Positions 1-64,000 of a stretch of 64,000 nucleotides of DNA are shown here, piece by piece. The position numbers were made by a program, and so were the translations under genes. How positions within the stretch are numbered: the stretch's first letter is position 1; each line of letters opens with the position of its first letter. The DNA comes from Amphibalanus amphitrite (taxonomy: Eukaryota; Arthropoda; Thecostraca; Balanomorpha; Balanidae): NCBI RefSeq assembly GCF_019059575.1, contig NW_024882978.1, positions 1 to 64,000 of the forward strand, given 5' to 3'. Under the pieces are notes generated by a model that made no database searches, was not told the DNA's origin, and saw nothing but the letters and a program-made list of their open reading frames with translations.

Positions 1-49
1 ACGGGGTCGCGACCTAGCGGCCGGGTACTGCAACTAAAGATGTGTATTT

Positions 50-127
50 TAAAAACGTGTCGGGCTGGAATCGAACCAGCGACCCATTCCATAGGAGATT
101 ACCACTCTTCCAACTGAGCTACCAAGG
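50..127 (-). tRNA. tRNA-like pol III unit, probably a pseudogene or SINE head
   Basis: Read on the minus strand, this has a good A box (TAGCTCAGTTGGAAGAG) and a good B box (GGTTCGATTCC) at tRNA spacing. The T stem-loop is well paired and a run of five T follows directly, as a pol III terminator would. The acceptor stem and the anticodon stem do not pair properly, so it is unlikely to be a working tRNA. The right half resembles tRNA-Tyr. It could be a decayed tRNA gene or the head of a tRNA-derived SINE. Confidence 0.5.
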
Positions 128-130
128 ACG

Positions 131-2650
131 CACGAGTCAGTGCTTTGAATAAGCCATGGTACTCTGCACGGCTTGATGACATGGTCTGGTGCGTATTGCG
201 ACGATTTACGGCGAAGCGGTTGGGAGCAAATTTGGTTTTAAATGAAGGTTATACGCCATGTTTCTTGACCAAATTTTCAGAACAAGAGGGCAAAAGCAAG
301 ACAGTACGCTGGAATTGGTTGTCCAGCGGCGACATGCACGTTTTATGATTGGCGATCGCCGGTCGTGTGAGCTGACGTCACGCAGACAGTCAGCGCCATC
401 TCTGGAGCGTCGGGCGACATAGTCGAGGGGCCGAGTTTGGCTATTTGGGGGGTGCGAATGCGATTAAAAATGTGCCGCGCACATAGCCACGATCGAGAGC
501 TGTCGATTGGTGGTTGAATCGTGTCTGTAGGTGGTGTGGTTGGAGCGGTTATTGCAAAAAACTGAAACGCTTCACGTATTATTTATTGTCGATTTGTAAA
601 GGGCACTAGCGTAATTTCCTGAGGTCTAATCGAAACGGGTATTTAGTCAACCATTCATCATTTTGGGAACAAATTCAGGCTTCGAAGCAGCATGCAGCAC
701 TGGTGCAAACAGCATTACATAGTGCATCGATCAAGGCCATAATATAGGATCGATGCTCAAGGCTGGTTGCTAGCTCATAAGAAAAACTTCTGGTAAAAAC
801 GTCCAACCGTTATTGTAGGTCTGTTCACCGATTCCGTTGGAGATTTACAACGGTTGGTCAAAGCATACAAGTAGGTATCCATCAACTGACTATAACTGGC
901 TGCATGAACTTTAGACTGCTACCTATTGTTCGAGAAAATGCACTAAATTTTCGCCTGTACATATATGCCATGTCGCTGACGTGCGCACGGTAACGCGCTT
1001 ATGTAGTGATATGCTACCAGCTCAAATGCATGCCTTATCATCTCGCATCCATGCAAAACATGTCGTGGATGACATGCACTCACATGATAGTTCATATCCC
1101 AACATAATCTTGAATACCAAAGAAACGACGCTCCGAAAATAAAAACAGCTTGCATTACTGCCAATGCTATATGTTGGGCCTTTTTCTCTTTTTTTTTTTA
1201 GCTAGTTTTTGCATTCTCTTCGATTTTCCCGTCCGAGAGGATACTCAGCTTTGTGTAACGGACAATGTTTTTTTTGTGTGTGTCTGTCGTATTACGCTCC
1301 CTTTTTCATTAGCTTCATGGCAAAACAATTGCTCCTGGAACCAGCTTTAGACATTCACACCTGTCGTTTCATTAAAAGTGTGAATGTCTTTCAATGTAAC
1401 TTATACTTGGGAAGAAACTATACGTAGCGTCTGAATAACTGCTGAACACTCCACAGCAACTCAACATCACGAACAAGGCGCGGCCCAAGGAGAAATTTCA
1501 CCGAAGAATAGGCAATAAATGCGTACTGAGTAGTCTCCCCGAGCAGACAATAAAAACGTGGCGTTACAAAACTGATCACTTCCGAGTGCCTTTTCCTCGG
1601 AGAAAGAAATGCTCCTGTAGTGCTGAAAGTCAGACGTACTGCTCTTGCATGGAGGGAAATGAATTCTTTGGAAGATTGCGAGACGATCAGACGCCTGAGG
1701 ATGAAAGACACACAAAACAGAAGGCTAGGGAATAGAGATTGGTAACGAACATGCGAAAAAGGTGACCAGACAGTGGCAAAACAGAGAATAGGGGCAGGGA
1801 CAGAGAGGTAAGGTTGCACTTACTGACGTGCATGCGATTGGGATTGATTGAGAGAAATAGTAACTGTGAGGAACTGTGAGAACAAACAAACAACTCATTA
1901 CCCAGTTGCAGCGGATTGAGTGACGGGAATGGGTAGAACTGTGAGACGGAACAGAAAGAAAAAAAAACGTCACAAGGAAAAGAATAAGATGTTAATCATT
2001 CATGGTCCAGGCAACTTGCAGTGGCTATTAGGAGCATTGGGCAAACGTACAACCGTGAAAGGGCCATTATGCTCAAACATCCTGAGCCTTGACATAGTCC
2101 TGAGTTGACTAATTTTCTCCTTCCATGTTAAATGTGACGAACACAAACAGCTAAGCACCCAACAAAGGAGAAACGGCCAAGGGCTAACCTGAGGCAGGGT
2201 CGAGGCATGTCGACTGTCGAGTCGACTCACTTACTCACGACTCACGACTCACAATACTCACCGAGATAAACGAGGAAGGGGCCGTTCAATGTCACCGGGA
2301 CATGAGTTATCTGGGTGGCGGAGGAAGGAAGAGAGAGGAAGAAAGAGGAGAATAAAACAAAGGAATGAGAGAGAAAGAGAGAGAGAGAAAAAAAAACATC
2401 GATTGGGAAAATATTGTCACAACCACAACGGCCCACCGAAGGTCGATAGCAACACTGAAGTCGCTAGCCGCCGCGCCGTCCAGAATTCTGGGAGGTAGGC
2501 TGACCCGCACGGCAGTGGTGTGAGGCGGCACAGCCTACCCGTCCAGTGAAACGACGAGAATCAAACGCCAGGCGGCAGCGGAGGAGCTGGTAGGGAGTGA
2601 GGGAGGGAGGGAGGAAGAGAGAGAGCGAGAGAGAGAGAGAGAGAGGGAGA

Positions 2651-2681
<31 letters not shown>

Positions 2682-3736
2682 GGAGGGAGAGGGAAACAGA
2701 ACAGAGTCAAATAGGGGCTCCGCTGCTCTGCTACTTCACGTTGTCGACGGTTTTTCTATTAGCTCAGCGTAAGTTACCCTCGCGTAATGCTTGGAATTCG
2801 GTAAGTACACTGAAACGAACAGAAGGGAGGCTGAAACGTAGTCCTCTGCCCCACCCCCTCCTCCATTAGTGGATTTCAAATTTATATGCAAACGTGCTCG
2901 ATAGATGTTGTGTTTTGAACATAACCCGTGAAGTGAATTGTGTCTTGTGCATTTCGCTTCCCTCGTGCAAACCTATCATCGCCGTGAGGCCATTATCTAG
3001 ACTCCGGCGTCCAATATTTTGGCCTCGTTCCTGTATGCATGTAATAATCATTTACCCCGATAACCAGCGCCAATAAGAACCGTTCGCAGAAAGCCAATCG
3101 ACCACGCCCCAATCATCACGTAACAGGAAGCAGGGTTCTCCCCTGTTCAGTTAAACCATATCATCTTCAACGTGATCCCTTATCATCGCTTGCGCGCTAA
3201 AACTACCCAATGATAACTACCATTCGTCACCCGTGCCAACACACTCATCCGTCTATCCGTTCCACCGATCAAAGACAGAGTTCAGAAATGGGCAGTGATA
3301 TTGAGGATTAGCAGATGATGATGATTATTCGAGACTTCAATGCCATCACACAGCCAGGCAACTCAGTTATGAAGTCGTCACGACCAGGGTAACATCCACG
3401 CTGGACTAAAAACCATTTGACAAATGTTCTTCCTCTAGACTATAGCTTACGACATAGCTATTAGCTGCGTATAAAACTGTGAAACAAGCATCCACCTTCG
3501 TTTCATGCACATAACAACCACCTCAGACACAGACAAGACATATTCACTTTCATGACAAACTGGATCTAAAGCACTCCAAAACACACGCTACCACGCCGAT
3601 TCAGTCTTTGTACCAAAACGTTGCGACTCCTCTTGATATAACTCCACCCTCCTTCTGAGCTATGGAGCTCAGCGGGCTCTCCCAGGGGCGCCGGTGCTCC
3701 GTCCGTACTATGGAGAACACCGTGTTCCCTACGGTC
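131..3736. other. Stretch with no recognisable gene
   Basis: I see no convincing coding exon here. Open frames are short and lack family resemblance. The main landmark is a purine-rich GA tract near 2595-2697. A consensus plus-strand splice donor sits near 2796 (CG then GTAAGTAC), so an untranslated exon is possible but unsupported. Confidence 0.4.
2595..2697. repeat. GA microsatellite
   Basis: About 100 bp of almost pure GAGA/GGGA repeat. Such tracts can bind GAGA-type factors in arthropods, but here it may simply be low-complexity sequence. A shorter GA tract lies at 2365-2395. Confidence 0.85.
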
Positions 3737-3767
3737 TCATCGTGAGCTCCGCATCTGTCGGCCACCC
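3737..3767 (-). CDS. Candidate last coding exon of the large nuclear-protein gene
   Basis: The exon ending at 4170 stops in phase 2 at a strong donor (AG then GTGAGC). Downstream on the minus strand, an acceptor at 3768-3769 (GTCGACAG) opens a frame that completes the split codon. It adds a short basic tail (RGGRQMRSSR) before a TGA at 3737-3739. Only splice consensus and phase support this. Reading straight through the donor would instead end the protein at 4166-4168. Confidence 0.25.
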
Positions 3768-4169
3768 CTGTCGACGGAGCACACATTACGGTCAATCCAG
3801 ATAGATACGAGTGACTTGCTAGTTAGGAAATGAGGAATGGTTGGGCGAAGATGGATTAAATCGTGTTTCAGCTAACAGAGAGAAATATTGGCGGATGGTT
3901 ACGAATCCGTTTAGTATAATGATCATTAATACGACAAAATAAATCAGTTTCGCTCTTGCGATGCTTGAATATGTCTTTGACGACAATTTAGGCCTGAATC
4001 ACAAACCCTTAAAAATGTTTCAACCCCAAGAACGTGAAGACCTCCGCCGCAAAAAAAGTCATACGCAGTGCTACAAAGTCGCCCGATATCCATAAGTGAA
4101 CTTATCATCAGCTATCTTACCCCCCCCCCCCTCCACCTGTTTCAAGCTTTGCTCGTTTTTTCAGCTCAC

Positions 4170-7100
4170 CTTGCCGACTCGCCAGTGTTCTGTTTTCCTC
4201 GAGCGGGCACCGTGCGTCCCCTTCCAGTTCCCGCGCCCGCCGTGGGCCGCTTCTGCTTCGCTCCCGGCTCCTCACTCTTCCCTTCCTCCTCACTCTTCCC
4301 TTTCTCTTCCTCTGCCGGCCGCTTTCTCCTCGCTCTCCCCACCTTCCCCTCATCCTCTGCCGTCGCCGGCTCAGACTGCTCCGCCTCCGTGGCCCGAGAT
4401 CGGCCCTTCCCAGCGGCTGTTTTCTTTGTCGCCATCTTGTTTACCTTTGAAATTGCCTTGCTCTTAGCATCAGCATCGCAATGTTCGGATTTGTCGGCTG
4501 GTTTATCGTCTGTTTCGGCAGAGTTTTTCTTCCCGTCGCCTGTCTCAGTATTAGCTGATTCGTCTGTTTCGTCTGGTACTTTGGTGAGTCGTTCGTCTGC
4601 CGTCTGCACGTCTTTCGTCTGTTTCGCGCTTGCCGCGTCTTCGCCGTCTCCGTCTTTCCTCATCGCTGGCTCGTCTTCTGATGGGCCTTTGCCTTCAAGC
4701 GGATCCGGAGTATCTTCGCACTGTTCGATGTACTTCCTCATGGCTGCTAACGTGTCGTCTTCTTCATCAAGCGCTTCAGCTGTCTGACTAGAATGAGGAG
4801 ACGACTTCGAGTCGCCCTTCTCGCCTTCTTCAGCCACTACCGCGCCACCGCTTGTCGCTGCTGCGTCGCCCTTCGCCGCTGAAGCGTCATCCTTCGTACT
4901 TTTCACCTGTGCAACACTGGCCTCAGAATCCTTTCCTTGCGTTGGCAGCTTCTCAGTTGCAGCTGTGCTCTCCTTTGAATTACTCTTAGCTTTCTCAACC
5001 TCCTTTGCTGAGTCTTTCGTTACTTTACCTTCCTTCGGATCTGCATCTTTCTTTCCTTTTGTGCCTGTTCCTGCTTTAGTTTGTTTCCCTGCTCCAGTCT
5101 GTTTCCCATTCCCTGTAACCTTCTGCTTGCCAGTCTGCTGTTTCGAGCCCTTCTGTCCCTCTTTCTTATCGATGGTTGACGTGGACGATGTGCCCTTCTT
5201 CGTGGCTGCTGGCGATGTTGCATCCTTCTTGCCTTCCTTACTGACGTGAATCATAGTGGCTTTGGGTTTCAGTCGCTTCGCCGCGATGTCAGGCAGGTCT
5301 TTGGTTCGTTTCTTTCCACGGCCAATGCCGTCCGGAGCTGTCTTGACGCGCTGCAAAAGATAAATGGCGTCAAACGGCGCTGAAAACGGGGTGCCGCGGG
5401 GAATGGATTGGTGTGACAGCGAGTGACCAGGAAAACACTACGCCGCTGAACTGTAATGGGGCCATCAGTAACACAGAGAGTGACCAAAAACAAAACTCTG
5501 CTGAGCCCAACAGAATGGAGCAATTCGTAACACAAAGCGACAACCAGAAAGCCCGCTACCAAACGAGTTTTTGATCACATGAATCTACACTGTAAAGAAC
5601 ATGATCATTGGAAGACCCTAGGATCATCCAAATACTTCGAAAAAAATGTGTATTGGTAATTCAAGCCTTCTAACTATTGTAAGCTCCAAATCTCTAACAA
5701 ATATGACTGCTCCACCCCCTCCCACTGACATAAGCTCCAGTGGTGGGCTCTAACCGCCCCTCAAACCAATATGCCCTCCACCAGCTCCTCTCACCAACAC
5801 GAAACCCAGCCCCCTACACAAGAACTCCCTCCCGGTCTCACCGGCGTGAGGTCGACGTCGGGTGACCAGGCGCGCGGCGCCCTCGACCGTCGTCCACTGG
5901 ACATGGTCCGCACGGGCCGGTCGTCCTCCGGCTCCTTCTTAATCACCGGCCTCTCCTCCTCCTCCTCCTCTTGTTCCTCTTCCTCACCAGCAGTGTTCTT
6001 ATCTCCATCCTTGTTATCAACCTTTTCACCCTTCCCTTTCTTCTTGTTGTTTGATTCTTTATCCAACTTCTCTCCCTCTTCTTCACCATCATCCTTCTTC
6101 TCATTGTCTCTCTCCTTCCTCTCCTCCTCTCCCTTCTTCTCTCCACCATCCTCTATCTTCTTTCCTCCTTTCGCCTTCTCTCCCTCGCCCTCCACTCCCT
6201 CTGCCTCCCCGTCTTCCACCCTGTTCTCCGAGCCGTCAGACTGTCTCGGTGTCTTCTCCACCGGCCCTCCGCCGTCGCCGTCTCTCTCAGGGCCGTCCGC
6301 CGCGGCGGGCTCAGTGCGCCGCGGCCGGCCTCGGCGGTGCCTGCCCCGACCGCGGCGGCCCTCTGTAGAGAGGGGAGAGAGGGAGAGAGGGGTGGGAGTT
6401 AGTGGAACTCGAGCAGTGGAGGGGGATCAGCGATAGAACACGTCAAAGCAGACCAAGTCAAATTCTATACTACGAGCCAGGTAAGCTCTGATGAAACGCG
6501 TAGCAGTGGATTTAAAGCCGTAGCGCAAAATTAAAACCAGCTTATTCATAAACCAGATAGACGAATCTAGTGATGTCAATTACGGAAAATCGGAATACCG
6601 ATACCAAACCAAATACCAACCAAAACCACGGGAAAATACCGAAACCAAACCAACTTGGGAAACTGAGGGAAATACCAACTTTTTACCGATTTTTTAGCCT
6701 CTTATACATTAGTGAGGGCTTACGATACCAACAAAATACCAAACACATTACGATTGAAATACCAAATACCAAGTTGGTATCGGTTTAGTATCGGTATACT
6801 AAAAAGTTGGTATCCGATTGACGTCTCTAGACGAATCCTAACCGCAAAAGCCCATATACCTGCAGCTGTGCCCACTGCATTCTGACCTGAGAAACTAATG
6901 ATGCTGATACTTCAAGGAGGGCTAAAATCGAGCTCATTCCGAAAAATGCTCAAATCTCAGCTCGCGAACATCAAGTACAAAATCAACCTCAGCTGTTGTA
7001 CTCACTGTTGCCGGGTCTCGGTTTGACCGGTGACCGGGGCGAGGTCGGGGTCGGGGTCACGTCGGCAGGGGCGGCACCAGGCACGTCCTCCGGGAGGGGC

Positions 7101-10100
7101 TCTCCGCTCCGGATCGCCCAGATATTACACAGGTGATCTCTGGCTGACTGAAATGGGGAGGTGGTGAGAGGGAGGGAGGGTCAGGTATTACTGCAAGAGA
7201 TAAAAGAGAAGAGAAGAGAGCAGAGAGCAAAAAAGGAGATGGAACTGAGAGAGGGATGGAGAAAGGAGTGGGCAGGAGGGCAGTACCAGCACAGTTACCA
7301 AATTTCGTGAACTTATGAATATTGATTTGCTTAATGGGAGCCAAGTACTCAGCTGCAACAATTATCCAGGAATTTCCCTCAGACAAAATCAGAAACAAGC
7401 CGTCTTTCACACATATCCCCAGCCCATCTGTGCACAGCCCTTCCCTTCGCAAGGCCAACTGTCCTCATACCCAACCAGCCCTCATAACTTCGCTTACACA
7501 CGATGTCCAGCTACTGATCCAAATCACAGTTTTATCCCAATTACTACAGCTCCCCCGGCCACTCACCGTCTGTAGCGGCCCGTGTGTGTAGCCCTGTCCG
7601 ACCAGCACCGTACAGGGCACACACACCATCTGCCGGGGCCGCGTCTCCCAGCTCCTGCCCAGACACTCTGTCAGTGCCTCCGTCAGAGGAGTCGCCCTCG
7701 AGTCACGCAGCACCGCCGAGGAGAGCGGCGTGAGTACCGCATCGCGCGGCTGTTCGCCGCACACGGCACACACCGCGCTGAACACGCCCACGCCGACAGT
7801 GACAGCTGCGTCAGAATCGCCGCCGTCGCCGCCGAGGGCGCCGAGATCGCCGCGCGCGGCGTCAGTGGCCGGGTCGGTGCCGCGCGGAGCCTCGTCGGCT
7901 GCTGACGGCTCCAGGGGCGCCGCGGCGGGGGACGGAGGGGCGGGGTGGGAGGTGGGCGCCGGGGTACCCTGGAAAAGGAGAGAGTGCTAGATTAGTGGGT
8001 GATATAATATGATGATTACGCTACCAAATGGCGGGGTGCAAGCATATTAAGCAGGCTGGTACACTTTGCTTATTCAAACAATAGCGGGTCCGGGATTTAG
8101 ATAAGGCTTCCGGTAAATTAAGCAGGATAAACTCAACACACAACATTATTGGAATGTCAATCAAGGATTACATGCAGCTAAAAATAGCATACAAAAAAAA
8201 TCCCTAATAATCTGCAATTAGATACATCAAATCCAGCGACAAAGGCGTGGATGTCCACTGATCGCCGATATGTAAAAATGAATGACACATGTTCCAGAGA
8301 TAATAATGGTGATATGGTTTAGCGTAGGATGCTTGGACTATGTAAGTCGGTCAAAACCTATTTGAGAGCACTTCCAGCTGCCACAAACTCAAAACGATCA
8401 TTTTCTCTGCCAGAACGAAAACAATCATTTCCAGCCCAATCCTCCTGTCCCCTCCTTAATCACTCTTTCCCTCCAAGACTTACCTCCTTCTCCGCTCCTT
8501 CAGAGCTCTCAGTCTTCTTGTCCTCACTACCCATCAGCTGCTCCAAGGCCTCCTCCACCGATTTCTGAGAGTTCGAGCCCGGTACTCGCCCCTCCCCCTC
8601 CACTGTTACCGAGGGGGTTTTCGTCTCCATTTCTGTTACCTTCTCTCCGCCGGGTTGTGGGTTTGTCGTGTTTGTACTAATGTCTTCACACAGCATATCC
8701 GAGCTAGGTTTGGAGGCTACTTTCTGATCTGATGGTTCGCTGGTTGGGTTCAAAGACACACTCTCCGCCTCTCGCAAAGGTTGTGAATTAGCATTCTCTG
8801 ACACCTGATCTGAGACATCTTTCGCCTTTGACGCATTATCGTCCTTCTCACTTTTAACCATTCCCTCGCTCTTGGTGACAGTCTGCGTCAGACCATCACT
8901 CACTGATGTTTCAGCGACTGACGTCTCCATCACTGATGGCGCTACTGACGTTCCATCTACCGCCACACCTCCATCAGTCCCTGATGTCGCCTCTCCCATG
9001 CTACCGCCTTCCTTTTGTGAAACCTCCAGCGTCATCTCTGTCGCGAGTTCCGTCGTCTCCGTCGCTTTCACGGCCCCCTCGCCGTCTTGTGGCGTCTTTT
9101 CTGACACAGTGGCGGTGGCGGCCGGCTGGGGAGCGTCGAATGGCGCCGCTGCTGTCTCTGTATTGACGGAGAACTGCTGTACGGTAGCCGCCGAGTCGGG
9201 CACGGTGTAACCAGAGTCGTCTGTGAAGACACGAGTCGGGTGATAGGTATTAGAACTCCGAGGACAAACGCTGCCTGTAGCCCTTCTTACAGGATCAGTG
9301 GCCATGCCATGATGGCTGTTTTTATTGAAATTTCAACAAAGCTCATATTTGATAGGTAGGTATCTGTAAAATTCGTAGAAAAGAGTAATAAGAACGTAGT
9401 TTGAGCATCGAACAATGTAAAAAAGCACTTATTCTCAGAGTCACTCATTCACTCATTCACTCACCTCAGTGAGTGAATATACTGAAAGCTTCCCAAGCAC
9501 GTACGCGAAGCTTATCACGGTTTTAAGGTGAGTCTACAGCGGGCTCGTTATGTGCCATATATTCCCAGTTTCATCACTACACCCCTCCCTCATCCATTGG
9601 CCAATGATCTGACGGACTGACGGACTAACGGACTGACGGACCTGACGAACTGACTGGACTACAACCCCCCCCCCCCCCCCATCCACTGACCTGACGGATT
9701 GACGGACTAATGGACTAATGGACTAACGGACTGACTGACTACACCCCTCCCTCATCCACTGACCTGACGGGCTGGCGATATACTGGACGCTGCCGTCCTC
9801 TCCTGTCACCTGGATCAGTCGGATGACGCCGTCCGGACCGGCGGCGCCCTGGGGCACCTGGAGCACCACCTGCTGGCCGTCCTCCTGCTCCAGGATCAGC
9901 TCCTGGCCCGCGCTGCCCTCCGGTATCTGCGCGGGAGGAGGTGGGGGTGAGGACGTCACCGTAAAAAGGTATGACCGATAGGGAGCGTTTAGGAAGAATA
10001 CGCCCATAACTACCAGAGCTGATTGGATCCTAAAATGCGTAAAAGCCTTCTATTTCTTTTTGTAGTTCGTAACTAGGTAAACAAACTGATTAGGAAAGTC

Positions 10101-12177
10101 GTTGACAGATAATTAGTAAAACAGAAACAAATAATAAGCTGGTAAAATTTCAGCTTAACAGTCACAAACATCCTGTAATCATCAAATTATCGGGCGAATT
10201 GAAATGTCCAACTCTAATGGTTGGCGTTACGCATTACGTAGGCGCACCAGCATCTTAAGTTGTCCCACTAGACATGTCCCAGTGTCTCCCTAGCAGAAGA
10301 CACCGCTTTCTCACGTACCTGCAGCACCATTTCACCACCGCCGCCGGCCGCGTCCAGCACCATCTCCTGTTGGTGCTGTCCTCCATCCTGAATCACCAAT
10401 TGTTGGTGCTGCTGCTCGGTTCTATCTTGTATCACCAGCTGCTGACCCTCACTACCATCTTGTATCACCAACTGTTGGTGCTGCTCGCCTCCCTGTATCA
10501 CCAGTGGCTGTTCTCCGTCACCACCGTCCACCCGGAGCACCAGGCCGTCACCAGAGCCGCCGGGCAGCACCACGCGGTGGCTGGTGGCGTCACCAGAGGG
10601 CACCTGGAGCACCACCTCTCCACCGGCGCCGTCCTGCAGCACCAGCTGCTCGCCCTCGGCACCCTCCGGGACCTGGCGGCGAGGGAACGGGGGAGGGGCG
10701 GTCAATGCGCCGAGAAGACGTCCACTTCTTTGGGATGGCATTGCCTTGACTTTGTGGAAGGCTATAAATCTTATTTTTATGTCAGAAGTTTTTAAAATTG
10801 TACCCGAAGGCTTGAACTGGGCCATGGGCAGACTGCCAGAGGCTAGAGTCAGAGCCATAGCAATCTAAGCAGGGCTTGTTGCGCAGGCTCCGACTCCTGC
10901 CGTTCGATCGCCCAATTCCTGGCATATAACGGCAGAAGATACATGCCAAAGTTTAGCGTGTCCATCAAAGCCGGACATGGCCCATCCCACTCAACTGACT
11001 AACTGGCTGCGACTGCTCCCACCTACCGTAGACCATCCCTGTTAGGAGTGTCAAATGTCGAGCGCCGGAGCGACTCGACCCCTGGATATCATGGCCTACC
11101 GAGAATGCAATGTTCTACAAACTAAGCTACAGGACGGAAACTGTTAAGCTTGAGATGTTAGTGTTGGTGAGATGAGTTGCCGGACTTTCGTCAAGACGGG
11201 GACGATAGTCCGACAACTAACATCAGTGATACAAACAGCCCTCACCTGCAGCACGAGCTCCTCCTCCTCCGCATCTCCGTCTCCTCCGACAGTGAGCACT
11301 AGTCTCCCTCCCTCCTTCCTCAGGACGAGCTGACCGGTCTCCACCGCCTGCTGGGGCGGCGGCGGCGGGGGCGGGGGCGGCTGCCGAGGCGGCAGGGCCG
11401 GCAGACCCCCGCCGCTCCGGCCCAGGACGCGGGTCGGCGCCGCCTCCCGCCGAGCCACCTGGTGGCGAGGAAAAGAGTTACAGCGATATAAAATGAAAAA
11501 CAATGACAGTTGAACAGCTATCAAATGCACAAACAAAGGCAGTACTGGGGTGTGAAGACACATAAAGGTTTATAGGTATATCCACTGGGTCAGCCATGCA
11601 TCGAGTCTTATTCTACTCTCAGCCGAGTGCCATCCTCAGCTCAGAATATCACTAATCAGGGCTGAGGCACCAACAACAATACATGCAACTCTCTCACAAC
11701 TATCTCACATTAAACACTCTCCCATCTCACACTCTCTCACCAGTCTCCCATTCTCCTCTCTCCCTCTCACCTGTGAGACATGAGGCGCGCGTCCTTTGAC
11801 CATATACCGCACACCGCGCTGCTGCTGACCAGTGAGACCCGCCCGCGCCGCCGGCCGCTCCGTCTCGGCGGCCGGGGCGGGCGCGGCGTCCACAAAACAG
11901 CCCAGCGACGCGTCGTAACGCTGAGGGACCGGCCCTGACGAGAGACGGGGAGAAATGTGAGTGTGTGAACAGAGCTTACCATCCGATGTTTCTAAATGAC
12001 ATTCTAAGATTCATCCTAAGACACATGCTTCACAAAGCTAAAGCATAAGCAGTTGAACAGCATTAATTAATAATTCTCACCTCCACTGGAAGATCCTTGG
12101 CTGGCATTCCTTGGAACAAACACGGTCCTTGTGTTTCCTGCAGGATTCTTGTTGAAGATATTTCGTCTGCCTGACAT
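4170..12177 (-). CDS. Large disordered nuclear protein with ZAD-like zinc domain and AT-hook
   Basis: Ten exons join in phase: 12177-12081, 11934-11771, 11458-11246, 10672-10319, 9926-9764, 9220-8484, 7968-7567, 7147-7006, 6362-5842, 5350-4170 (about 1324 aa, probably continuing downstream). The start is the ATG at 12177 (MSGRRNIFNKNP). Residues about 150-320 are a repeat region built on LVLQ/LVIQ-D-G units. Residues about 330-575 are Ser/Thr/Glu-rich and disordered. CxxC pairs at about 643/646 and 692/695, with RPRQMVCVPC before the second, match the spacing of arthropod ZAD zinc domains. An AT-hook-like stretch (GRHRRGRPRR) follows at about 760-775, then a K/E-rich acidic tract, a possible sumoylation site (VIKKEPED) and a long Lys/Glu/Ala-rich tail. 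I infer a chromatin or DNA-binding protein. No C2H2 fingers are seen, unlike most ZAD proteins. I do not recognise an orthologue. Confidence 0.75.
6567..6828. mobile_element. Small non-autonomous element rich in ACCGATACCAA
   Basis: The ends are imperfect inverted repeats (CTAGTGATGTCAAT against AGAGACGTCAAT). AGACGAAT lies directly on both sides (6559-6566 and 6829-6836), a likely 8-bp target duplication of hAT type. The interior is dense in ATACCAA/TACCGAT motifs. It sits in the intron between exons 8 and 9 of the nuclear-protein gene. Confidence 0.6.
9597..9750. repeat. Short-period tandem repeat (ACGGACTG)
   Basis: Degenerate repeats of GACGGACTAACGGACTGACG, interrupted by a C15 homopolymer near 9666. 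It lies in an intron of the nuclear-protein gene, just downstream of the donor at 9764. Confidence 0.75.
11050..11136 (-). repeat. tRNA-derived SINE-like head, copy 1
   Basis: The minus strand reads as a tRNA-like A box (TGTAGCTTAGTTTGTAGAAC) and a B-box-like GGTCGAGTC, followed by GCTCCGGCGCTCGA. The same tail (CGAGTCGCYCCGG, then GCTCGA) recurs at 38590-38675 and partly at 37055-37120. That makes it a dispersed family and not a tRNA gene. Confidence 0.6.
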
Positions 12178-14404
12178 GGTGGTTCACATCTGCCTCAGGT
12201 CTGCAGCTGCATTAAGCTGGGCTAAATGAATGCTTTAAGGAGGACCTGTAAGAAAAAAGTGAACTTTTACTACAAGAGGCTGGAGGCAGAAAGTTAAAAT
12301 ATTATAACTCAGAAAACAAGTATAATCTTATTGAGATCAGATGACTGGTTATTGAAGAGCAGCTCGGATGATTAAAATATCTTCAACTGTAGGAACTATT
12401 CCCAAAAAGGTCTAGCAGGTATGGACTATGGTGCTTTGTGGCAAATCTGAAAAATAAAATGTGAGCCTTGCCAGTAAAACATGAATGCCTGCTTCTGATT
12501 CCTATGGAATTACTGTAGAACCCAACCATTCCAGCAGCTTTGAAAAAAAAACTAGGATATTGCAAGTGCAGTAGACATTCGTAAGGAAATAGCCCCAGCT
12601 TCACCTCAACCTGTCAGCCGCATTAGACATAGCAGGAGTGTTATTCTTCACTCATAAGTCATAACCCATAAATCCATATATGGTTCAAGTGCGTTGTGAA
12701 GGCTTAAGCTCTCTTTTAAAGGGACCCTCCCACCTTCAAAAAAGTTAATGAATTGGCACGAAAGTGATGTCGCTCGGTTCAGAAAGAGCGAAAACGAATA
12801 TCTACCAAATTTCATCGAAAAATATTCACCGATTTTCAAGATATTAGACTTTTACTTTTGTTTACTTTTTGGGATCTCCGCTTTTCCTAGCGACTTTATT
12901 TGAAAGTGCGGCATTTGTTGCGCGCAAAGCAGCATATACCACCGCGTGCTACCAAACGTTTTAGTAAAAGATTTAAAAATCGTTAGATCTCCGCTGACGT
13001 CACAAATTCTAAGGGGGCATACCAATGCACTAGCCCCTTAGAATCCGAAAACTGCAAGTTTGAAATTCCATATCCCCGAATTAAAGCATTTGTCGATGTT
13101 GTGAGTGCCCAAACCGGTATTTGCAGGCCATGGCCACCAATTTGGCTATCTCAACTCAAAACTAATGTTAAGGTGGGAGTGTCCCTTTAAGTCCAACTTT
13201 TCCCTTGGGAAAAATCACCAGTTTCCATTATGTTCTGCACTTATAAGTCACAACAGCTTTTACCAGTCACATGAAATAACTCCATTCAGCAAGCCTTGCT
13301 GATGTGATTATTTCGTGAGTGGCTCTGTTGACTTCCCAATGTGAAGCTTTTGAAAATAGATTCCAGCTGCCGGCAATTTCTTTAATATTGATATTGATGA
13401 TGAAACTAGCCTCAGAGGCTCCGCACAGCATTGCTGAGTGCTGATTAGCGACAGTGTTAGGATTAGAAATGACCAGACACCAAAGGATGCAGTCAACTGT
13501 CAGAACTTTTTGGCCTTGGAATACATTCATTGACATCGGATGATAGGATACATAATAAAAGAGTTACAGTAGAAACATGAAAAAATCACAGCAAGGCCAT
13601 AAGTGATGACAACAGCAAATAGATTTGTTGTTGCGGTATAGGACACGTAGCAGCTTGGCCTAAGCACCTTAACGTTCCTATGTGTGTGAAAAAAAAAATA
13701 ATTTACCCCACCCACTACTCTCGTCAAACGACGCCGTTTAGCTGATCGTGTTCAGCAGCTAAATGCCAGAAAGAGATACGGAAAAATATCCGCCAGTTGC
13801 CTGGCATTTGTCATTCAAAGCCCAAGAAATGATAAGTTGCTAGGTAACCGTGAGTCGACATGAAATTTGGTGAACAGACTGCACTTTTGAAGTTTTTGTC
13901 GACGTTTCGGACGCTCAAAGGACGTTCAAGTAATGTTCGATTATCTGCGTGTTGTGCGAATGCAAAGACGCAGCCAAGACGCAGCTTATGAAGGAAACAA
14001 AATACCAAACAATAAACGAGCTATACCGAACACGATTAGTTCCTTTTTCAGAGCGCTGTTTAGTAGATTCATGCCCTGAATGTTTTGATTAAAATATTGG
14101 CTGAAACAGCGATAAAATATAGGAATTTGGATAAAATACTTTTAGAAGGATAAAAATCAAATAAACAGTGACTTAAAAAGGTACTTTTAAGGGTGTGTTG
14201 TCTCGAAGTGATGGGTTGGTGATGAGTGAGTTTTGGAAGTTTTGGACAAGATCAAGATTATCACTTTTCGGCCTACCTATTGTTGAAATTAAAGTGTTAT
14301 GTGATGATGAAGTTCATAGTTACAACACCCATGTTTTGAATACTATTAATTCATTCTGTCCCAGCATGCAGTCTGTTACATTATTGTGACTATTTTATTT
14401 TCAG
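12178..14404. promoter_or_regulatory. Divergent interval between nuclear-protein gene and mRpS34
   Basis: The two genes are transcribed away from each other across this 2.2 kb. It should hold both promoters and an untranslated first exon of mRpS34, because a consensus acceptor (TTATTTTCAG) lies at 14395-14404, just before the mRpS34 ATG. I cannot place either transcription start. A TTAA-flanked element occupies 12716-13190. Confidence 0.4.
12716..13190. mobile_element. TTAA-flanked MITE with AGGGACNCTCCCACCTT termini
   Basis: Inverted termini of about 17 bp (AGGGACCCTCCCACCTT at the left; the reverse complement of the right end is AGGGACACTCCCACCTT) lie directly inside TTAA at 12716-12719 and 13187-13190. 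TTAA duplications are typical of piggyBac and Kolobok elements. There is no transposase ORF, so it is non-autonomous. It differs from the CCCTCGCC-ended TTAA family elsewhere in this window. Confidence 0.75.
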
Positions 14405-14422
14405 GCCTCGTACAACTACACC

Positions 14423-17400
14423 ATGCCTCGTGTGTTCATTGGTCGGACACATGACCTCTACGGAAAGAGCCTTTGGGAGCTGCTGTGTAACCTGAAGGAC
14501 TTTGGCGTCGGACGAGTGGTGAAGAGGACCAAGTTCAACCAGCGCTACCCGGAGCGGTCGTGGTACCGCATCATCAATGTCCAGCCAGAGATGGATGAGG
14601 TGAAATGGGGGAAGACCAAGGGGTGTCAATGTGTGCATGCGGTCTGCAGGTCTATGTGTCATGGGTCCATAGGGGCCAAGACATCTACCAGTGTGACAGA
14701 CTGATGCTTAAGTATATAAATTGACAAGTGTTGCTGAGCGTATAGGAAGGCCTTAAATTAATTATTGTTCATTTGTTTTAAACTAAGACTAAAGCTAATG
14801 TTTAAAAATTGAGGTTTTTTGCCCGACGTTTCGCGTTTATTGCTTATTCATGGGCTAATGCTAAAACATAATTTCGTCGACATACATATCAAAAATTCAA
14901 ATAACATCATTGACAGCACGCTTCACTATAAACATTGTCTTTCGCTAAAAGATATCGTATCCGTTCGATCGATCGATTGCGTTCCTTCGTATACATACGT
15001 CCATGCATCCGTTCATATCTATCGCATGTCTTTGATCTGGGATGCTATAATATCATGTAGTTTGAAGAAGCCTGGCGATACGTTTATCACTTTTTCTGTG
15101 GAAATGTAAGCGGCCTCTATCAGCCACCGACGTGTTTTCGTTAAACCTGTTAAACCTGTTTCATGGCGTTGAAATTCCCCGAGTCTCTACTGATCGAGTT
15201 ACAGAAAAAAGCAAAACAGATCAGACACAGGCCCAGGACAGAGAGGGATGCACAAGACAAGAAAAGGGCATATTTTATTGCACCAAATAGTGAGACAACT
15301 GATCAAATAGCAAAGATGCTGGCGCCTGATCTGAGAGTAGTATCAGCTTCGGGAAAGAAGGTCGGGCAGATACTTGCTAGAAAAAAGCCAAAGGAAGTAG
15401 ATTCAGACAGTATTGTGTACAAAATCCCTTGCAGCAAATGTGATAAATCGTATTTCGGAGAAACGGGGAGAGGTCTAAGAAAACGTATTCAAGAGCACAA
15501 AAATGACTTACGTAATCACAGAACATCCAAGGCATTAGTCATTCACGCAGATCAAGAAGGACATCTACCAAACTGGAACGAAGCACAGGCCATACACACA
15601 GGTTTAACGAAAACACGTCGGTGGCTGATAGAGGCCGCTTACATTTCCACAGAAAAAGTGATAAACGTATCGCCAGGCTTCTTCAAACTACATGATATTA
15701 TAGCATCCCAGATCAAAGACATGCGATAGATATGAACGGATGCATGGACGTATGTATACGAAGGAACGCAATCGATCGATCGAACGGATACGATATCTTT
15801 TAGCGAAAGACAATGTTTATAGTGAAGCGTGCTGTCAATGATGTTATTTGAATTTTTGATATGTATGTCGACGAAATTATGTTTTAGCATTAGCCCATGA
15901 ATAAGCAATAAACGCGAAACGTCGGGCAAAAAACCTCAATTTTTAAACATTAGCTTTAGTCTTAGTTTAAAACAAATGAACAATAATTAATTTAAGGCCT
16001 TCCTATACGCTCAGCAAGACTGATGCTTACCTACCTACTATTTGACAAACATCATGTCTTACCTGGTTCTCTTACCTGGTTGGGTTCCCATTTGTGTCGG
16101 AAAGAAAAGGCAAGGTGGAAGGACCGAAAGGAATTGGAAGGAACCCTGAATGCCAGACGCGCCAGCCCAGTTGTGATATTCTTGACCATTAGTCCTGGGA
16201 GTTTTGACTGGTATTGTGCGTCTTCCACAAGCTCGTCAGATGAACACAGTCACATTTCTACACGCTTAGCTACGAGGAAGTAACCTACATACCTATAACT
16301 ACTTACAAAATCAGCACTGCTCATCCTCAATCATATCTGAACAGGCTATTACGTGCATGTACCTCAATCATTTTCTTAAAGCTAGCTATGTTAGGTGCAC
16401 GGACAGCATCCTCAGGCAGTGAGTTCCAAACAGCAATGCATCTGACAGAGAAAAAGCGCTTTCTAGTGTCTGTGTGGGTGAGAGTGGGGAAAATCCTAAA
16501 GCAGTGGCCCCTAGTCCGCTCCTGTGGAGGGCGGTCGAACAGGTCATCTGGACTCAGGCACGATCTACCGTTAAACAGCTTCCAACATTGTATCAAGTCC
16601 GCACGAATGAGCCTCCCTTGGACAGAATACAGGTTCAAGGACTGTAGGCGATCTGCATAGCTTAATCCATTCATTCCATCCACTCGCTTTGTCCACTTCC
16701 TCTGAACATTTTCTAAGACCCGCAAGTCTTTCAGATAACCTGTATGCCACAAGCATGAACAGTATTCTATAACAGGTCGGATATGAGTAGTGAGCAAGAA
16801 CAACATAAATGCGCGAGACCTGCAAACGGTAGATTTAAGAAAACTATGGGCCAGACCGCTAGCCTTGTGTGCAACAGTCCTAATGTGCTCGTGAAATTTA
16901 AGCTGCGAGTCGACAGTAACACCAAGATCAGAGTGAGAATCTACATGTGGGATTTGCTGTCCATCAAGGAAGTACACCGGTGAAGGCAAGTTAGCGCGGG
17001 GCCTCGCAAAGCGGAGAACTGCACATTTCTTTGGGTTCATTTTCAGACACCACGATGCTGCTGTGGTTTGCAGTGTATCAATGTCTTTTTGTACTTGGGC
17101 AGAGGATAACACTGGTGAGGTTCCTGGGGCATGTTTCACACAGGCATAAAGTTTCAGGTCATCTGCAAAAATTTTATATTCACTTCTCAGCTGTGATGCT
17201 ACGCCGTCAATATAAACCAGGAACAACAGGGGCCCAAGGACAGAGCCCTGCGGTACACCACTGCTGACAACCCTAGGTTGGCTTATCATGTCCTTCACAC
17301 ACACCTGCATCTGTCTGCCCTGGAGAAATGAACGTATCCAGTCAATGAGAGCACCTGTCAAACCAATCGATCTCAGTTTGGTTATCATGAGATCGTGGCA

Positions 17401-19578
17401 GACGACATCGAACGCCTTACTGAAATCGAAGAGAATGACGTCAGTCACGCCACCAAGGTCCATGTTTTTAGACACTGTGTTATAAGCTAGGAGTAGCTAG
17501 TCCATTGTACTTCTGCCAGCCCTGAAACCGAATTGGTTTGAGGTCAGCAGTGAGTTCGTTTCCAGGTAATTTCGTATCTGCGTGCAAATCAGGCGTTCCA
17601 TCGTTTTGCACACAACAGACGTCAGACTGATAGGTCTATAGTTTAGTGGATCAAACCGGGAGCCCTTCTTGAAAATAGGTATAACTAGGGATTTTTTCCA
17701 GCAAGAGGGTAGTCGTCCCTCTCTCTGTGATCTCGTGTATATAATCTGTAGAGGGTAGGCGAGGTCATCAGCACATTCCTTCAATACCTGTGGATGTATT
17801 CCATGTGGTTTATCATTGCGCCCCATGAGCTTTGCTTTCATGCTGTGGGGACAGCAGGATGTTAACTTATCTGTTTAGCAAATCAATAACTGAATAGTGA
17901 ATGCATCGATTGACTATTATTGAATAATGGACCTATGAGCCATTCATGCCGATTCATGACATTTCCTTGCGCTGCCTCGTAGAAATTATACATGGCATCG
18001 GTGGTTCAGTGGTAGAATGCTCGCCTGCCACGCGGGCGGCCCGGGTTCGATTCCCGGCCGATGCATTTTCGGAAACTCCTGCCGAACCTGTCCCCGTCAT
18101 AAGGTGACTGTCGACTGAGGTAGTTTTGCTCTTGGCCGGTACCTGCACCGATACGAATCCGTATTTATCAACCCTCTCTAAATCTGTCACGATTTTTCCC
18201 CGCAGGAGAACCGCTGCGGCTCTGTGACGGTGCGCCGGGTGTTCCGTGGTGTGGAGACGCCCAGGGACGTCACCCTGAGCCGCACCACGGCGCTGACCGA
18301 CTACCAACTGGTGCCGCGCCATGAGGAGGCCCAGTTCTGTCAGCTGAGCCCCGAGAGAGTCACAGAGGCCGTCCGCACTCTGCCCGCCGCCCTGCCGAAA
18401 CCGCCCCTGCTGCTGGTGAGGGAGATGGGAGCGAGAGGGAGACGAGATGGGAAGCAAGAGCGAGGGAACCTTGTCCCTAGTTCGTTGCGCGAAGACGGGT
18501 TTGTTTTTGTTTTTTGTTTTGTTGGGTTAGGCCCTTTCGGTCTGACAAGACCATTGCAGAGCCGGAAGGATGATAGGATTTAGGGGGAGACATTGGACTG
18601 GGCAGGCACCCTAGTGAGTCGCCGGGGCTGAGCCCGTCCAGAGGACAGGCCACCCAGCCCCAAGGCACTCACTGCACCCGGCTACGGGGTGTGCTCCCTC
18701 AGGAGCAGCGGTGCCGCTCCAAGGGAGCAGCCCGCATGAGATAAAGTTGCCTGTCCAGCCCGGAGTGGGGTTGCGGCGTGGAGGAGAAGGATTTCAGCAT
18801 CCTGAGGATAGAAGCATGGAAAGGTGGAGAGACGAGACTGAGAGAGAGAGAGAAACGAGATGGGAAGCGAGCGAGGGAACCTTGTTCCTAGTTCGTTGCG
18901 CGAAGATGGGTTTGTTTTTGTTTTTTTGTTTTGTTGAGTTAGGCCCTTTCGGTCTGACAAGACCATTGCAGAGCCGGAAGGATGATAGGAATTAGGGGGA
19001 GACATTGGTCTGGGGAGACACCCTAGAGAGTCGCCGGGGCTGAGCCCGTCCGAATGGACAGGCCGACCAGCCCCCCCCCCCCCCCCCCCCAAGCACTCTC
19101 TGCACCCGGCTACGGGGTGCGCTCCCTCGGGAGCAGCGGTGCCGCTCCAAGGGAGCAGCCCGCATGAGATAAAGGTGCCTGTCCAGCCCGGAGTGGGGTT
19201 GCGGCGTGGAAGAGAAGGATTTCTGTATCCTGAGGATGGAAGCGATGGAACGGAGGAAATGGGAGGGAAAGGGAGATCGTTGGCTGTGTTGTGAAAACTT
19301 TTCATTATTGAAAGACAGATCATTTGATTAAATACTCGGCATTACGTGAAATGGCATGCATTGATTAAATACCTTTGTGCTCAGTGCTATCTTACCACAA
19401 CAAAACTGACGTGTTTGTATTATGTAACGGTCGTTTTTTTTCTTTACAGGCGCTAGAACGGTTGGAGGATGCGAACGCCAGCGCGGAAATGCCTGCCGTC
19501 TACCGGAACCAGTGGAACTACAACGTCCAGGGTCGGACGGAGGGTGGCGCTGCGTCCTCCGGCAGCGCGGCATCGTAG
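14423..19578 (+). CDS. mRpS34: Mitochondrial small ribosomal subunit protein mS34
   Basis: Three coding exons join in phase 0: 14423-14599, 18206-18415, 19450-19578 (171 aa). The first exon begins MPRVFIGRTHDLYGKSLWEL and continues with LKDFGVGRVVKR, then RYPERSWYRI. This is the conserved N-terminal pattern of mS34, which acts in the small subunit of the mitochondrial ribosome. Exon 2 holds the DYQLVPRHEE motif, as in the animal family. The protein is somewhat shorter than the human one (about 218 aa). An acceptor at 14403-14404 implies a 5'UTR intron. Intron 1 (3.6 kb) contains a Penelope-like element, a LINE fragment and a tRNA-Gly. Intron 2 contains two tandem copies of a retroposon-like repeat. 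Confidence 0.9.
14698..16029 (+). mobile_element. Palindromic Penelope-like retroelement insertion
   Basis: A 13-bp target duplication (AGACTGATGCTTA) lies at 14698-14710 and 16017-16029. Between them, a left arm (14731-15150) is the reverse complement of a right arm (15598-16017), about 420 bp each and apparently identical. The arms flank a GIY-YIG endonuclease ORF (15163-15729). The right arm is the 3' end of the ORF plus the 3'UTR, so the left arm is an inverted copy of the element's own 3' end. No reverse transcriptase domain remains. It lies in mRpS34 intron 1. Confidence 0.85.
15163..15729 (+). CDS. GIY-YIG endonuclease fragment of a Penelope-like element
   Basis: A 188-aa ORF. Residues about 84-130 read VYKIPCSKCDKSYFGETGRG, then LRKRIQEHK. 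This is the Penelope-type GIY-YIG domain, with the paired cysteines before YFG and the conserved Arg and His further on. In complete elements it follows the reverse transcriptase and nicks target DNA. The upstream reverse transcriptase is missing, so this is a 5'-truncated piece. The start Met may not be native. The last 43 or so codons lie within the inverted arm. Confidence 0.85.
   Translation: MALKFPESLLIELQKKAKQIRHRPRTERDAQDKKRAYFIAPNSETTDQIAKMLAPDLRVVSASGKKVGQILARKKPKEVDSDSIVYKIPCSKCDKSYFGETGRGLRKRIQEHKNDLRNHRTSKALVIHADQEGHLPNWNEAQAIHTGLTKTRRWLIEAAYISTEKVINVSPGFFKLHDIIASQIKDMR
16327..17850 (-). pseudogene. 5'-truncated LINE reverse transcriptase with one stop codon
   Basis: Two in-frame minus-strand segments (17841-17497 and 17475-16327) are separated only by a TAG at 17494-17496. 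Together they form a non-LTR reverse transcriptase: LNYRPISLTSV, NQFGFRAGRSTMD, the first catalytic Asp in LFDFSKAFD, SGVPQGSVLGPLLF, then the FADD active site in YKIFADDLKLYA, and a C-terminal thumb/connection region. It resembles the Jockey/CR1 group. The endonuclease and ORF1 are absent, so it is a 5'-truncated copy. It lies antisense in mRpS34 intron 1, only about 300 bp from the Penelope-like insertion. Confidence 0.85.
17995..18065 (+). tRNA. tRNA-Gly (anticodon GCC)
   Basis: A complete 71-nt cloverleaf. The acceptor stem GCATCGG pairs perfectly with CCGATGC, followed by discriminator A. The D arm is GGTTCAGTGGTAGAA. The anticodon loop CTGCCAC carries GCC, and the T arm is CCGGGTTCGATTCCCGG. 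A TTTT terminator follows at 18066-18069. No CCA is encoded, as usual in eukaryotes. It is in the sense orientation within intron 1 of mRpS34, about 140 bp before exon 2. I see no defect, so it is probably functional. Confidence 0.96.
18441..19265 (-). repeat. Two tandem copies of a retroposon-like repeat
   Basis: Two units of about 410 bp (18441-18850 and 18851-19265) are nearly identical along their length, from the AACGAGATGGGAAGC region through TTAGGCCCTTTCGGTCTGAC to the GGTTGCGGCGTGGA region. A third copy lies at 35665-35985. Read on the minus strand, each ends CCTAACCCAACAAAACAAAA, an A-rich tail like that of a SINE or LINE 3' end. The second copy has gained a C homopolymer of about 20 bases near 19071. 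They sit in mRpS34 intron 2. Confidence 0.75.
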
Positions 19579-20600
19579 CAGGACTGTGTCTTGTGACAGA
19601 ATAGGACAGATGTTTGTGCATTCTGAGAAAAGTTCGAGTTTTTAGTGTGGATGAATTGTGTTCTACCGTGGTGAGACTGAAAGAAATGGAGTTGATTCTT
19701 GTCAGTGGGGTGCGAGTTTTGTGCCCCGTGAACGATTTTGTGCTCGTTTGTTAGACCCGCAGGACTTTTGCTAAGTGGAATGGGTAAATATAGCCAACAG
19801 AGACTATTGTACTGTAAGAGAAGACGACTTAATAATATCGATGTCTCCATCCAAAGTTATCACTGCACCTTCCTCTTTAGAGGATAGGTCAAAGGATAAC
19901 GATAGGCCCAAGTTTCTGCGGTCCCTGTAGTGTCCTAGGTCCTGATGATGTCCCAGGCATAACACTCGTTTCATTGCTTCATAAAGGCACTGTCATAGCT
20001 TCTTGGGCGTCAATCAGCGGTAAACCGACATCTAAAGCGCTACGTGACGTCACACAGCTTATAATGAACTCAAAAGACTCATCCAAACACATGTATTAGA
20101 CACTCACACATGCGGCACGCTCGCCCTCCCCTCTGTACAGTGCAGGTAGTAGATACAGTGTCTCGGCGATTGCACGTGCCTTAAAGGCCACCGATCGTTT
20201 CACATCGGGTGTCCAGCCACTCCTCAGCTGGATCCATAGCCTCTCAGATCAAATACCGGCGACGGATGAAAACTCGGCCTGATTTGAGCCCGCCCAATAC
20301 TGCAGCGGTCCCGCCGGGACTCTGAATCCACAATAATGTAACGGGGAAAGTCGCAATCATTCGTCGGCACGTTATGCAGCGCGAATAATTTAAGCCTGTC
20401 AGCCCCCCTGACTTCTTACTACCGGTCCGAAAACGGATCCTCCGCGCGACCCTTCGACCTGGCAAGCTCATCACATGGCGCGGAACTTCAAAAACAGCTC
20501 ACCATAACCACCAATCCCCCGTGCGCGATCGACACGGAAAAGTCCACCCGCGGCGGGATGCGAACCCACGCTCAGCTAGGCGCCACTATTCAGCACCGCT
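19579..20600. other. Convergent 3' interval between mRpS34 and ACO2
   Basis: The two genes end tail to tail here, so both 3'UTRs must lie within about 1 kb. I found no canonical AATAAA for either. No other coding region is apparent. Confidence 0.5.
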
Positions 20601-20620
20601 CTACGACTGCTGCCGCATCT
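20540..20620 (-). repeat. tRNA-like B-box module at the ACO2 stop codon
   Basis: On the minus strand, sequence right after the aconitase stop reads TAGAGCGGTGCTGAA, then GTGGGTTCGCATCCCGCCG. This looks like the end of an A box, a B box and a paired T arm. It would therefore be part of the ACO2 3'UTR. It is too degenerate to be a tRNA and looks like a tRNA-derived SINE head of a different type from the copies at 11 kb and 38 kb. Confidence 0.4.
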
Positions 20621-23600
20621 TGTTGAGCGCAGAGCCGGCCTTGAACCACTCGATCTGCTGATTGTTCATCGAGTGCTGTAGCTGGATGGTGTCGGTGCTG
20701 CCGTCGGCGTGCTTCAGCACACACTCCACCGGCTGTCGGAGATCAATACACGTTAGTACAGGTCATCAGGGGTCAAGAAAGGTAAACAGAGGTCACCAGA
20801 GGTCAAAAGAAGCCAAAAGGGACCGCATGGACTCACCAAACCTTACCAAGGCTTTGATGTTACTAAAAATCAATGTGCGTCACCCAAAGTTGACATGAGG
20901 TCATCAAAAGTCACGCAGTGTCATTTAGGCCACCAACAACATTTAGAACTACCAGAGCTGGTAACACAAGGCAGCACGACGATGGCAATATGACGGCGGA
21001 GCGCAGAGTGAGGTTCTATCAGTACAGGGACCCGCAGTTGCTTCTGTACACACTAGTATTTCAGCGTATTCTTTGCCTGTGACACCGTTGGAGGCGAATT
21101 GGGAAATTATTGTGTGCTTATTAAAACCACCATCTGAAGGGCTTTAAAATGATGTGCTGCTCTCCTAATTCAGTGAACTTTTAATGGCTATATCAGCAAA
21201 ACATTGTTTTCAGCGCTTTTTCCTGCCCCATTCCTTCTGAAACCTGGAACCGCTTATTCCATTTACTCCTGCCATCTGACGATGGTCGTGCTGACTACTA
21301 GTTCCGGCGCTAGTTACTGCTCCAGTTTTGCACCCGGCACAAACTCAGGCGGCACCGGGCCGTGGCTCGACCAGGGGAGGGTCGGACCGAGCCGACTGCC
21401 TGGGGCGCGGTTAGATCGGACGCCCTGCTGGGGAAGGGGACGGGAGTGAGGGGGAGGGGAGGAGGTGGTCACGTGGTCCGTCCAAGCTCGCAGACGGCCT
21501 GTCCTGCGCCCAGCCATGTTCCGTGATCCAAAATGGCACGAGAGCTGTGGAATGCCTGGAGGAGACGCTTCGAAAGCGAACTTCAGCAGCACTAATTTAC
21601 CATATTCTGTGGAGATAAATGAATATTATCTTAATGCAGAAAAAAATGCATGCCCAAGCTGTATTGGCTGTATCTTTTTAAAAGTTGTAAATAGGATTAT
21701 TCTTAGGGACAATTATAGGTTTCGTATACACAGTGAATTGTGTTACATTGAGCCGTTTCGCTGTTACGGTTACTAACTGAAGAGTTATCCTTTTTTCTCA
21801 CAGGGAATGACAATACAATAACAATACGAATAAAACCAGACGTTTCGCACGAAAAAGTGGCTCCGTCAGTGGCAAGAAATAAGTAATTAGGCATACATGT
21901 TTTCTTTCGCTAAAATCGATGAAGTAGTTATCTTTATTTTTTAAATCTTTTTAGCAGTCTTTTAAGCGCATCATGGAAGCTTATAAACATTTGTGTATTT
22001 TATCGGCAACCCGGCTGGCCAGACCGAGACGGTGCCGCATATAGTTCTCATCGATGTTTAACCTATACACTTATTTTTCTCCAATATTGTCATTGTCCGT
22101 GAGAAAAACATACTCTTATGGACTGGTCTCAGTTCATGTAGAAATTGTTGCATATTCATCAACACAGATAAAATGAATATTAGCCCTCACCACACATATA
22201 AGTAGATGTAAGTTGACCGCGCCCCCTGTTTTTCACCAATAAATCGCGGCAAAGCGAAGGATTGCGACGATTCTTTGGTGCCCTGGAGTTAATCAATTTT
22301 ACAACTTTCCAGAAAATTAAATAGCCCTTATTATTTGTCCATCTTCTCTGAGAATTTTAAATCTTTGAACCAAATTACCTTTAACCCTCGCCCGTAAACG
22401 GTGTTTTGCCACCTTCGCCCATGCAGGGGGGGGGGGGGGTGCGACCCCCCCTGGCGTTTGAAAATGGAGCGTCGTAGAGCTTAGCGGAAAAGACCAACGG
22501 ATTGCTCTCAACGAGATCTCGCGATTGGTGGTATATTTTTTGGTCCTAGGTCAACATTTGACCTACTTATGACCGGTCAAAGGTCAAATTTTCGGAAAAA
22601 TCTAACTTTTTCAGATTTCCGCGCCGATTGCGGCAAAACGGTAAGAGGTATCGACTTGAAACTTTCACTATCGTGATTCTTGATCAATTCTCTATCGTTT
22701 GGTGTGTATTTCGATGTCATAACTCTAAAAATGATGCGTTGGGAGCATCCAGTAACCTAGGATCTCAGCATTGACCGGGACATAAAAATAATTGGCTTTC
22801 TCTCGTCAGCGATGACCAGGACCCTCAAATCATCGGATTTCTCTCGTCACGAGCAGCTCGCTCTTTTTTATTTTTCAGCGAAGCTCTGGCTATTTTTATC
22901 AAGGGCCGAATGGCTGAGAGTTTCTACGCCCCTCCGCTACATGTAAGACGCTGAAAAGAAATGCCTAAGTGGGTGAGGGTTAAATATCGATTGGTTTTTA
23001 AGTGCCGAAGCCCGAAACACTTTAATTTACTTCGATAGCAGTTTTTTAAGACCAACGAGCTCAAATACTATAACTTCTTGAACAATGTAAGCACCACATA
23101 AAATGAATCGTAAGAGAAGCGGCTCAAGATTAAGGAGCTATGAGACACTTAATAAAAAACGGCATAGATTAGAAACTGCACCTAACTTGCACTGATTTTT
23201 AAACCTTTTCGTTGCAGACTGGTAGATTAAATTTTAGGATTGATTTCAGCTGATGCTCAAATGGAGCTATTCATTCGTTCATTCATGCGACCATCCAATT
23301 CCATTCATAAAAGAAGCCAGTGACAAAATTGTTCATTTTAGATAAGTGTGAAATACAAACTCAATAAAAGTTTAATGATACGGCAAATTTGACAGCTTTT
23401 ATAATGAACAGACAAAAAACTTTAACAAATCAAAGTTGAGAGCCCCAAATAGGGGAGAGTGAGGTAAGATGAGCCAAGGGGCAAGTTTAGCCACCCCATG
23501 TTTCTCAGCTCCTATGGCGCTAATTGACTTGAGCTTCCATGTGCCGTTTGCTTACGATGTTCACGTCTTTCACGTCTTTCACGTGAGACGGCAACGTTCT

Positions 23601-26600
23601 CACGCTCAGCACCCGGTAACATGTGGTAACCCCTAATAACTAAGACATGTTTTGCCTTTAAAATGAGATGGTTGTTATCTGCGGTGCATGGTTATTTTCC
23701 TTAGCAGGTGTCAGCCATTAATCGAAAATGACCACGGGTGGGGTAAGATGAGCCATTTTCACCTGGGGTAAGATGAGCCGGATAAGCCATTGTTGTCTCC
23801 GCTGTCGAAAACCAAACTGAGCTGCGCTTGTTTCTGCTGAATAAAAATGGTAGGAAATTGTTTTTTCTTTGTTGATTACACAAGTTGTAAGTGATTTGCA
23901 GATTATCTGAAGGATAATATGATTTCTTCCTTGATAGAAAACTTGACGAGTTATTGGAAGGCTTTAAACAGTTACTTTTTGATGGAGGAAAAAACGTTGC
24001 CATAAGTATGTATGCCATGGAGTAAATAAAAGAGCCCACTCTTCGCCGCGCCCGGGAAAAGAAGAGGTTCGCTTTTTCTATCCATGCTCAACTTTCCCCA
24101 CGACGTGTCTCAACTTACCCCGCCCATGGGGTAAGATGAGCAACGTGCAAGATGATTTTTGACGCAGCCTTTCAGTACAAAAATAAGCGGTATGAAACAT
24201 TTCTGGCCACCATTACATGCGCAAATGACCAAAAGTCCGTCCAAAAGTCCGTCCAACCCGTAAACGCAGAAAAATGATCAGTAAGTTAGCCTGTAGCTTA
24301 CGAAAAAAAACGGCTCAACTTACCTCATTCTCCCCTACGTGACACAATTGAGGGCATTTTTTTTTAGGCCATCACAGTATTTGTCAACAATTGTTGTTTA
24401 GGGGACTGGGGAGGGTGGTTACTGGCTCATTAACTGCCCCCGCCCCCCCCCCCCCAAAAAAAGGAAAGAAAACGAAACCGATCATCCGCGAAAAGAACTA
24501 TTGAGCTCGAACCAAGGTGACGAATCGATTTATAGGTATGCAGGATGACTAACGATGCCACTTGTTGACTTCTTGTGTCAAATGAATTCCATCATCTGGA
24601 TAGCACGTCAACTCTGTGGTATCACTATTTGACATTTTGCAACAAACGTATACTTTTTGGCGCGACTAGCCTCATAAATGTTCTGAAACTAAAACCGTTT
24701 CTTCGCAATTAACTTGGACGACGTCATCCCAGCTTATGCACGACCAAAAAAAGATATCGCTTCAGGATCACTGGCCCGAATTCCAATGCTTAAAGTTTAC
24801 TCAAAGCCGGTGTGGCTGAGGCACTCTTCGCTACATCTCGTGACGGCCACCATTGTGTTGCATTTTTCGGTAAGCTATAAGTTAATAAGGAAAGGAATGG
24901 TGAGTGGGTTGAAAACAGCCCTCACCCTCCACCCCCCCTTCTTCTGGAAACATAAGTAAACGAAAGATCTGGCGATGGTTTATCCACTCTCCTCTGCCGC
25001 CGCGCTGCGAGGCCTCGATTCGATCGGTATGTGGCTTCCTGAGCGGTCCTCCCCGGAGGCAAGGTGAAAGGTCATGGCCTGTATAATAAATTTATACGTT
25101 GCTGAATATGTTTTATAGTTCTTCCAAGGCCTTGGACACCGTTTTATTATATCGGATAAGCATTGCACTTTCTTGTCAATCAATACATCTAAAGAAAACT
25201 TGATCATAATCTTATACTGCGGCAATTGTAGTTCTGCTTACGGTTGCCTCTTTATGATACGGGCCACCACCACCTCCACTGCGCTGGAGCTCTGGCGTTC
25301 TACCCCTCCCCGCTACGGACCGGCCCTCGGGCTAGGTGTGTTAGTACTGAGCGCAAACCTGTAGTAGTCACGTGACTTTCATTCACGTAGCGGGAACGGA
25401 AGCTATAGGCGATACCAAGGACGGGCTCTGGGGAGGCAACCGGCGCGGAAAAATAGCACGATTGTAGTTTTGGAAGAATATCTGTTGCGGTAAGAGGAAT
25501 TATACAAAACAAACGTCCTAGGAGCAAACATGTGTTATTCCTCCATACTTTGCGCTACATTTCATTTCTCCAATGGCCAGCACTTAGCAAATAATAGCGC
25601 AATTCTAAATTGGTAATATATGTGTACAGTAGCAACTGCGGGTCCCTGTACCACTGCTTCCTACCTTCAAAGCACAACTTTACCTTCCCCCATACAATCT
25701 CTCTCCTCTCCAGTGGGCGCAATGTCTCACCTTTCCCGGCGCCAAGTCCTTGAGTCCCTTCAGCGACAGCTTGTCGTCGCTGCGGACCTTGTCGTAGTCG
25801 GCAGCGTTGGCGAAGGTCAGCGGCAGCATACCCTGCTTCTTCAGGTTGGTCTCGTGGATGCGCGCGAACGACTTGACGATAATGGCGCGCCCGCCGAGAT
25901 GGCGCGGCTCCAGCGCAGCGTGCTCGCGAGACGAGCCTGTCGGGAGGAGGGGGAGTGTTAGGGTCCGTGGGGTGGTTCACGCCACCCAGCGTTATCTCAC
26001 CAATGCGGTATATTCGTTTGTAGTTAAAATATGTGAAAAAGAACACGCCTTCATCGTCGTCGACGCCATCTGACATCAAATCACCAGAGTCGGTATGCCG
26101 GTCAGTGTATTAAACAATAAAACCCGACAACCGCCTCAAAGCGTATCAGCTATTAGGCCCCCCGTTGCCACAACCGGTAGGGACTGGCCGCACGCACCAC
26201 AGTGCATCAGTACCTACAATTACATAGTGCCGTGCCGACCGCACACTTCCAATTCAGCTGCACTTAACGCATATGCCTCGCATATCCGAAGTCAGACCAA
26301 AATCCGTCTACCTGTTTACCAGCCTGGCGGCCGGACGATTGCTCGAAATTCGCGCGATCTCATACGTTGGCCAAATGCTCACGCTTCTTCTGTTTCAGTA
26401 TCGCCTGCACATCAAGCCTCCATCGGCCGTGCGTTTCTCGGCATCGCTATCCCTACCTCGGCAGCTTCCAAGCTGTCGTCCATGTGCCAGGCACAATCAC
26501 CTCCCCGCCTCCGTCTCCATCCCCGCCTCCGTCTCCGTCTGCGCCCCGCGCAGCCGACTCCGTCGCCGCTCCGTGTCCTCCTGCAGCAGCTGCAGCTGCC

Positions 26601-29600
26601 GGCACCAGCTGCGGCTGCAGCCGCGCAGCTGCCGCAGCAGCAGCCGCTCCGTGAAACTCAGACTGTCCGTCTCCACCGCAGCAGGTACCGGTGTGACGTC
26701 AGAGACAGTGACGTCACTGGCAGCCGTCAGAGTACCGCGGTCCTCGCACTGAACGGGCGTAACGCTGGCATCCGACACTTCACTCTTTGATTGGTTGTAA
26801 TCTGTATAAAGTGACGTCACTCGATCTGTTGTTGATTCCGATTGGTCCCCGTACTCTCTCGGTGAGGTCACACCACACGCCAACGTTTTTGATTGGTCCA
26901 CAGCCGAGCGGGCTGACAGTACCTCCTCTCCGATTGGTCGCCGTTCGTCCACCTCTCTGGGTGACGTCATCATCCCTGAGCTGACCCTTCTCGGTGACGT
27001 CATCACTGCTGAGCTGACCCTCCTTGGAGTACCCTCTCCATGGCTGGCGTCCCCTGATTCACCGGTATAACTCTGGGGCCGTTCCAAACAGCGAGGAAGC
27101 CGCGCATGTTTCCGCCTTCGTCGGGCTGATGGGAGCGCGGCGATCCGCCGGTGTAGCTCCTCAGGCTCCGGCTTTGCGCCGCTGTCGGTGGCTGACACGG
27201 CCCGAGCCAGGGCCTCCGTCAGTGCCTGCGTGCGGCGGTCGGCCGCGCCGGCGCTCCAGGCGGTGACCTGACCCGGGGTGACCGCGCCGCGAGATTCCAC
27301 GGAGACCAGACTCGAGGTACTTTGCTGAGGTGTTGGAACTGAGGACGGGAGCTGTTTGAGGTCCGGAACTGACCCGAAAGACGCCGAGGGGGATGCAACT
27401 GCTGCAGCGCTAGCCAGTGAGCTACTCGATCCAGTCTTCCCCATGGTATGAGCGCGTCGCCTGCCGGCCGGCCGACCGGTCAGCCCCAGTGTGGAGCCGC
27501 CAGCGATACCGCCGCCGCCGCTACCGTTCCAGCTCAGGGTCCGTCCAGTGGTTCGAACCCCGCCGCGACGTGGGACGCTGGGTGAGGCTGAGGACTCAGA
27601 TAGAGCGCCGGGTACTACCGGTAGGGTGTCTGCGGGACCGAGAGGTCCTCCGAGGGACGTAGATAGACCCTCTGTGGCAGTAGGGAGTCCTGGAACTCCA
27701 CCTCTTCCAGTAGATCCCGGTGGAGTCTGCGGTTGACCCGGTGGCGGTAGTAGGTTCGATAGGGACGCCGCCCGGCGCGGGTCACCCTGTCCCCACCCGG
27801 CCAGTACCGCTCGCTCCTCCGGTACCCTCCTTAGTACCGCTGGTCTCGGTGGTACTAAAGCTGGTGGTCTGGGTGGTGTCGAGCCGATCTCAGTCGGTGG
27901 CCGGGTGGTACTATGCCATGCTCGAGGCGAGTCTGTTACCCCTCGGCCGGTAGGAGGCGGGGACGGGGTGCGCACAGTCAGCCGAGCTCTCGCCCTCTGA
28001 AGTCCCCGCTCTAGACGAAGGAGAGACGATTCCAGATGGCGCCCCGATCGTTCCGCCGGCAGCGGCGGGGGTGGGGGCGGCCGCGGCGGCTCGGGCGGCG
28101 GGGCGGCAGGGGCGCGATGTAATCGATCCAACAGTGCCGCCTTCTCCTCAGCGCTCAGCTCGAGCCGGAGTTGGGCTTCAGCGCGGCCCGGCCGGCGAGA
28201 CAGAGGCACGGCTACCAGCGACGGCAGCGCCGCCCTGGTGTCCGGCGGCGGAACTGAAGCTCCAGGGGGCGCCATCGGAGCCGGCCGCCGCGGCGGCGGG
28301 CGACCTCGCATAGTGCGCGGGAGGTCACATGGGCTTCAGCACTCAGGTGTGTAGAACGAGACAGTCGCAACAGACTTCAGCTAACTACATGGCTCTACAT
28401 AGGGCACCGAGGAAATTCCAAAACTGTGAGATCTAATTGACAGCTTGCTACGTTCTAAAGAAATTAAGCACGTGGAAAGATATTAGGAAACGGTAGGAAA
28501 TTAAAAACAAAACAATAAACAAAGAGGTCTTCACAAAAGGTAGCAGGCGGAGAAGAGATTTCGCAAGCAGACAACAGAAAACTTTGCTCGCGATCTTTTT
28601 AAGCGGGTACCTCTATATTGCCATAAAGGATATAGGAAATGCCGGGCTTTAAATCTGGGGGATGAACTTCATCAATATCAGCTAAAAAAAAAATGACCTC
28701 AGCCCTGCGAACCAGAATGTTTATAGCATTGAAATCAAGCCTGGCATAACTCCCAATCACTCACTCAACCAGCCTCACACTCTCACAGACACCTCCCGGT
28801 TCTCACAGACCCCGCTAACTCACCCTCGCCGTAGTTTTCGTCTCCGACGACCACCCAGCTGATGCCACGGGCCTTGTAGTCGCGCGCGGTGGCCGGCACC
28901 GGGCCGACCTCGCCCGTCACCTGGTTCTTGACCGCGTTCATCTCACCCGTGTCGGCATTCACGGCGCTGTGAGAGCGGTGAGAAGGTTAGAGAGTACGGT
29001 AGGAGGCCGTGGTGAGAGGCGGTGAGAGTGTGAGGTCAGGACGGTTTTAGGATGAGTTTGGTTTTAGGATATACGGGCGGCGAAGGTGTTCAGCGGGACT
29101 CACTAGATAACTCATGCGAGAGAGCTCGAATTTTACGGACGCTTGAGCCCAACGAGGCTATGCGCCCTAACCCAACAAGTACAAGCAAGAGAGAACTCGA
29201 GTAGTGAACTTATTTTGATAATCCGCATAGAGAAGCCACTCACTACCTTGGCAAAGAGGGAACGTCAAAGTTCCTCCAAAAATACAAACATACACATGAT
29301 CGTCAAACCATGAAAAGACGCGACAAATTCACTATTTTAACCCTCGCCGGCACAGGGGGGGGGGGGGTTGATGCAACCCCCCTAAGGTTTTTCGCGAATA
29401 ACTCGCGTAAAAAGCAGCCGATCGCGACGAAACTTTCAGTACCCTTGCACTGATCAATTTTACACCTACCCTGAAAATTTCATGACCCTGACCCCAATGA
29501 CCTTTGACCTGTGACCCCTTTTCTGTGACCATGTTCGGCCGAAATCGCGAATCGGCGTATGTCGCCTCGCATTAGCCGCGCGTTTGCAAGCTTTTCGTGG

Positions 29601-32600
29601 TTTTAAACGTTCAAACATGAGATTTGATGTTGCTCCCATACATTAGGGTGGGGGTCAAGGTCACCTGAAGGTCAGGTCAGGTCATTGACCTTTGGTGACC
29701 TCGGGTAACCTCGGTTCACTTTTTCGAGTTTTACATGTTTCTAGGCTAGTTTTTGGGGCTGAATTCGAATTTAGTAACCATTTGAACATTTACGAAGTAG
29801 TTTTGGTGTCTTCGTAACATGTTACGAAGCTGTCAGAGGCGGTTGACACGTATTACGAATACCCGTCACAACCCCTACCGGTTGACCTGACCTGACCTGA
29901 CCCGACCTGGTCTAAATGCTTAAATACATCATCTCTGGTCAAAACTAACACGATATTCGTGATCAGCACCCCCGAAAACCCCATAGCAGCCACACTTAAC
30001 GACTTTCTAACAGGTCCCGATTTTCCCGGTTTTCGGGTCATTGACCTGACCTGGAAGGTCACCCGATGACCTAGGACCTTAAAATTGGGTATCATCGGCT
30101 TCCTCTCGTGACGGGCAACACGCTCGTTTTTTTTTTCCGCGAAGCTCTAGCTCGATCAGGGGCCAAACGCGAGGGGGGTCGTACCAACTTGTGCCGTCGA
30201 AGGACGCAAAATGGCCTGTGCCGGCGAGGGTTAAGGTACCAAATCACCGTGTATTCAATCTCATTAGTCTCCACATAGCCCACAAAGCCCTTCCCCATCC
30301 CAGTTCCCGTTCCCTACCGGGCCACTCACGTGAGGAACATGTTATTGGAGATGTTGTCCAGGTGCCCTCTGAACTTGAGCCACGGTCCGGCGGCAGAGAT
30401 GTGATCGGTGGTACACTTGCCCTTGACCTTGAGCAGGATGGTGAGGTCGTCGAGGTCCTTGCCGTCCCAGGGCTGGAAGGGCTCCAGCAGCTGGAGACGC
30501 TTCGACTCCGGGTCCACCACCACCTGTAGAGAGCAGAGAGAGGGGTAGAGGGGTAGAGGGAAGGGAAGATCGGTCAAAAGCTGCGGGGTGGTACGGCCTG
30601 ATGAAGTTCATTGAGCGTCCGTGATAAGCGGTCCGTTTATTGGTGATTGTGAAGTTTTTAACGCTAAGAATAAATTTCGATCAATATAGAGTTGCGTCGC
30701 AGCGCTCTATTCGCAAGTGTTGCGAATAGAGCGCTACCTTACTTCAAACACCATAAAAAGTGTCATTTGGATACTTAATCGGCAGCAGTAAAATGTCAAT
30801 AAATCGTTTACAATAAATCGTAAGACAGTTTTACGCTCCATTTGGTCCCCATGCCTCCATCCCACCCGTCCTGTTGTAATCTCCCCCTAAAAACCGTAAT
30901 AATTCTTCCCACCTTTATATTCTGAACAACGCTCTCTTCTTCCCCCTCATGCTTCGATAATCCTAAAACATTTTCCCTCCCCGTACCTTGACGGCGGCGT
31001 TGTCGGTCGGCGGGTGCTGGTACGTGTCCTCGCCGGCGTCAAAGCCGCGGCTGGGCAGCTCGTCTCCGTTGGGCGCCGCCAGTTTAAACTCCTTGCCGTC
31101 CGCGCCCGTCAGCGAGTCCGTCAGAGGGTTGAAGGTGAGCGTTCCGGCCAGCGATAGAGCCGTGGTCAGCTCTGGCGAGGTGACGAACGCGTGGGTGGCC
31201 GCGTTGGCGTCGTTACGACCTGCGAAGGAGAGATGAAGGAAATGTTAGCGGTTCTTATGGTTGCTGAGGTACTCGTGGTAAAAAATAAAATGTGTTGAGA
31301 AAACTGAAGTAATCAAGGCAAAATCTCCAGCCTTCCATTTTTATTCGTCACATATTGCTTAATCCCGTACAACAGTAAATTTAGCTGAGAGAATAATTCA
31401 TACCTATTTGAAAATCGAGTAAGGACTAGGCAAGAGTGGCAAAACATTCGAAAAAAGGCGTTCAAAACAAATACTTCTACTGCATTTGAACCAGCAACGC
31501 CTTTCATAAGCTATCTATCGGCTCTGCACTTCCATCGTTCTTCCCATTTGCAGACTGACCGGTGAAGTTTCTGTTGTAGGACGTGACGATGGTATTTTTC
31601 TCGCCCTTCTTGACGTCCTGCCGGTCCCACTGGCCGATGCAGGGGCCGCAGGCGTTGGCCAGGACGGTGCCGCCAAACTCGCGCAGCGTCTCAGCCTGAG
31701 AGGAGGGAGAGGGGAAGGGTGTGAGGACACACGACCGACCAGCCGGGTGGGGGCGACACAGAAATGTCGCAAAGGAACTCTGAAACGTAAACCCTTAGAA
31801 AACCACGCATGGACACCCAAACTGCCCGCCTTTAACTATAACGTCTACTGTACTACTCAAAGTCCTCTATTTAACTACAATGTCAACTCCCTAAGATACC
31901 CGTCCCCTCCTAGTTTCCAACTCAAATATTTAGTCATGACCATCGTCCAGTCTTTCCCACTCCCTCTTCCAAAAGCAATTCTCTCACACTCTTTCCCAGT
32001 AGGCACTCCCTCCTATCTATCCTCTATAATCACTCACGATGCCGTCCCGCTCGATGGTGGCACGGATCTGTTCCGAGCCGGGCGTCACGTTGAAGGTCGA
32101 CTTGGCCTTGAGACCGTGGTCCATGGCCTGTTTGGCCAGCGAGGCGCACCGGCCCATGTCCTCGTATGACGAGTTGGTGCACGAGCCGATCAGACCTGAG
32201 GGAGAGAGGGGGGTAGAGGGCAGAGTAGAGGTCAGACAGGAGGACGTCAGAGCGGAGGTAAGAGAAGAGATAGGAAAAAACAAGGGAAGTAGCCGAAATT
32301 GGAGGATGATACACTTAAAAAGGTCGTTAAGACAAAATATTGTCAAGGAAGAAAAGGACAGAATTGGGCAGAGAAGAGGCCAGAGGGTCAGGTGAAAAAT
32401 GAGGCAGCAAGGAAAATGGATGGCTGCAAGGGTGCCAAACCCTCTCACAAAACACAAGCCAACGCTGAATTAGTCCACAAAAGCACTAAACCGTTTATAT
32501 TTCTATCATCACGTTCCATTACTTAATCATCAACACAGAGTGACTCTTCCCTCAGCTCTCCACAGAGCTAACAACAGCTTTCTCCCACATCCCTTCTTTC

Positions 32601-35600
32601 CCCAACCTTCCCGATTCCAACATACCGACTTTGATGTCGAGCGGCCATCCGTTCTTTTTGGCCGTCTCGGCCAGCTCGTCAATGGGCGTGGCCAGGTCGG
32701 GTGTGAAAGGACCGTTCACGTGCGGCTTCAGCTCGGACAGGTTGATCTCGATCAGCTGGCGATTAGACGGCAAGGGTTAGTTGGAATCGAGTTAACAGCA
32801 AACAAGAAGAACACATAGGGAGCGAACTGTAACAACTGGCGATGAATGCCGATTACTCAAACACGAATATGTCATGGTCATGCGTTGCACTTACAGCACG
32901 GAAGTAGTAACTAGACGCAAAAACGAAACGAAACATGAGCGTAACGAAACCAGTGACCACGTAACACACCGCGACTAGAATTGAAAATATACTTTGAACA
33001 CCCTCACAGCTGCTGCCCCATGAGATTCAGCATCCATCAGATACAGATACAGATGACTCTTCTGGCTCCATGTTCAAACTCTTCCCACTAGATTCAGCAT
33101 CCAGCATCCACCTCAGCTCCCCCCCCCCCCTCCGCACCTGATCGTAGGGCGCTCCCGAGTCGGGTGTCAGCAGGGCGGCGTTATCGTCGGCGGCCAGGGC
33201 GATCTCCTTGCGTCCAGTGGCGGCCAGGTAGTCGTGCATCCGCTGATTGTACGGGAACAGCGACGTGGTGGCGCCGATCTCGGCGCCCATGTTACAGATG
33301 GTGGCCATACCTGACGGCGAAAATGGAGAGGAGGATTTGTGAGAGGTCGGACGGTAGAGGTTACAGCAGACCTTCGCAGCATGACACACCACATATTGTC
33401 GTTTTCTCTGCTTTATTCCGTTTTCCACTTTCTGTTTTTAGTCTCGTCATTCCCTCCCCATTCCCAGTTTCTTCATCCCCTTTCTCAGCACCCACTCGCA
33501 CAAAAGACGGAATCGAGGCCCGCTCACCAGATCTGAGCCTACAGCCCTTCCCTGTTCTGTTCTCACTCGTTTCCCCAACCATTTGATCTTTGAGTTCCCA
33601 TTTACAGCAACGCAACATTTGGAGTCGAGGCCAAAACTCGTCCTACAGCCTTTCCCTATTCAATTCTCCCTCCTTTCCCTCATTTCCCCATCACCCACCG
33701 GTACAGGAGATGGAGTCCAGGCCCGGTCCGAAGTACTCGACGATGGCGCCGGTGCCGCCCTTGACGGAGAGGATGCCAGCCACCTTCAGAATGATGTCCT
33801 TCGGGGAGGTCCAGCCGGACAGCGCGCCCGTCAGGTGAACGCCAATCACCTGCGTCGGGACAGAGCCGTCAGCCAATCAGAGAGCCGGATACAGAACGAT
33901 GGCTAATCAGGGGACGGGATAAAGAACGGTGGCCAATCTGAGAGCGGGATACAGAGCGGCAGCCAATCAGGGGACGGGATAAAGAACGGTGGCCAATCAG
34001 GGGACGGGATACAGAACGGCAGCCAATCAGGGGACGGGGTACAGAACGGTGGCCAATCAGGGGACGGGATAAAGAACGGTGGTCAGCCAGACAGCGAGAA
34101 AAAATGACAAGTTTCAAGCACTGGCAGTAAAACGAATGTGTAACAGCCAAGTACGGCGGCCGATATCCGAAATATTCCTGTTAGAATTTCCAAAATATAT
34201 GGTGACATCTGACAATTTTAACTAGACTTGTGCAAAGCTTCATTTGATATCAAATGAGTATGGCTTAACTTTTCACTATAAATCGTGCAACTTCTCTCAA
34301 ACAAGCACTACCAACACAACATTTACCTCTCTGCCAATAGTTCACTCACCGCGACACTCACGGCCCTACGGAAATCTGTGGGCTTTCCTACATCATAGGA
34401 TTAGGGTCTACGGGATTACGGCGTCTTGGGATTACCCTACCTTGGGGCACTTGAGCTCCCAGGGGATGTCGGCCATGACATCCACAGCGTCGGCGCCGCC
34501 GACTCCGATGCAGAGGCCGCCCAGACCTCCTCCATTGGGGGTGTGGGAGTCGGTACCGACCATCAGCAGGCCAGGGAACGCGTAGTTCTCCAGGATAATC
34601 TGTAACCAGGGGGGAATGGGGTGATAGTGGGTGGGGGAGACAAATCGGGGAGGTGTATACAGGTATATTGATCTGTCAGGGTGGCGGAGTTCCAGTCAGG
34701 GGTCAAACAAAACGTGCAGTCGTTACTTTGAAGAAGTCGCAATGATGTGAAGAAACGCTTGAAAAAAATATGAAAAATAATGGATGTTTGCATCGGTATA
34801 TATAATGCTTGTTTGTACCGAATAATTGTTTCAACCCGTTCGTGTGAAGCTACTTGACAAGTTGGTACCGCTCTCATTCTAACTCAGATCCATTTGCAAA
34901 TGTCAGGCATATCTCATACGACAATTGATTGGAAAGACGATAGAGATAGAGGAAAGCCACACAATCCCATAAGCCCTCCAATCTCTCTGCAATACCTCAG
35001 ACTAAAATGACACCCCTCCCTCCCCTCCACCCCCTGTCTCACCCAGTTCAGCCTAGCACAATAACCGTGTCACCCCCCCCCCCCCCCCCCCCGGGGACTG
35101 TCGCCACTCGCCAGCCGGCCACCGGGAGCTAAGTTTGGCCAGTAGCCAACCGTGAGGCACCGCAAACGGATCGGCGCTCAACTGCCACCGACTCGGAAGG
35201 CACGTGCCATACCGCGGCGGGCGCCTCATAGCGGAGGGAGAGAGAGCAGAGGAGCGAGAGGTAAAGTGGGGGGAGGGGTAGTCGGATTACAGGTGTGAGG
35301 GCACAGGGAAGGGCTGAAAATGGAAGAGGGGCGAGAGAGGGTAGCTGACGGAGTAGCTGACGGAGGGTTTACCATGCATTTTATAAACCAACGGATTAAG
35401 TGGGGCCCAGACGCTTGGGTCTGAAATTTTGCGGCTGCGTCGAGCTATTAAATCCTGTAGCAGGCAACGTGATACACAGAACTGTACATGTGTATACAGA
35501 ATCGTGTATACAGATTTGAAGTACAAAACTGATCAGCTGAGAATTCCGCATCCAAAGGGCATCGGCCATTGCTATTTCGTTATCATGTTCTGAAATAGAG

Positions 35601-38600
35601 CAGAAACTGGATACGAGGGCAAAAAGCGCATTTTGTCCTTAGTTGAGGTCGGCAGAATTAATTGTTTGTTTGTTTTGTTGGGTTAGGCCCTTTCGGTCGA
35701 CAAGACCATTGCAGAGCCGGAAGGATGATAGGAGTTAGGGGGAGACATTTGTCTGGGCAGGCACCCTAGTGAGTCGCCGGGGCTGAGCCCGTCCAGAGGA
35801 CATGCCACCCAGCCCCAAGGCACTCACTGCACCCGGCTACGGGGTGCGCTCCCTCAGGAGCAACGGTGCCGCTCTAAGGGAGCAGCCCGCATGAGATAAA
35901 GTTGCCTGTCCAGCCCGGAGGGGGGTTGCGGCGTGGAGGAGAAAGATTTAAGTTTCCTGAGGATAGAAGCATGGAACGGTGGCAGAATTAAAATATACAC
36001 GGGGCTTTAGGGCCTTGCGCGAAGCAGTATGTCGGTTGTGGGCAAGAAAAAGTGGGGCATCGACGAACAAAACTGCCCACAACTTATTATTTAAAACTGC
36101 ATTAAAAGGGCAAGCGAGAAGCAATGATAAAAACCGCTGGGTCCAGAAGAGATCCCTGCAATGCTCCAAATGAAAAGTTATTCCAATCGGACAGCATACC
36201 GTTTATGGTGAACCTCTCTCTGGCATCTATTGGAGTTTTTACGAAGGCGTTAAGTGAGTCACATTTGGAAGCAAATCCTAATAATCCTCATCGCTACTTT
36301 ACCTCTAGGTCATAAAATCATAAGCCTCCCGTAAGGCTAATTCTGCAAATGTAACTTGTTCTATCTTTTTACTGAACCCTTCTAAAACTACATTACCACA
36401 TAACACCGTCATAATAAGTCATACGTCTGTTGTATGATAACATACAACAGACTGCTTATGATCAACAATCATAAAAAGATGGTTGATACAGCCCCACCCA
36501 ATCCGACGCAAGCAGCTGTTTAGAGACAGGACACGCCAGCATATATCATACCCCTGATAACGGGCAAGCTGGGGTCACGAACAGCCCAGTGAAAGTGCTA
36601 CGTCAGAGCACACAGATGAGCAAGATTAGGGGTGCTCCTAGCTTTTCGGTGTTATATCATATCTTGACATGCATTACATAGCATGCCATACCATACATAG
36701 CGTAGGTATATAACCACACTGGTGGAATCAAATAGAAAAGTACGCACATATGAGTCATTTTGGAGTGAGTCAGTCGAAAGAAACAGTAACAACGATCGAA
36801 TCTTAGTAAAACATCGATATGTGTGTTAATCTGGGCCACAGTGCGTCGGAACTAACCGGTTTGCACCGCTGTAAGTGCACTTGTTGAAACAGCGATCACA
36901 CTTGAGAGGACGGCCTATCTCTAATAGAATCACAACTGACTAAATTCGCTCGTGGCAAGACGTGCTCCAATTTTGATAATGACGTCGGCTCCGTGTCTTC
37001 ATCAGTAAAACTGTGACTGGATGTTAATATCACGTATGAATCACACCAATATCCTCTATCCTGTAGTTGGTAGAGCGTTGAACTTTCGGTCCCGAGAGCC
37101 GGGTTCGAGTCGCTCCGTGAACTCAATCTAATATGCTGACCTCCAGTGAGCCCTGCGAATATTGGACCTCAAATGACCCATGAAAGCTGACCTGGGACCT
37201 CCAGTGACGTTACATCTATGACCTTGTCCACCATTAACCTCCATTGACCCCCAGTGACCTCGGACTGACCTGATGGATGATGCCCGATCCGGGTTTCCAG
37301 AATCCCAGGCCGTACTTGGCTCCGGCCGAGGCCAGAAAATCGTACACCTCCTTGTTGATGTCTTTGGCACGCGCCAGATCCTTCACACCACCGACCTGGA
37401 GAGATTGAGAGGGGATAGAGGGTTTTAGATTAGATTCCGCTTGAGATGGCTGGTAGGGTTATGTGGCTATCATGGTATTTAGGTTTTCGCCTTTTAGGGG
37501 CGCCCGGAGAGCATTTGATTACCGGCAAACATGTTTGTAACCATAAAAAAGCTAATGCTAATGCAATAGACTCGTCATTTTTTACAATGTTCCTCGGTTT
37601 TCGATGTCTGCTGATGAGTATGATATCTTGCCATCGGTGTGACACTGATAGCATACAACAGACTAGCCCACTCGAGCATTGCAGATAAGAGATGCTTCTG
37701 CTCTCCATACCAACTCATAGAGGGGACATTGTTCGGTCAGGGGAACCGAGAACTAAAAGTCATTCTCCACCATAACCGGGCTGCCTCAGCACTGCCTGAC
37801 ATTTCTTCTTCATTTCTCAAAATAAAAGTCTTCATTTCTCGCACCTGTGCCTCAATCAGATGATCGCAGTGAATGGTGGACGGCACGGCGACCTGCGGCA
37901 GTCCGGAGCTGATGAACTGCAGCAGGGCCATCTGGGCGGTGGCGTCCTGCAGGGCCACGCGGTCGGGCCGCAGCTGTAAGTAGGAGGTGCCCCGCTCCAG
38001 CTCCTGAGAGGTCGGCTGGTCCAGGTGGCTGTAGAGCACCTTCTCTGAGGCCGTCATTGGACGGTTCAGCCTGACGGGGACGGGGGATCAGCAATTATCA
38101 GAAAAAGAAGCCAGCAGTTCTCCCTAAGAAACAAATTATTGTGACTGATATTAGGAACATCAAGGAATAATGAGTGTCTGGTAAAATTTGCGCAACAGAA
38201 GTGTCTAGGAAATTTACGAAAATGTAATGTAATTTCAACAAAATCAGTGAACTGATATCCAGTAATCATCACCCCATTAGCTGCCACTACACCTGTTTAA
38301 GAAAAAAGGGGCGACCTCAAGAGGAAAAGCAGAGTCGGTTTAGATGAGTGGGCTAAGCGAGTCTCCCTACACCTCTGTATCTCACCTCTTCTTGACGACC
38401 TCGTAGTTCTTCTGGAGCTTGTCGTAGGGTAGCGGGACGTCATCCAGACGGGACATGGCGGCCTTGGTGGCCGCATAGCTGAGCGGCGACTGATGGAAGC
38501 ACCGAGACTGCGTCTGCTGCGACACCGCCCGGCACGCCTGTGGAACAAAGGAACAAAATAAAATTACCTAGAATGTTTGAATGGATGGACATAGCCGAAT

Positions 38601-40168
38601 CCCAATCGAGCACCGGGGCGACTCGAATGGGGCACCCACCACCAGAAGTCCAGTGCTCTACCAAATGAGCTATGGGATAGGCTGACTGATAGATCTGACC
38701 CCTAAATTTTGTTGAGAGATCCGTTCGGATCATAGATCCAACCCCTGAATTTTGTCGAGAGATCCACTCGGATCATAGATCCAACCCCTCTATTTTGTCG
38801 AGAGATCCACTGAGATCATAGATCCAGCTCTCAGATCCATGCACATGTCTGGCTGACAAGCTATGGTTGGATTGTGTGGAACGAGGTGGAAAGGTGTGGA
38901 ATTATGTGGACAAATTGGACAAGAACTGAGCTGCTGTGACACCACCTGGCAATGTGCCTATGGGGAATGAAAAGTGGAATGAGAATAAACGATGAATGTG
39001 GATAGGGGATTGTGAAATGTAGAGGCACATTGCTGACAGATAGTTGGCAAGTCATGGGCAAGTTGAGCTTGATGGGTGCATATTTAACAGTACACCAGCA
39101 GACATGGAACTTTTTGTGGGATCTGGGTCCCATGTAGGTAGTGGAGCAACAGCCAGAAAAGTCTATTGGAGCATGGTTCAAAAGTGTCCTAGACTTCACG
39201 GAAGTGAGGTAGGTCTCAGTTACTTTGGGTGAACCTAGCAGCTGGTTGAAAAATGTGGCACTGGTCAATGTAACACTATACTTATAGTATCAGTAACCCA
39301 GAAACTGTTCCAGATTGGTGCAACAGATGACCCTGAGCTTTGAAACTGAAATGCAGCAGCCAGATGAAGACTGGTATGATGCAACGTCAGAGGAACTGCA
39401 CCCAAACACCTGGATGTGGGACAACAACAGCACATGGAGTAAGGCCAGCACATTACAGTCCATTGCAGTCTCAGCCCATTGCAGAACATTGGGGCACCTG
39501 TCAGGGCTGTGCTTTAAACAGCGTACAATCTGGACTTTTTAATTGTATTCCAGACACATTTATCCAGGTCCAAAACTGAATGGGCATATATTGACAAAAT
39601 ATTGCATGCGACATTCAACACAGATGGCAAGGTGTGACAGGAGAGTTGAGCTTCATCAGCTGTGATAAAAAGTTGCACCAGCCTGGACAGGCAATGGCAA
39701 ACCTTAGAAACAACCTGAATAAAATAAAAAACTTAAATATTCACCACAAATTTTGGCTGTTCACTCTCAGTAATGCAAAATTGTAACCAAACCTTATAGA
39801 GGCTCCCTAGTCCAGTACCAGACTGGAAAACATCCATTTACAACACCAGACACCAGTAAGACCCTCTTGAGCCGAAATTAGGCGCAAGCAATTTTGCGCT
39901 AAAAATTCTGCATGCTTTGCGCCACAAATTTGGTGCCTAATAGTGCCAAATTTAAGCCGCTTTTATATAATACACATGTACACATTTACTGATCAAGGCT
40001 ACATCGACGCGTTCTGGGGTCTCTCCCATGTTTGAGCATAAGTTCTTTTTCCACGGAAACTCATTACCTCAATATGCTTAGCACTTTGCATGCATTCCTT
40101 TATGGTCAAAATATATCAAATGGAATAGCACATACCTTGGTGAGGACGGCACGCCCACAGTAAGCCAT
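20601..40168 (-). CDS. ACO2: Aconitate hydratase, mitochondrial
   Basis: Fifteen exons join in phase to 783 aa (human: 780): 40168-40136, 38537-38386, 38070-37845, 37395-37270, 34599-34441, 33849-33699, 33310-33138, 32755-32626, 32195-32038, 31695-31560, 31219-30987, 30523-30330, 28966-28824, 25936-25731, 20732-20601. It interconverts citrate and isocitrate in the TCA cycle. The three [4Fe-4S] ligand cysteines are present in [10 protein letters not shown] and in [10 protein letters not shown]. Other family blocks are [70 protein letters not shown] and the C-terminal [13 protein letters not shown]. Exon 1 encodes only [11 protein letters not shown], the start of a mitochondrial presequence, fixed by a donor in the right phase. 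Introns carry MITEs, minisatellites and a nested 604-codon ORF. Confidence 0.95.
20755..20940. repeat. Cluster of AGGTCA-like half-sites
   Basis: Just upstream of the last ACO2 exon (inside its last intron) is a degenerate run of AGGTCA/GGGTCA units, such as CAGGTCATCAGGGGTCAAG, then CAGAGGTCACCAGAGGTCAA. The period is roughly 10-20 bp. It resembles the interior of the TTAA MITE family but has no visible ends. Confidence 0.55.
22381..22983. mobile_element. TTAA-flanked MITE (CCCTCGCC family), copy 1
   Basis: TTAA at 22381-22384 and 22980-22983 bounds inverted ends CCCTCGCCC and GGGTGAGGG. Immediately inside the left end is a G12 run followed by TGCGACCCCCCC, which can fold as a hairpin. The interior has AGGTCA-type half-sites around 22550-22590 (CCTAGGTCAACATTTGACC). 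The piggyBac-like signature is TTAA followed by CCC. No ORF of note. It lies in the last intron of ACO2. Confidence 0.8.
23450..24337. mobile_element. TA-flanked MITE with GGGGTAAGATGAGCC motifs
   Basis: Inverted ends (GGGGAGAGTGAGGTAAGATG; reverse complement of the right end GGGGAGAATGAGGTAAGTTG) lie directly inside TA dinucleotides at 23450-23451 and 24336-24337. This suggests a Tc1/mariner-type TA duplication. The motif GGGGTAAGATGAGCC recurs internally at about 23740, 23763 and 24126. There is no transposase ORF. It lies in the last ACO2 intron. Confidence 0.75.
26497..28311 (-). CDS. Nested ORF in ACO2 intron, Pro/Ser/Arg-rich protein of unknown function
   Basis: A 604-codon uninterrupted ORF lies wholly inside the ACO2 intron between exons 13 and 14, on the same strand. 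The product is mostly disordered: an N-terminal Pro/Arg-rich part, a short charged helix ([13 protein letters not shown]), poly-Pro, Ser-rich tracts, an imperfect internal repeat ([22 protein letters not shown]) and a C-terminal helical stretch ([13 protein letters not shown], then a Gln/Leu-rich run). It is far more GC-rich than the intron around it. The frame reaches a possible donor just before its stop (AG, GTGATT at about 26498), so more exons may follow. No start context or promoter can be fixed. I do not recognise the family. Confidence 0.6.
   Translation of the reverse strand: MRGRPPPRRPAPMAPPGASVPPPDTRAALPSLVAVPLSRRPGRAEAQLRLELSAEEKAALLDRLHRAPAAPPPEPPRPPPPPPLPAERSGRHLESSLLRLERGLQRARARLTVRTPSPPPTGRGVTDSPRAWHSTTRPPTEIGSTPPRPPALVPPRPAVLRRVPEERAVLAGWGQGDPRRAASLSNLLPPPGQPQTPPGSTGRGGVPGLPTATEGLSTSLGGPLGPADTLPVVPGALSESSASPSVPRRGGVRTTGRTLSWNGSGGGGIAGGSTLGLTGRPAGRRRAHTMGKTGSSSSLASAAAVASPSASFGSVPDLKQLPSSVPTPQQSTSSLVSVESRGAVTPGQVTAWSAGAADRRTQALTEALARAVSATDSGAKPEPEELHRRIAALPSARRRRKHARLPRCLERPQSYTGESGDASHGEGTPRRVSSAVMTSPRRVSSGMMTSPREVDERRPIGEEVLSARSAVDQSKTLACGVTSPREYGDQSESTTDRVTSLYTDYNQSKSEVSDASVTPVQCEDRGTLTAASDVTVSDVTPVPAAVETDSLSFTERLLLRQLRGCSRSWCRQLQLLQEDTERRRSRLRGAQTETEAGMETEAGR
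29337..30234. mobile_element. TTAA-flanked MITE (CCCTCGCC family), copy 2, intact
   Basis: TTAA at 29337-29340 and 30231-30234 encloses 16-bp perfect inverted ends (CCCTCGCCGGCACAGG). Just inside the left end, a G-run hairpin (G12, then TTGATGCAACCCCCC) is followed by GGTTTTTCGCGAATA. I count by eye about 23 GGTCA or TGACC pentamers in 0.9 kb, many in tandem. No transposase is encoded. It sits in the ACO2 intron between exons 12 and 13. Confidence 0.88.
33871..34088. repeat. 30-bp minisatellite containing CCAATCA
   Basis: About seven units of a 30-bp repeat beginning GCCAATCAGGGGACGGGATA and ending AAGAACGGTG, with small variants (ATACAG for ATAAAG, GGCA for GGTG). It begins about 20 bp from ACO2 exon 6, within the upstream intron. 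Each unit carries a CCAAT-type motif, probably by chance. Confidence 0.9.
35665..35985 (-). repeat. Third copy of the retroposon-like repeat
   Basis: Matches the tandem copies at 18441-19265 from TGTTTTGTTGGGTTAGGCCC to the GTTGCGGCGTGGAGGAGAA region, including the CTCACTGCACCCGGCTACGG block. In minus orientation it has the same CCTAACCCAACAAAACAAAC tail. It lies in the ACO2 intron between exons 4 and 5. Confidence 0.75.
36425..36452. repeat. Short perfect inverted repeat
   Basis: GTCTGTTGTATG and its exact reverse complement are separated by ATAA. It would form a 12-bp hairpin in the ACO2 intron. No flanking element is recognised. Confidence 0.8.
37055..37120 (+). repeat. tRNA-derived SINE-like head, copy 2
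   Basis: Plus-strand TGTAGTTGGTAGAGCGTTG resembles a D arm or A box. It is followed by GGGTTCGAGTC (B box) and CGCTCC, the same tail start as the copies at 11 kb and 38 kb. Stem pairing is poor, so it is not a functional tRNA. It is directly followed by an AGGTCA/TGACC-rich stretch (37135-37275). Confidence 0.55.
37135..37275. repeat. TGACC-rich degenerate repeat beside ACO2 exon 4
   Basis: Repeated TGACCTCCAGTGA-like units, for example GCTGACCTGGGACCTCCAGT and CATTGACCCCCAGTGACCTC, run up to the donor of ACO2 exon 4. This is another patch of nuclear-receptor-like half-sites with no visible element boundaries. Confidence 0.5.
38590..38675 (-). repeat. tRNA-derived SINE-like head, copy 3
   Basis: The minus strand reads CCATAGCTCATTTGGTAGAG, then ACTGGACTTCTGGTGG, then CCATTCGAGTCGCCCCGG and GCTCGAT. 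A and B boxes are at tRNA spacing, and the trailing CGAGTCGCYCCGG and GCTCGA match copy 1 at 11 kb. It lies in the first large ACO2 intron. Confidence 0.6.
38688..38826. repeat. 43-bp tandem repeat, about three units
   Basis: Units of the form ATAGATCCAACCCCTGAATT followed by TTGTCGAGAGATCCACTCGG and ATC repeat about three times, with the last one decaying. It lies next to the SINE-like head at 38590-38675 and may be an expansion of its tail. Confidence 0.8.
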
Positions 40169-40510
40169 ATTTCAAACAATTAAATTCTGATTGGTTATAA
40201 CTACCCAACCCACACGCAGTCTCAATGAAAAAGACAGTGGCAGGGATTTCGACGCAATAAAAACCCCCGCGTCAGCTTTGCCTCAAACCATCAGCTGTTT
40301 TCTGAAAATTATAGAGGTGGGATTGAGTGCTTGTGTGTTTGTCGTGTTTTCTAAAGAAAGCCTTAGCTGTCCAAGTTATTTGCTATTGAGTGACAATGAT
40401 GAAATTTTTTGTACAAATGTATGTGAAACTAAATGTTTTTCTTTTGAACTCTGTGATAAATTGATGAAAAATTGTTGCACAGAAGGCGACGAGTACCGAG
40501 TACTTTCAAC
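40169..40510. promoter_or_regulatory. Shared head-to-head promoter interval of ACO2 and PGS1
   Basis: Only 342 bp separate the ACO2 ATG (minus) from the proposed PGS1 ATG (plus). It must hold both 5'UTRs and the core promoters. An inverted CCAAT box (GATTGG, 40189-40194) lies 22 bp from the ACO2 start. I see no clear TATA box. Both products act in mitochondria, so co-regulation is plausible but inferred. Confidence 0.55.
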
Positions 40511-43500
40511 ATGGCGCTATCCATAACAGTGTTTCACATATGGCGTATTTGCTACATTTGTATGCCAATATCAATTGGTATCGCAAAATAGTTGCAAAAG
40601 TGTGGGGCAGTGTGCTAATTTCGCGGTTTATGTAAGCTTTTCTATTCTTTGCATCTGAATTATTCCTTTTGCACTGCATTTGTACAGACTTTCATTAGTT
40701 CACTGCCTCAGACTCACATCTCATGCAGCATTGCCCTGCTGTTTTATTTCAGTTTTATTTATTCAGTTTTCACCCCACTTGATAATTAGCATTTCAATTT
40801 CCAGAAAATGTTATGCATTTAATTCAGCATTTTTCCTCTGTTTTAAATAAGCAAATAAGTTTTTTGGTCCTCACATTGATTTTGGTTTCAGGCGCCCAGA
40901 GTGAATTGATTATGGGAGAAAAAGAAGCAGGCGAGCTTGTGGAGGAACTGAAGAAGGAATGTCCAGTGTTCCAGCTAAATGGGTCACAGGTAAAGATTGT
41001 GTGGCCAAGCATTTAAGAGTGATTTGCTCATTTCTGCTTTCATTTAAAATTTATGAAAATATTACAAGGGGAAATACCTACACTTGATATTAAATTTATT
41101 TTTTCCGTAGATACATTTTGTTGTCAGGGTGGGTCATGTCCAGAATAAATCAATAAATCAGCCATCATATTTTCAATTTTCACACAAGTAGTAATTTTAT
41201 GTTTTCAGTGAAGTGTTTTGATAGGCATTCATCTTGTTTCTCAAGGCCCTATATTGTTTCTGTCCTCAGGTTGAAGTCCTCACAGACCCGGCAGATTTTT
41301 ACCAATTTCTGGTGGAAGGTTGCCACAGAGCAAAGAGGCGTATCATATTCTCCTCTTTGTACCTGGGCAATGGACCAAAATCATTGGAGCTGGTCAGTAT
41401 TGAAGTGGAACTTTGTCAGAGAGAGGCTTTGTTAGATCTACTCAATTATAGGAATTTCAATTCAAACTAAATTGTACTGAGGATTATGAGTGCAATATAT
41501 TCTTTAGTCTGCACAATTTCAAGAATTTCCGATTAGGTTTAAGTACTAGATGATTTAACCAGCATCAGAAATGAAAAAGACTCTTTCCTTTGTGCCATAA
41601 AATGCTTACTACTCCATCATGGACCAACGGCATAGTTGGATTGATTACTTCTATTTCAGCTCCCTCATCATGCATGCATGGAAATTTCTACATATCTCAT
41701 TATCAGATCCACTGACAGATTTCTCCACTCTCTGCCCGCAGCTCTCTGCTCTATCTGAGTCTCTGGAGCGATGTCCCGATCTGGAGGTCCGGGTGCTGCT
41801 GGACTGTCTGCGCGGCTCGCGCGGCCACACCGGCTCGCCCAGCTCCCGCCACCTGTTGGCGCCACTGGTGCGGGATCACGGAGAGCGCTGTCAGGTCGGT
41901 GTGCTGCCACCTGGTGACTGTTAGAAGAACTAGAGGTTCGTGTGGGTGATGTCCGGCGCCCTCGGTGCCTGGAGCTCAGTAACGTACCCGCGTTCGATGT
42001 CTCTCGGACGACGAAGATTCTACGTCGTCCGGCCAATCACGTTTCATAACCGCAGCCGAACCCCCGTTGACCTTGAACGGGATTGGCCGAACGACGTAGA
42101 AACTTCGTCGTCCGAGAGACATCGAACGCGGGGTAGTGTTGCGTTTTCTTTTATCGTCAACACTTTAACCCTACGCACACCTACCATGTTAATTCTCCCG
42201 CTTTGATCAAACGATGGACCTTTTACTTATAATTTTTGCCCTGCACGGTACGACGAGCCATAAGATATCCCACACTTTACGGGAAAACGAACTCATTTCA
42301 GAGTTCAATCGTCATGGGGTACACGCCTCATCTTCATTTTATGTTTGTGCTGCTTTCAATGTTTTTTTTTACTTGTTGATGCTCCAAAGGCTGCCCTCTC
42401 TCCTTTTCTCCCGGCTCCCGTTGTCAAACACCCGAGGCTCTAAAAACATACCGATCTCGTAGTTCCCCTCTCGGCCGCCAGGTGTCACTGTATCACACGC
42501 CGACGCTGCGCTCTTTCATCAAGTGGCTGCTGCCGGACCGCTGGAACGAGGTGATCGGACTGCAGCACATGAAGGTCTACATCTTCGATGACGACCTCGT
42601 CATCAGCGGGTGGGTCATGACTGGTGGCACCAGCGGCGGAAGACCGGATCTCGCGTGCTACGGTATTATCGTTTTGTCCTAACGATCGTTTCCGTTCTCT
42701 TTAGCTTGAAGGATTTCTCTTGGGCTGAACTGTTAGAAGATTCACAACGTTGTAGTGACCTACATAAAGCTCTCTACAGTATTAATTTTTCGTTCATTTT
42801 TCGATCGACTTCACATACTTATTAAATCGTCGTTTCGTGATACAAAATCACCATTATTCATCATCCAATTCCCGTTTTGTTGAGTTTTTGTCTATGTTTG
42901 CAGGGCGAACCTGAATGACGACTACTTCACGCAGCGTCAGGACCGGTACATGGTGTTCCGAGGCGCCGCCCACCTGGCGGAGTTCTATACTCAGCTGGTG
43001 GCTGCCGTGAGCCGGTTCAGCCTGCAACTCACCGCCGACGACCAGCTGAAGGTGGGCTCGAATCCCGGCGAGGGCAGAATTTTGGAAATTGTTTGATGTG
43101 AATAATTGAGGATAATTGAGTGAATTTGGGGATGTGTACCGATGTAGCTGGTAGCTACTTGTTCTTTTATATTAATTTATGGTAAAAATTACGCATTGTA
43201 TGAAAATGAAAGGATTACCTGGCATTTATTTGTTCCTAATTTTAATATAAATCGATGTCTTTCGCGAGATGAAGATATTAACTTCTCTGATCGTGTGGAT
43301 GGGCCTATGTGTACTCGTATGTCCTACTTGTTGTGATTTCTTCGATCTAAGCGGAAACTTTAGGAAAAACGTAGTGCCGACAATAACTCGTAAACAACTT
43401 CAACGACTCGTGACATCACGTTGTTCCTCTTTCTTTTCGTTCGCCCCAGCTGAGTCCGTCATGGTCGGTACACCCGTACCAGGGCGACCTGTCTAAGTTC

Positions 43501-45266
43501 TGTGAGCTGGCTCGCGCCGAGCTGGAGGCCGTTCTGGCCGGGTGGCGCCGGTCGCCCCCGCCGCCACCCGCCGCGGCCGATACGTGGGTCCTGCCGACGG
43601 TGAACCTGGCGCCCGTGGGGATCGATTTGGATGAACGGTGAGAGAGGAGAGAAGGGTTGAGGTAGGGAGAGGTTAGATGGGGATAAATTCCAGAACTTAA
43701 GACGCGGTACGACATGGGAGAGGATGTGGAATTTCACCGAGAGCTTATAGTTCCTTGAAACAGATGCCCGTCGACCTTTGACCGGGGATTCCAGCGTATT
43801 ATATGATCCTGACCTTTGAGTTCAGTTAAACTGGTGTCTGATTTATCCACGAGGCTCAATGGGTGACTCCTTAGGGCATTGTTCAGTTGTTTCAATCCGA
43901 ATTTTAGCCGTATTAACTATTACAACTTCTTATTGACCTCTTACCCGGACTTGTGATCTCAAAGTGACCCCTGCCTCCTTACAACTCAATTTTTCTTACA
44001 TTTGGCTAACCTCTATCCGTGGTTTATGACCTCAGGGTGACCCGTCGTCTGCTGCGGGCCGACCTTCTGAAGGGCGACGTCCACCTGGCGACGGGCTACT
44101 TTAACCTGACGGACGCCAACATGGCTGAACTGTCTGCCGGCCAGCCTCGACCCGTCTCCGTGCTGTGTGCCCATCCGGAGGTAAGTGCGGTGCTTGGAAA
44201 GGTGGGTGGATATCTGCCAGAGGAAACACTGAGTTTTAGCGTGAGGTTTTGAACAGGTACCAAATGACAAAAGGTGTTTACCAAATGTTCAGGCTCTTAC
44301 GCCGTAAACATACACCGTAAACATTGATGTCGAAAAGAAGCAGGTCTTAAGGTCTTCATTCAGGTTTTTATTAGAGATATCAAATGATAGATCGTGTTTT
44401 TGCCTGTCTGATGAGGACCTTCTTTAGGGTATCAGAGGCAAGTTTTTTACGGCACTTGGAACGGCTTGTCTCAATAAAAAAACGATAATGCTCAGCCAAT
44501 TGCCGTTGAAGTACGTGGCCGTATGATCACACCCTCCCTCACCACTCTATCCCCAGGCGAACGGATTTCTGCGCGCCGGTGACGTATCGGGCTACATCCC
44601 GGCGGCGTACACCTACCTCCTGCATCGGTTCCACGCGGCGCTGCCGACCGACAGCAGCGTCACTCTCCACGAGTACCGCCGTCCCGGCTGGACCTTCCAC
44701 AGTAAGGGCGTGTGGAGCCACGCCGCCGGGGAGACCGGCCTGCCCTCGGCTACCGTGATCGGATCGTCAAATCTGGGTACGTGGGGACTGGGGAGAGGGA
44801 GGAAGGGAAGGGAGAGGAATGGAGGAAGGGATGGGAGAGAAAGAGAGAGGGAGAGAGAAGGGATTGAGAGAGTACGGTGGGGGGAGAGCAGTTCAGCCAT
44901 TTCCAGAGTGAATTTGGAATAGTTTAGGGAGGAACATTTTTTTGCGTATTTAAATTGCCGATCACTTGATAACGTGTCATGCATTTGGTGTTGCTGCCTT
45001 TTGTTGATGTTACTGACGAGTTTATGTTTTCTGAGCTTCTGACCGGTGTTCCTCCGTCCCCAGGTTACCGGTCCTCCTACCGCGACCTCGAGTCTCAGGT
45101 CGTGGTCGTTACGAAAAACGCCGCCCTGAGGCACGCCCTGGCGGACGAGCGGCGCAAGCTTTACTGTCACTCACAGCCGGTAGATGGCAGCACTTTCGCG
45201 CGCCCCGACCGCTTCGTGCCGCGCTGGGTGCGGCTGGTCAGCAGACTGATACGGCATTTCTTCTAG
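40511..45266 (+). CDS. PGS1: CDP-diacylglycerol-glycerol-3-phosphate 3-phosphatidyltransferase (PGP synthase)
   Basis: Ten exons join in phase to 490 aa: 40511-40577, 40892-40989, 41270-41392, 41742-41894, 42482-42609, 42904-43051, 43450-43637, 44036-44180, 44557-44776, 45064-45266. It makes phosphatidylglycerophosphate from CDP-diacylglycerol and glycerol-3-phosphate, the committed step to cardiolipin in mitochondria. It is a phospholipase D superfamily enzyme. HKD motif 1 is HMKVYIFDDDLVISGANLND and motif 2 is HSKGVWS, followed by GSSNLGYRS. KRRIIFSSLYLGNGP near the N-terminus is also characteristic. Exon 1 (MALSITVFHIWRICYICMPI) is chosen because its donor phase fits exon 2 and it looks like a targeting sequence. 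An alternative start at 40813, with read-through into exon 2, is less likely. Human PGS1 is about 556 aa. Confidence 0.93.
41985..42135. mobile_element. TA-flanked foldback element in PGS1 intron
   Basis: TA at 41985-41986 and 42134-42135 encloses near-perfect inverted arms of about 50 bp (left CCCGCGTTCGATGTCTCTCG, then GACGACGAAG) around a loop of about 40 bp. As RNA it would fold into a long hairpin. The arms differ by a few bases. It is probably a Tc1/mariner-like MITE. A microRNA-type precursor is a less likely reading. Confidence 0.75.
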
Positions 45267-48163
45267 AAGCTCCTGCTGTCGATCGCCCGGGCAAGTGCAA
45301 CCGTTTTCTTTTTTCGCCGTCATTGATGCTCCTCCCGGCTTGCAGCAACTCCCTCCCTCCCTTCCCTTTCTTCCCTCCCTCCCCTCCCTCACTCCCTGCC
45401 TCCCAGCTTCCTCTCTCCCTCCCTTCCACCCAGGTCGTTCCCCTTCCTCCCAATATGACCTTGTGCCCGATCACACTCCGTATGTGCCCGGAACCCTGTG
45501 CTTCGCAGCCGCACCTAGGCCGCCCAGGCGTCGGTTTTTCTCATGTTATTACGATGTCGGGCCCGTAGGTAACCCTCCGGTTCGGGGTACAAGTTGTATT
45601 TCACTCTAAGTTCGTTAGTGCAATTTTATCGGGGAAAAGGTAGTGGTCAGGAGTTGGTGTTTAAAGTTTGTTGGCAGGCATGGTCTTGTTGTAATAATCT
45701 AAATACTGTTTTGCTTAGTCAATTTGGGATTTTACCAGTGTTTTATGGTCGAAGTTTGTTGGTGTGTTCGGAATTCTTAGGGAATTATTTGCTGGCAAAT
45801 GCAAGCATGACGGGAGGGATCGCCTTTATTTATTTATGTCATCACACATACCATTACATGTGCCTTTAAGTCATCACTCTTTTTCATCGCACAAATCAGG
45901 ATACTCGTTTATACTGTCTTCTTTTGCCTCATTTGCAACGAATTTTCCAACTTCAGCCCAAAACAGGACGACATTACATTGTGAGCGTAACGTTGTACTT
46001 TTTCCTCTTGTCCAGTGTTGTTAACGGTCCGATTGGTCCATTTCATAGTGCCGAGCTTACAGTTGAGTGTGTGTGTGTGTTATAATTGTGCACTGAATTA
46101 CTGTGACGTAGGGATTTATGCAGTTTCCTGTCACGCGTTACCATGTCTGATGAATATCGAATACATTATGTGCGTAACTGCGTACGCTGTACGACGTTCA
46201 ATGGATTTTTTTAGAGAACCATCTGGAAATTTAAGTTGGTGCAGACAGTCCCTAGCTCAGTTGCTATCACGCTGGCTCCGGAATTAGGTCCATGAATCAT
46301 TTAGAGGCATGACTCATGCATGACCAATGTCGCTGACAAGAAATGGTTACGAGCGTCCTGGGGGGTGGGTAGCTACGTGTCCCAAGTTTTGAGCACAAGC
46401 TGGTATTGTAGTTTTATTGCACGCTACGTTTCAAGTGATACCGAGGCCATGTTTTGTCCGGCATGTCATTGTCGAACATCGAATCTGTTACATTTATTCT
46501 GTCAAATTACGTCTCAGCTTGCTCACTCGTTACATAACTTGGCAAACCTGCTCCCTTCGCTTTATGTAACGCCATCCCTCTCGCGTATTATACCACAGAC
46601 GTCTGTGCTGCAATATCACGGGCTAATTCGGGCCTATCGTCGGCCGGATCCCCCCCACACTCCCCAGCTGAATGACCGCAGGCCCTGATAACCCCTGACC
46701 CCACATCGCTGGCTAGTCGAGCACATCGCTGCTCCAATGTAAACAACCAATCAGCGGATGGCACATCAGCGGCCGGCACACGTCGGCCAATCACAGTTCG
46801 CGGTTTGTCGGCCGATGGGTGTTGGGTTGTCATTTCAAGTCAGGTGTCTTGTTCGGGGGGAGGAGATTTGCAGGGGGGTTCTCGAGCCATCTCTATCGAG
46901 TGTTTGCTCGACGTTGAGTGGTTGTGAATGGTTGAGACTTAGGGATGGAGTTGGGGTGGGGGTTGACATCCCATTTCTCAGCCCGGATTCGTTCCTAGAC
47001 AGACCGCAATGACAGAAAATTCGAAATTGTGGAAAATGATCACCGGGTGATCATCGGGTGGTCATCACACCATCCGTATTCGATCGGAGTCGGACCTTGA
47101 AAAGCACGTGACGTGCTCACTGGCCACTGCTCACTGCCAGCTCTCATGCTTCCAACTTCAATTTCTTTTCTGAATGCAAGATGCTCCGTCCAGTCACCTA
47201 TCGTGGACCTGTCACCGAGTACATACCTACATATCAGCGTGGTGCCCGCCTCTCCCGTCCCTGGACTATCACTGAATCACAGGTCCCAATTGTCGTAAAT
47301 CACTATCTTTGTCGGCGTCATTACCCAATAATGGCGCAATCCCCGTATTTGCCCTCCTCCAATATGGCAAAATGAGCATATGGTTACACTAGATTTATCG
47401 TTGTTTGACCATGTCTGATTGATGCGTCGGGCATTGTTGACCACAGCGCACTTTCGATCTTTCTTGTGCCAATCCACTAGCCTTTTGTGCGTCACAGATA
47501 GCCACAGGCGTACTCAGGGATAGAGTCTGATGTTGGAAAGGCAGTCAGAGGTCGATATTATGATGCAATAAGTGAACTCCAAGCAGCTGCTCATAGTTGA
47601 GTTACAGATGAGTTGCTCACTGCTTTCTCAGCTCAACGAAATGAGTGGACTTTCGAACCAGATAGCTACCGCATTCTCGGCACTGCTACTCGTTACCAAA
47701 GTTGAATGTCGATATTGCACGGAGTCGCCAGGGCATGTCTTGTTCCATCAAGACATGTGCAAGACATGTGCTTCCACTCTTATCCTAGGCCCCCTCTCCT
47801 TGTTCGAGTGAGCTCGTGGCGCCTGGGACCGCCCCTGGGGGATTGTGTCGGACAGATGGGGAAGGGACTGGGCGCGCCGGCGCCCTGCGTCCCGGGCAAA
47901 ACGGAGCTGCAAGAGCGGGAGGGAGGCACAGAGCGACAGGGGTCAGCGCTGGTCACGGGGAGTTGTCACAGAGCATCAGTGAGGCATCTGGAGTCCGGTA
48001 CCTTCCTCTTCGTCTTTGAAGGTGCGAAAGTGCGCTAGTTACATTCGCATTCCGCGAGTGAAGCATCTGAAGAATCATCACTCGGTTCACTTGAAATGAA
48101 GTTCTTCTGACAACAAGACGAGTTCAGCTCAGCAGCGAATAAACTCTGCGTCAGAAGTGCATC
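45267..48163. other. Intergenic stretch between PGS1 and the GPCR gene
   Basis: About 2.9 kb with no convincing coding exon. It holds a CT-rich low-complexity tract (45346-45432) and a short GT run near 46066. The GPCR 5'UTR and promoter probably lie at the right edge, but no start site or upstream splice donor could be placed. I see no canonical AATAAA for PGS1. Confidence 0.45.
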
Positions 48164-49621
48164 TTGATCAGAGGCAGCAGCCAAAAGCTTCACTCCAGGC
48201 TCAGCATGACCTCAAGCTCCATCCAGGGCACGAGTGCCAACCTGCAGTGGCACATCTCCTTCCCCAAGACCTCCGACTCCACCGACTTCCCGTTCTGGAA
48301 GTACGACTTCCCGCGCGAGATCTGGGACGTGCGTCCGGCCTCCCAAATAGCCGTCAAAGTGGCCACCTTCATCCCCATCATGCTGCTTGGCCTCATCGGA
48401 AACGGTGCCGTCCTCTTCTTGGTGTGTCGGAGGAAGACGATGCGAACTCCAGTTAATCTTCTTCTGGCGAGCATGGCCGTCTCGGATCTCTTCGTCGCCT
48501 CCGTGTTACCCTCGCTGACGATGGTCGAGGATTTCTTCCAGAACTGGGTCCTCGGACCGGTCATGTGCAAGCTGGAGGGTTTCCTGATGCTGTTGTTGAC
48601 TCTCGCCGGCGCGCTGACACTAGTGGCAGTGAGTCTTCTGCGGCTGATTTCGATCGCCGCTCCTGCTAGTGTCATTCAAGCCCGTCTCACGCCCACAGCA
48701 GCCATCCGTCTGGCCATCCTCATCTGGCTCGTGGCGGCGATTCTGGCTACCCCGCTGCTCCGCTGGCGTCATTACCGCGAACGACAGTGGCGTAACTTCA
48801 CCGAGAAGTACTGCACCGAGAACCAAGAACTTCTCGGTCTTTACTGGCTGGTGTTGGGCGCTCTGCTCGTCTGGCTTCCGCTAGTCGCCATCCTCGCCAG
48901 CTACGCCGTCATCTTTGTCAGGTTGGAGATGACGGCTCGACGCGCCACACGGCGTGGCTCTGGCGCGCCCGCCGCCACGCGGGGACGGGATCGAGTGGGA
49001 ATTATGCTCTGTGTGGCTTCTGCTGTGTACCTCCTATGCTGGACGCCCTTTGCGGCTGTCATCGTGAAACGCTACAGACTTCCTGACGAAGCAGACGCGG
49101 TGACCGACTCGTTTCGAGCTCTCTGGTACGCTGCGCACTACCTGATGTACGCCAATGCTGCAGTAAACCCGATCGTCTACTGGGCGACGAACGAGACGTT
49201 CCGTAGAGGCTTCAGAGAGACGTTTGTGGCGCGATCACGACGACAAGCGACATCAGCAGCGAGAACCTCCGGCGAAGCGGAAAAGTCGGCGGCGAAACCG
49301 GTGGATGTGACGCAAATGTCGCAGCTGGCAACAGAAAAGGAGAAAAGTATTGTGAACGTGACGCGAGAAGACGATAAGCTGCCGGTGCTCGAAAAAGACG
49401 AAGCCAAGCAAAGAAGCCAAGATGAGGGAAAGCTACCAGAGGGAGAAAGGCACGGCGGCGCCAAAGAATGGAATGCGGATGCAGAAGAGACTGAAGAGAC
49501 GGAGCAGACGAAATGTGTGGAGTGCCTTGCAGAGGAGACTGAGAAAGAGAAGCACGAGCACAGAAATCAGGAAGACGTTGAACGAATGGAGGAAAATGAT
49601 GAAAGGTCTTGCAGCCGATAA
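48164..49621 (+). CDS. Class A (rhodopsin-like) G protein-coupled receptor, single exon
   Basis: 485 aa with seven hydrophobic segments at about 61-87, 97-121, 134-163, 177-197, 223-253, 277-301 and 318-340. Class A landmarks are GN at 79-80 (TM1), Asp108 in SMAVSDL (TM2), Cys135 with Cys217 in loop 2, Trp188 (TM4), CWTP at 292-295 (TM6) and NPIVY at 335-339 (TM7). The usual DRY at the end of TM3 is replaced by LRL (159-161). N-glycosylation is possible at NFT in loop 2. The cytoplasmic tail from about 350 is long and very Glu/Lys-rich. The start could be Met1 (48164) or Met15 (48206). A peptide-type receptor is likely, but the ligand cannot be told. The intronless structure might reflect retroposition or gene history. 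Confidence 0.9.
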   Translation: MIRGSSQKLHSRLSMTSSSIQGTSANLQWHISFPKTSDSTDFPFWKYDFPREIWDVRPASQIAVKVATFIPIMLLGLIGNGAVLFLVCRRKTMRTPVNLLLASMAVSDLFVASVLPSLTMVEDFFQNWVLGPVMCKLEGFLMLLLTLAGALTLVAVSLLRLISIAAPASVIQARLTPTAAIRLAILIWLVAAILATPLLRWRHYRERQWRNFTEKYCTENQELLGLYWLVLGALLVWLPLVAILASYAVIFVRLEMTARRATRRGSGAPAATRGRDRVGIMLCVASAVYLLCWTPFAAVIVKRYRLPDEADAVTDSFRALWYAAHYLMYANAAVNPIVYWATNETFRRGFRETFVARSRRQATSAARTSGEAEKSAAKPVDVTQMSQLATEKEKSIVNVTREDDKLPVLEKDEAKQRSQDEGKLPEGERHGGAKEWNADAEETEETEQTKCVECLAEETEKEKHEHRNQEDVERMEENDERSCSR

Positions 49622-49660
49622 TTCTAACCAAGCGGAACGAACAAAGACCAACCTAAATGG

Positions 49661-49719
49661 ACGGGCACGAGACGTCTCGTGCCCGTCTCGTGAAAACAGC
49701 CAGACCGTACGGTCTGGCT
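49661..49719. repeat. Two adjacent perfect palindromes after the GPCR stop
   Basis: A 26-bp perfect palindrome (49661-49686, core GGCACGAGACGTCTCGTGCC) is followed 11 bp later by a 22-bp perfect palindrome (49698-49719, core CCAGACCGTACGGTCTGG) and then TTTT. They begin 40 bp after the GPCR stop codon and would be two strong hairpins in the 3'UTR. Confidence 0.9.
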
Positions 49720-49913
49720 CTTTTCAGATGCAACTGAGTGGAAGTAAGTCGATGTCTATATAGAAGTAATGACAGGAGTTATTATATGATGGAATTTATA
49801 ATTTATATGATACGCTGATGAAGATAGAATGAAAGCGGTATGGCTGAGACAGATTGGAAGAAGGAACAGCGATATGAAATGCCGGTTAAATCCTTCATTG
49901 AAGCTATCAGATC

Positions 49914-49972
49914 CATAGGCGGCGGAACGGGGAGGGCACCGGGGCACCGGACCCCCCTTTGATTTTGGCATT
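49914..49972. mobile_element. Left half of a hAT-like MITE, interrupted by a TTAA element
   Basis: CATAGGCGGCGGAACGGGGA through GATTTTGGCATT matches the left part of the complete element at 55035-55189. The match stops exactly at the TTAA, where the next element begins. The missing right half was not found downstream. Confidence 0.75.
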
Positions 49973-50977
49973 TTAACCCGCGCCGTGCTAGGGGGGGGGG
50001 CGTTTTTACGCCCCCCCCCCCCTCAGGTTTTTCGCGAATATCTCAAAAACGGCGGCGCGCAGCGCCGCCGTTTTTGGTACACGTGTTCCTACATCATTTC
50101 CGCACATGTTGTGAAAATTTCAGATCTAGGCCGTTCAAGGTCAGGTCACCAGGTCACGTCAAGTGACCTTACCTCAGAAAAAGTTCAAAGGCTCGCTATA
50201 GCTACACCGACTGAACGATCACTTTGAAACTTTCAGCGATTGATATGAGTAACAGTATGTATAAAATGTATATCTCGGATTTTTGATATCTGTGACCTAA
50301 GGTCAGGTCAATTTTGCGACCTCTCCATTATAAGTCAATGGGAGAAAATTGAAATGCGCCTCTTTTGGACGAATATCGTTCAAAACGCTCTCAAACATCG
50401 GTTCATAGGTAAACATGACACACTGAATAGGAAAAATGCACCTGTGACCCCTCTGTGTGCCCCTGAGGTCATCTCAGGTTATGAACGGTCGCCAGCAGTT
50501 TTTTGGCTATAGCTTTTGATAGAGACGTGCTAGAGCGGTGAAAACACGTCAGATGTGTTCAGCTCGACGATACGGATCGACTGATATGCAACATGACCCT
50601 TTTCGGTCAGGCCATGACCTTGACCTGAGGTCAAATTTTCAAAATGACCTTTCAAGGTCAACAAATAGTTCATTCGACGCGTCTCGACGAGAGGAACACG
50701 ATGCTGGCAAAAGTAATGTCATGGCGCTTATGAGTCAAAAGTTATTGACGAAAAAACGTTTTTCGTAAAAACGGCTATTTTTGGAGTTTTTGCCCTCTGG
50801 AGGCTAAACCGTTGACCTGAGGTCAAATCTGAGAACATTACCCAGAAAGGTCTGTAAAAGGGCTATCGAATGCGCTTTTCCGCGGCGCTGTAGCTCTATC
50901 GGTTCCCGAGATAGCCGTTGGCAGTTTCCAAAATGTTGAAATAGTCAACATTTTACCTTTGGTGTTTACCTTTGGTT
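49973..50977. mobile_element. TTAA MITE (CCCTCGCC family), copy 3, right end lost
   Basis: Starts with TTAA (49973) and CCCGCGCCG, then a G-run hairpin (G10, CGTTTTTACG, C12), then GGTTTTTCGCGAATA as in copy 2. It carries a GC hairpin (GGCGGCGCGCAGCGCCGCC) and many AGGTCA/TGACC half-sites. The interior matches the reverse complement of the element at 60752-61932 along most of its length. No right terminus is seen, and similarity fades near 50977. Confidence 0.75.
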
Positions 50978-51790
50978 GTCCGGTCAATTGTCAGTATGCC
51001 GATGCCGTTATACTTTACTTTCGCAGGCATTTGGGGTTGTGTATTGTGTAAAGTGAGTAGAAACACGGTATAGGGGATGATGATGACATGCTATAAATTG
51101 TAATGTACTCTCCGTTATAACGATGGCCATAGGCCTGGCTGATGGTGCGATGGGCTCAGCACGTATCGCTGAATCAGCGAAATATTGCCAATGCGTACAC
51201 TGCACTCTGCACTCTGCAGTGAAGCCTTTGTTCCGTTTAATCGCATAAACGAACGTTCAATAGCTCAGGTCACTATGTTTATGTCGTTTATGTGATGTAT
51301 CGTTTACGTGATGAGTGATAAAGTGTTCCGTGTTCGTGATAAGTGGAGTAGGTCTTCTTACAGGCGGTCCCGTATCGACGTACATGCGTCTACCTACTGG
51401 AAAGCGGAAATAGTGGAACGAACGGCGCCAATGAGGAGCAATAGATGATGTTGCGTCATGCGTGTCGATCGTTTATATTTTGGCTGTAGTGCGAGATGTC
51501 TGTAAGAATCTTTGTTCAAAGTATGGAGCAGCCTGTTCGTCTTGTGGCGCAATACGGTGTCCGCAAGGCATTGTCGAATGTGTCCCCAGTCCCATCGACT
51601 ATTTGGAGTCGCGAGACGTGAAAGACCCGGTAGTCGTTCTATGTGGAGGTTGACACTTTATTGCATGCAATTTCTGAGAAATGAGACCCTTAATTGTCCT
51701 CAAAATACCCTGGACGGTAGCCCCAGGTAGCTATTTAAAGTCACCGGTCGGGTCAGCGAGTTCGCCCATGTTAGCGCCGGCTAAAAATGC
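50978..51790. other. Unannotated stretch
   Basis: No recognisable gene or element. Open frames are short and unconvincing. Simple GTGATAAGT-like repetition is present near 51290-51350. Confidence 0.4.
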
Positions 51791-53682
51791 GCAGCAGTCA
51801 GGGGCGGATCCAAGGGGGGGGGGGTCACATGGGTCATGCCCCCCCCCCTTGAGGCCCGGGGGCCCAAAGACCTTCCAGGGACACCACCGGCCTATCAGGG
51901 GTATCACAGTCCTGACAGGGGCACCACAGGACCGCCAGGGGCACCACAGGCCTAGCAGGGACACCACGGGCCTGGTGCCCCTGGGCCCTGACAGGACTGT
52001 AACGCCCCTGACAAGCCTGAAGTGTCCCCTGCAGGCACGTGGTGCCCCTGACAGGCCTGAGGCGCCCCTGCAAGGCCGGTGGTGCCCCTGGCAGGCCTGT
52101 GGTGTCCATGGCAGGCCTGTGGTGTCCATGGCAGGCCTGTGGTGCCCTTGCTAGGCCTCTGGTGCCCCTGACAGGCTTGTAATGCCCCTGGAAGGACTGT
52201 GGTGCCCCTGGGCCCTGACAAGCCTGAGGTGCCCCTGACAGGCCAGAGGTGCCCTTGCTAGGCCTGTGGTGCCCCTGGCAGGCCTCTGGTGCCCCTGACA
52301 GGCTTGCGGTGCCCTTGGAAGGACTGTGGTGTCCCTGGGCCCTGACAAGCCTGAGGTGCCCCTGACAGGCCCGTGGTGCCCTTGTTAGGCCTGTGGTGCC
52401 CCTGGCAGGCCTCTGGTGCCCTTGCTAGGCCGCTGGTGCCCCTGGCAGGCCTCTGGTGCCCTTGCTAGGCCGCTGGTGCCCCTGGCAGGCCTCTGGTGCC
52501 CTTGCTAGGCCGCTGGTGCCCCTGGCAGGCCTCTGGTGCCCCTGCGCCCGGAGAGGACTGGTGCCCCTGAAAAGTCTGAAGTGCCCCTCGGCAGGCCCGT
52601 CGTGCCCCTGACAGGCCCAAGGTGCCCCTGCGAGGCCGGTGGTGCCCCTGGCAGGCCTCTGGTGCCCCTGGCAGGTCTGTGGTGCCCCTGGCAGACCTGT
52701 GTTGACTGGTGCCCCTGCTAGGTCGCTGGTGCCCCTCACAGACCTGTGGTGCCGCTGGGCCTTGACAAGCCTGAGATGCCTGGCTATGACAGGCTCGTGG
52801 TGCCCCTGATAGACCAGTGGTGCCCTTGCTAGGCCTGTAGTGCCCCTGGCAGGCCTCTGGTGCCCCTGCTACCCCTGCGCCCTGAGAGGACTATGGTGCC
52901 CCTGAAAAGCCTGAAGTGCCTCTCGACAGGCCCGTGGTGCCCCTGGGCCCTGACAGTCCCAGGTTACCCCTGCGAGGTCGGTGGTGCTTCTGGCAGGCCT
53001 CTGGTGCCCCTGGCAGGTCTGTGGTGCCCCTGGCAGGCCTGTGTTGACTGGTGCCCCTGCTAGGCCGCTGGTGCCCCTCACAGGCCTGCGGTGCCCCTGG
53101 AAGGACTGTGGTGCCCCTGCCCCTAGGGGTGCTCATGGGCCCAACAGGCCCGTTGTGCCCCTGACAGGCCTGTCGTGTATACTTGCTAGACCTGTGGTGC
53201 CCCTGCTTCCTGGCAGGCCTGTGGTGCCCCTGGCGGGCCTGTGGCGCCCCTACAAGGCCGTAGGTGCCCCTGACAGGTTAGTGGTGTCCCTGGAAGGACT
53301 TTGGTGCCCCTGACAAGCCTGAAGTGTCAAGGACAGACCCTTTAGACGCCGTCACGCCAGGGTCAAGTTCGTCGGACTGACAACGATTTGCTTACCTGAT
53401 AACGTTCCTGGTAAGTACTCATTACTCAGCGTCCACACTCCACAACATATATACATAGCACATTCATATATACTTGCTTACAATTGGTAAATGTGGTTTG
53501 TGGCTAAGAGGTAAGATACTGACTAAAAATAAAAAATAAAAATAAAAAACTGAAAATGGGGGCACCACCAAAATGAAGTGGACGAAATCCGTTGAGTTTT
53601 TAATTTTGGGTATAGGTAGGGGCACCACTTCGATTCATGACCCTCCCCTTGGAGTTTTCCTGGATCCGCCCCTGGCAGCAGT
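51791..53682. mobile_element. hAT-like non-autonomous element filled by a minisatellite
   Basis: GCAGCAGT lies on both sides (51791-51798 and 53675-53682), an 8-bp target duplication. The ends are inverted: CAGGGGCGGATCCA at 51799 and TGGATCCGCCCCTG ending at 53674. A CAGGGGCGGATCC terminus with an 8-bp duplication is typical of hAT elements. Most of the interior (about 51880-53330) is a tandem repeat. No transposase is encoded. Confidence 0.9.
51880..53330. repeat. 20-bp minisatellite GGTGCCCCTGGCAGGCCTST
   Basis: About 1.4 kb of units close to GGTGCCCCTGGCAGGCCTCT with variants such as GGTGCCCTTGCTAGGCCGCT. Around 52430-52540 the two variants alternate to give a 40-bp higher-order repeat. 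Some units are 19-24 bp. Every frame stays partly open because 20 bp cycles the reading frame every 60 bp, giving collagen-like spurious ORFs. Confidence 0.95.
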
Positions 53683-54420
53683 TGCATCCAACGCCCCCTT
53701 AGACCCACCCCATCCCACACCACATCCGCTAGGCCCAAAACTCGAGCCCGGTCCAATTCGTACCCGGGGCACCCTTCCAAATCCAGGCGGGTCCGCGGCC
53801 CGTGTGTTTCTTATAGGTATCTTGGCCCGTGTTGTGTAAATGTACCGGCCCCGGGTCGATGCCAGACCGGTGGTAGGAGCGCCGTCACGAGACAGATCAG
53901 CACACCACCGCATTGCCGCCGCCGTCGGGCGCTGTTGGGATCCCTCTGGAGCCCCAAATTGAGCCCCTCGCGTCTCGACCCTCGACTTGACAGTGACACG
54001 CGGTCGCCTGGTGCTATCGACACCGTCGTGACTGCAAACAAAGCTTGCACCATTGCACTTTGAGCCGGCGGTCTGCACTTGGGCATACATGTAGATTGCA
54101 GAGTCGAGCGGGGGGAGTCGGGAGAGGGGTGCCTCCGCCGCGCGAGTATGACCTTATTTGGTGTGAGCTGCGCCAGCCCGGCCTCGGATGTTCGAGGTCA
54201 ATGGGTACGGGCTGCGACAGCTCTGCCGGCGGGTCAGAACTAGAAGGGCTGACAGTCGACACGGAACAGCCTTGACTCGCATTGTCGGCCCGGGAGACGG
54301 GAAGCGAGGGCCCGATTGTGGCATGTTGAATTAGGTTGTTTCTGGGTCATCGATGACTTCGGTCATGTTGGAGGAAGTGACTTCACGGAGGTCTGAGGAT
54401 TGAGTACGGAGCTCTGTCAC
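53683..54420. other. Unannotated GC-rich stretch
   Basis: No gene could be supported. A minus-strand frame (54090-53635) is open but has no recognisable domain, and its first part overlaps the end of the hAT-like element. Confidence 0.35.
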
Positions 54421-54621
54421 GGTCGCTGTTTTTTATCAGCATGCTGTCGGCTTTCCCATATAAGAAAGTTATTGCTGGCGCTTCTTTGGCCTCTCTTTGG
54501 TCGAATGAATAGACTATAGTCTATTCATTCACGTATACGAATTCACGTATACGTGAATTCGACCAATGACGTGCCAAGAAACAGCAGCATGCTCGCAGCC
54601 TGCTGATAAAAAACTGCGACC
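54421..54621. repeat. 201-bp imperfect hairpin with nested perfect palindromes
   Basis: The outer arms match imperfectly (left GGTCGCTGTTTTTTATCAGC; reverse complement of right GGTCGCAGTTTTTTATCAGC). The core is bounded by TTGGTCGAAT and ATTCGACCAA. It contains a 28-bp perfect palindrome (54503-54530, core AATAGACTATAGTCTATT) and a 22-bp perfect palindrome (54539-54560, core TTCACGTATACGTGAA). No target duplication is evident. Confidence 0.8.
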
Positions 54622-55034
54622 GAACAGCGCCGGATTCGTTCTTCGCCCCAGAGACGCGATTACTCTTATATGATTCTGATCAGTGATCATTGACCAAAGT
54701 CAAAGTGTACCTATATATCATCATAACCGTACCTAGCAGTAAGCACTAGAATTAGGTATATCATCTGTAGAATGCAGAGCCAGACAACCGAACCGACACG
54801 CCACCTTATTCGCTCTCTCGGCTAACCGTCTTCCGGTTTCAACAGTCAGCAGCCACCGATTCCCCCCAAGGAAACACCGTCCAATTTAGGTGCGCGGCTC
54901 TGGGCCACGGGCGCACCCTGGCTCTCCAATTTTGGAGGAGCCTGAGACGGACAGGGCTGGTTTGAAGACGGTCGGACCCAGGTAAGGCAGCCGAATATCC
55001 GGATGTGTAGGAGTGCCGAGTGGCCGATGGCAGA

Positions 55035-55189
55035 CATAGGCGGCGGAACGGGGAGGGCACCGGGGCACCGTGCCCCCCTTTGATTTTGGCATTTTAACAT
55101 TAGCCCTATGGGAGTTGCATGGAAAGAATGGGACCAAAAGTCGGCAGTGCCCCCCCCCCCCCTTAATTGAGGGTGTTCCGCCGCTACTG
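55035..55189. mobile_element. 155-bp hAT-like MITE, complete copy
   Basis: ATGGCAGA flanks both ends (55027-55034 and 55190-55197), an 8-bp target duplication. The ends are inverted: CATAGGCGGCGGAAC and GTTCCGCCGCTACTG. Poly-C is present near 55151. The interior TTAA at 55093-55096 corresponds to the site where a TTAA MITE entered the other copy at 49914. Confidence 0.8.
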
Positions 55190-55197
55190 ATGGCAGA

Positions 55198-56400
55198 ACA
55201 CGATGAAGATGCCACTGGCCCAGGGAGTGAGGGGTAGAACGGACAGATAGCCGTTTTGGTGGATAAGGTAAGCCGCCAAGGAACCAGGCAGGAATGACAG
55301 TCGTTTTGTCGGTTTCGACGTACATTTGGAACGGTTTTCCTCAAGAGATTTTCATCATACGATCGTCCCATGCAGTTGCACGAACGTTATGCATGGACGT
55401 TTTGCCGAATTAATCGGTAAACGTACGTACCCTCTCGAGAAAGAAGCGTAGGCTAATAATAAAAAATCGAGACTCGACTGGAGCCGAGTCACCAATGTGC
55501 AAATTTGCAAAACGGCGCACATAACTAATGACAAAACCAATAAACTCGGGAACATTATTAGCAGCATTTATATTCATTCATTATTGGTCCGGGACTAAAA
55601 GACGTTCGACGCTCAGGGCCCAGTACCATTTGTTCCAACTGGGCTCCAGGTGCAGTAAGAAGCGGTTCCACAGTACAGCATTCAGGGTGTGATGGGGGCA
55701 AGTAATAAACAGTAATAAACAATAAACCATGAACCCTGCTGATGACCGGCATCCAGATGACGAGTACACGGTGACACAGCTGCACGACCTGATGATTCAT
55801 CAGCGAGGAGTCAGGAGTCACACGGTAGGGTGTGTCTGTATCTGTTTACTGTACTGCTGGCAGTCGTACCCTTTCATCGGCTGATGTGCAACTAACTAGG
55901 CAACACGATTATCTGCAATTACTTCATGCTTGTTGCCGGGCCAGGATGGTTTGTAATGCATTGGTAAACCGTGTTCGGTGACCCGATTTTATTTCATCGG
56001 TCACCGGGCGCGAATCGAAATATTTGGATTTTGGGGTCGATTTAAGAAATAAAAGGGCAGGGCATGGGGGAGGGCTGATGGCCTCAATTATCCCCCAAAC
56101 TTCTTTCGGCAAGAGGACTGACGTTACACTGATTACGAATCGTAATGATGATTACGATAACCCGCGACCGCGTCCCTTTGGCGCGAGTTCTGCCCGCCGA
56201 TTGGCATTTCCGCCAAGGTCCCCATTCGCTGGCCAAGAACTTGTCGCTTTTTCGTCAGCACGCTCCTACCAATGAGGTCTTTGAAGCGGTCGTAATTTTG
56301 CCATTGTGATGTAACGTAGTTGCTGTATGTAGGTCACGTATTTCACGATATCAATATACAGTTGATTGTAACCAGTCATTATGAATGAGCATTCCGATCA
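55198..56400. other. Stretch without recognisable gene
   Basis: Upstream of the Hsc70 promoter. Short open frames only. I see no element termini. Confidence 0.4.
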
Positions 56401-57184
56401 TACCTTCCCACGTGCCCACAGCATAACTCTGGAATTTTCTAGTCGGCTACGAACTTTGGCGGTTTCTAGACGTATCTGGCACCTTCCAATCGCACGTTCT
56501 GGCAGGGCGGCGCCAACGGACCAATCACAGCGCTCCGTACAGTGCAAGTAGCCGTCTGCCGTGCGCCGATTGGTCTGCTGTCGTCATGGTGACGGTCAAT
56601 GAGCTGTCTGCTTCCCGAGTTTTCCGAGGTGTTATTTAGCTGGGCGGCGAGTTCGCAGGTCAGAATTTGAAGTTTGGCGACTGGTGCGTTAAGTTCACGA
56701 AGAGCGTCTGAAACTGTGGATATAGCATAAGCTAACAGGTAAGTCCCCGTTGGGGCACGTCCCGATCTCTTTCCCGGTGTGGCCCTCTGAGAACAAGCGT
56801 TCCGGGGTTTGGACCGGGTAACCAACTTCAGCGGGGGCGATTCTGGCTTTTCCAGTTTTTTTTTCGGTAGCTTTTATATTATTCTTTGGCCCTCGCAATC
56901 CAATACAGCCGCGATGCGCGATTCGTTGTGCCTACGGAAGTTATAAAACGCCATACACGTAACACGGGAGTCTTGAATCAGGCGTTACTGTTACGCTGTC
57001 CGAGCTGGGACCGATAGCAACATAAAACGGATTAAATCCAACTTGAGTGGAGGGATAAAATCTGCAAATTTTCTGAGGATGAACTTTTGTTGCGGTTGAA
57101 TCGGGTAGGAGGTGTTCGAATATTCCTTGACGTGATGTCCTGTTCTATCTATTCGACTCACGGTCCCGTTTCTGTCTTTCCAGA
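56401..57184 (+). promoter_or_regulatory. Hsc70 promoter, 5'UTR exon and 5'UTR intron
   Basis: A heat-shock-element-like core (GAATTTTC, 56432-56439) is followed by TTTCTAGA and CCAAT boxes at 56486-56490 and 56521-56525, with an inverted one at 56569-56573. Transcription probably starts at about 56620-56660. An untranslated exon ends at 56738 with a perfect donor (CAG then GTAAGT). The matching acceptor (CTTTCCAG) ends at 57182, 2 bp before the ATG. A 5'UTR intron is usual for constitutive Hsc70 genes and unusual for strictly heat-inducible ones. Confidence 0.6.
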
Positions 57185-58963
57185 ATGGCGAAAGCTCCAG
57201 CGATTGGAATTGATCTCGGGACCACCTACTCCTGTGTGGGAGTGTTCCAGCATGGCAAGGTGGAAATCATTGCCAATGACCAGGGTAATCGGACGACGCC
57301 CAGCTACGTGGCCTTTACCGACACGGAGCGGCTGATCGGAGATGCCGCCAAGAACCAGGTGGCCATGAACCCCAGCAACACGGTGTTCGGTGAGTAATCG
57401 ACGGCACAGTGGAGGATATTTGTATTCGTGAATAAACATGACTGTTATATGGAAATTGGCCGATTTTTTTTCCCGATCGGTTATCACGGCTGAAACTCGG
57501 TTGTTAGAAAATTGCGAAGTTCTTCGCGGTTGAATTGCTACACATTTGCCCGTGTTAAAATGATTTTGAGTGGGGTTTTTTAAAAATATATTTAGCTATC
57601 TGATTATATCACGGTCATATTTATCGGTATTAATTGTGATCCTCTCAATTGAATTACGGTTACGCGGACTGAAATAATTTAGCCGGACCGTTAGAAAAGA
57701 TCGAACTTGTCACCGTTTTCGGCGATTCTGACCCTTGTTTCTCTGCTTTTCACAGACGCCAAGCGGTTGATCGGCCGGCGATTCGACGACACTGCCGTGC
57801 AGTCAGACATGAAACACTGGCCATTCAAGGTCATCAGCGACAGCGGCAAGCCCAAGATCCGCGTCGAGTACAAGAACGAGGACAAGACGTTCGCGCCGGA
57901 GGAGATCAGCTCGATGGTGCTGACCAAGATGAAGGAGACGGCCGAGGCGTACCTGGGCAAGACCGTCACCGATGCCGTCATCACAGTACCGGCCTACTTC
58001 AACGACTCGCAGCGTCAGGCGACCAAGGACGCCGGCGCGATCGCCGGTCTGAACGTGCTGCGCATCATCAACGAGCCCACGGCGGCGGCCATCGCCTACG
58101 GCCTCGACAAGAAGGTCGGCGGCGAGCGCAACGTGCTCATCTTCGACCTGGGCGGCGGCACTTTCGATGTGTCGATCCTTACCATCGAGGACGGCATCTT
58201 CGAGGTGAAGTCGACCGCCGGAGACACTCATCTCGGTGGCGAGGACTTCGACAACCGCATGGTCAACTTCTTCGTCCAGGAGTTCAAGCGGAAACACAAG
58301 AAGGATCTCTCGACCAACAAGCGCGCGCTGCGTCGTCTTCGGACGGCCTGCGAGCGGGCGAAGCGGACTCTGTCGTCGTCGTCACAGGCTTCGATCGAGA
58401 TCGACTCGCTGATGGAAGGCATCGACTTCTACACGTCCATCACCCGCGCCCGGTTCGAGGAGATGAACGCCGACCTGTTCCGCGGCACCCTCGAGCCGGT
58501 CGAGAAGGCGCTGCGTGATGCCAAGATGGACAAGGGCTCCGTCCACGACATCGTCCTGGTCGGTGGCTCAACGCGCATTCCTAAGATCCAGAAACTCCTG
58601 CAGGACTTCTTCAACGGCAAGGAGCTCAACAAGTCTATCAACCCCGACGAGGCTGTGGCGTACGGCGCTGCCGTCCAGGCTGCCATCCTGCACGGCGACA
58701 AGTCTGAGGCGGTGCAGGACCTGCTGCTCCTGGACGTGACGCCCCTCTCGCTCGGTATCGAGACGGCCGGAGGCGTGATGACCGCCCTCATCAAGCGGAA
58801 CACCACGATCCCGACCAAGCAGACGCAGACTTTCACCACGTACTCGGATAACCAGCCGGGTGTGCTGATCCAGGTCTACGAGGGTGAACGAGCCATGACC
58901 AAGGATAACAACCTGCTGGGCAAGTTCGAACTGACCGGCATCCCACCGGCGCCGCGCGGCGTG

Positions 58964-59005
<42 letters not shown>

Positions 59006-59500
59006 ATGAACGTCAGCGCGGCCGACAAGTCGACCGGCAAGGCCAGCAACATCACCATCACCAACGACAAGGGTCGCCTCACCAAGGAGGAGATCGAGCG
59101 CATGGTCAACGAGGCCGAGCAGTTCAAGCAGGAGGATGAGGCCCAGCGGGAGAAGATCTCCGCCAAGAACGCCCTCGAGTCGTACTGCTTCAACATGAAG
59201 TCGACCGTCGAGGATGACAAGGTCAAAGACAAGATCTCCGAGTCTGACAAGACGACCATCATCGACAAGTGCAACGATACCATCAAGTGGCTGGACGGCA
59301 ACCAGCTGGCGGAGAAGGACGAGTTCGAGCACAAGCAGAAGGAGTTGGAACAGATCTGCAACCCCATCATCAGCAAGCTGTACCAGGGCGCGGGCGGCGG
59401 CGCCCCCGGTGGTATGCCCGGTGGGATGCCGGGAGGCATGCCCGGCGGTGACGCCCCCAAGGGAGGCGCCGGCGGCCCGACCATCGAGGAGGTCGACTAA
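57185..59500 (+). CDS. Hsc70: Cytosolic heat shock cognate 70 chaperone
   Basis: Two coding exons (57185-57389 and 57756-59500) give 649 aa, the usual length. Exon 1 ends NTVF and splices within the Asp codon of [12 protein letters not shown]. The ATPase domain shows [13 protein letters not shown] (residues 8-20), [12 protein letters not shown] and [13 protein letters not shown], the three Hsp70 signatures. The substrate-binding domain follows ([20 protein letters not shown]), then the helical lid, GGMPGGMP repeats and the terminal EEVD that binds TPR co-chaperones. No signal peptide or KDEL is present, so it acts in cytosol and nucleus. The internal coding intron plus 5'UTR intron point to a constitutive cognate and not an intronless inducible Hsp70. 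An open antisense frame over exon 2 is a composition artefact. Confidence 0.97.
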
Positions 59501-60751
59501 ACCGACTGATCGCTGGCTGATGAGGGTTCTGCTCACTGTCCGTTGCCGTGAATCTGCGGCCTGCGCTTTCCAATTTATCGTTCATTGTGTATCGCTCGTC
59601 ATTGCTTCGGCCAGTGGCCTCATTGTGGTATATGCTTGTCCCAGAAGTGATATATTGTTTCGCATATGTGGAAATCTGAGGTGAAATACAGAGTTGTGAG
59701 TTATGTTGGCCTGTTTGCACGAACAAGGGGGTGGGGTAATGTTTAGCGGTGGCATAGCGCTGTCAGATCAGAGCCGTTTACATGCAAACGTTTACATCGG
59801 GTCGGTAGATAGTACGAATGAACTGAACAAGAACTGAAGTCGCTAATCGCTGGATGCATCCGATTTCCGTAATCGCTAATTAAGATCTGATGATCTAAAA
59901 CACACGGCGCATTTACCTTGATGAGTGAGGTCACACCCTGGGTCACCGACCATGCCATGGGAGTAGTTGACTTATGCGGTCAGGTGAACCAGCAGTGATT
60001 TCGGAGATTTACTAGGTAAAGGGTGGCGCAAGATGAAGTACACGGACATGTAAGATAATGAAGATGCGGCACGGTAATCCTCAATAGCCAAGTCATTCGT
60101 AAATTCGATACGCAAAGGGACTGCCGGGCATGGTGATGGCGGCAGTTTCCAAATGTTCTTTTCTAGAGACATTTTTCATACTTTTTTGTGAAAGTCTTCA
60201 AAGTCTTCGGTGACGAACGCTACCTATTTCAAACGATTGAGACATATATCACGCAACTGCGACAAAGCCATTTTGAGCTTGCTGCCGGCGCGCGCGTTGT
60301 TGCCGCGCGTGAGGCTCTGGCGAGGAACTCAGTTGCTTAGCATTTGTTGAATTAATTTTTTTTTCAAGGCTAGTGACTAAAGATCATCAGAAAAAGCAAT
60401 CGGTATAAGTGGCCGATTTATTTTGCATATTACTGTCGCGACTCAAAGGTGAGTTTCAAAGCAAAATGAGACTGAAATGATGGCAGATGTGGCTTAAATT
60501 GTAATTGCTATTTATTCCATTAAATATGGCTCCATTTAATAAAATTATCCTAGCATAAATTCCATCGAAATGTCTGAAAAGATTGGTGACTTGTGTTTGT
60601 GAAGCTAGGGCTATCAACACTATGAAAGCATGCCAATTGCCACTTGTGCTGCTAATCTCGTATCTACTTGCCACCTTCCCCGTCTAGGTGTCTCACTTGT
60701 AGTGAGTCACTGCAAAGTCGCAGGTATTCTGGGCTATCAATAAGCAAAGAC
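59501..60751. other. Intergenic stretch downstream of Hsc70
   Basis: Contains the Hsc70 3'UTR. No other gene is apparent and no canonical AATAAA was found near the stop. Confidence 0.4.
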
Positions 60752-61932
60752 TTAACCCGCGCCCCAGTGGCGGTCTCGGCCAACTTCGCCCTAGTGAGGG
60801 GGGCATATGTTACCACCCACCTCTAACTCAAAAACTAAGAGGGCTAGAAAGACGCGGTAAAAAGCAGTCGATAGCTCTCAATACGTACGTTTGAAAGTAT
60901 TTCGGTCATTTTTCACCTTAGAGCAATATTGGGGTCACCAGAGGTCATCAAAGGTCAAAATTTGTCAATTGTCATTATATTTTTCAGAAAACATGCCGCT
61001 ATCTCAGGAACTATGGTAGCTAGAAAAACGCATGGAAAAGCAATCGATAGCTTTTGAACTCTTCTTTTGAAAAGGTCATTTTAAATATTGTCCTCAGGTC
61101 AACGGTTTAGCCTCCAGAGGGCAAAAACTCCAAAAATAGCTGTTTTTACGAAAAGTGTTTTTCGACAATAACTTTCGACTACAAAAAGCCACGACATTTC
61201 TATTGCCAGAATCGTGTTCCCCTCACCGAGACGCGTCGAATGAACTATAATTTGACCTTGAAAGGTCAACTTAAAAATTTGACCTCAGGTCAAGGTCATG
61301 ACCTGACCGGAAAAGGTCATGTTGCATATCAGTCGATGCGTCTCAACAAGACAAACACAATGAGACCATCCCCAGCGTTCTATCTCTTTCCAATCGCGAG
61401 TTATTGGCAAAAAACTGTTTGTAGCCTCAAATGACCTCGGATGACCTTTCTAGAGGCTATCAGCAAAAATGACACCTTGGTCATCACGAGTGGACTAAAT
61501 CATTGTGATTCTGAAATATTTGGACTGTTCCTATGCGTACACACGGATCTAGAGGCATTTTCATTTTTCTCCATTGACTTGTAATGGAAAGGTCATGCCA
61601 CTGACCTGACCTTAGGTCACGGATATAAAAAATCCGAGATATACAACTTGTACGCTCCCATAACAGCATGCAATCCACCAAGTTTAAAACCTTTCTAACA
61701 AACACTGCAGGCTGGACATGATTGCAAACTTTTTTTTAAGGCTTGGTCAGTTAACTTGACCTGGTGACCTGACCTGACATGACCTGGGGTCAAAAATTTC
61801 ACACATTGTCCAAAATTGATGTACCAAAAGCTACCCCAAGCGGCGCGGCGCTACGCGCCGCGATTTTTATTCACACGCGAAAAACGCGACAGGGTGGTAA
61901 CATATGCCCCCCCCCACTGGGGCGAAGGTTAA
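60752..61932. mobile_element. TTAA MITE (CCCTCGCC family), copy 4, intact and inverted
   Basis: TTAA at 60752-60755 (followed by CCCGCGCCCCAGTGGCGG) and at 61929-61932 (preceded by CCCACTGGGGCGAAGG). It is inverted relative to the copy at 49973. The right end has the C-run and GCATATG hairpin, then the GC hairpin near 61840-61860. The interior is full of AGGTCA/TGACC half-sites and shares long stretches with copy 3, such as TCATGACCTGACC and GAGACGCGTCGAATGAACTA. Confidence 0.85.
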
Positions 61933-62491
61933 AGTCAAGTGCTTACACCAGTAAAACGCCTTTATCGGCGATGAACGAGCGAGCGGAAGAAAAACAAAAA
62001 TACAAAAAGAAGAACAATTGGTTTGACCTTTCTGGAGATATAGAAGCGGGTTGTGCATGTGCGCACATGCACAGTCTCTCCCACACAAACGTCCGCAAGT
62101 CACCTACCTCGTCGGTTTCTACCGACATGCCAAATTTGAGCGCAATCGGCCCGGTCATTCCTGAGATATAGAAATCGCCCTTGCACGTGCGCACATGCTG
62201 TAGCAGCCCAACCTTAACACATGCAGATGAATTATCTGATAGAGACCTAACTGTGTACCAAGTTTCAATTCAATCGGCCCAACCGTTGTGCCGTTATTGA
62301 GGTTGCAATTTTGGGGGTTCTTAAAAATGTCCAACTTAACCACGCGCCACGTGCGGTGGTTGGCAAGAACGCTTTTGAAGAGTGTCCCTTCGGCCGGCCG
62401 GCCGCTCATACTCAGGATTTTCCCTTAATTCAGTATGAACTCGCTCGCTCGCTCGTAATAAATAGATCAAATTGTCATCAACAGCTCTAGA
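61933..62491. other. Unclassified repeat-like stretch
   Basis: Two related segments (GGAGATATAGAAGCGGG, then TGTGCGCACATGC; GAGATATAGAAATCGCCC, then GTGCGCACATGC) suggest an old internal duplication of about 130 bp. CGAGCGAGCG occurs near both ends in opposite orientation. No gene is seen. Confidence 0.4.
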
Positions 62492-62728
62492 TACCGTAAG
62501 GTGGGGCTATTTGAGACAGTGGGGCTATTTGAGACAGTATTTAAAATCGTTATAAAATAAAAACCGTTTGAAATTTATGCTTAATTTTTGCTCAGGCGAA
62601 TTTACTGCTCGATTCCACACCTTCCTGAGCAAAAATATCACATAAAAATCAAACGCTCTTCATTTTATAGCGATTTTAAATACCGTCTCAAATAGCCCCA
62701 CTGTCTCAAATAGCCCCACTTTACGGTA
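62492..62728. mobile_element. TA-flanked foldback MITE with doubled GGGGCTATTTGAGACAGT
   Basis: TA at 62492-62493 and 62727-62728 encloses inverted arms of nearly 60 bp beginning CCGTAAGGTGGGGCTATTTG. Within each arm the 18-bp GGGGCTATTTGAGACAGT unit occurs twice in tandem. The central part also contains TTTTTGCTCAGG and CCTGAGCAAAAA as an inner inverted pair. No ORF. It lies just upstream of Nup93. Confidence 0.85.
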
Positions 62729-62862
62729 CCCATTAGATTAGATGTTTGAACTTTGATCACGGCTGTAATGCCTAATAGGAAATCAATCTGAGTCTCAAAC
62801 CTACACTGTGACTGATGAACCTCTTGATAAGTCTAGCTCAATTATTACGTTGTTTTCAGACA

Positions 62863-64000
62863 ATGTCTGAGGGCGGCTTCTCAGAGCTGGTCCAGCAGGC
62901 CAGTCGGCTCACCACCGACATGGACACCGCTGCGCCGCTGCCGCGAGTCCAGCGCAACCTCAAACAGCTGCTGCAGGCTGGAGAGCAGCTGTGGGCGCGC
63001 ACTGCCCAGACTGGAGCGCAGGATGTCAAGGCGTGAGTGGTGTGGGATGACTGACACGGTGCAGTACAGGACCTCTGACCTTTTCTTTCCTGCATTATAT
63101 TTCAATTAGATTTTTAAGCTTTCCTTCTGATTTTGTCGGTTCTGGTCATTTCTATTGCTCATTATTGACACATTTAGTGACAGATGTTGAGCATCCATGA
63201 CAAGTTAGGTGCTTGATCAAAGGTAAATTTATCAAAGCAAATCTCTGTCACCATCACCAGGTCGATCCTGCTGGGCTCCAAGGGCGTCGACCTGCCAGCC
63301 CTCTCCATGCGTCTGGATGCCCTGGACGCTTCCAGAACATTCCAGCCGCTGGAGCCTGTTCAGGACACGGACATCGCTGGATTCCTGCGCAACGAGCGAG
63401 AGAACGCAGTGCTGACCGTCATTGAACAGTCCCGGAAAGAGGTGGGGACGCTGGTGGAGAGAGTGCACGGGGAGTAGTGGAAGAGTAGTGGAAACGGGAT
63501 GACAAGCTGAAAATGGCAGAGATGTAGAGGACTTAAGAGAGTGTTAAAAAGGCCATTCGATCAGATGTCTCTGCCAGAATTTTGGGCACGCCAGTATATC
63601 TGTGAGACGAGATCGGAAAATGCAAAATGCGAATGGGCGTGCAAACGTCGGAAAATTATTCTGTCAAGGCGGATATAGTGAAAGATCGTGGGTAATACCT
63701 GTTAAACGAATCTCGAGTACAAAATATAGTACAAAATTTTGAGGACAAGAGAACGAGTGGAAATTTTAGGGATCTATGGAAAAAACGATAGTAGCAGGAA
63801 TGTGGGCTGTTCTTTTGTATTTCGTGCCTTTGATCTCTGAAGCATCTGTTTACAATTTTCACCCCACGGCAGACATTCGAGGCGGTGGACCGGGCGCACT
63901 ACGAGGCGTTCAGCTCGTGCTGGGAGCTGGCCAAACACCGTCTGCTGAGCACGCTGGCGCCCTCCGGGCACGATCTGCTCGACGTCACTCTACAGCCCGA
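62863..64000 (+). CDS. Nup93: Nuclear pore protein Nup93, N-terminal part (runs off the window)
   Basis: Three coding exons are visible: 62863-63032, 63261-63441 and 63873-64000 (the third cut by the window edge), 159 aa in all. The frame reads MSEGGFSELVQQASRL, then RNLKQLLQAGEQLWART, DVKASILLGSKGVDLP, PLEPVQDTDIAGFLRNE and ENAVLTVIEQSRKE followed by TFEAVDRAHYE. This follows the animal Nup93 N-terminus block by block. Nup93 is a scaffold of the inner ring, and this N-terminal helix region binds Nup62-complex partners. An acceptor at 62858-62859, three bases before the ATG, implies a 5'UTR intron. Confidence 0.94.

Follow-up and report, generated by a model that had tools for sequence, protein, structure and literature searches.

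Conserved GGTCA/TGACC arrays inside short piggyBac-type elements of Amphibalanus amphitrite

The window analyzed here, 64,000 nucleotides of Amphibalanus amphitrite contig NW_024882978.1 (positions 1 to 64,000 of the forward strand), contains four stretches rich in GGTCA/TGACC, part of the AGGTCA half-site of nuclear hormone receptors. The initial annotation described them as one TTAA MITE family that could rewire hormone response or could equally have grown by replication slippage without function. The question is what these elements are, whether the half-sites are themselves conserved and, if so, what would read them. In the features listed here, plus designates the orientation in which the second tip copy belongs to the left end.

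22180..22330, minus strand: left end of a fifth element, in decayed form; aligns colinearly with the corresponding end of copy 2, beginning at the tip
22381..22983 (603 bp), plus strand: copy 1, non-autonomous piggyBac-type element with TTAA at both ends; 7 GGTCA
29337..30234 (898 bp), minus strand: copy 2, perfect 16-bp tips and TTAA; 23 GGTCA
49973..50993, minus strand (from the alignment with copy 4): copy 3, with a tip at the left but no surviving right end; 19 GGTCA
60752..61932 (1,181 bp), plus strand: copy 4, tips CCCGCGCC/CCTTCGCC and TTAA; 27 GGTCA
60798..60818, plus strand: left copy of an inner 21-bp repeat of copy 4, 26 bp farther from the tip than the right copy
61214..61360, plus strand: half-site cluster in the center of copy 4, enclosed within a larger inverted repeat; z of -5.8 for DNA folding
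61892..61912, minus strand: right copy of the inner 21-bp repeat of copy 4

TTAA flanks had been ascribed to all four copies; three of them have TTAA and inverted tips at both ends, but the 50-kb copy has no right end. Position 50977, formerly taken as its terminus, is where the alignment to copy 4 breaks off (at 50976/60937), and copy 3 retains a TTAA tip at the left only. Its start coincides with the TTAA of a 150-bp mini-element, and an unfilled relative of this site, at 55037-55186, holds a single TTAA, as target duplication requires. The proposed CCC(T/G)CGCC ends are found at five of the seven tips, the remaining two being CCCTCACC and CCTTCGCC; six tips start with CCC and one with CCT. 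Copies 1 and 2 each have a second copy of the tip 27 bp in, copy 1 at its left end and copy 2 at its right end. The palindromes closest to the tips are G-run/C-run hairpins rather than GGTCA, and the GGTCA arrays are situated further in. Copy 3 is a relative of copy 4 placed in the reverse orientation, the two sharing 69.9% identity over 985 columns in blastn and 64.5% over 1,012 columns in a global alignment, and the decayed fifth left end is directly left of copy 1. The copies are related to one another but represent several sub-families, not one family. An exon match of a minus-strand mitochondrial aconitase gene is found on each side of copy 2.

The window copies almost certainly belong to a single large lineage of the piggyBac superfamily, as short non-autonomous elements whose movement in trans is presumably due to transposases of related full elements that this genome also contains. 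They have terminal inverted repeats, a high copy number and no transposase gene; stop-to-stop frames that overlap copy 3 or copy 4 are at most 102 and 132 residues long, respectively, the latter running out of the element, and are too short for a piggyBac transposase. The assignment to piggyBac is based on the TTAA target duplication, the CCC-type tips, a DDE_Tnp_1_7 transposase between tips of the same type, and asymmetric ends with an inner repeat 27-28 bp in; CCCTC is counted among the piggyBac tip motifs in an excerpt of PMC10813416. Among 25 paired elements, the repeat at 27 bp (at least 8 of 12 positions matching) was present at one end in 15, at neither in nine and at both in one. Kolobok T2-MITEs have the same TTAA target, but the AG/RR tips given for them in an excerpt of PMC6004289 are replaced here by CCC or CCT, which rules out membership in that group. 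Exact TTAACCCKCGCC tips occur 69,752 times in the 807.55-Mb genome as compared with 117 for the reversed control. The elements appear to number in the tens of thousands, and by estimate the lineage makes up around 5% of the genome. Paired elements are mostly 0.6-1.2 kb long and contain about 7-28 GGTCA each.

With copy 3 taken as 49973-50977, the four stretches contain 7, 23, 18 and 27 half-sites, in agreement with the description of their interiors as saturated; the count of about 23 made by eye in the 29-kb copy is exact. The corresponding first-order Markov means per copy are 0.9-2.2, with maxima of 6-9. Overall there are 75 sites in 3,687 bp (20.3/kb) as compared with 2.45/kb elsewhere in the window. 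The 147 sites outside the copies are close to what Markov models predict (means of 129 at order 1 and 142 at order 2), and the GGTCA excess therefore belongs to the elements. A few short GGTCA clusters are also present outside the four copies.

Conservation was examined in element pairs at 0.58-0.75 identity that were aligned with the half-sites masked, and positions were divided into three classes of local identity. Where local identity was high, 96 of 101 half-sites (95%) were kept as compared with 749 of 1530 other 5-mers (49%), and in the middle class the counts were 112/180 and 1058/5189. In stretches with less than 60% identity, 90 of 183 half-sites (49%) were still kept, as against 359 of 8693 other 5-mers (4%). 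Masked sites coincided in unrelated pairs in 8 of 566 cases (1%) in the low class, 2 of 43 in the middle class and 0 of 3 in the high class; the masking and these pairs together argue against alignment attraction as the source of the conservation. Low-identity stretches of pairs at 0.75-0.93 identity retained none of six half-sites and 77 of 675 other 5-mers. In young sub-families, private changes are fewer at half-sites (14/1790 as compared with 230/12043), a deficit that selection at the level of the element accounts for only if the young copies stem from several masters. One half of the condition set for abandoning the idea of hormone-response sites, the half concerning sequence, was that half-sites would be conserved no better than the rest; in fact their conservation is far better. 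The GGTCA/TGACC arrays very probably act in cis and are maintained by selection at the level of the element instead of being a by-product.

Candidates for the reader include the transposases of the same lineage. The genome holds at least 116 PF13843 matches, a lower bound from scoring 116 of 232 candidates. Twelve transposase loci were sampled for flank comparison, and among these, tips of the window type surround a DDE_Tnp_1_7 match on both sides at C33 and at C527/C44. The C33 tips are the closest, and those of C527 are a few letters off TTAACCCKCGCC; the 27-bp inner tip repeat is found at one end of each (10/12 matches in C33, 8/12 in C527). Copy 1 is 84.7% identical to the right flank of C527 over 313 bp, and copy 4 matches the left and right flanks of C33 in order, with one additional 27-bp match out of order. 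For copy 4 as well as for the c3 group and for group C, right-flank matches to C33 start near 1636-1647, but a single gene-less ancestor is not proven by this common deletion junction, given the patchy conserved blocks and the out-of-order match. The GGTCA density of the flanks is 11.0/kb for C33 and 8.6/kb for C527 as compared with 0-4.3/kb at eight other loci, at four of which the two tips were not both found, so that the counts include unassigned DNA. By eye, C33 and C527 have a common C-terminal CxxC-n21/23-CxxC-x4-CxxH..CxxC pattern, and the C-terminal frame of C44 departs from that of C527. The seven readable comparison loci have a CxxC...C..(F/Y)H-like pattern, also by eye; in C18, the C..C pattern was looked for and not found. 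The link between C-terminal type and arrays compares two array-bearing lineages with eight loci, some of them related (C642 and C392 look alike). Pfam gave no named domain for either C-terminus type and one sub-threshold zinc-finger match.

Arrays flanking the transposase genes of relatives point first to use by the element itself. We tentatively favor, with somewhat less than even confidence, the interpretation that the arrays are putative binding sites for the lineage's own transposase, contacted through its unusual C-terminal Cys/His-rich region. Many internal sites might raise the local transposase concentration or help in end assembly. The location of the arrays inside the G-run/C-run hairpins nearest the tips counts against this interpretation. 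In piggyBac elements studied to date, short palindromes are bound by a dimer through the C-terminal region. A precedent is human PGBD3, which recognizes MER85 by a 16-bp palindrome also repeated within the PGBD3 transposon, according to an excerpt of PMC3459987.

A serious rival, although on balance an unlikely one, is that host nuclear receptors would read the arrays as monomers or dimers on AGGTCA. The element could thereby gain transcription or opening in the right tissue, and its copies would act as hormone-response modules or as a receptor sink. The preferred unit is indeed the AGGTCA hexamer: an A occupies position -1 in 372 of the 477 site observations in the alignments (sites recur across pairs). 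The genome contains 20,300 perfect IR1 palindromes AGGTCAnTGACCT as compared with 27 for the control, and 56,977 perfect ER1 palindromes TGACCTnAGGTCA as compared with 44. The fewer private changes at sites in young copies are also consistent with receptor binding. Receptor-type spacings are present among 11 lineages (DR4 22 pairs, DR5 8, DR1 5, DR2 4 and IR1 4), but the commonest arrangement, with 34 pairs, is the 5-bp overlap. Two receptors could hardly share sites that overlap in this way. Canonical pairs (DR1-5, IR0-1) of copy 4 are kept in copy 3 in one of six cases, as against two of two overlapping pairs and two of three everted ER1 pairs. Since the single canonical pair of copy 3 is kept in copy 4, this argument against receptors is small. 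A promoter would be of no obvious gain to gene-less elements. A precedent comes from Alu, a retroposon. Alu-borne DR2 elements likewise belong to a mobile family that spreads AGGTCA-type sites, and several recruit receptors (RARs), but the DR2 pair stems largely from CpG deamination and is not an array conserved between element lineages (excerpt of PMC1785376). That paper was the nearest found in a literature search of titles and abstract starts, which returned no description of GGTCA arrays in a DNA transposon.

It is improbable that the arrays are a structural by-product, in which 5-bp direct repeats come from slippage, inverted repeats from template switching and the likeness of blocks from exchange between copies. 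Such processes fit the 5-bp-periodic arrays and nested palindromes, the patchy similarity of copies 3 and 4 (40-column identity of 0.30-0.93) and interiors that fold better than shuffles, an excess largely dependent on the half-sites. Block exchange would, however, bring flanking letters along, and the retention of masked sites in stretches below 60% identity, far above that in unrelated pairs, therefore counts against this explanation. Slippage alone, the functionless alternative raised at the outset, does not explain the conservation and is disfavored by the masked alignments.

Selection on palindromes or hairpins (cruciform, structured RNA or small-RNA precursor) instead of a protein-bound word is very unlikely: DNA folding z is -7.8 for copy 2, -4.9 and -6.4 for the interiors of copies 4 and 3 (20 shuffles each) and pronounced in the central cluster of copy 4, but the copy-3 counterpart of that cluster gives -2.8 and -3.1, other clusters give -1.6 to -3.5, and RNA parameters give -2.0 to -4.3, with three of 13 background windows at -2.6, -3.5 and -4.6. 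The structure used to look for two-sided changes between copies 3 and 4 was selected on that very alignment, and such changes affect 21 of its 172 pairs; this compensatory-change support was rejected as comprising few changes in a circular test.

As compared with characterized systems, here as given in excerpts of the cited papers, the window lineage resembles Trichoplusia ni piggyBac and its superfamily in the TTAA target, CCC tips, DDE_Tnp_1_7 partners and a one-sided tip-like repeat displaced by 27-28 bp; in T. ni piggyBac, bp 7-35 of the left end are nearly repeated by bp 34-63 of the right end (PMC7351741). It differs in its internal GGTCA arrays, the G-run hairpins by the tips and the other C-terminal Cys/His pattern. 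MER85 is likewise a gene-less piggyBac derivative moved in trans, as is presumed here, and shares the feature of a palindrome repeated in the full element, for which the transposase is a putative reader in the window lineage (PMC3459987). MER85 has 140 bp, one palindrome and 889 copies, in contrast to 0.6-1.2 kb, about 7-28 GGTCA and tens of thousands of tips. The Myotis element piggyBat has repeated motif-plus-palindrome units bound by CRD dimers, but these are three units at the left end, with the palindrome absent from the right end and an unrelated motif (PMC11707139). Among prokaryotic and viral sequences, 39 prokaryote and three IMG/VR matches to TGACCTnAGGTCAAGGTCA had at most 11 GGTCA per 1,019 bp and were rejected as analogues on density alone. 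A search of copy 4 against phages gave no match, four further viral pattern scans were empty, and Rfam at the gathering threshold returned only a tRNA.

The interiors of short transposons are usually regarded as filler. Here a 5-6-bp word keeps its position from one element lineage to another, including stretches in which the neighboring letters are hardly alike, and it does so both in copies without a gene and in the DNA flanking the transposase of a relative. It is possible, if somewhat doubtful, that in a piggyBac lineage the feature best conserved in the interior is an array of nuclear-receptor-type half-sites, either evolved there or retained, and that the array may be read by the lineage's own transposase through a Cys/His domain convergent on AGGTCA. 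Whichever protein reads it, perfect IR1 and ER1 palindromes would by the tens of thousands be available to host receptors, which might link hormone signaling to the activity of the transposons. The arrays thus raise the questions of an AGGTCA-reading protein within the element and of the effect that 56,977 ER1 and 20,300 IR1 palindromes may have on the receptors of the host.

The four elements, which are non-autonomous and of piggyBac type, and two further features lie in the window as follows.

22180–22330: a fifth element end, decayed
22381–22983: copy 1
25683–25976: a third mitochondrial aconitase exon match
29337–30234: copy 2
49973–50993: copy 3
60752–61932: copy 4

The four element stretches (3,687 bp, 5.8% of the window) contain 75 GGTCA/TGACC half-sites (20.3/kb), as compared with 148 (2.45/kb) in the other 60,313 bp. 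Copies 1–4 have 7, 23, 18, and 27, whereas first-order Markov sequences modelled on each copy separately have means of 0.9–2.2 and maxima of 6–9. The initial annotation, which described interiors saturated with half-sites and about 23 in copy 2, is largely borne out by these counts, including the 23 in copy 2. Outside the elements, the window departs little from what its own composition predicts, with 147 GGTCA versus Markov means of 129 and 142 and 45 AGGTCA versus means of 32 and 37. Two of the short GGTCA clusters there are at 20761–20899, in part a ten-base tandem repeat, and 37137–37266.

Copies 1, 2, and 4 have inverted tips and TTAA at both ends, but copy 3 has a left tip only, so that the TTAA flanks ascribed to all four hold for three. 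The TTAA at which copy 3 begins belongs to a 150-bp mini-element, of which a relative at 55037–55186 represents the unfilled site with a single TTAA (64 bp at 96.9% identity). The mini-element has imperfect inverted ends of the TAGGCGGCGGAAC type; its copy at 49914–49976 is interrupted by copy 3, and the severed right half was not found within the window. Copy 2 is between two minus-strand mitochondrial aconitase exon matches whose junction corresponds to residue 592/593 in the solved enzyme, in line with the initial annotation's mention of introns of genes like ACO2. Copies 3 and 4, in opposite orientation, are 69.9% identical across 985 aligned columns; a right-hand stretch of 90 columns is common to copies 1 and 2, and a left-hand one of 72 to copies 2 and 3. 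A tile comparison with half-sites masked agrees with these alignment-based relations.

Elsewhere in the window, two 424-nt inverted repeats surround 447 nt at 14727–16021; because the arms are perfectly complementary, their sequence suggests a recent event. The open frame at 15154–15729, presumably Penelope-like, resembles GIY-YIG only weakly, at E 0.0016, which does not reach the curated cut-off. At 51986–53321, a GC-rich unit of 20 bp forms an array of 1.3 kb with overlapping open frames, and 57695–59500 contains an HSP70-type coding frame that ends in EEVD and matches known chains starting at roughly residue 68.

Half-sites of copy 3 are kept in copy 4 at 16 of 19 positions, and those of copy 4 in copy 3 at 16 of 26, versus 21% of other non-CpG 5-mers in either direction. 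When the two were aligned with half-sites masked, 16 again coincided, with a maximum of 3 among 1,190 slides. A wider unmasked comparison covered 209 pairs of 21 sequences (19 elements and the two flanks of C33, a contig with a piggyBac transposase locus). With identity falling to 0.58, the kept fractions of half-sites and other non-CpG 5-mers were 0.944/0.829, 0.909/0.539, 0.807/0.463, 0.785/0.172, and 0.653/0.140, and those of permuted-letter words in the same classes were 0.869, 0.652, 0.561, 0.271, and 0.265. Pairs below 0.58 gave 0.364/0.103 and 0.204/0.053, to which alignment attraction may contribute.

Half-sites versus other 5-mers kept with half-sites masked, by pair identity and by local identity of unmasked letters (≥0.8; 0.6–0.8; <0.6); cells are not independent, because pairs share sequences
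Pairs 0.58–0.75: 96/101 versus 749/1530; 112/180 versus 1058/5189; 90/183 versus 359/8693
Pairs 0.75–0.93: 372/441 versus 7306/12764; 96/120 versus 953/3925; 0/6 versus 77/675
Pairs >0.93: 364/398 versus 9255/11378; 2/2 versus 85/130
Unrelated pairs (half-sites coinciding): 0/3; 2/43; 8/566

On the comparison that the initial annotation had raised, half-sites are thus better kept among copies than other positions, for example in the lowest local class of the 0.58–0.75 pairs. Per-column values are 0.78–0.83 in the half-site core and 0.58–0.78 around it, a smaller contrast than that for whole sites, consistent with half-sites being kept or lost as whole units. Private changes in three sub-families number 14/1790 at half-site columns, 230/12043 elsewhere, and 78/3520 at permuted-word columns (of the 16 aligned copies, one, with an identity of 0.785, was left out).

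In the 807,550,619-base assembly containing the window (contig G000:C1481), TTAACCCKCGCC tips occur 34,791 + 34,961 times versus 62 + 55 for the reversed pattern. Assuming two tips for every element and an element length of about 1 kb, we estimate approximately 35,000 elements, roughly 4–5% of the genome. The first 20 stretches gave 17 tip pairs with 11.3–23.4 GGTCA/kb; pairs of 3,109 and 3,889 bp, which look like false pairings spanning neighbouring elements, were excluded from later work. GGTCA density across 20 further tips, from places listed for one contig, had a median of 17.5/kb (range 2.3–24.1) and reached 10/kb or more at 15 of them, counted over the whole 1.29 kb where a partner was lacking.

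With 116 of 232 candidates scored, the genome contains at least 116 matches to the piggyBac transposase domain PF13843 (DDE_Tnp_1_7), the best at E 8.9e-88 and many of them within open frames of 550–680 aa; flanks were retrieved for twelve loci. The C33 locus has tips TTAACCCGCGCCCTGGTGTG and TTAACCTTCGCCCTGGTGGG on its two sides, the same pattern as copy 4. Bases 1–696 of copy 4 are 72.4% identical to bases 1–692 of its left flank, and bases 807–901 and 980–1033 match the right flank in order, with an out-of-order 27-bp match at 526–552. In two relatives of the copy 3 type (L063 and L070), the match to the left flank starts at base 1 and that to the right flank extends through its end. The loci on C527 and C44, of one lineage, have tips CCCTAGAACGCCTAGG and CCCTCGCACGACCAGG; the latter with TTAA occurs 806 + 882 times in the genome (control 0), and the C527 right flank is 84.7% identical to copy 1 over 313 bp. 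GGTCA density in the flanks, mostly outside the open frame, is 11.0/kb for C33 and 8.6/kb for C527, as compared with 0–4.3/kb at eight other loci (C642, C264, C18, C392, C8, C1201, C43, and C53), a comparison that left out C44 and C72; both tips were not found at C264, C18, C392, and C53. No tips were assigned at C72, where the GGTCA-rich far flank starts near a separate TTAACCCGCGCC tip. The C8 element (604 aa; stretches L071 and L072) has its own CCCATTAGTGCCCA tips and is nested inside a GGTCA element; because nine listed genome places share the match score of 258.7 bits, the sequence suggests recent activity.

The two element ends differ. Copies 2, 3, and 4 have a G-run hairpin after the tip at one end; at the opposite end, a second tip copy is 27 bp inside in copies 1, 2, and 4 (10/14, 12/14, and 10/14; shuffle P 0.014, 0.0002, and 0.043), and in copy 1 this precedes the G-run. 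In 15 of 25 paired elements, exactly one end reaches 8/12 identity or more at 27 bp (none in 9, two in 1). At 14 of 50 ends, the strongest match, of 8/12 or better, is displaced by 27, the next commonest displacement being 26 (4 ends). C33 (10/12) and C527 (8/12) each have this repeat at one end. In T. ni piggyBac, left-end bp 7–35 are described as almost identical to right-end bp 34–63 (PMC7351741).

Host nuclear receptors may read the half-site arrays. The 204 RGKTCA sites from 11 lineages are most often spaced as an overlapping direct repeat (34 pairs), followed by DR4 (22), DR0 (12), and ER1 (10); 4 pairs are at IR1. This arrangement is only a moderate argument against receptors, since its basis is pair retention between just two copies and canonical IR1 sites are also abundant genome-wide (AGGTCAnTGACCT, 20,300 versus control 27); TGACCTnAGGTCA occurs at 56,977 places (control 44). 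We favor the transposase of the lineage as the candidate reader of the GGTCA arrays, by analogy with piggyBac and piggyBat, for which dimers of C-terminal Cys-rich domains are described as binding imperfect palindromes, each transposase its own (PMC7351741, PMC11707139), and with PGBD3, for which internal copies of its palindrome are also described (PMC3459987), and because at their C-terminus C33 and C527 have a pattern in common that differs from the seven that could be read at the eight other loci.
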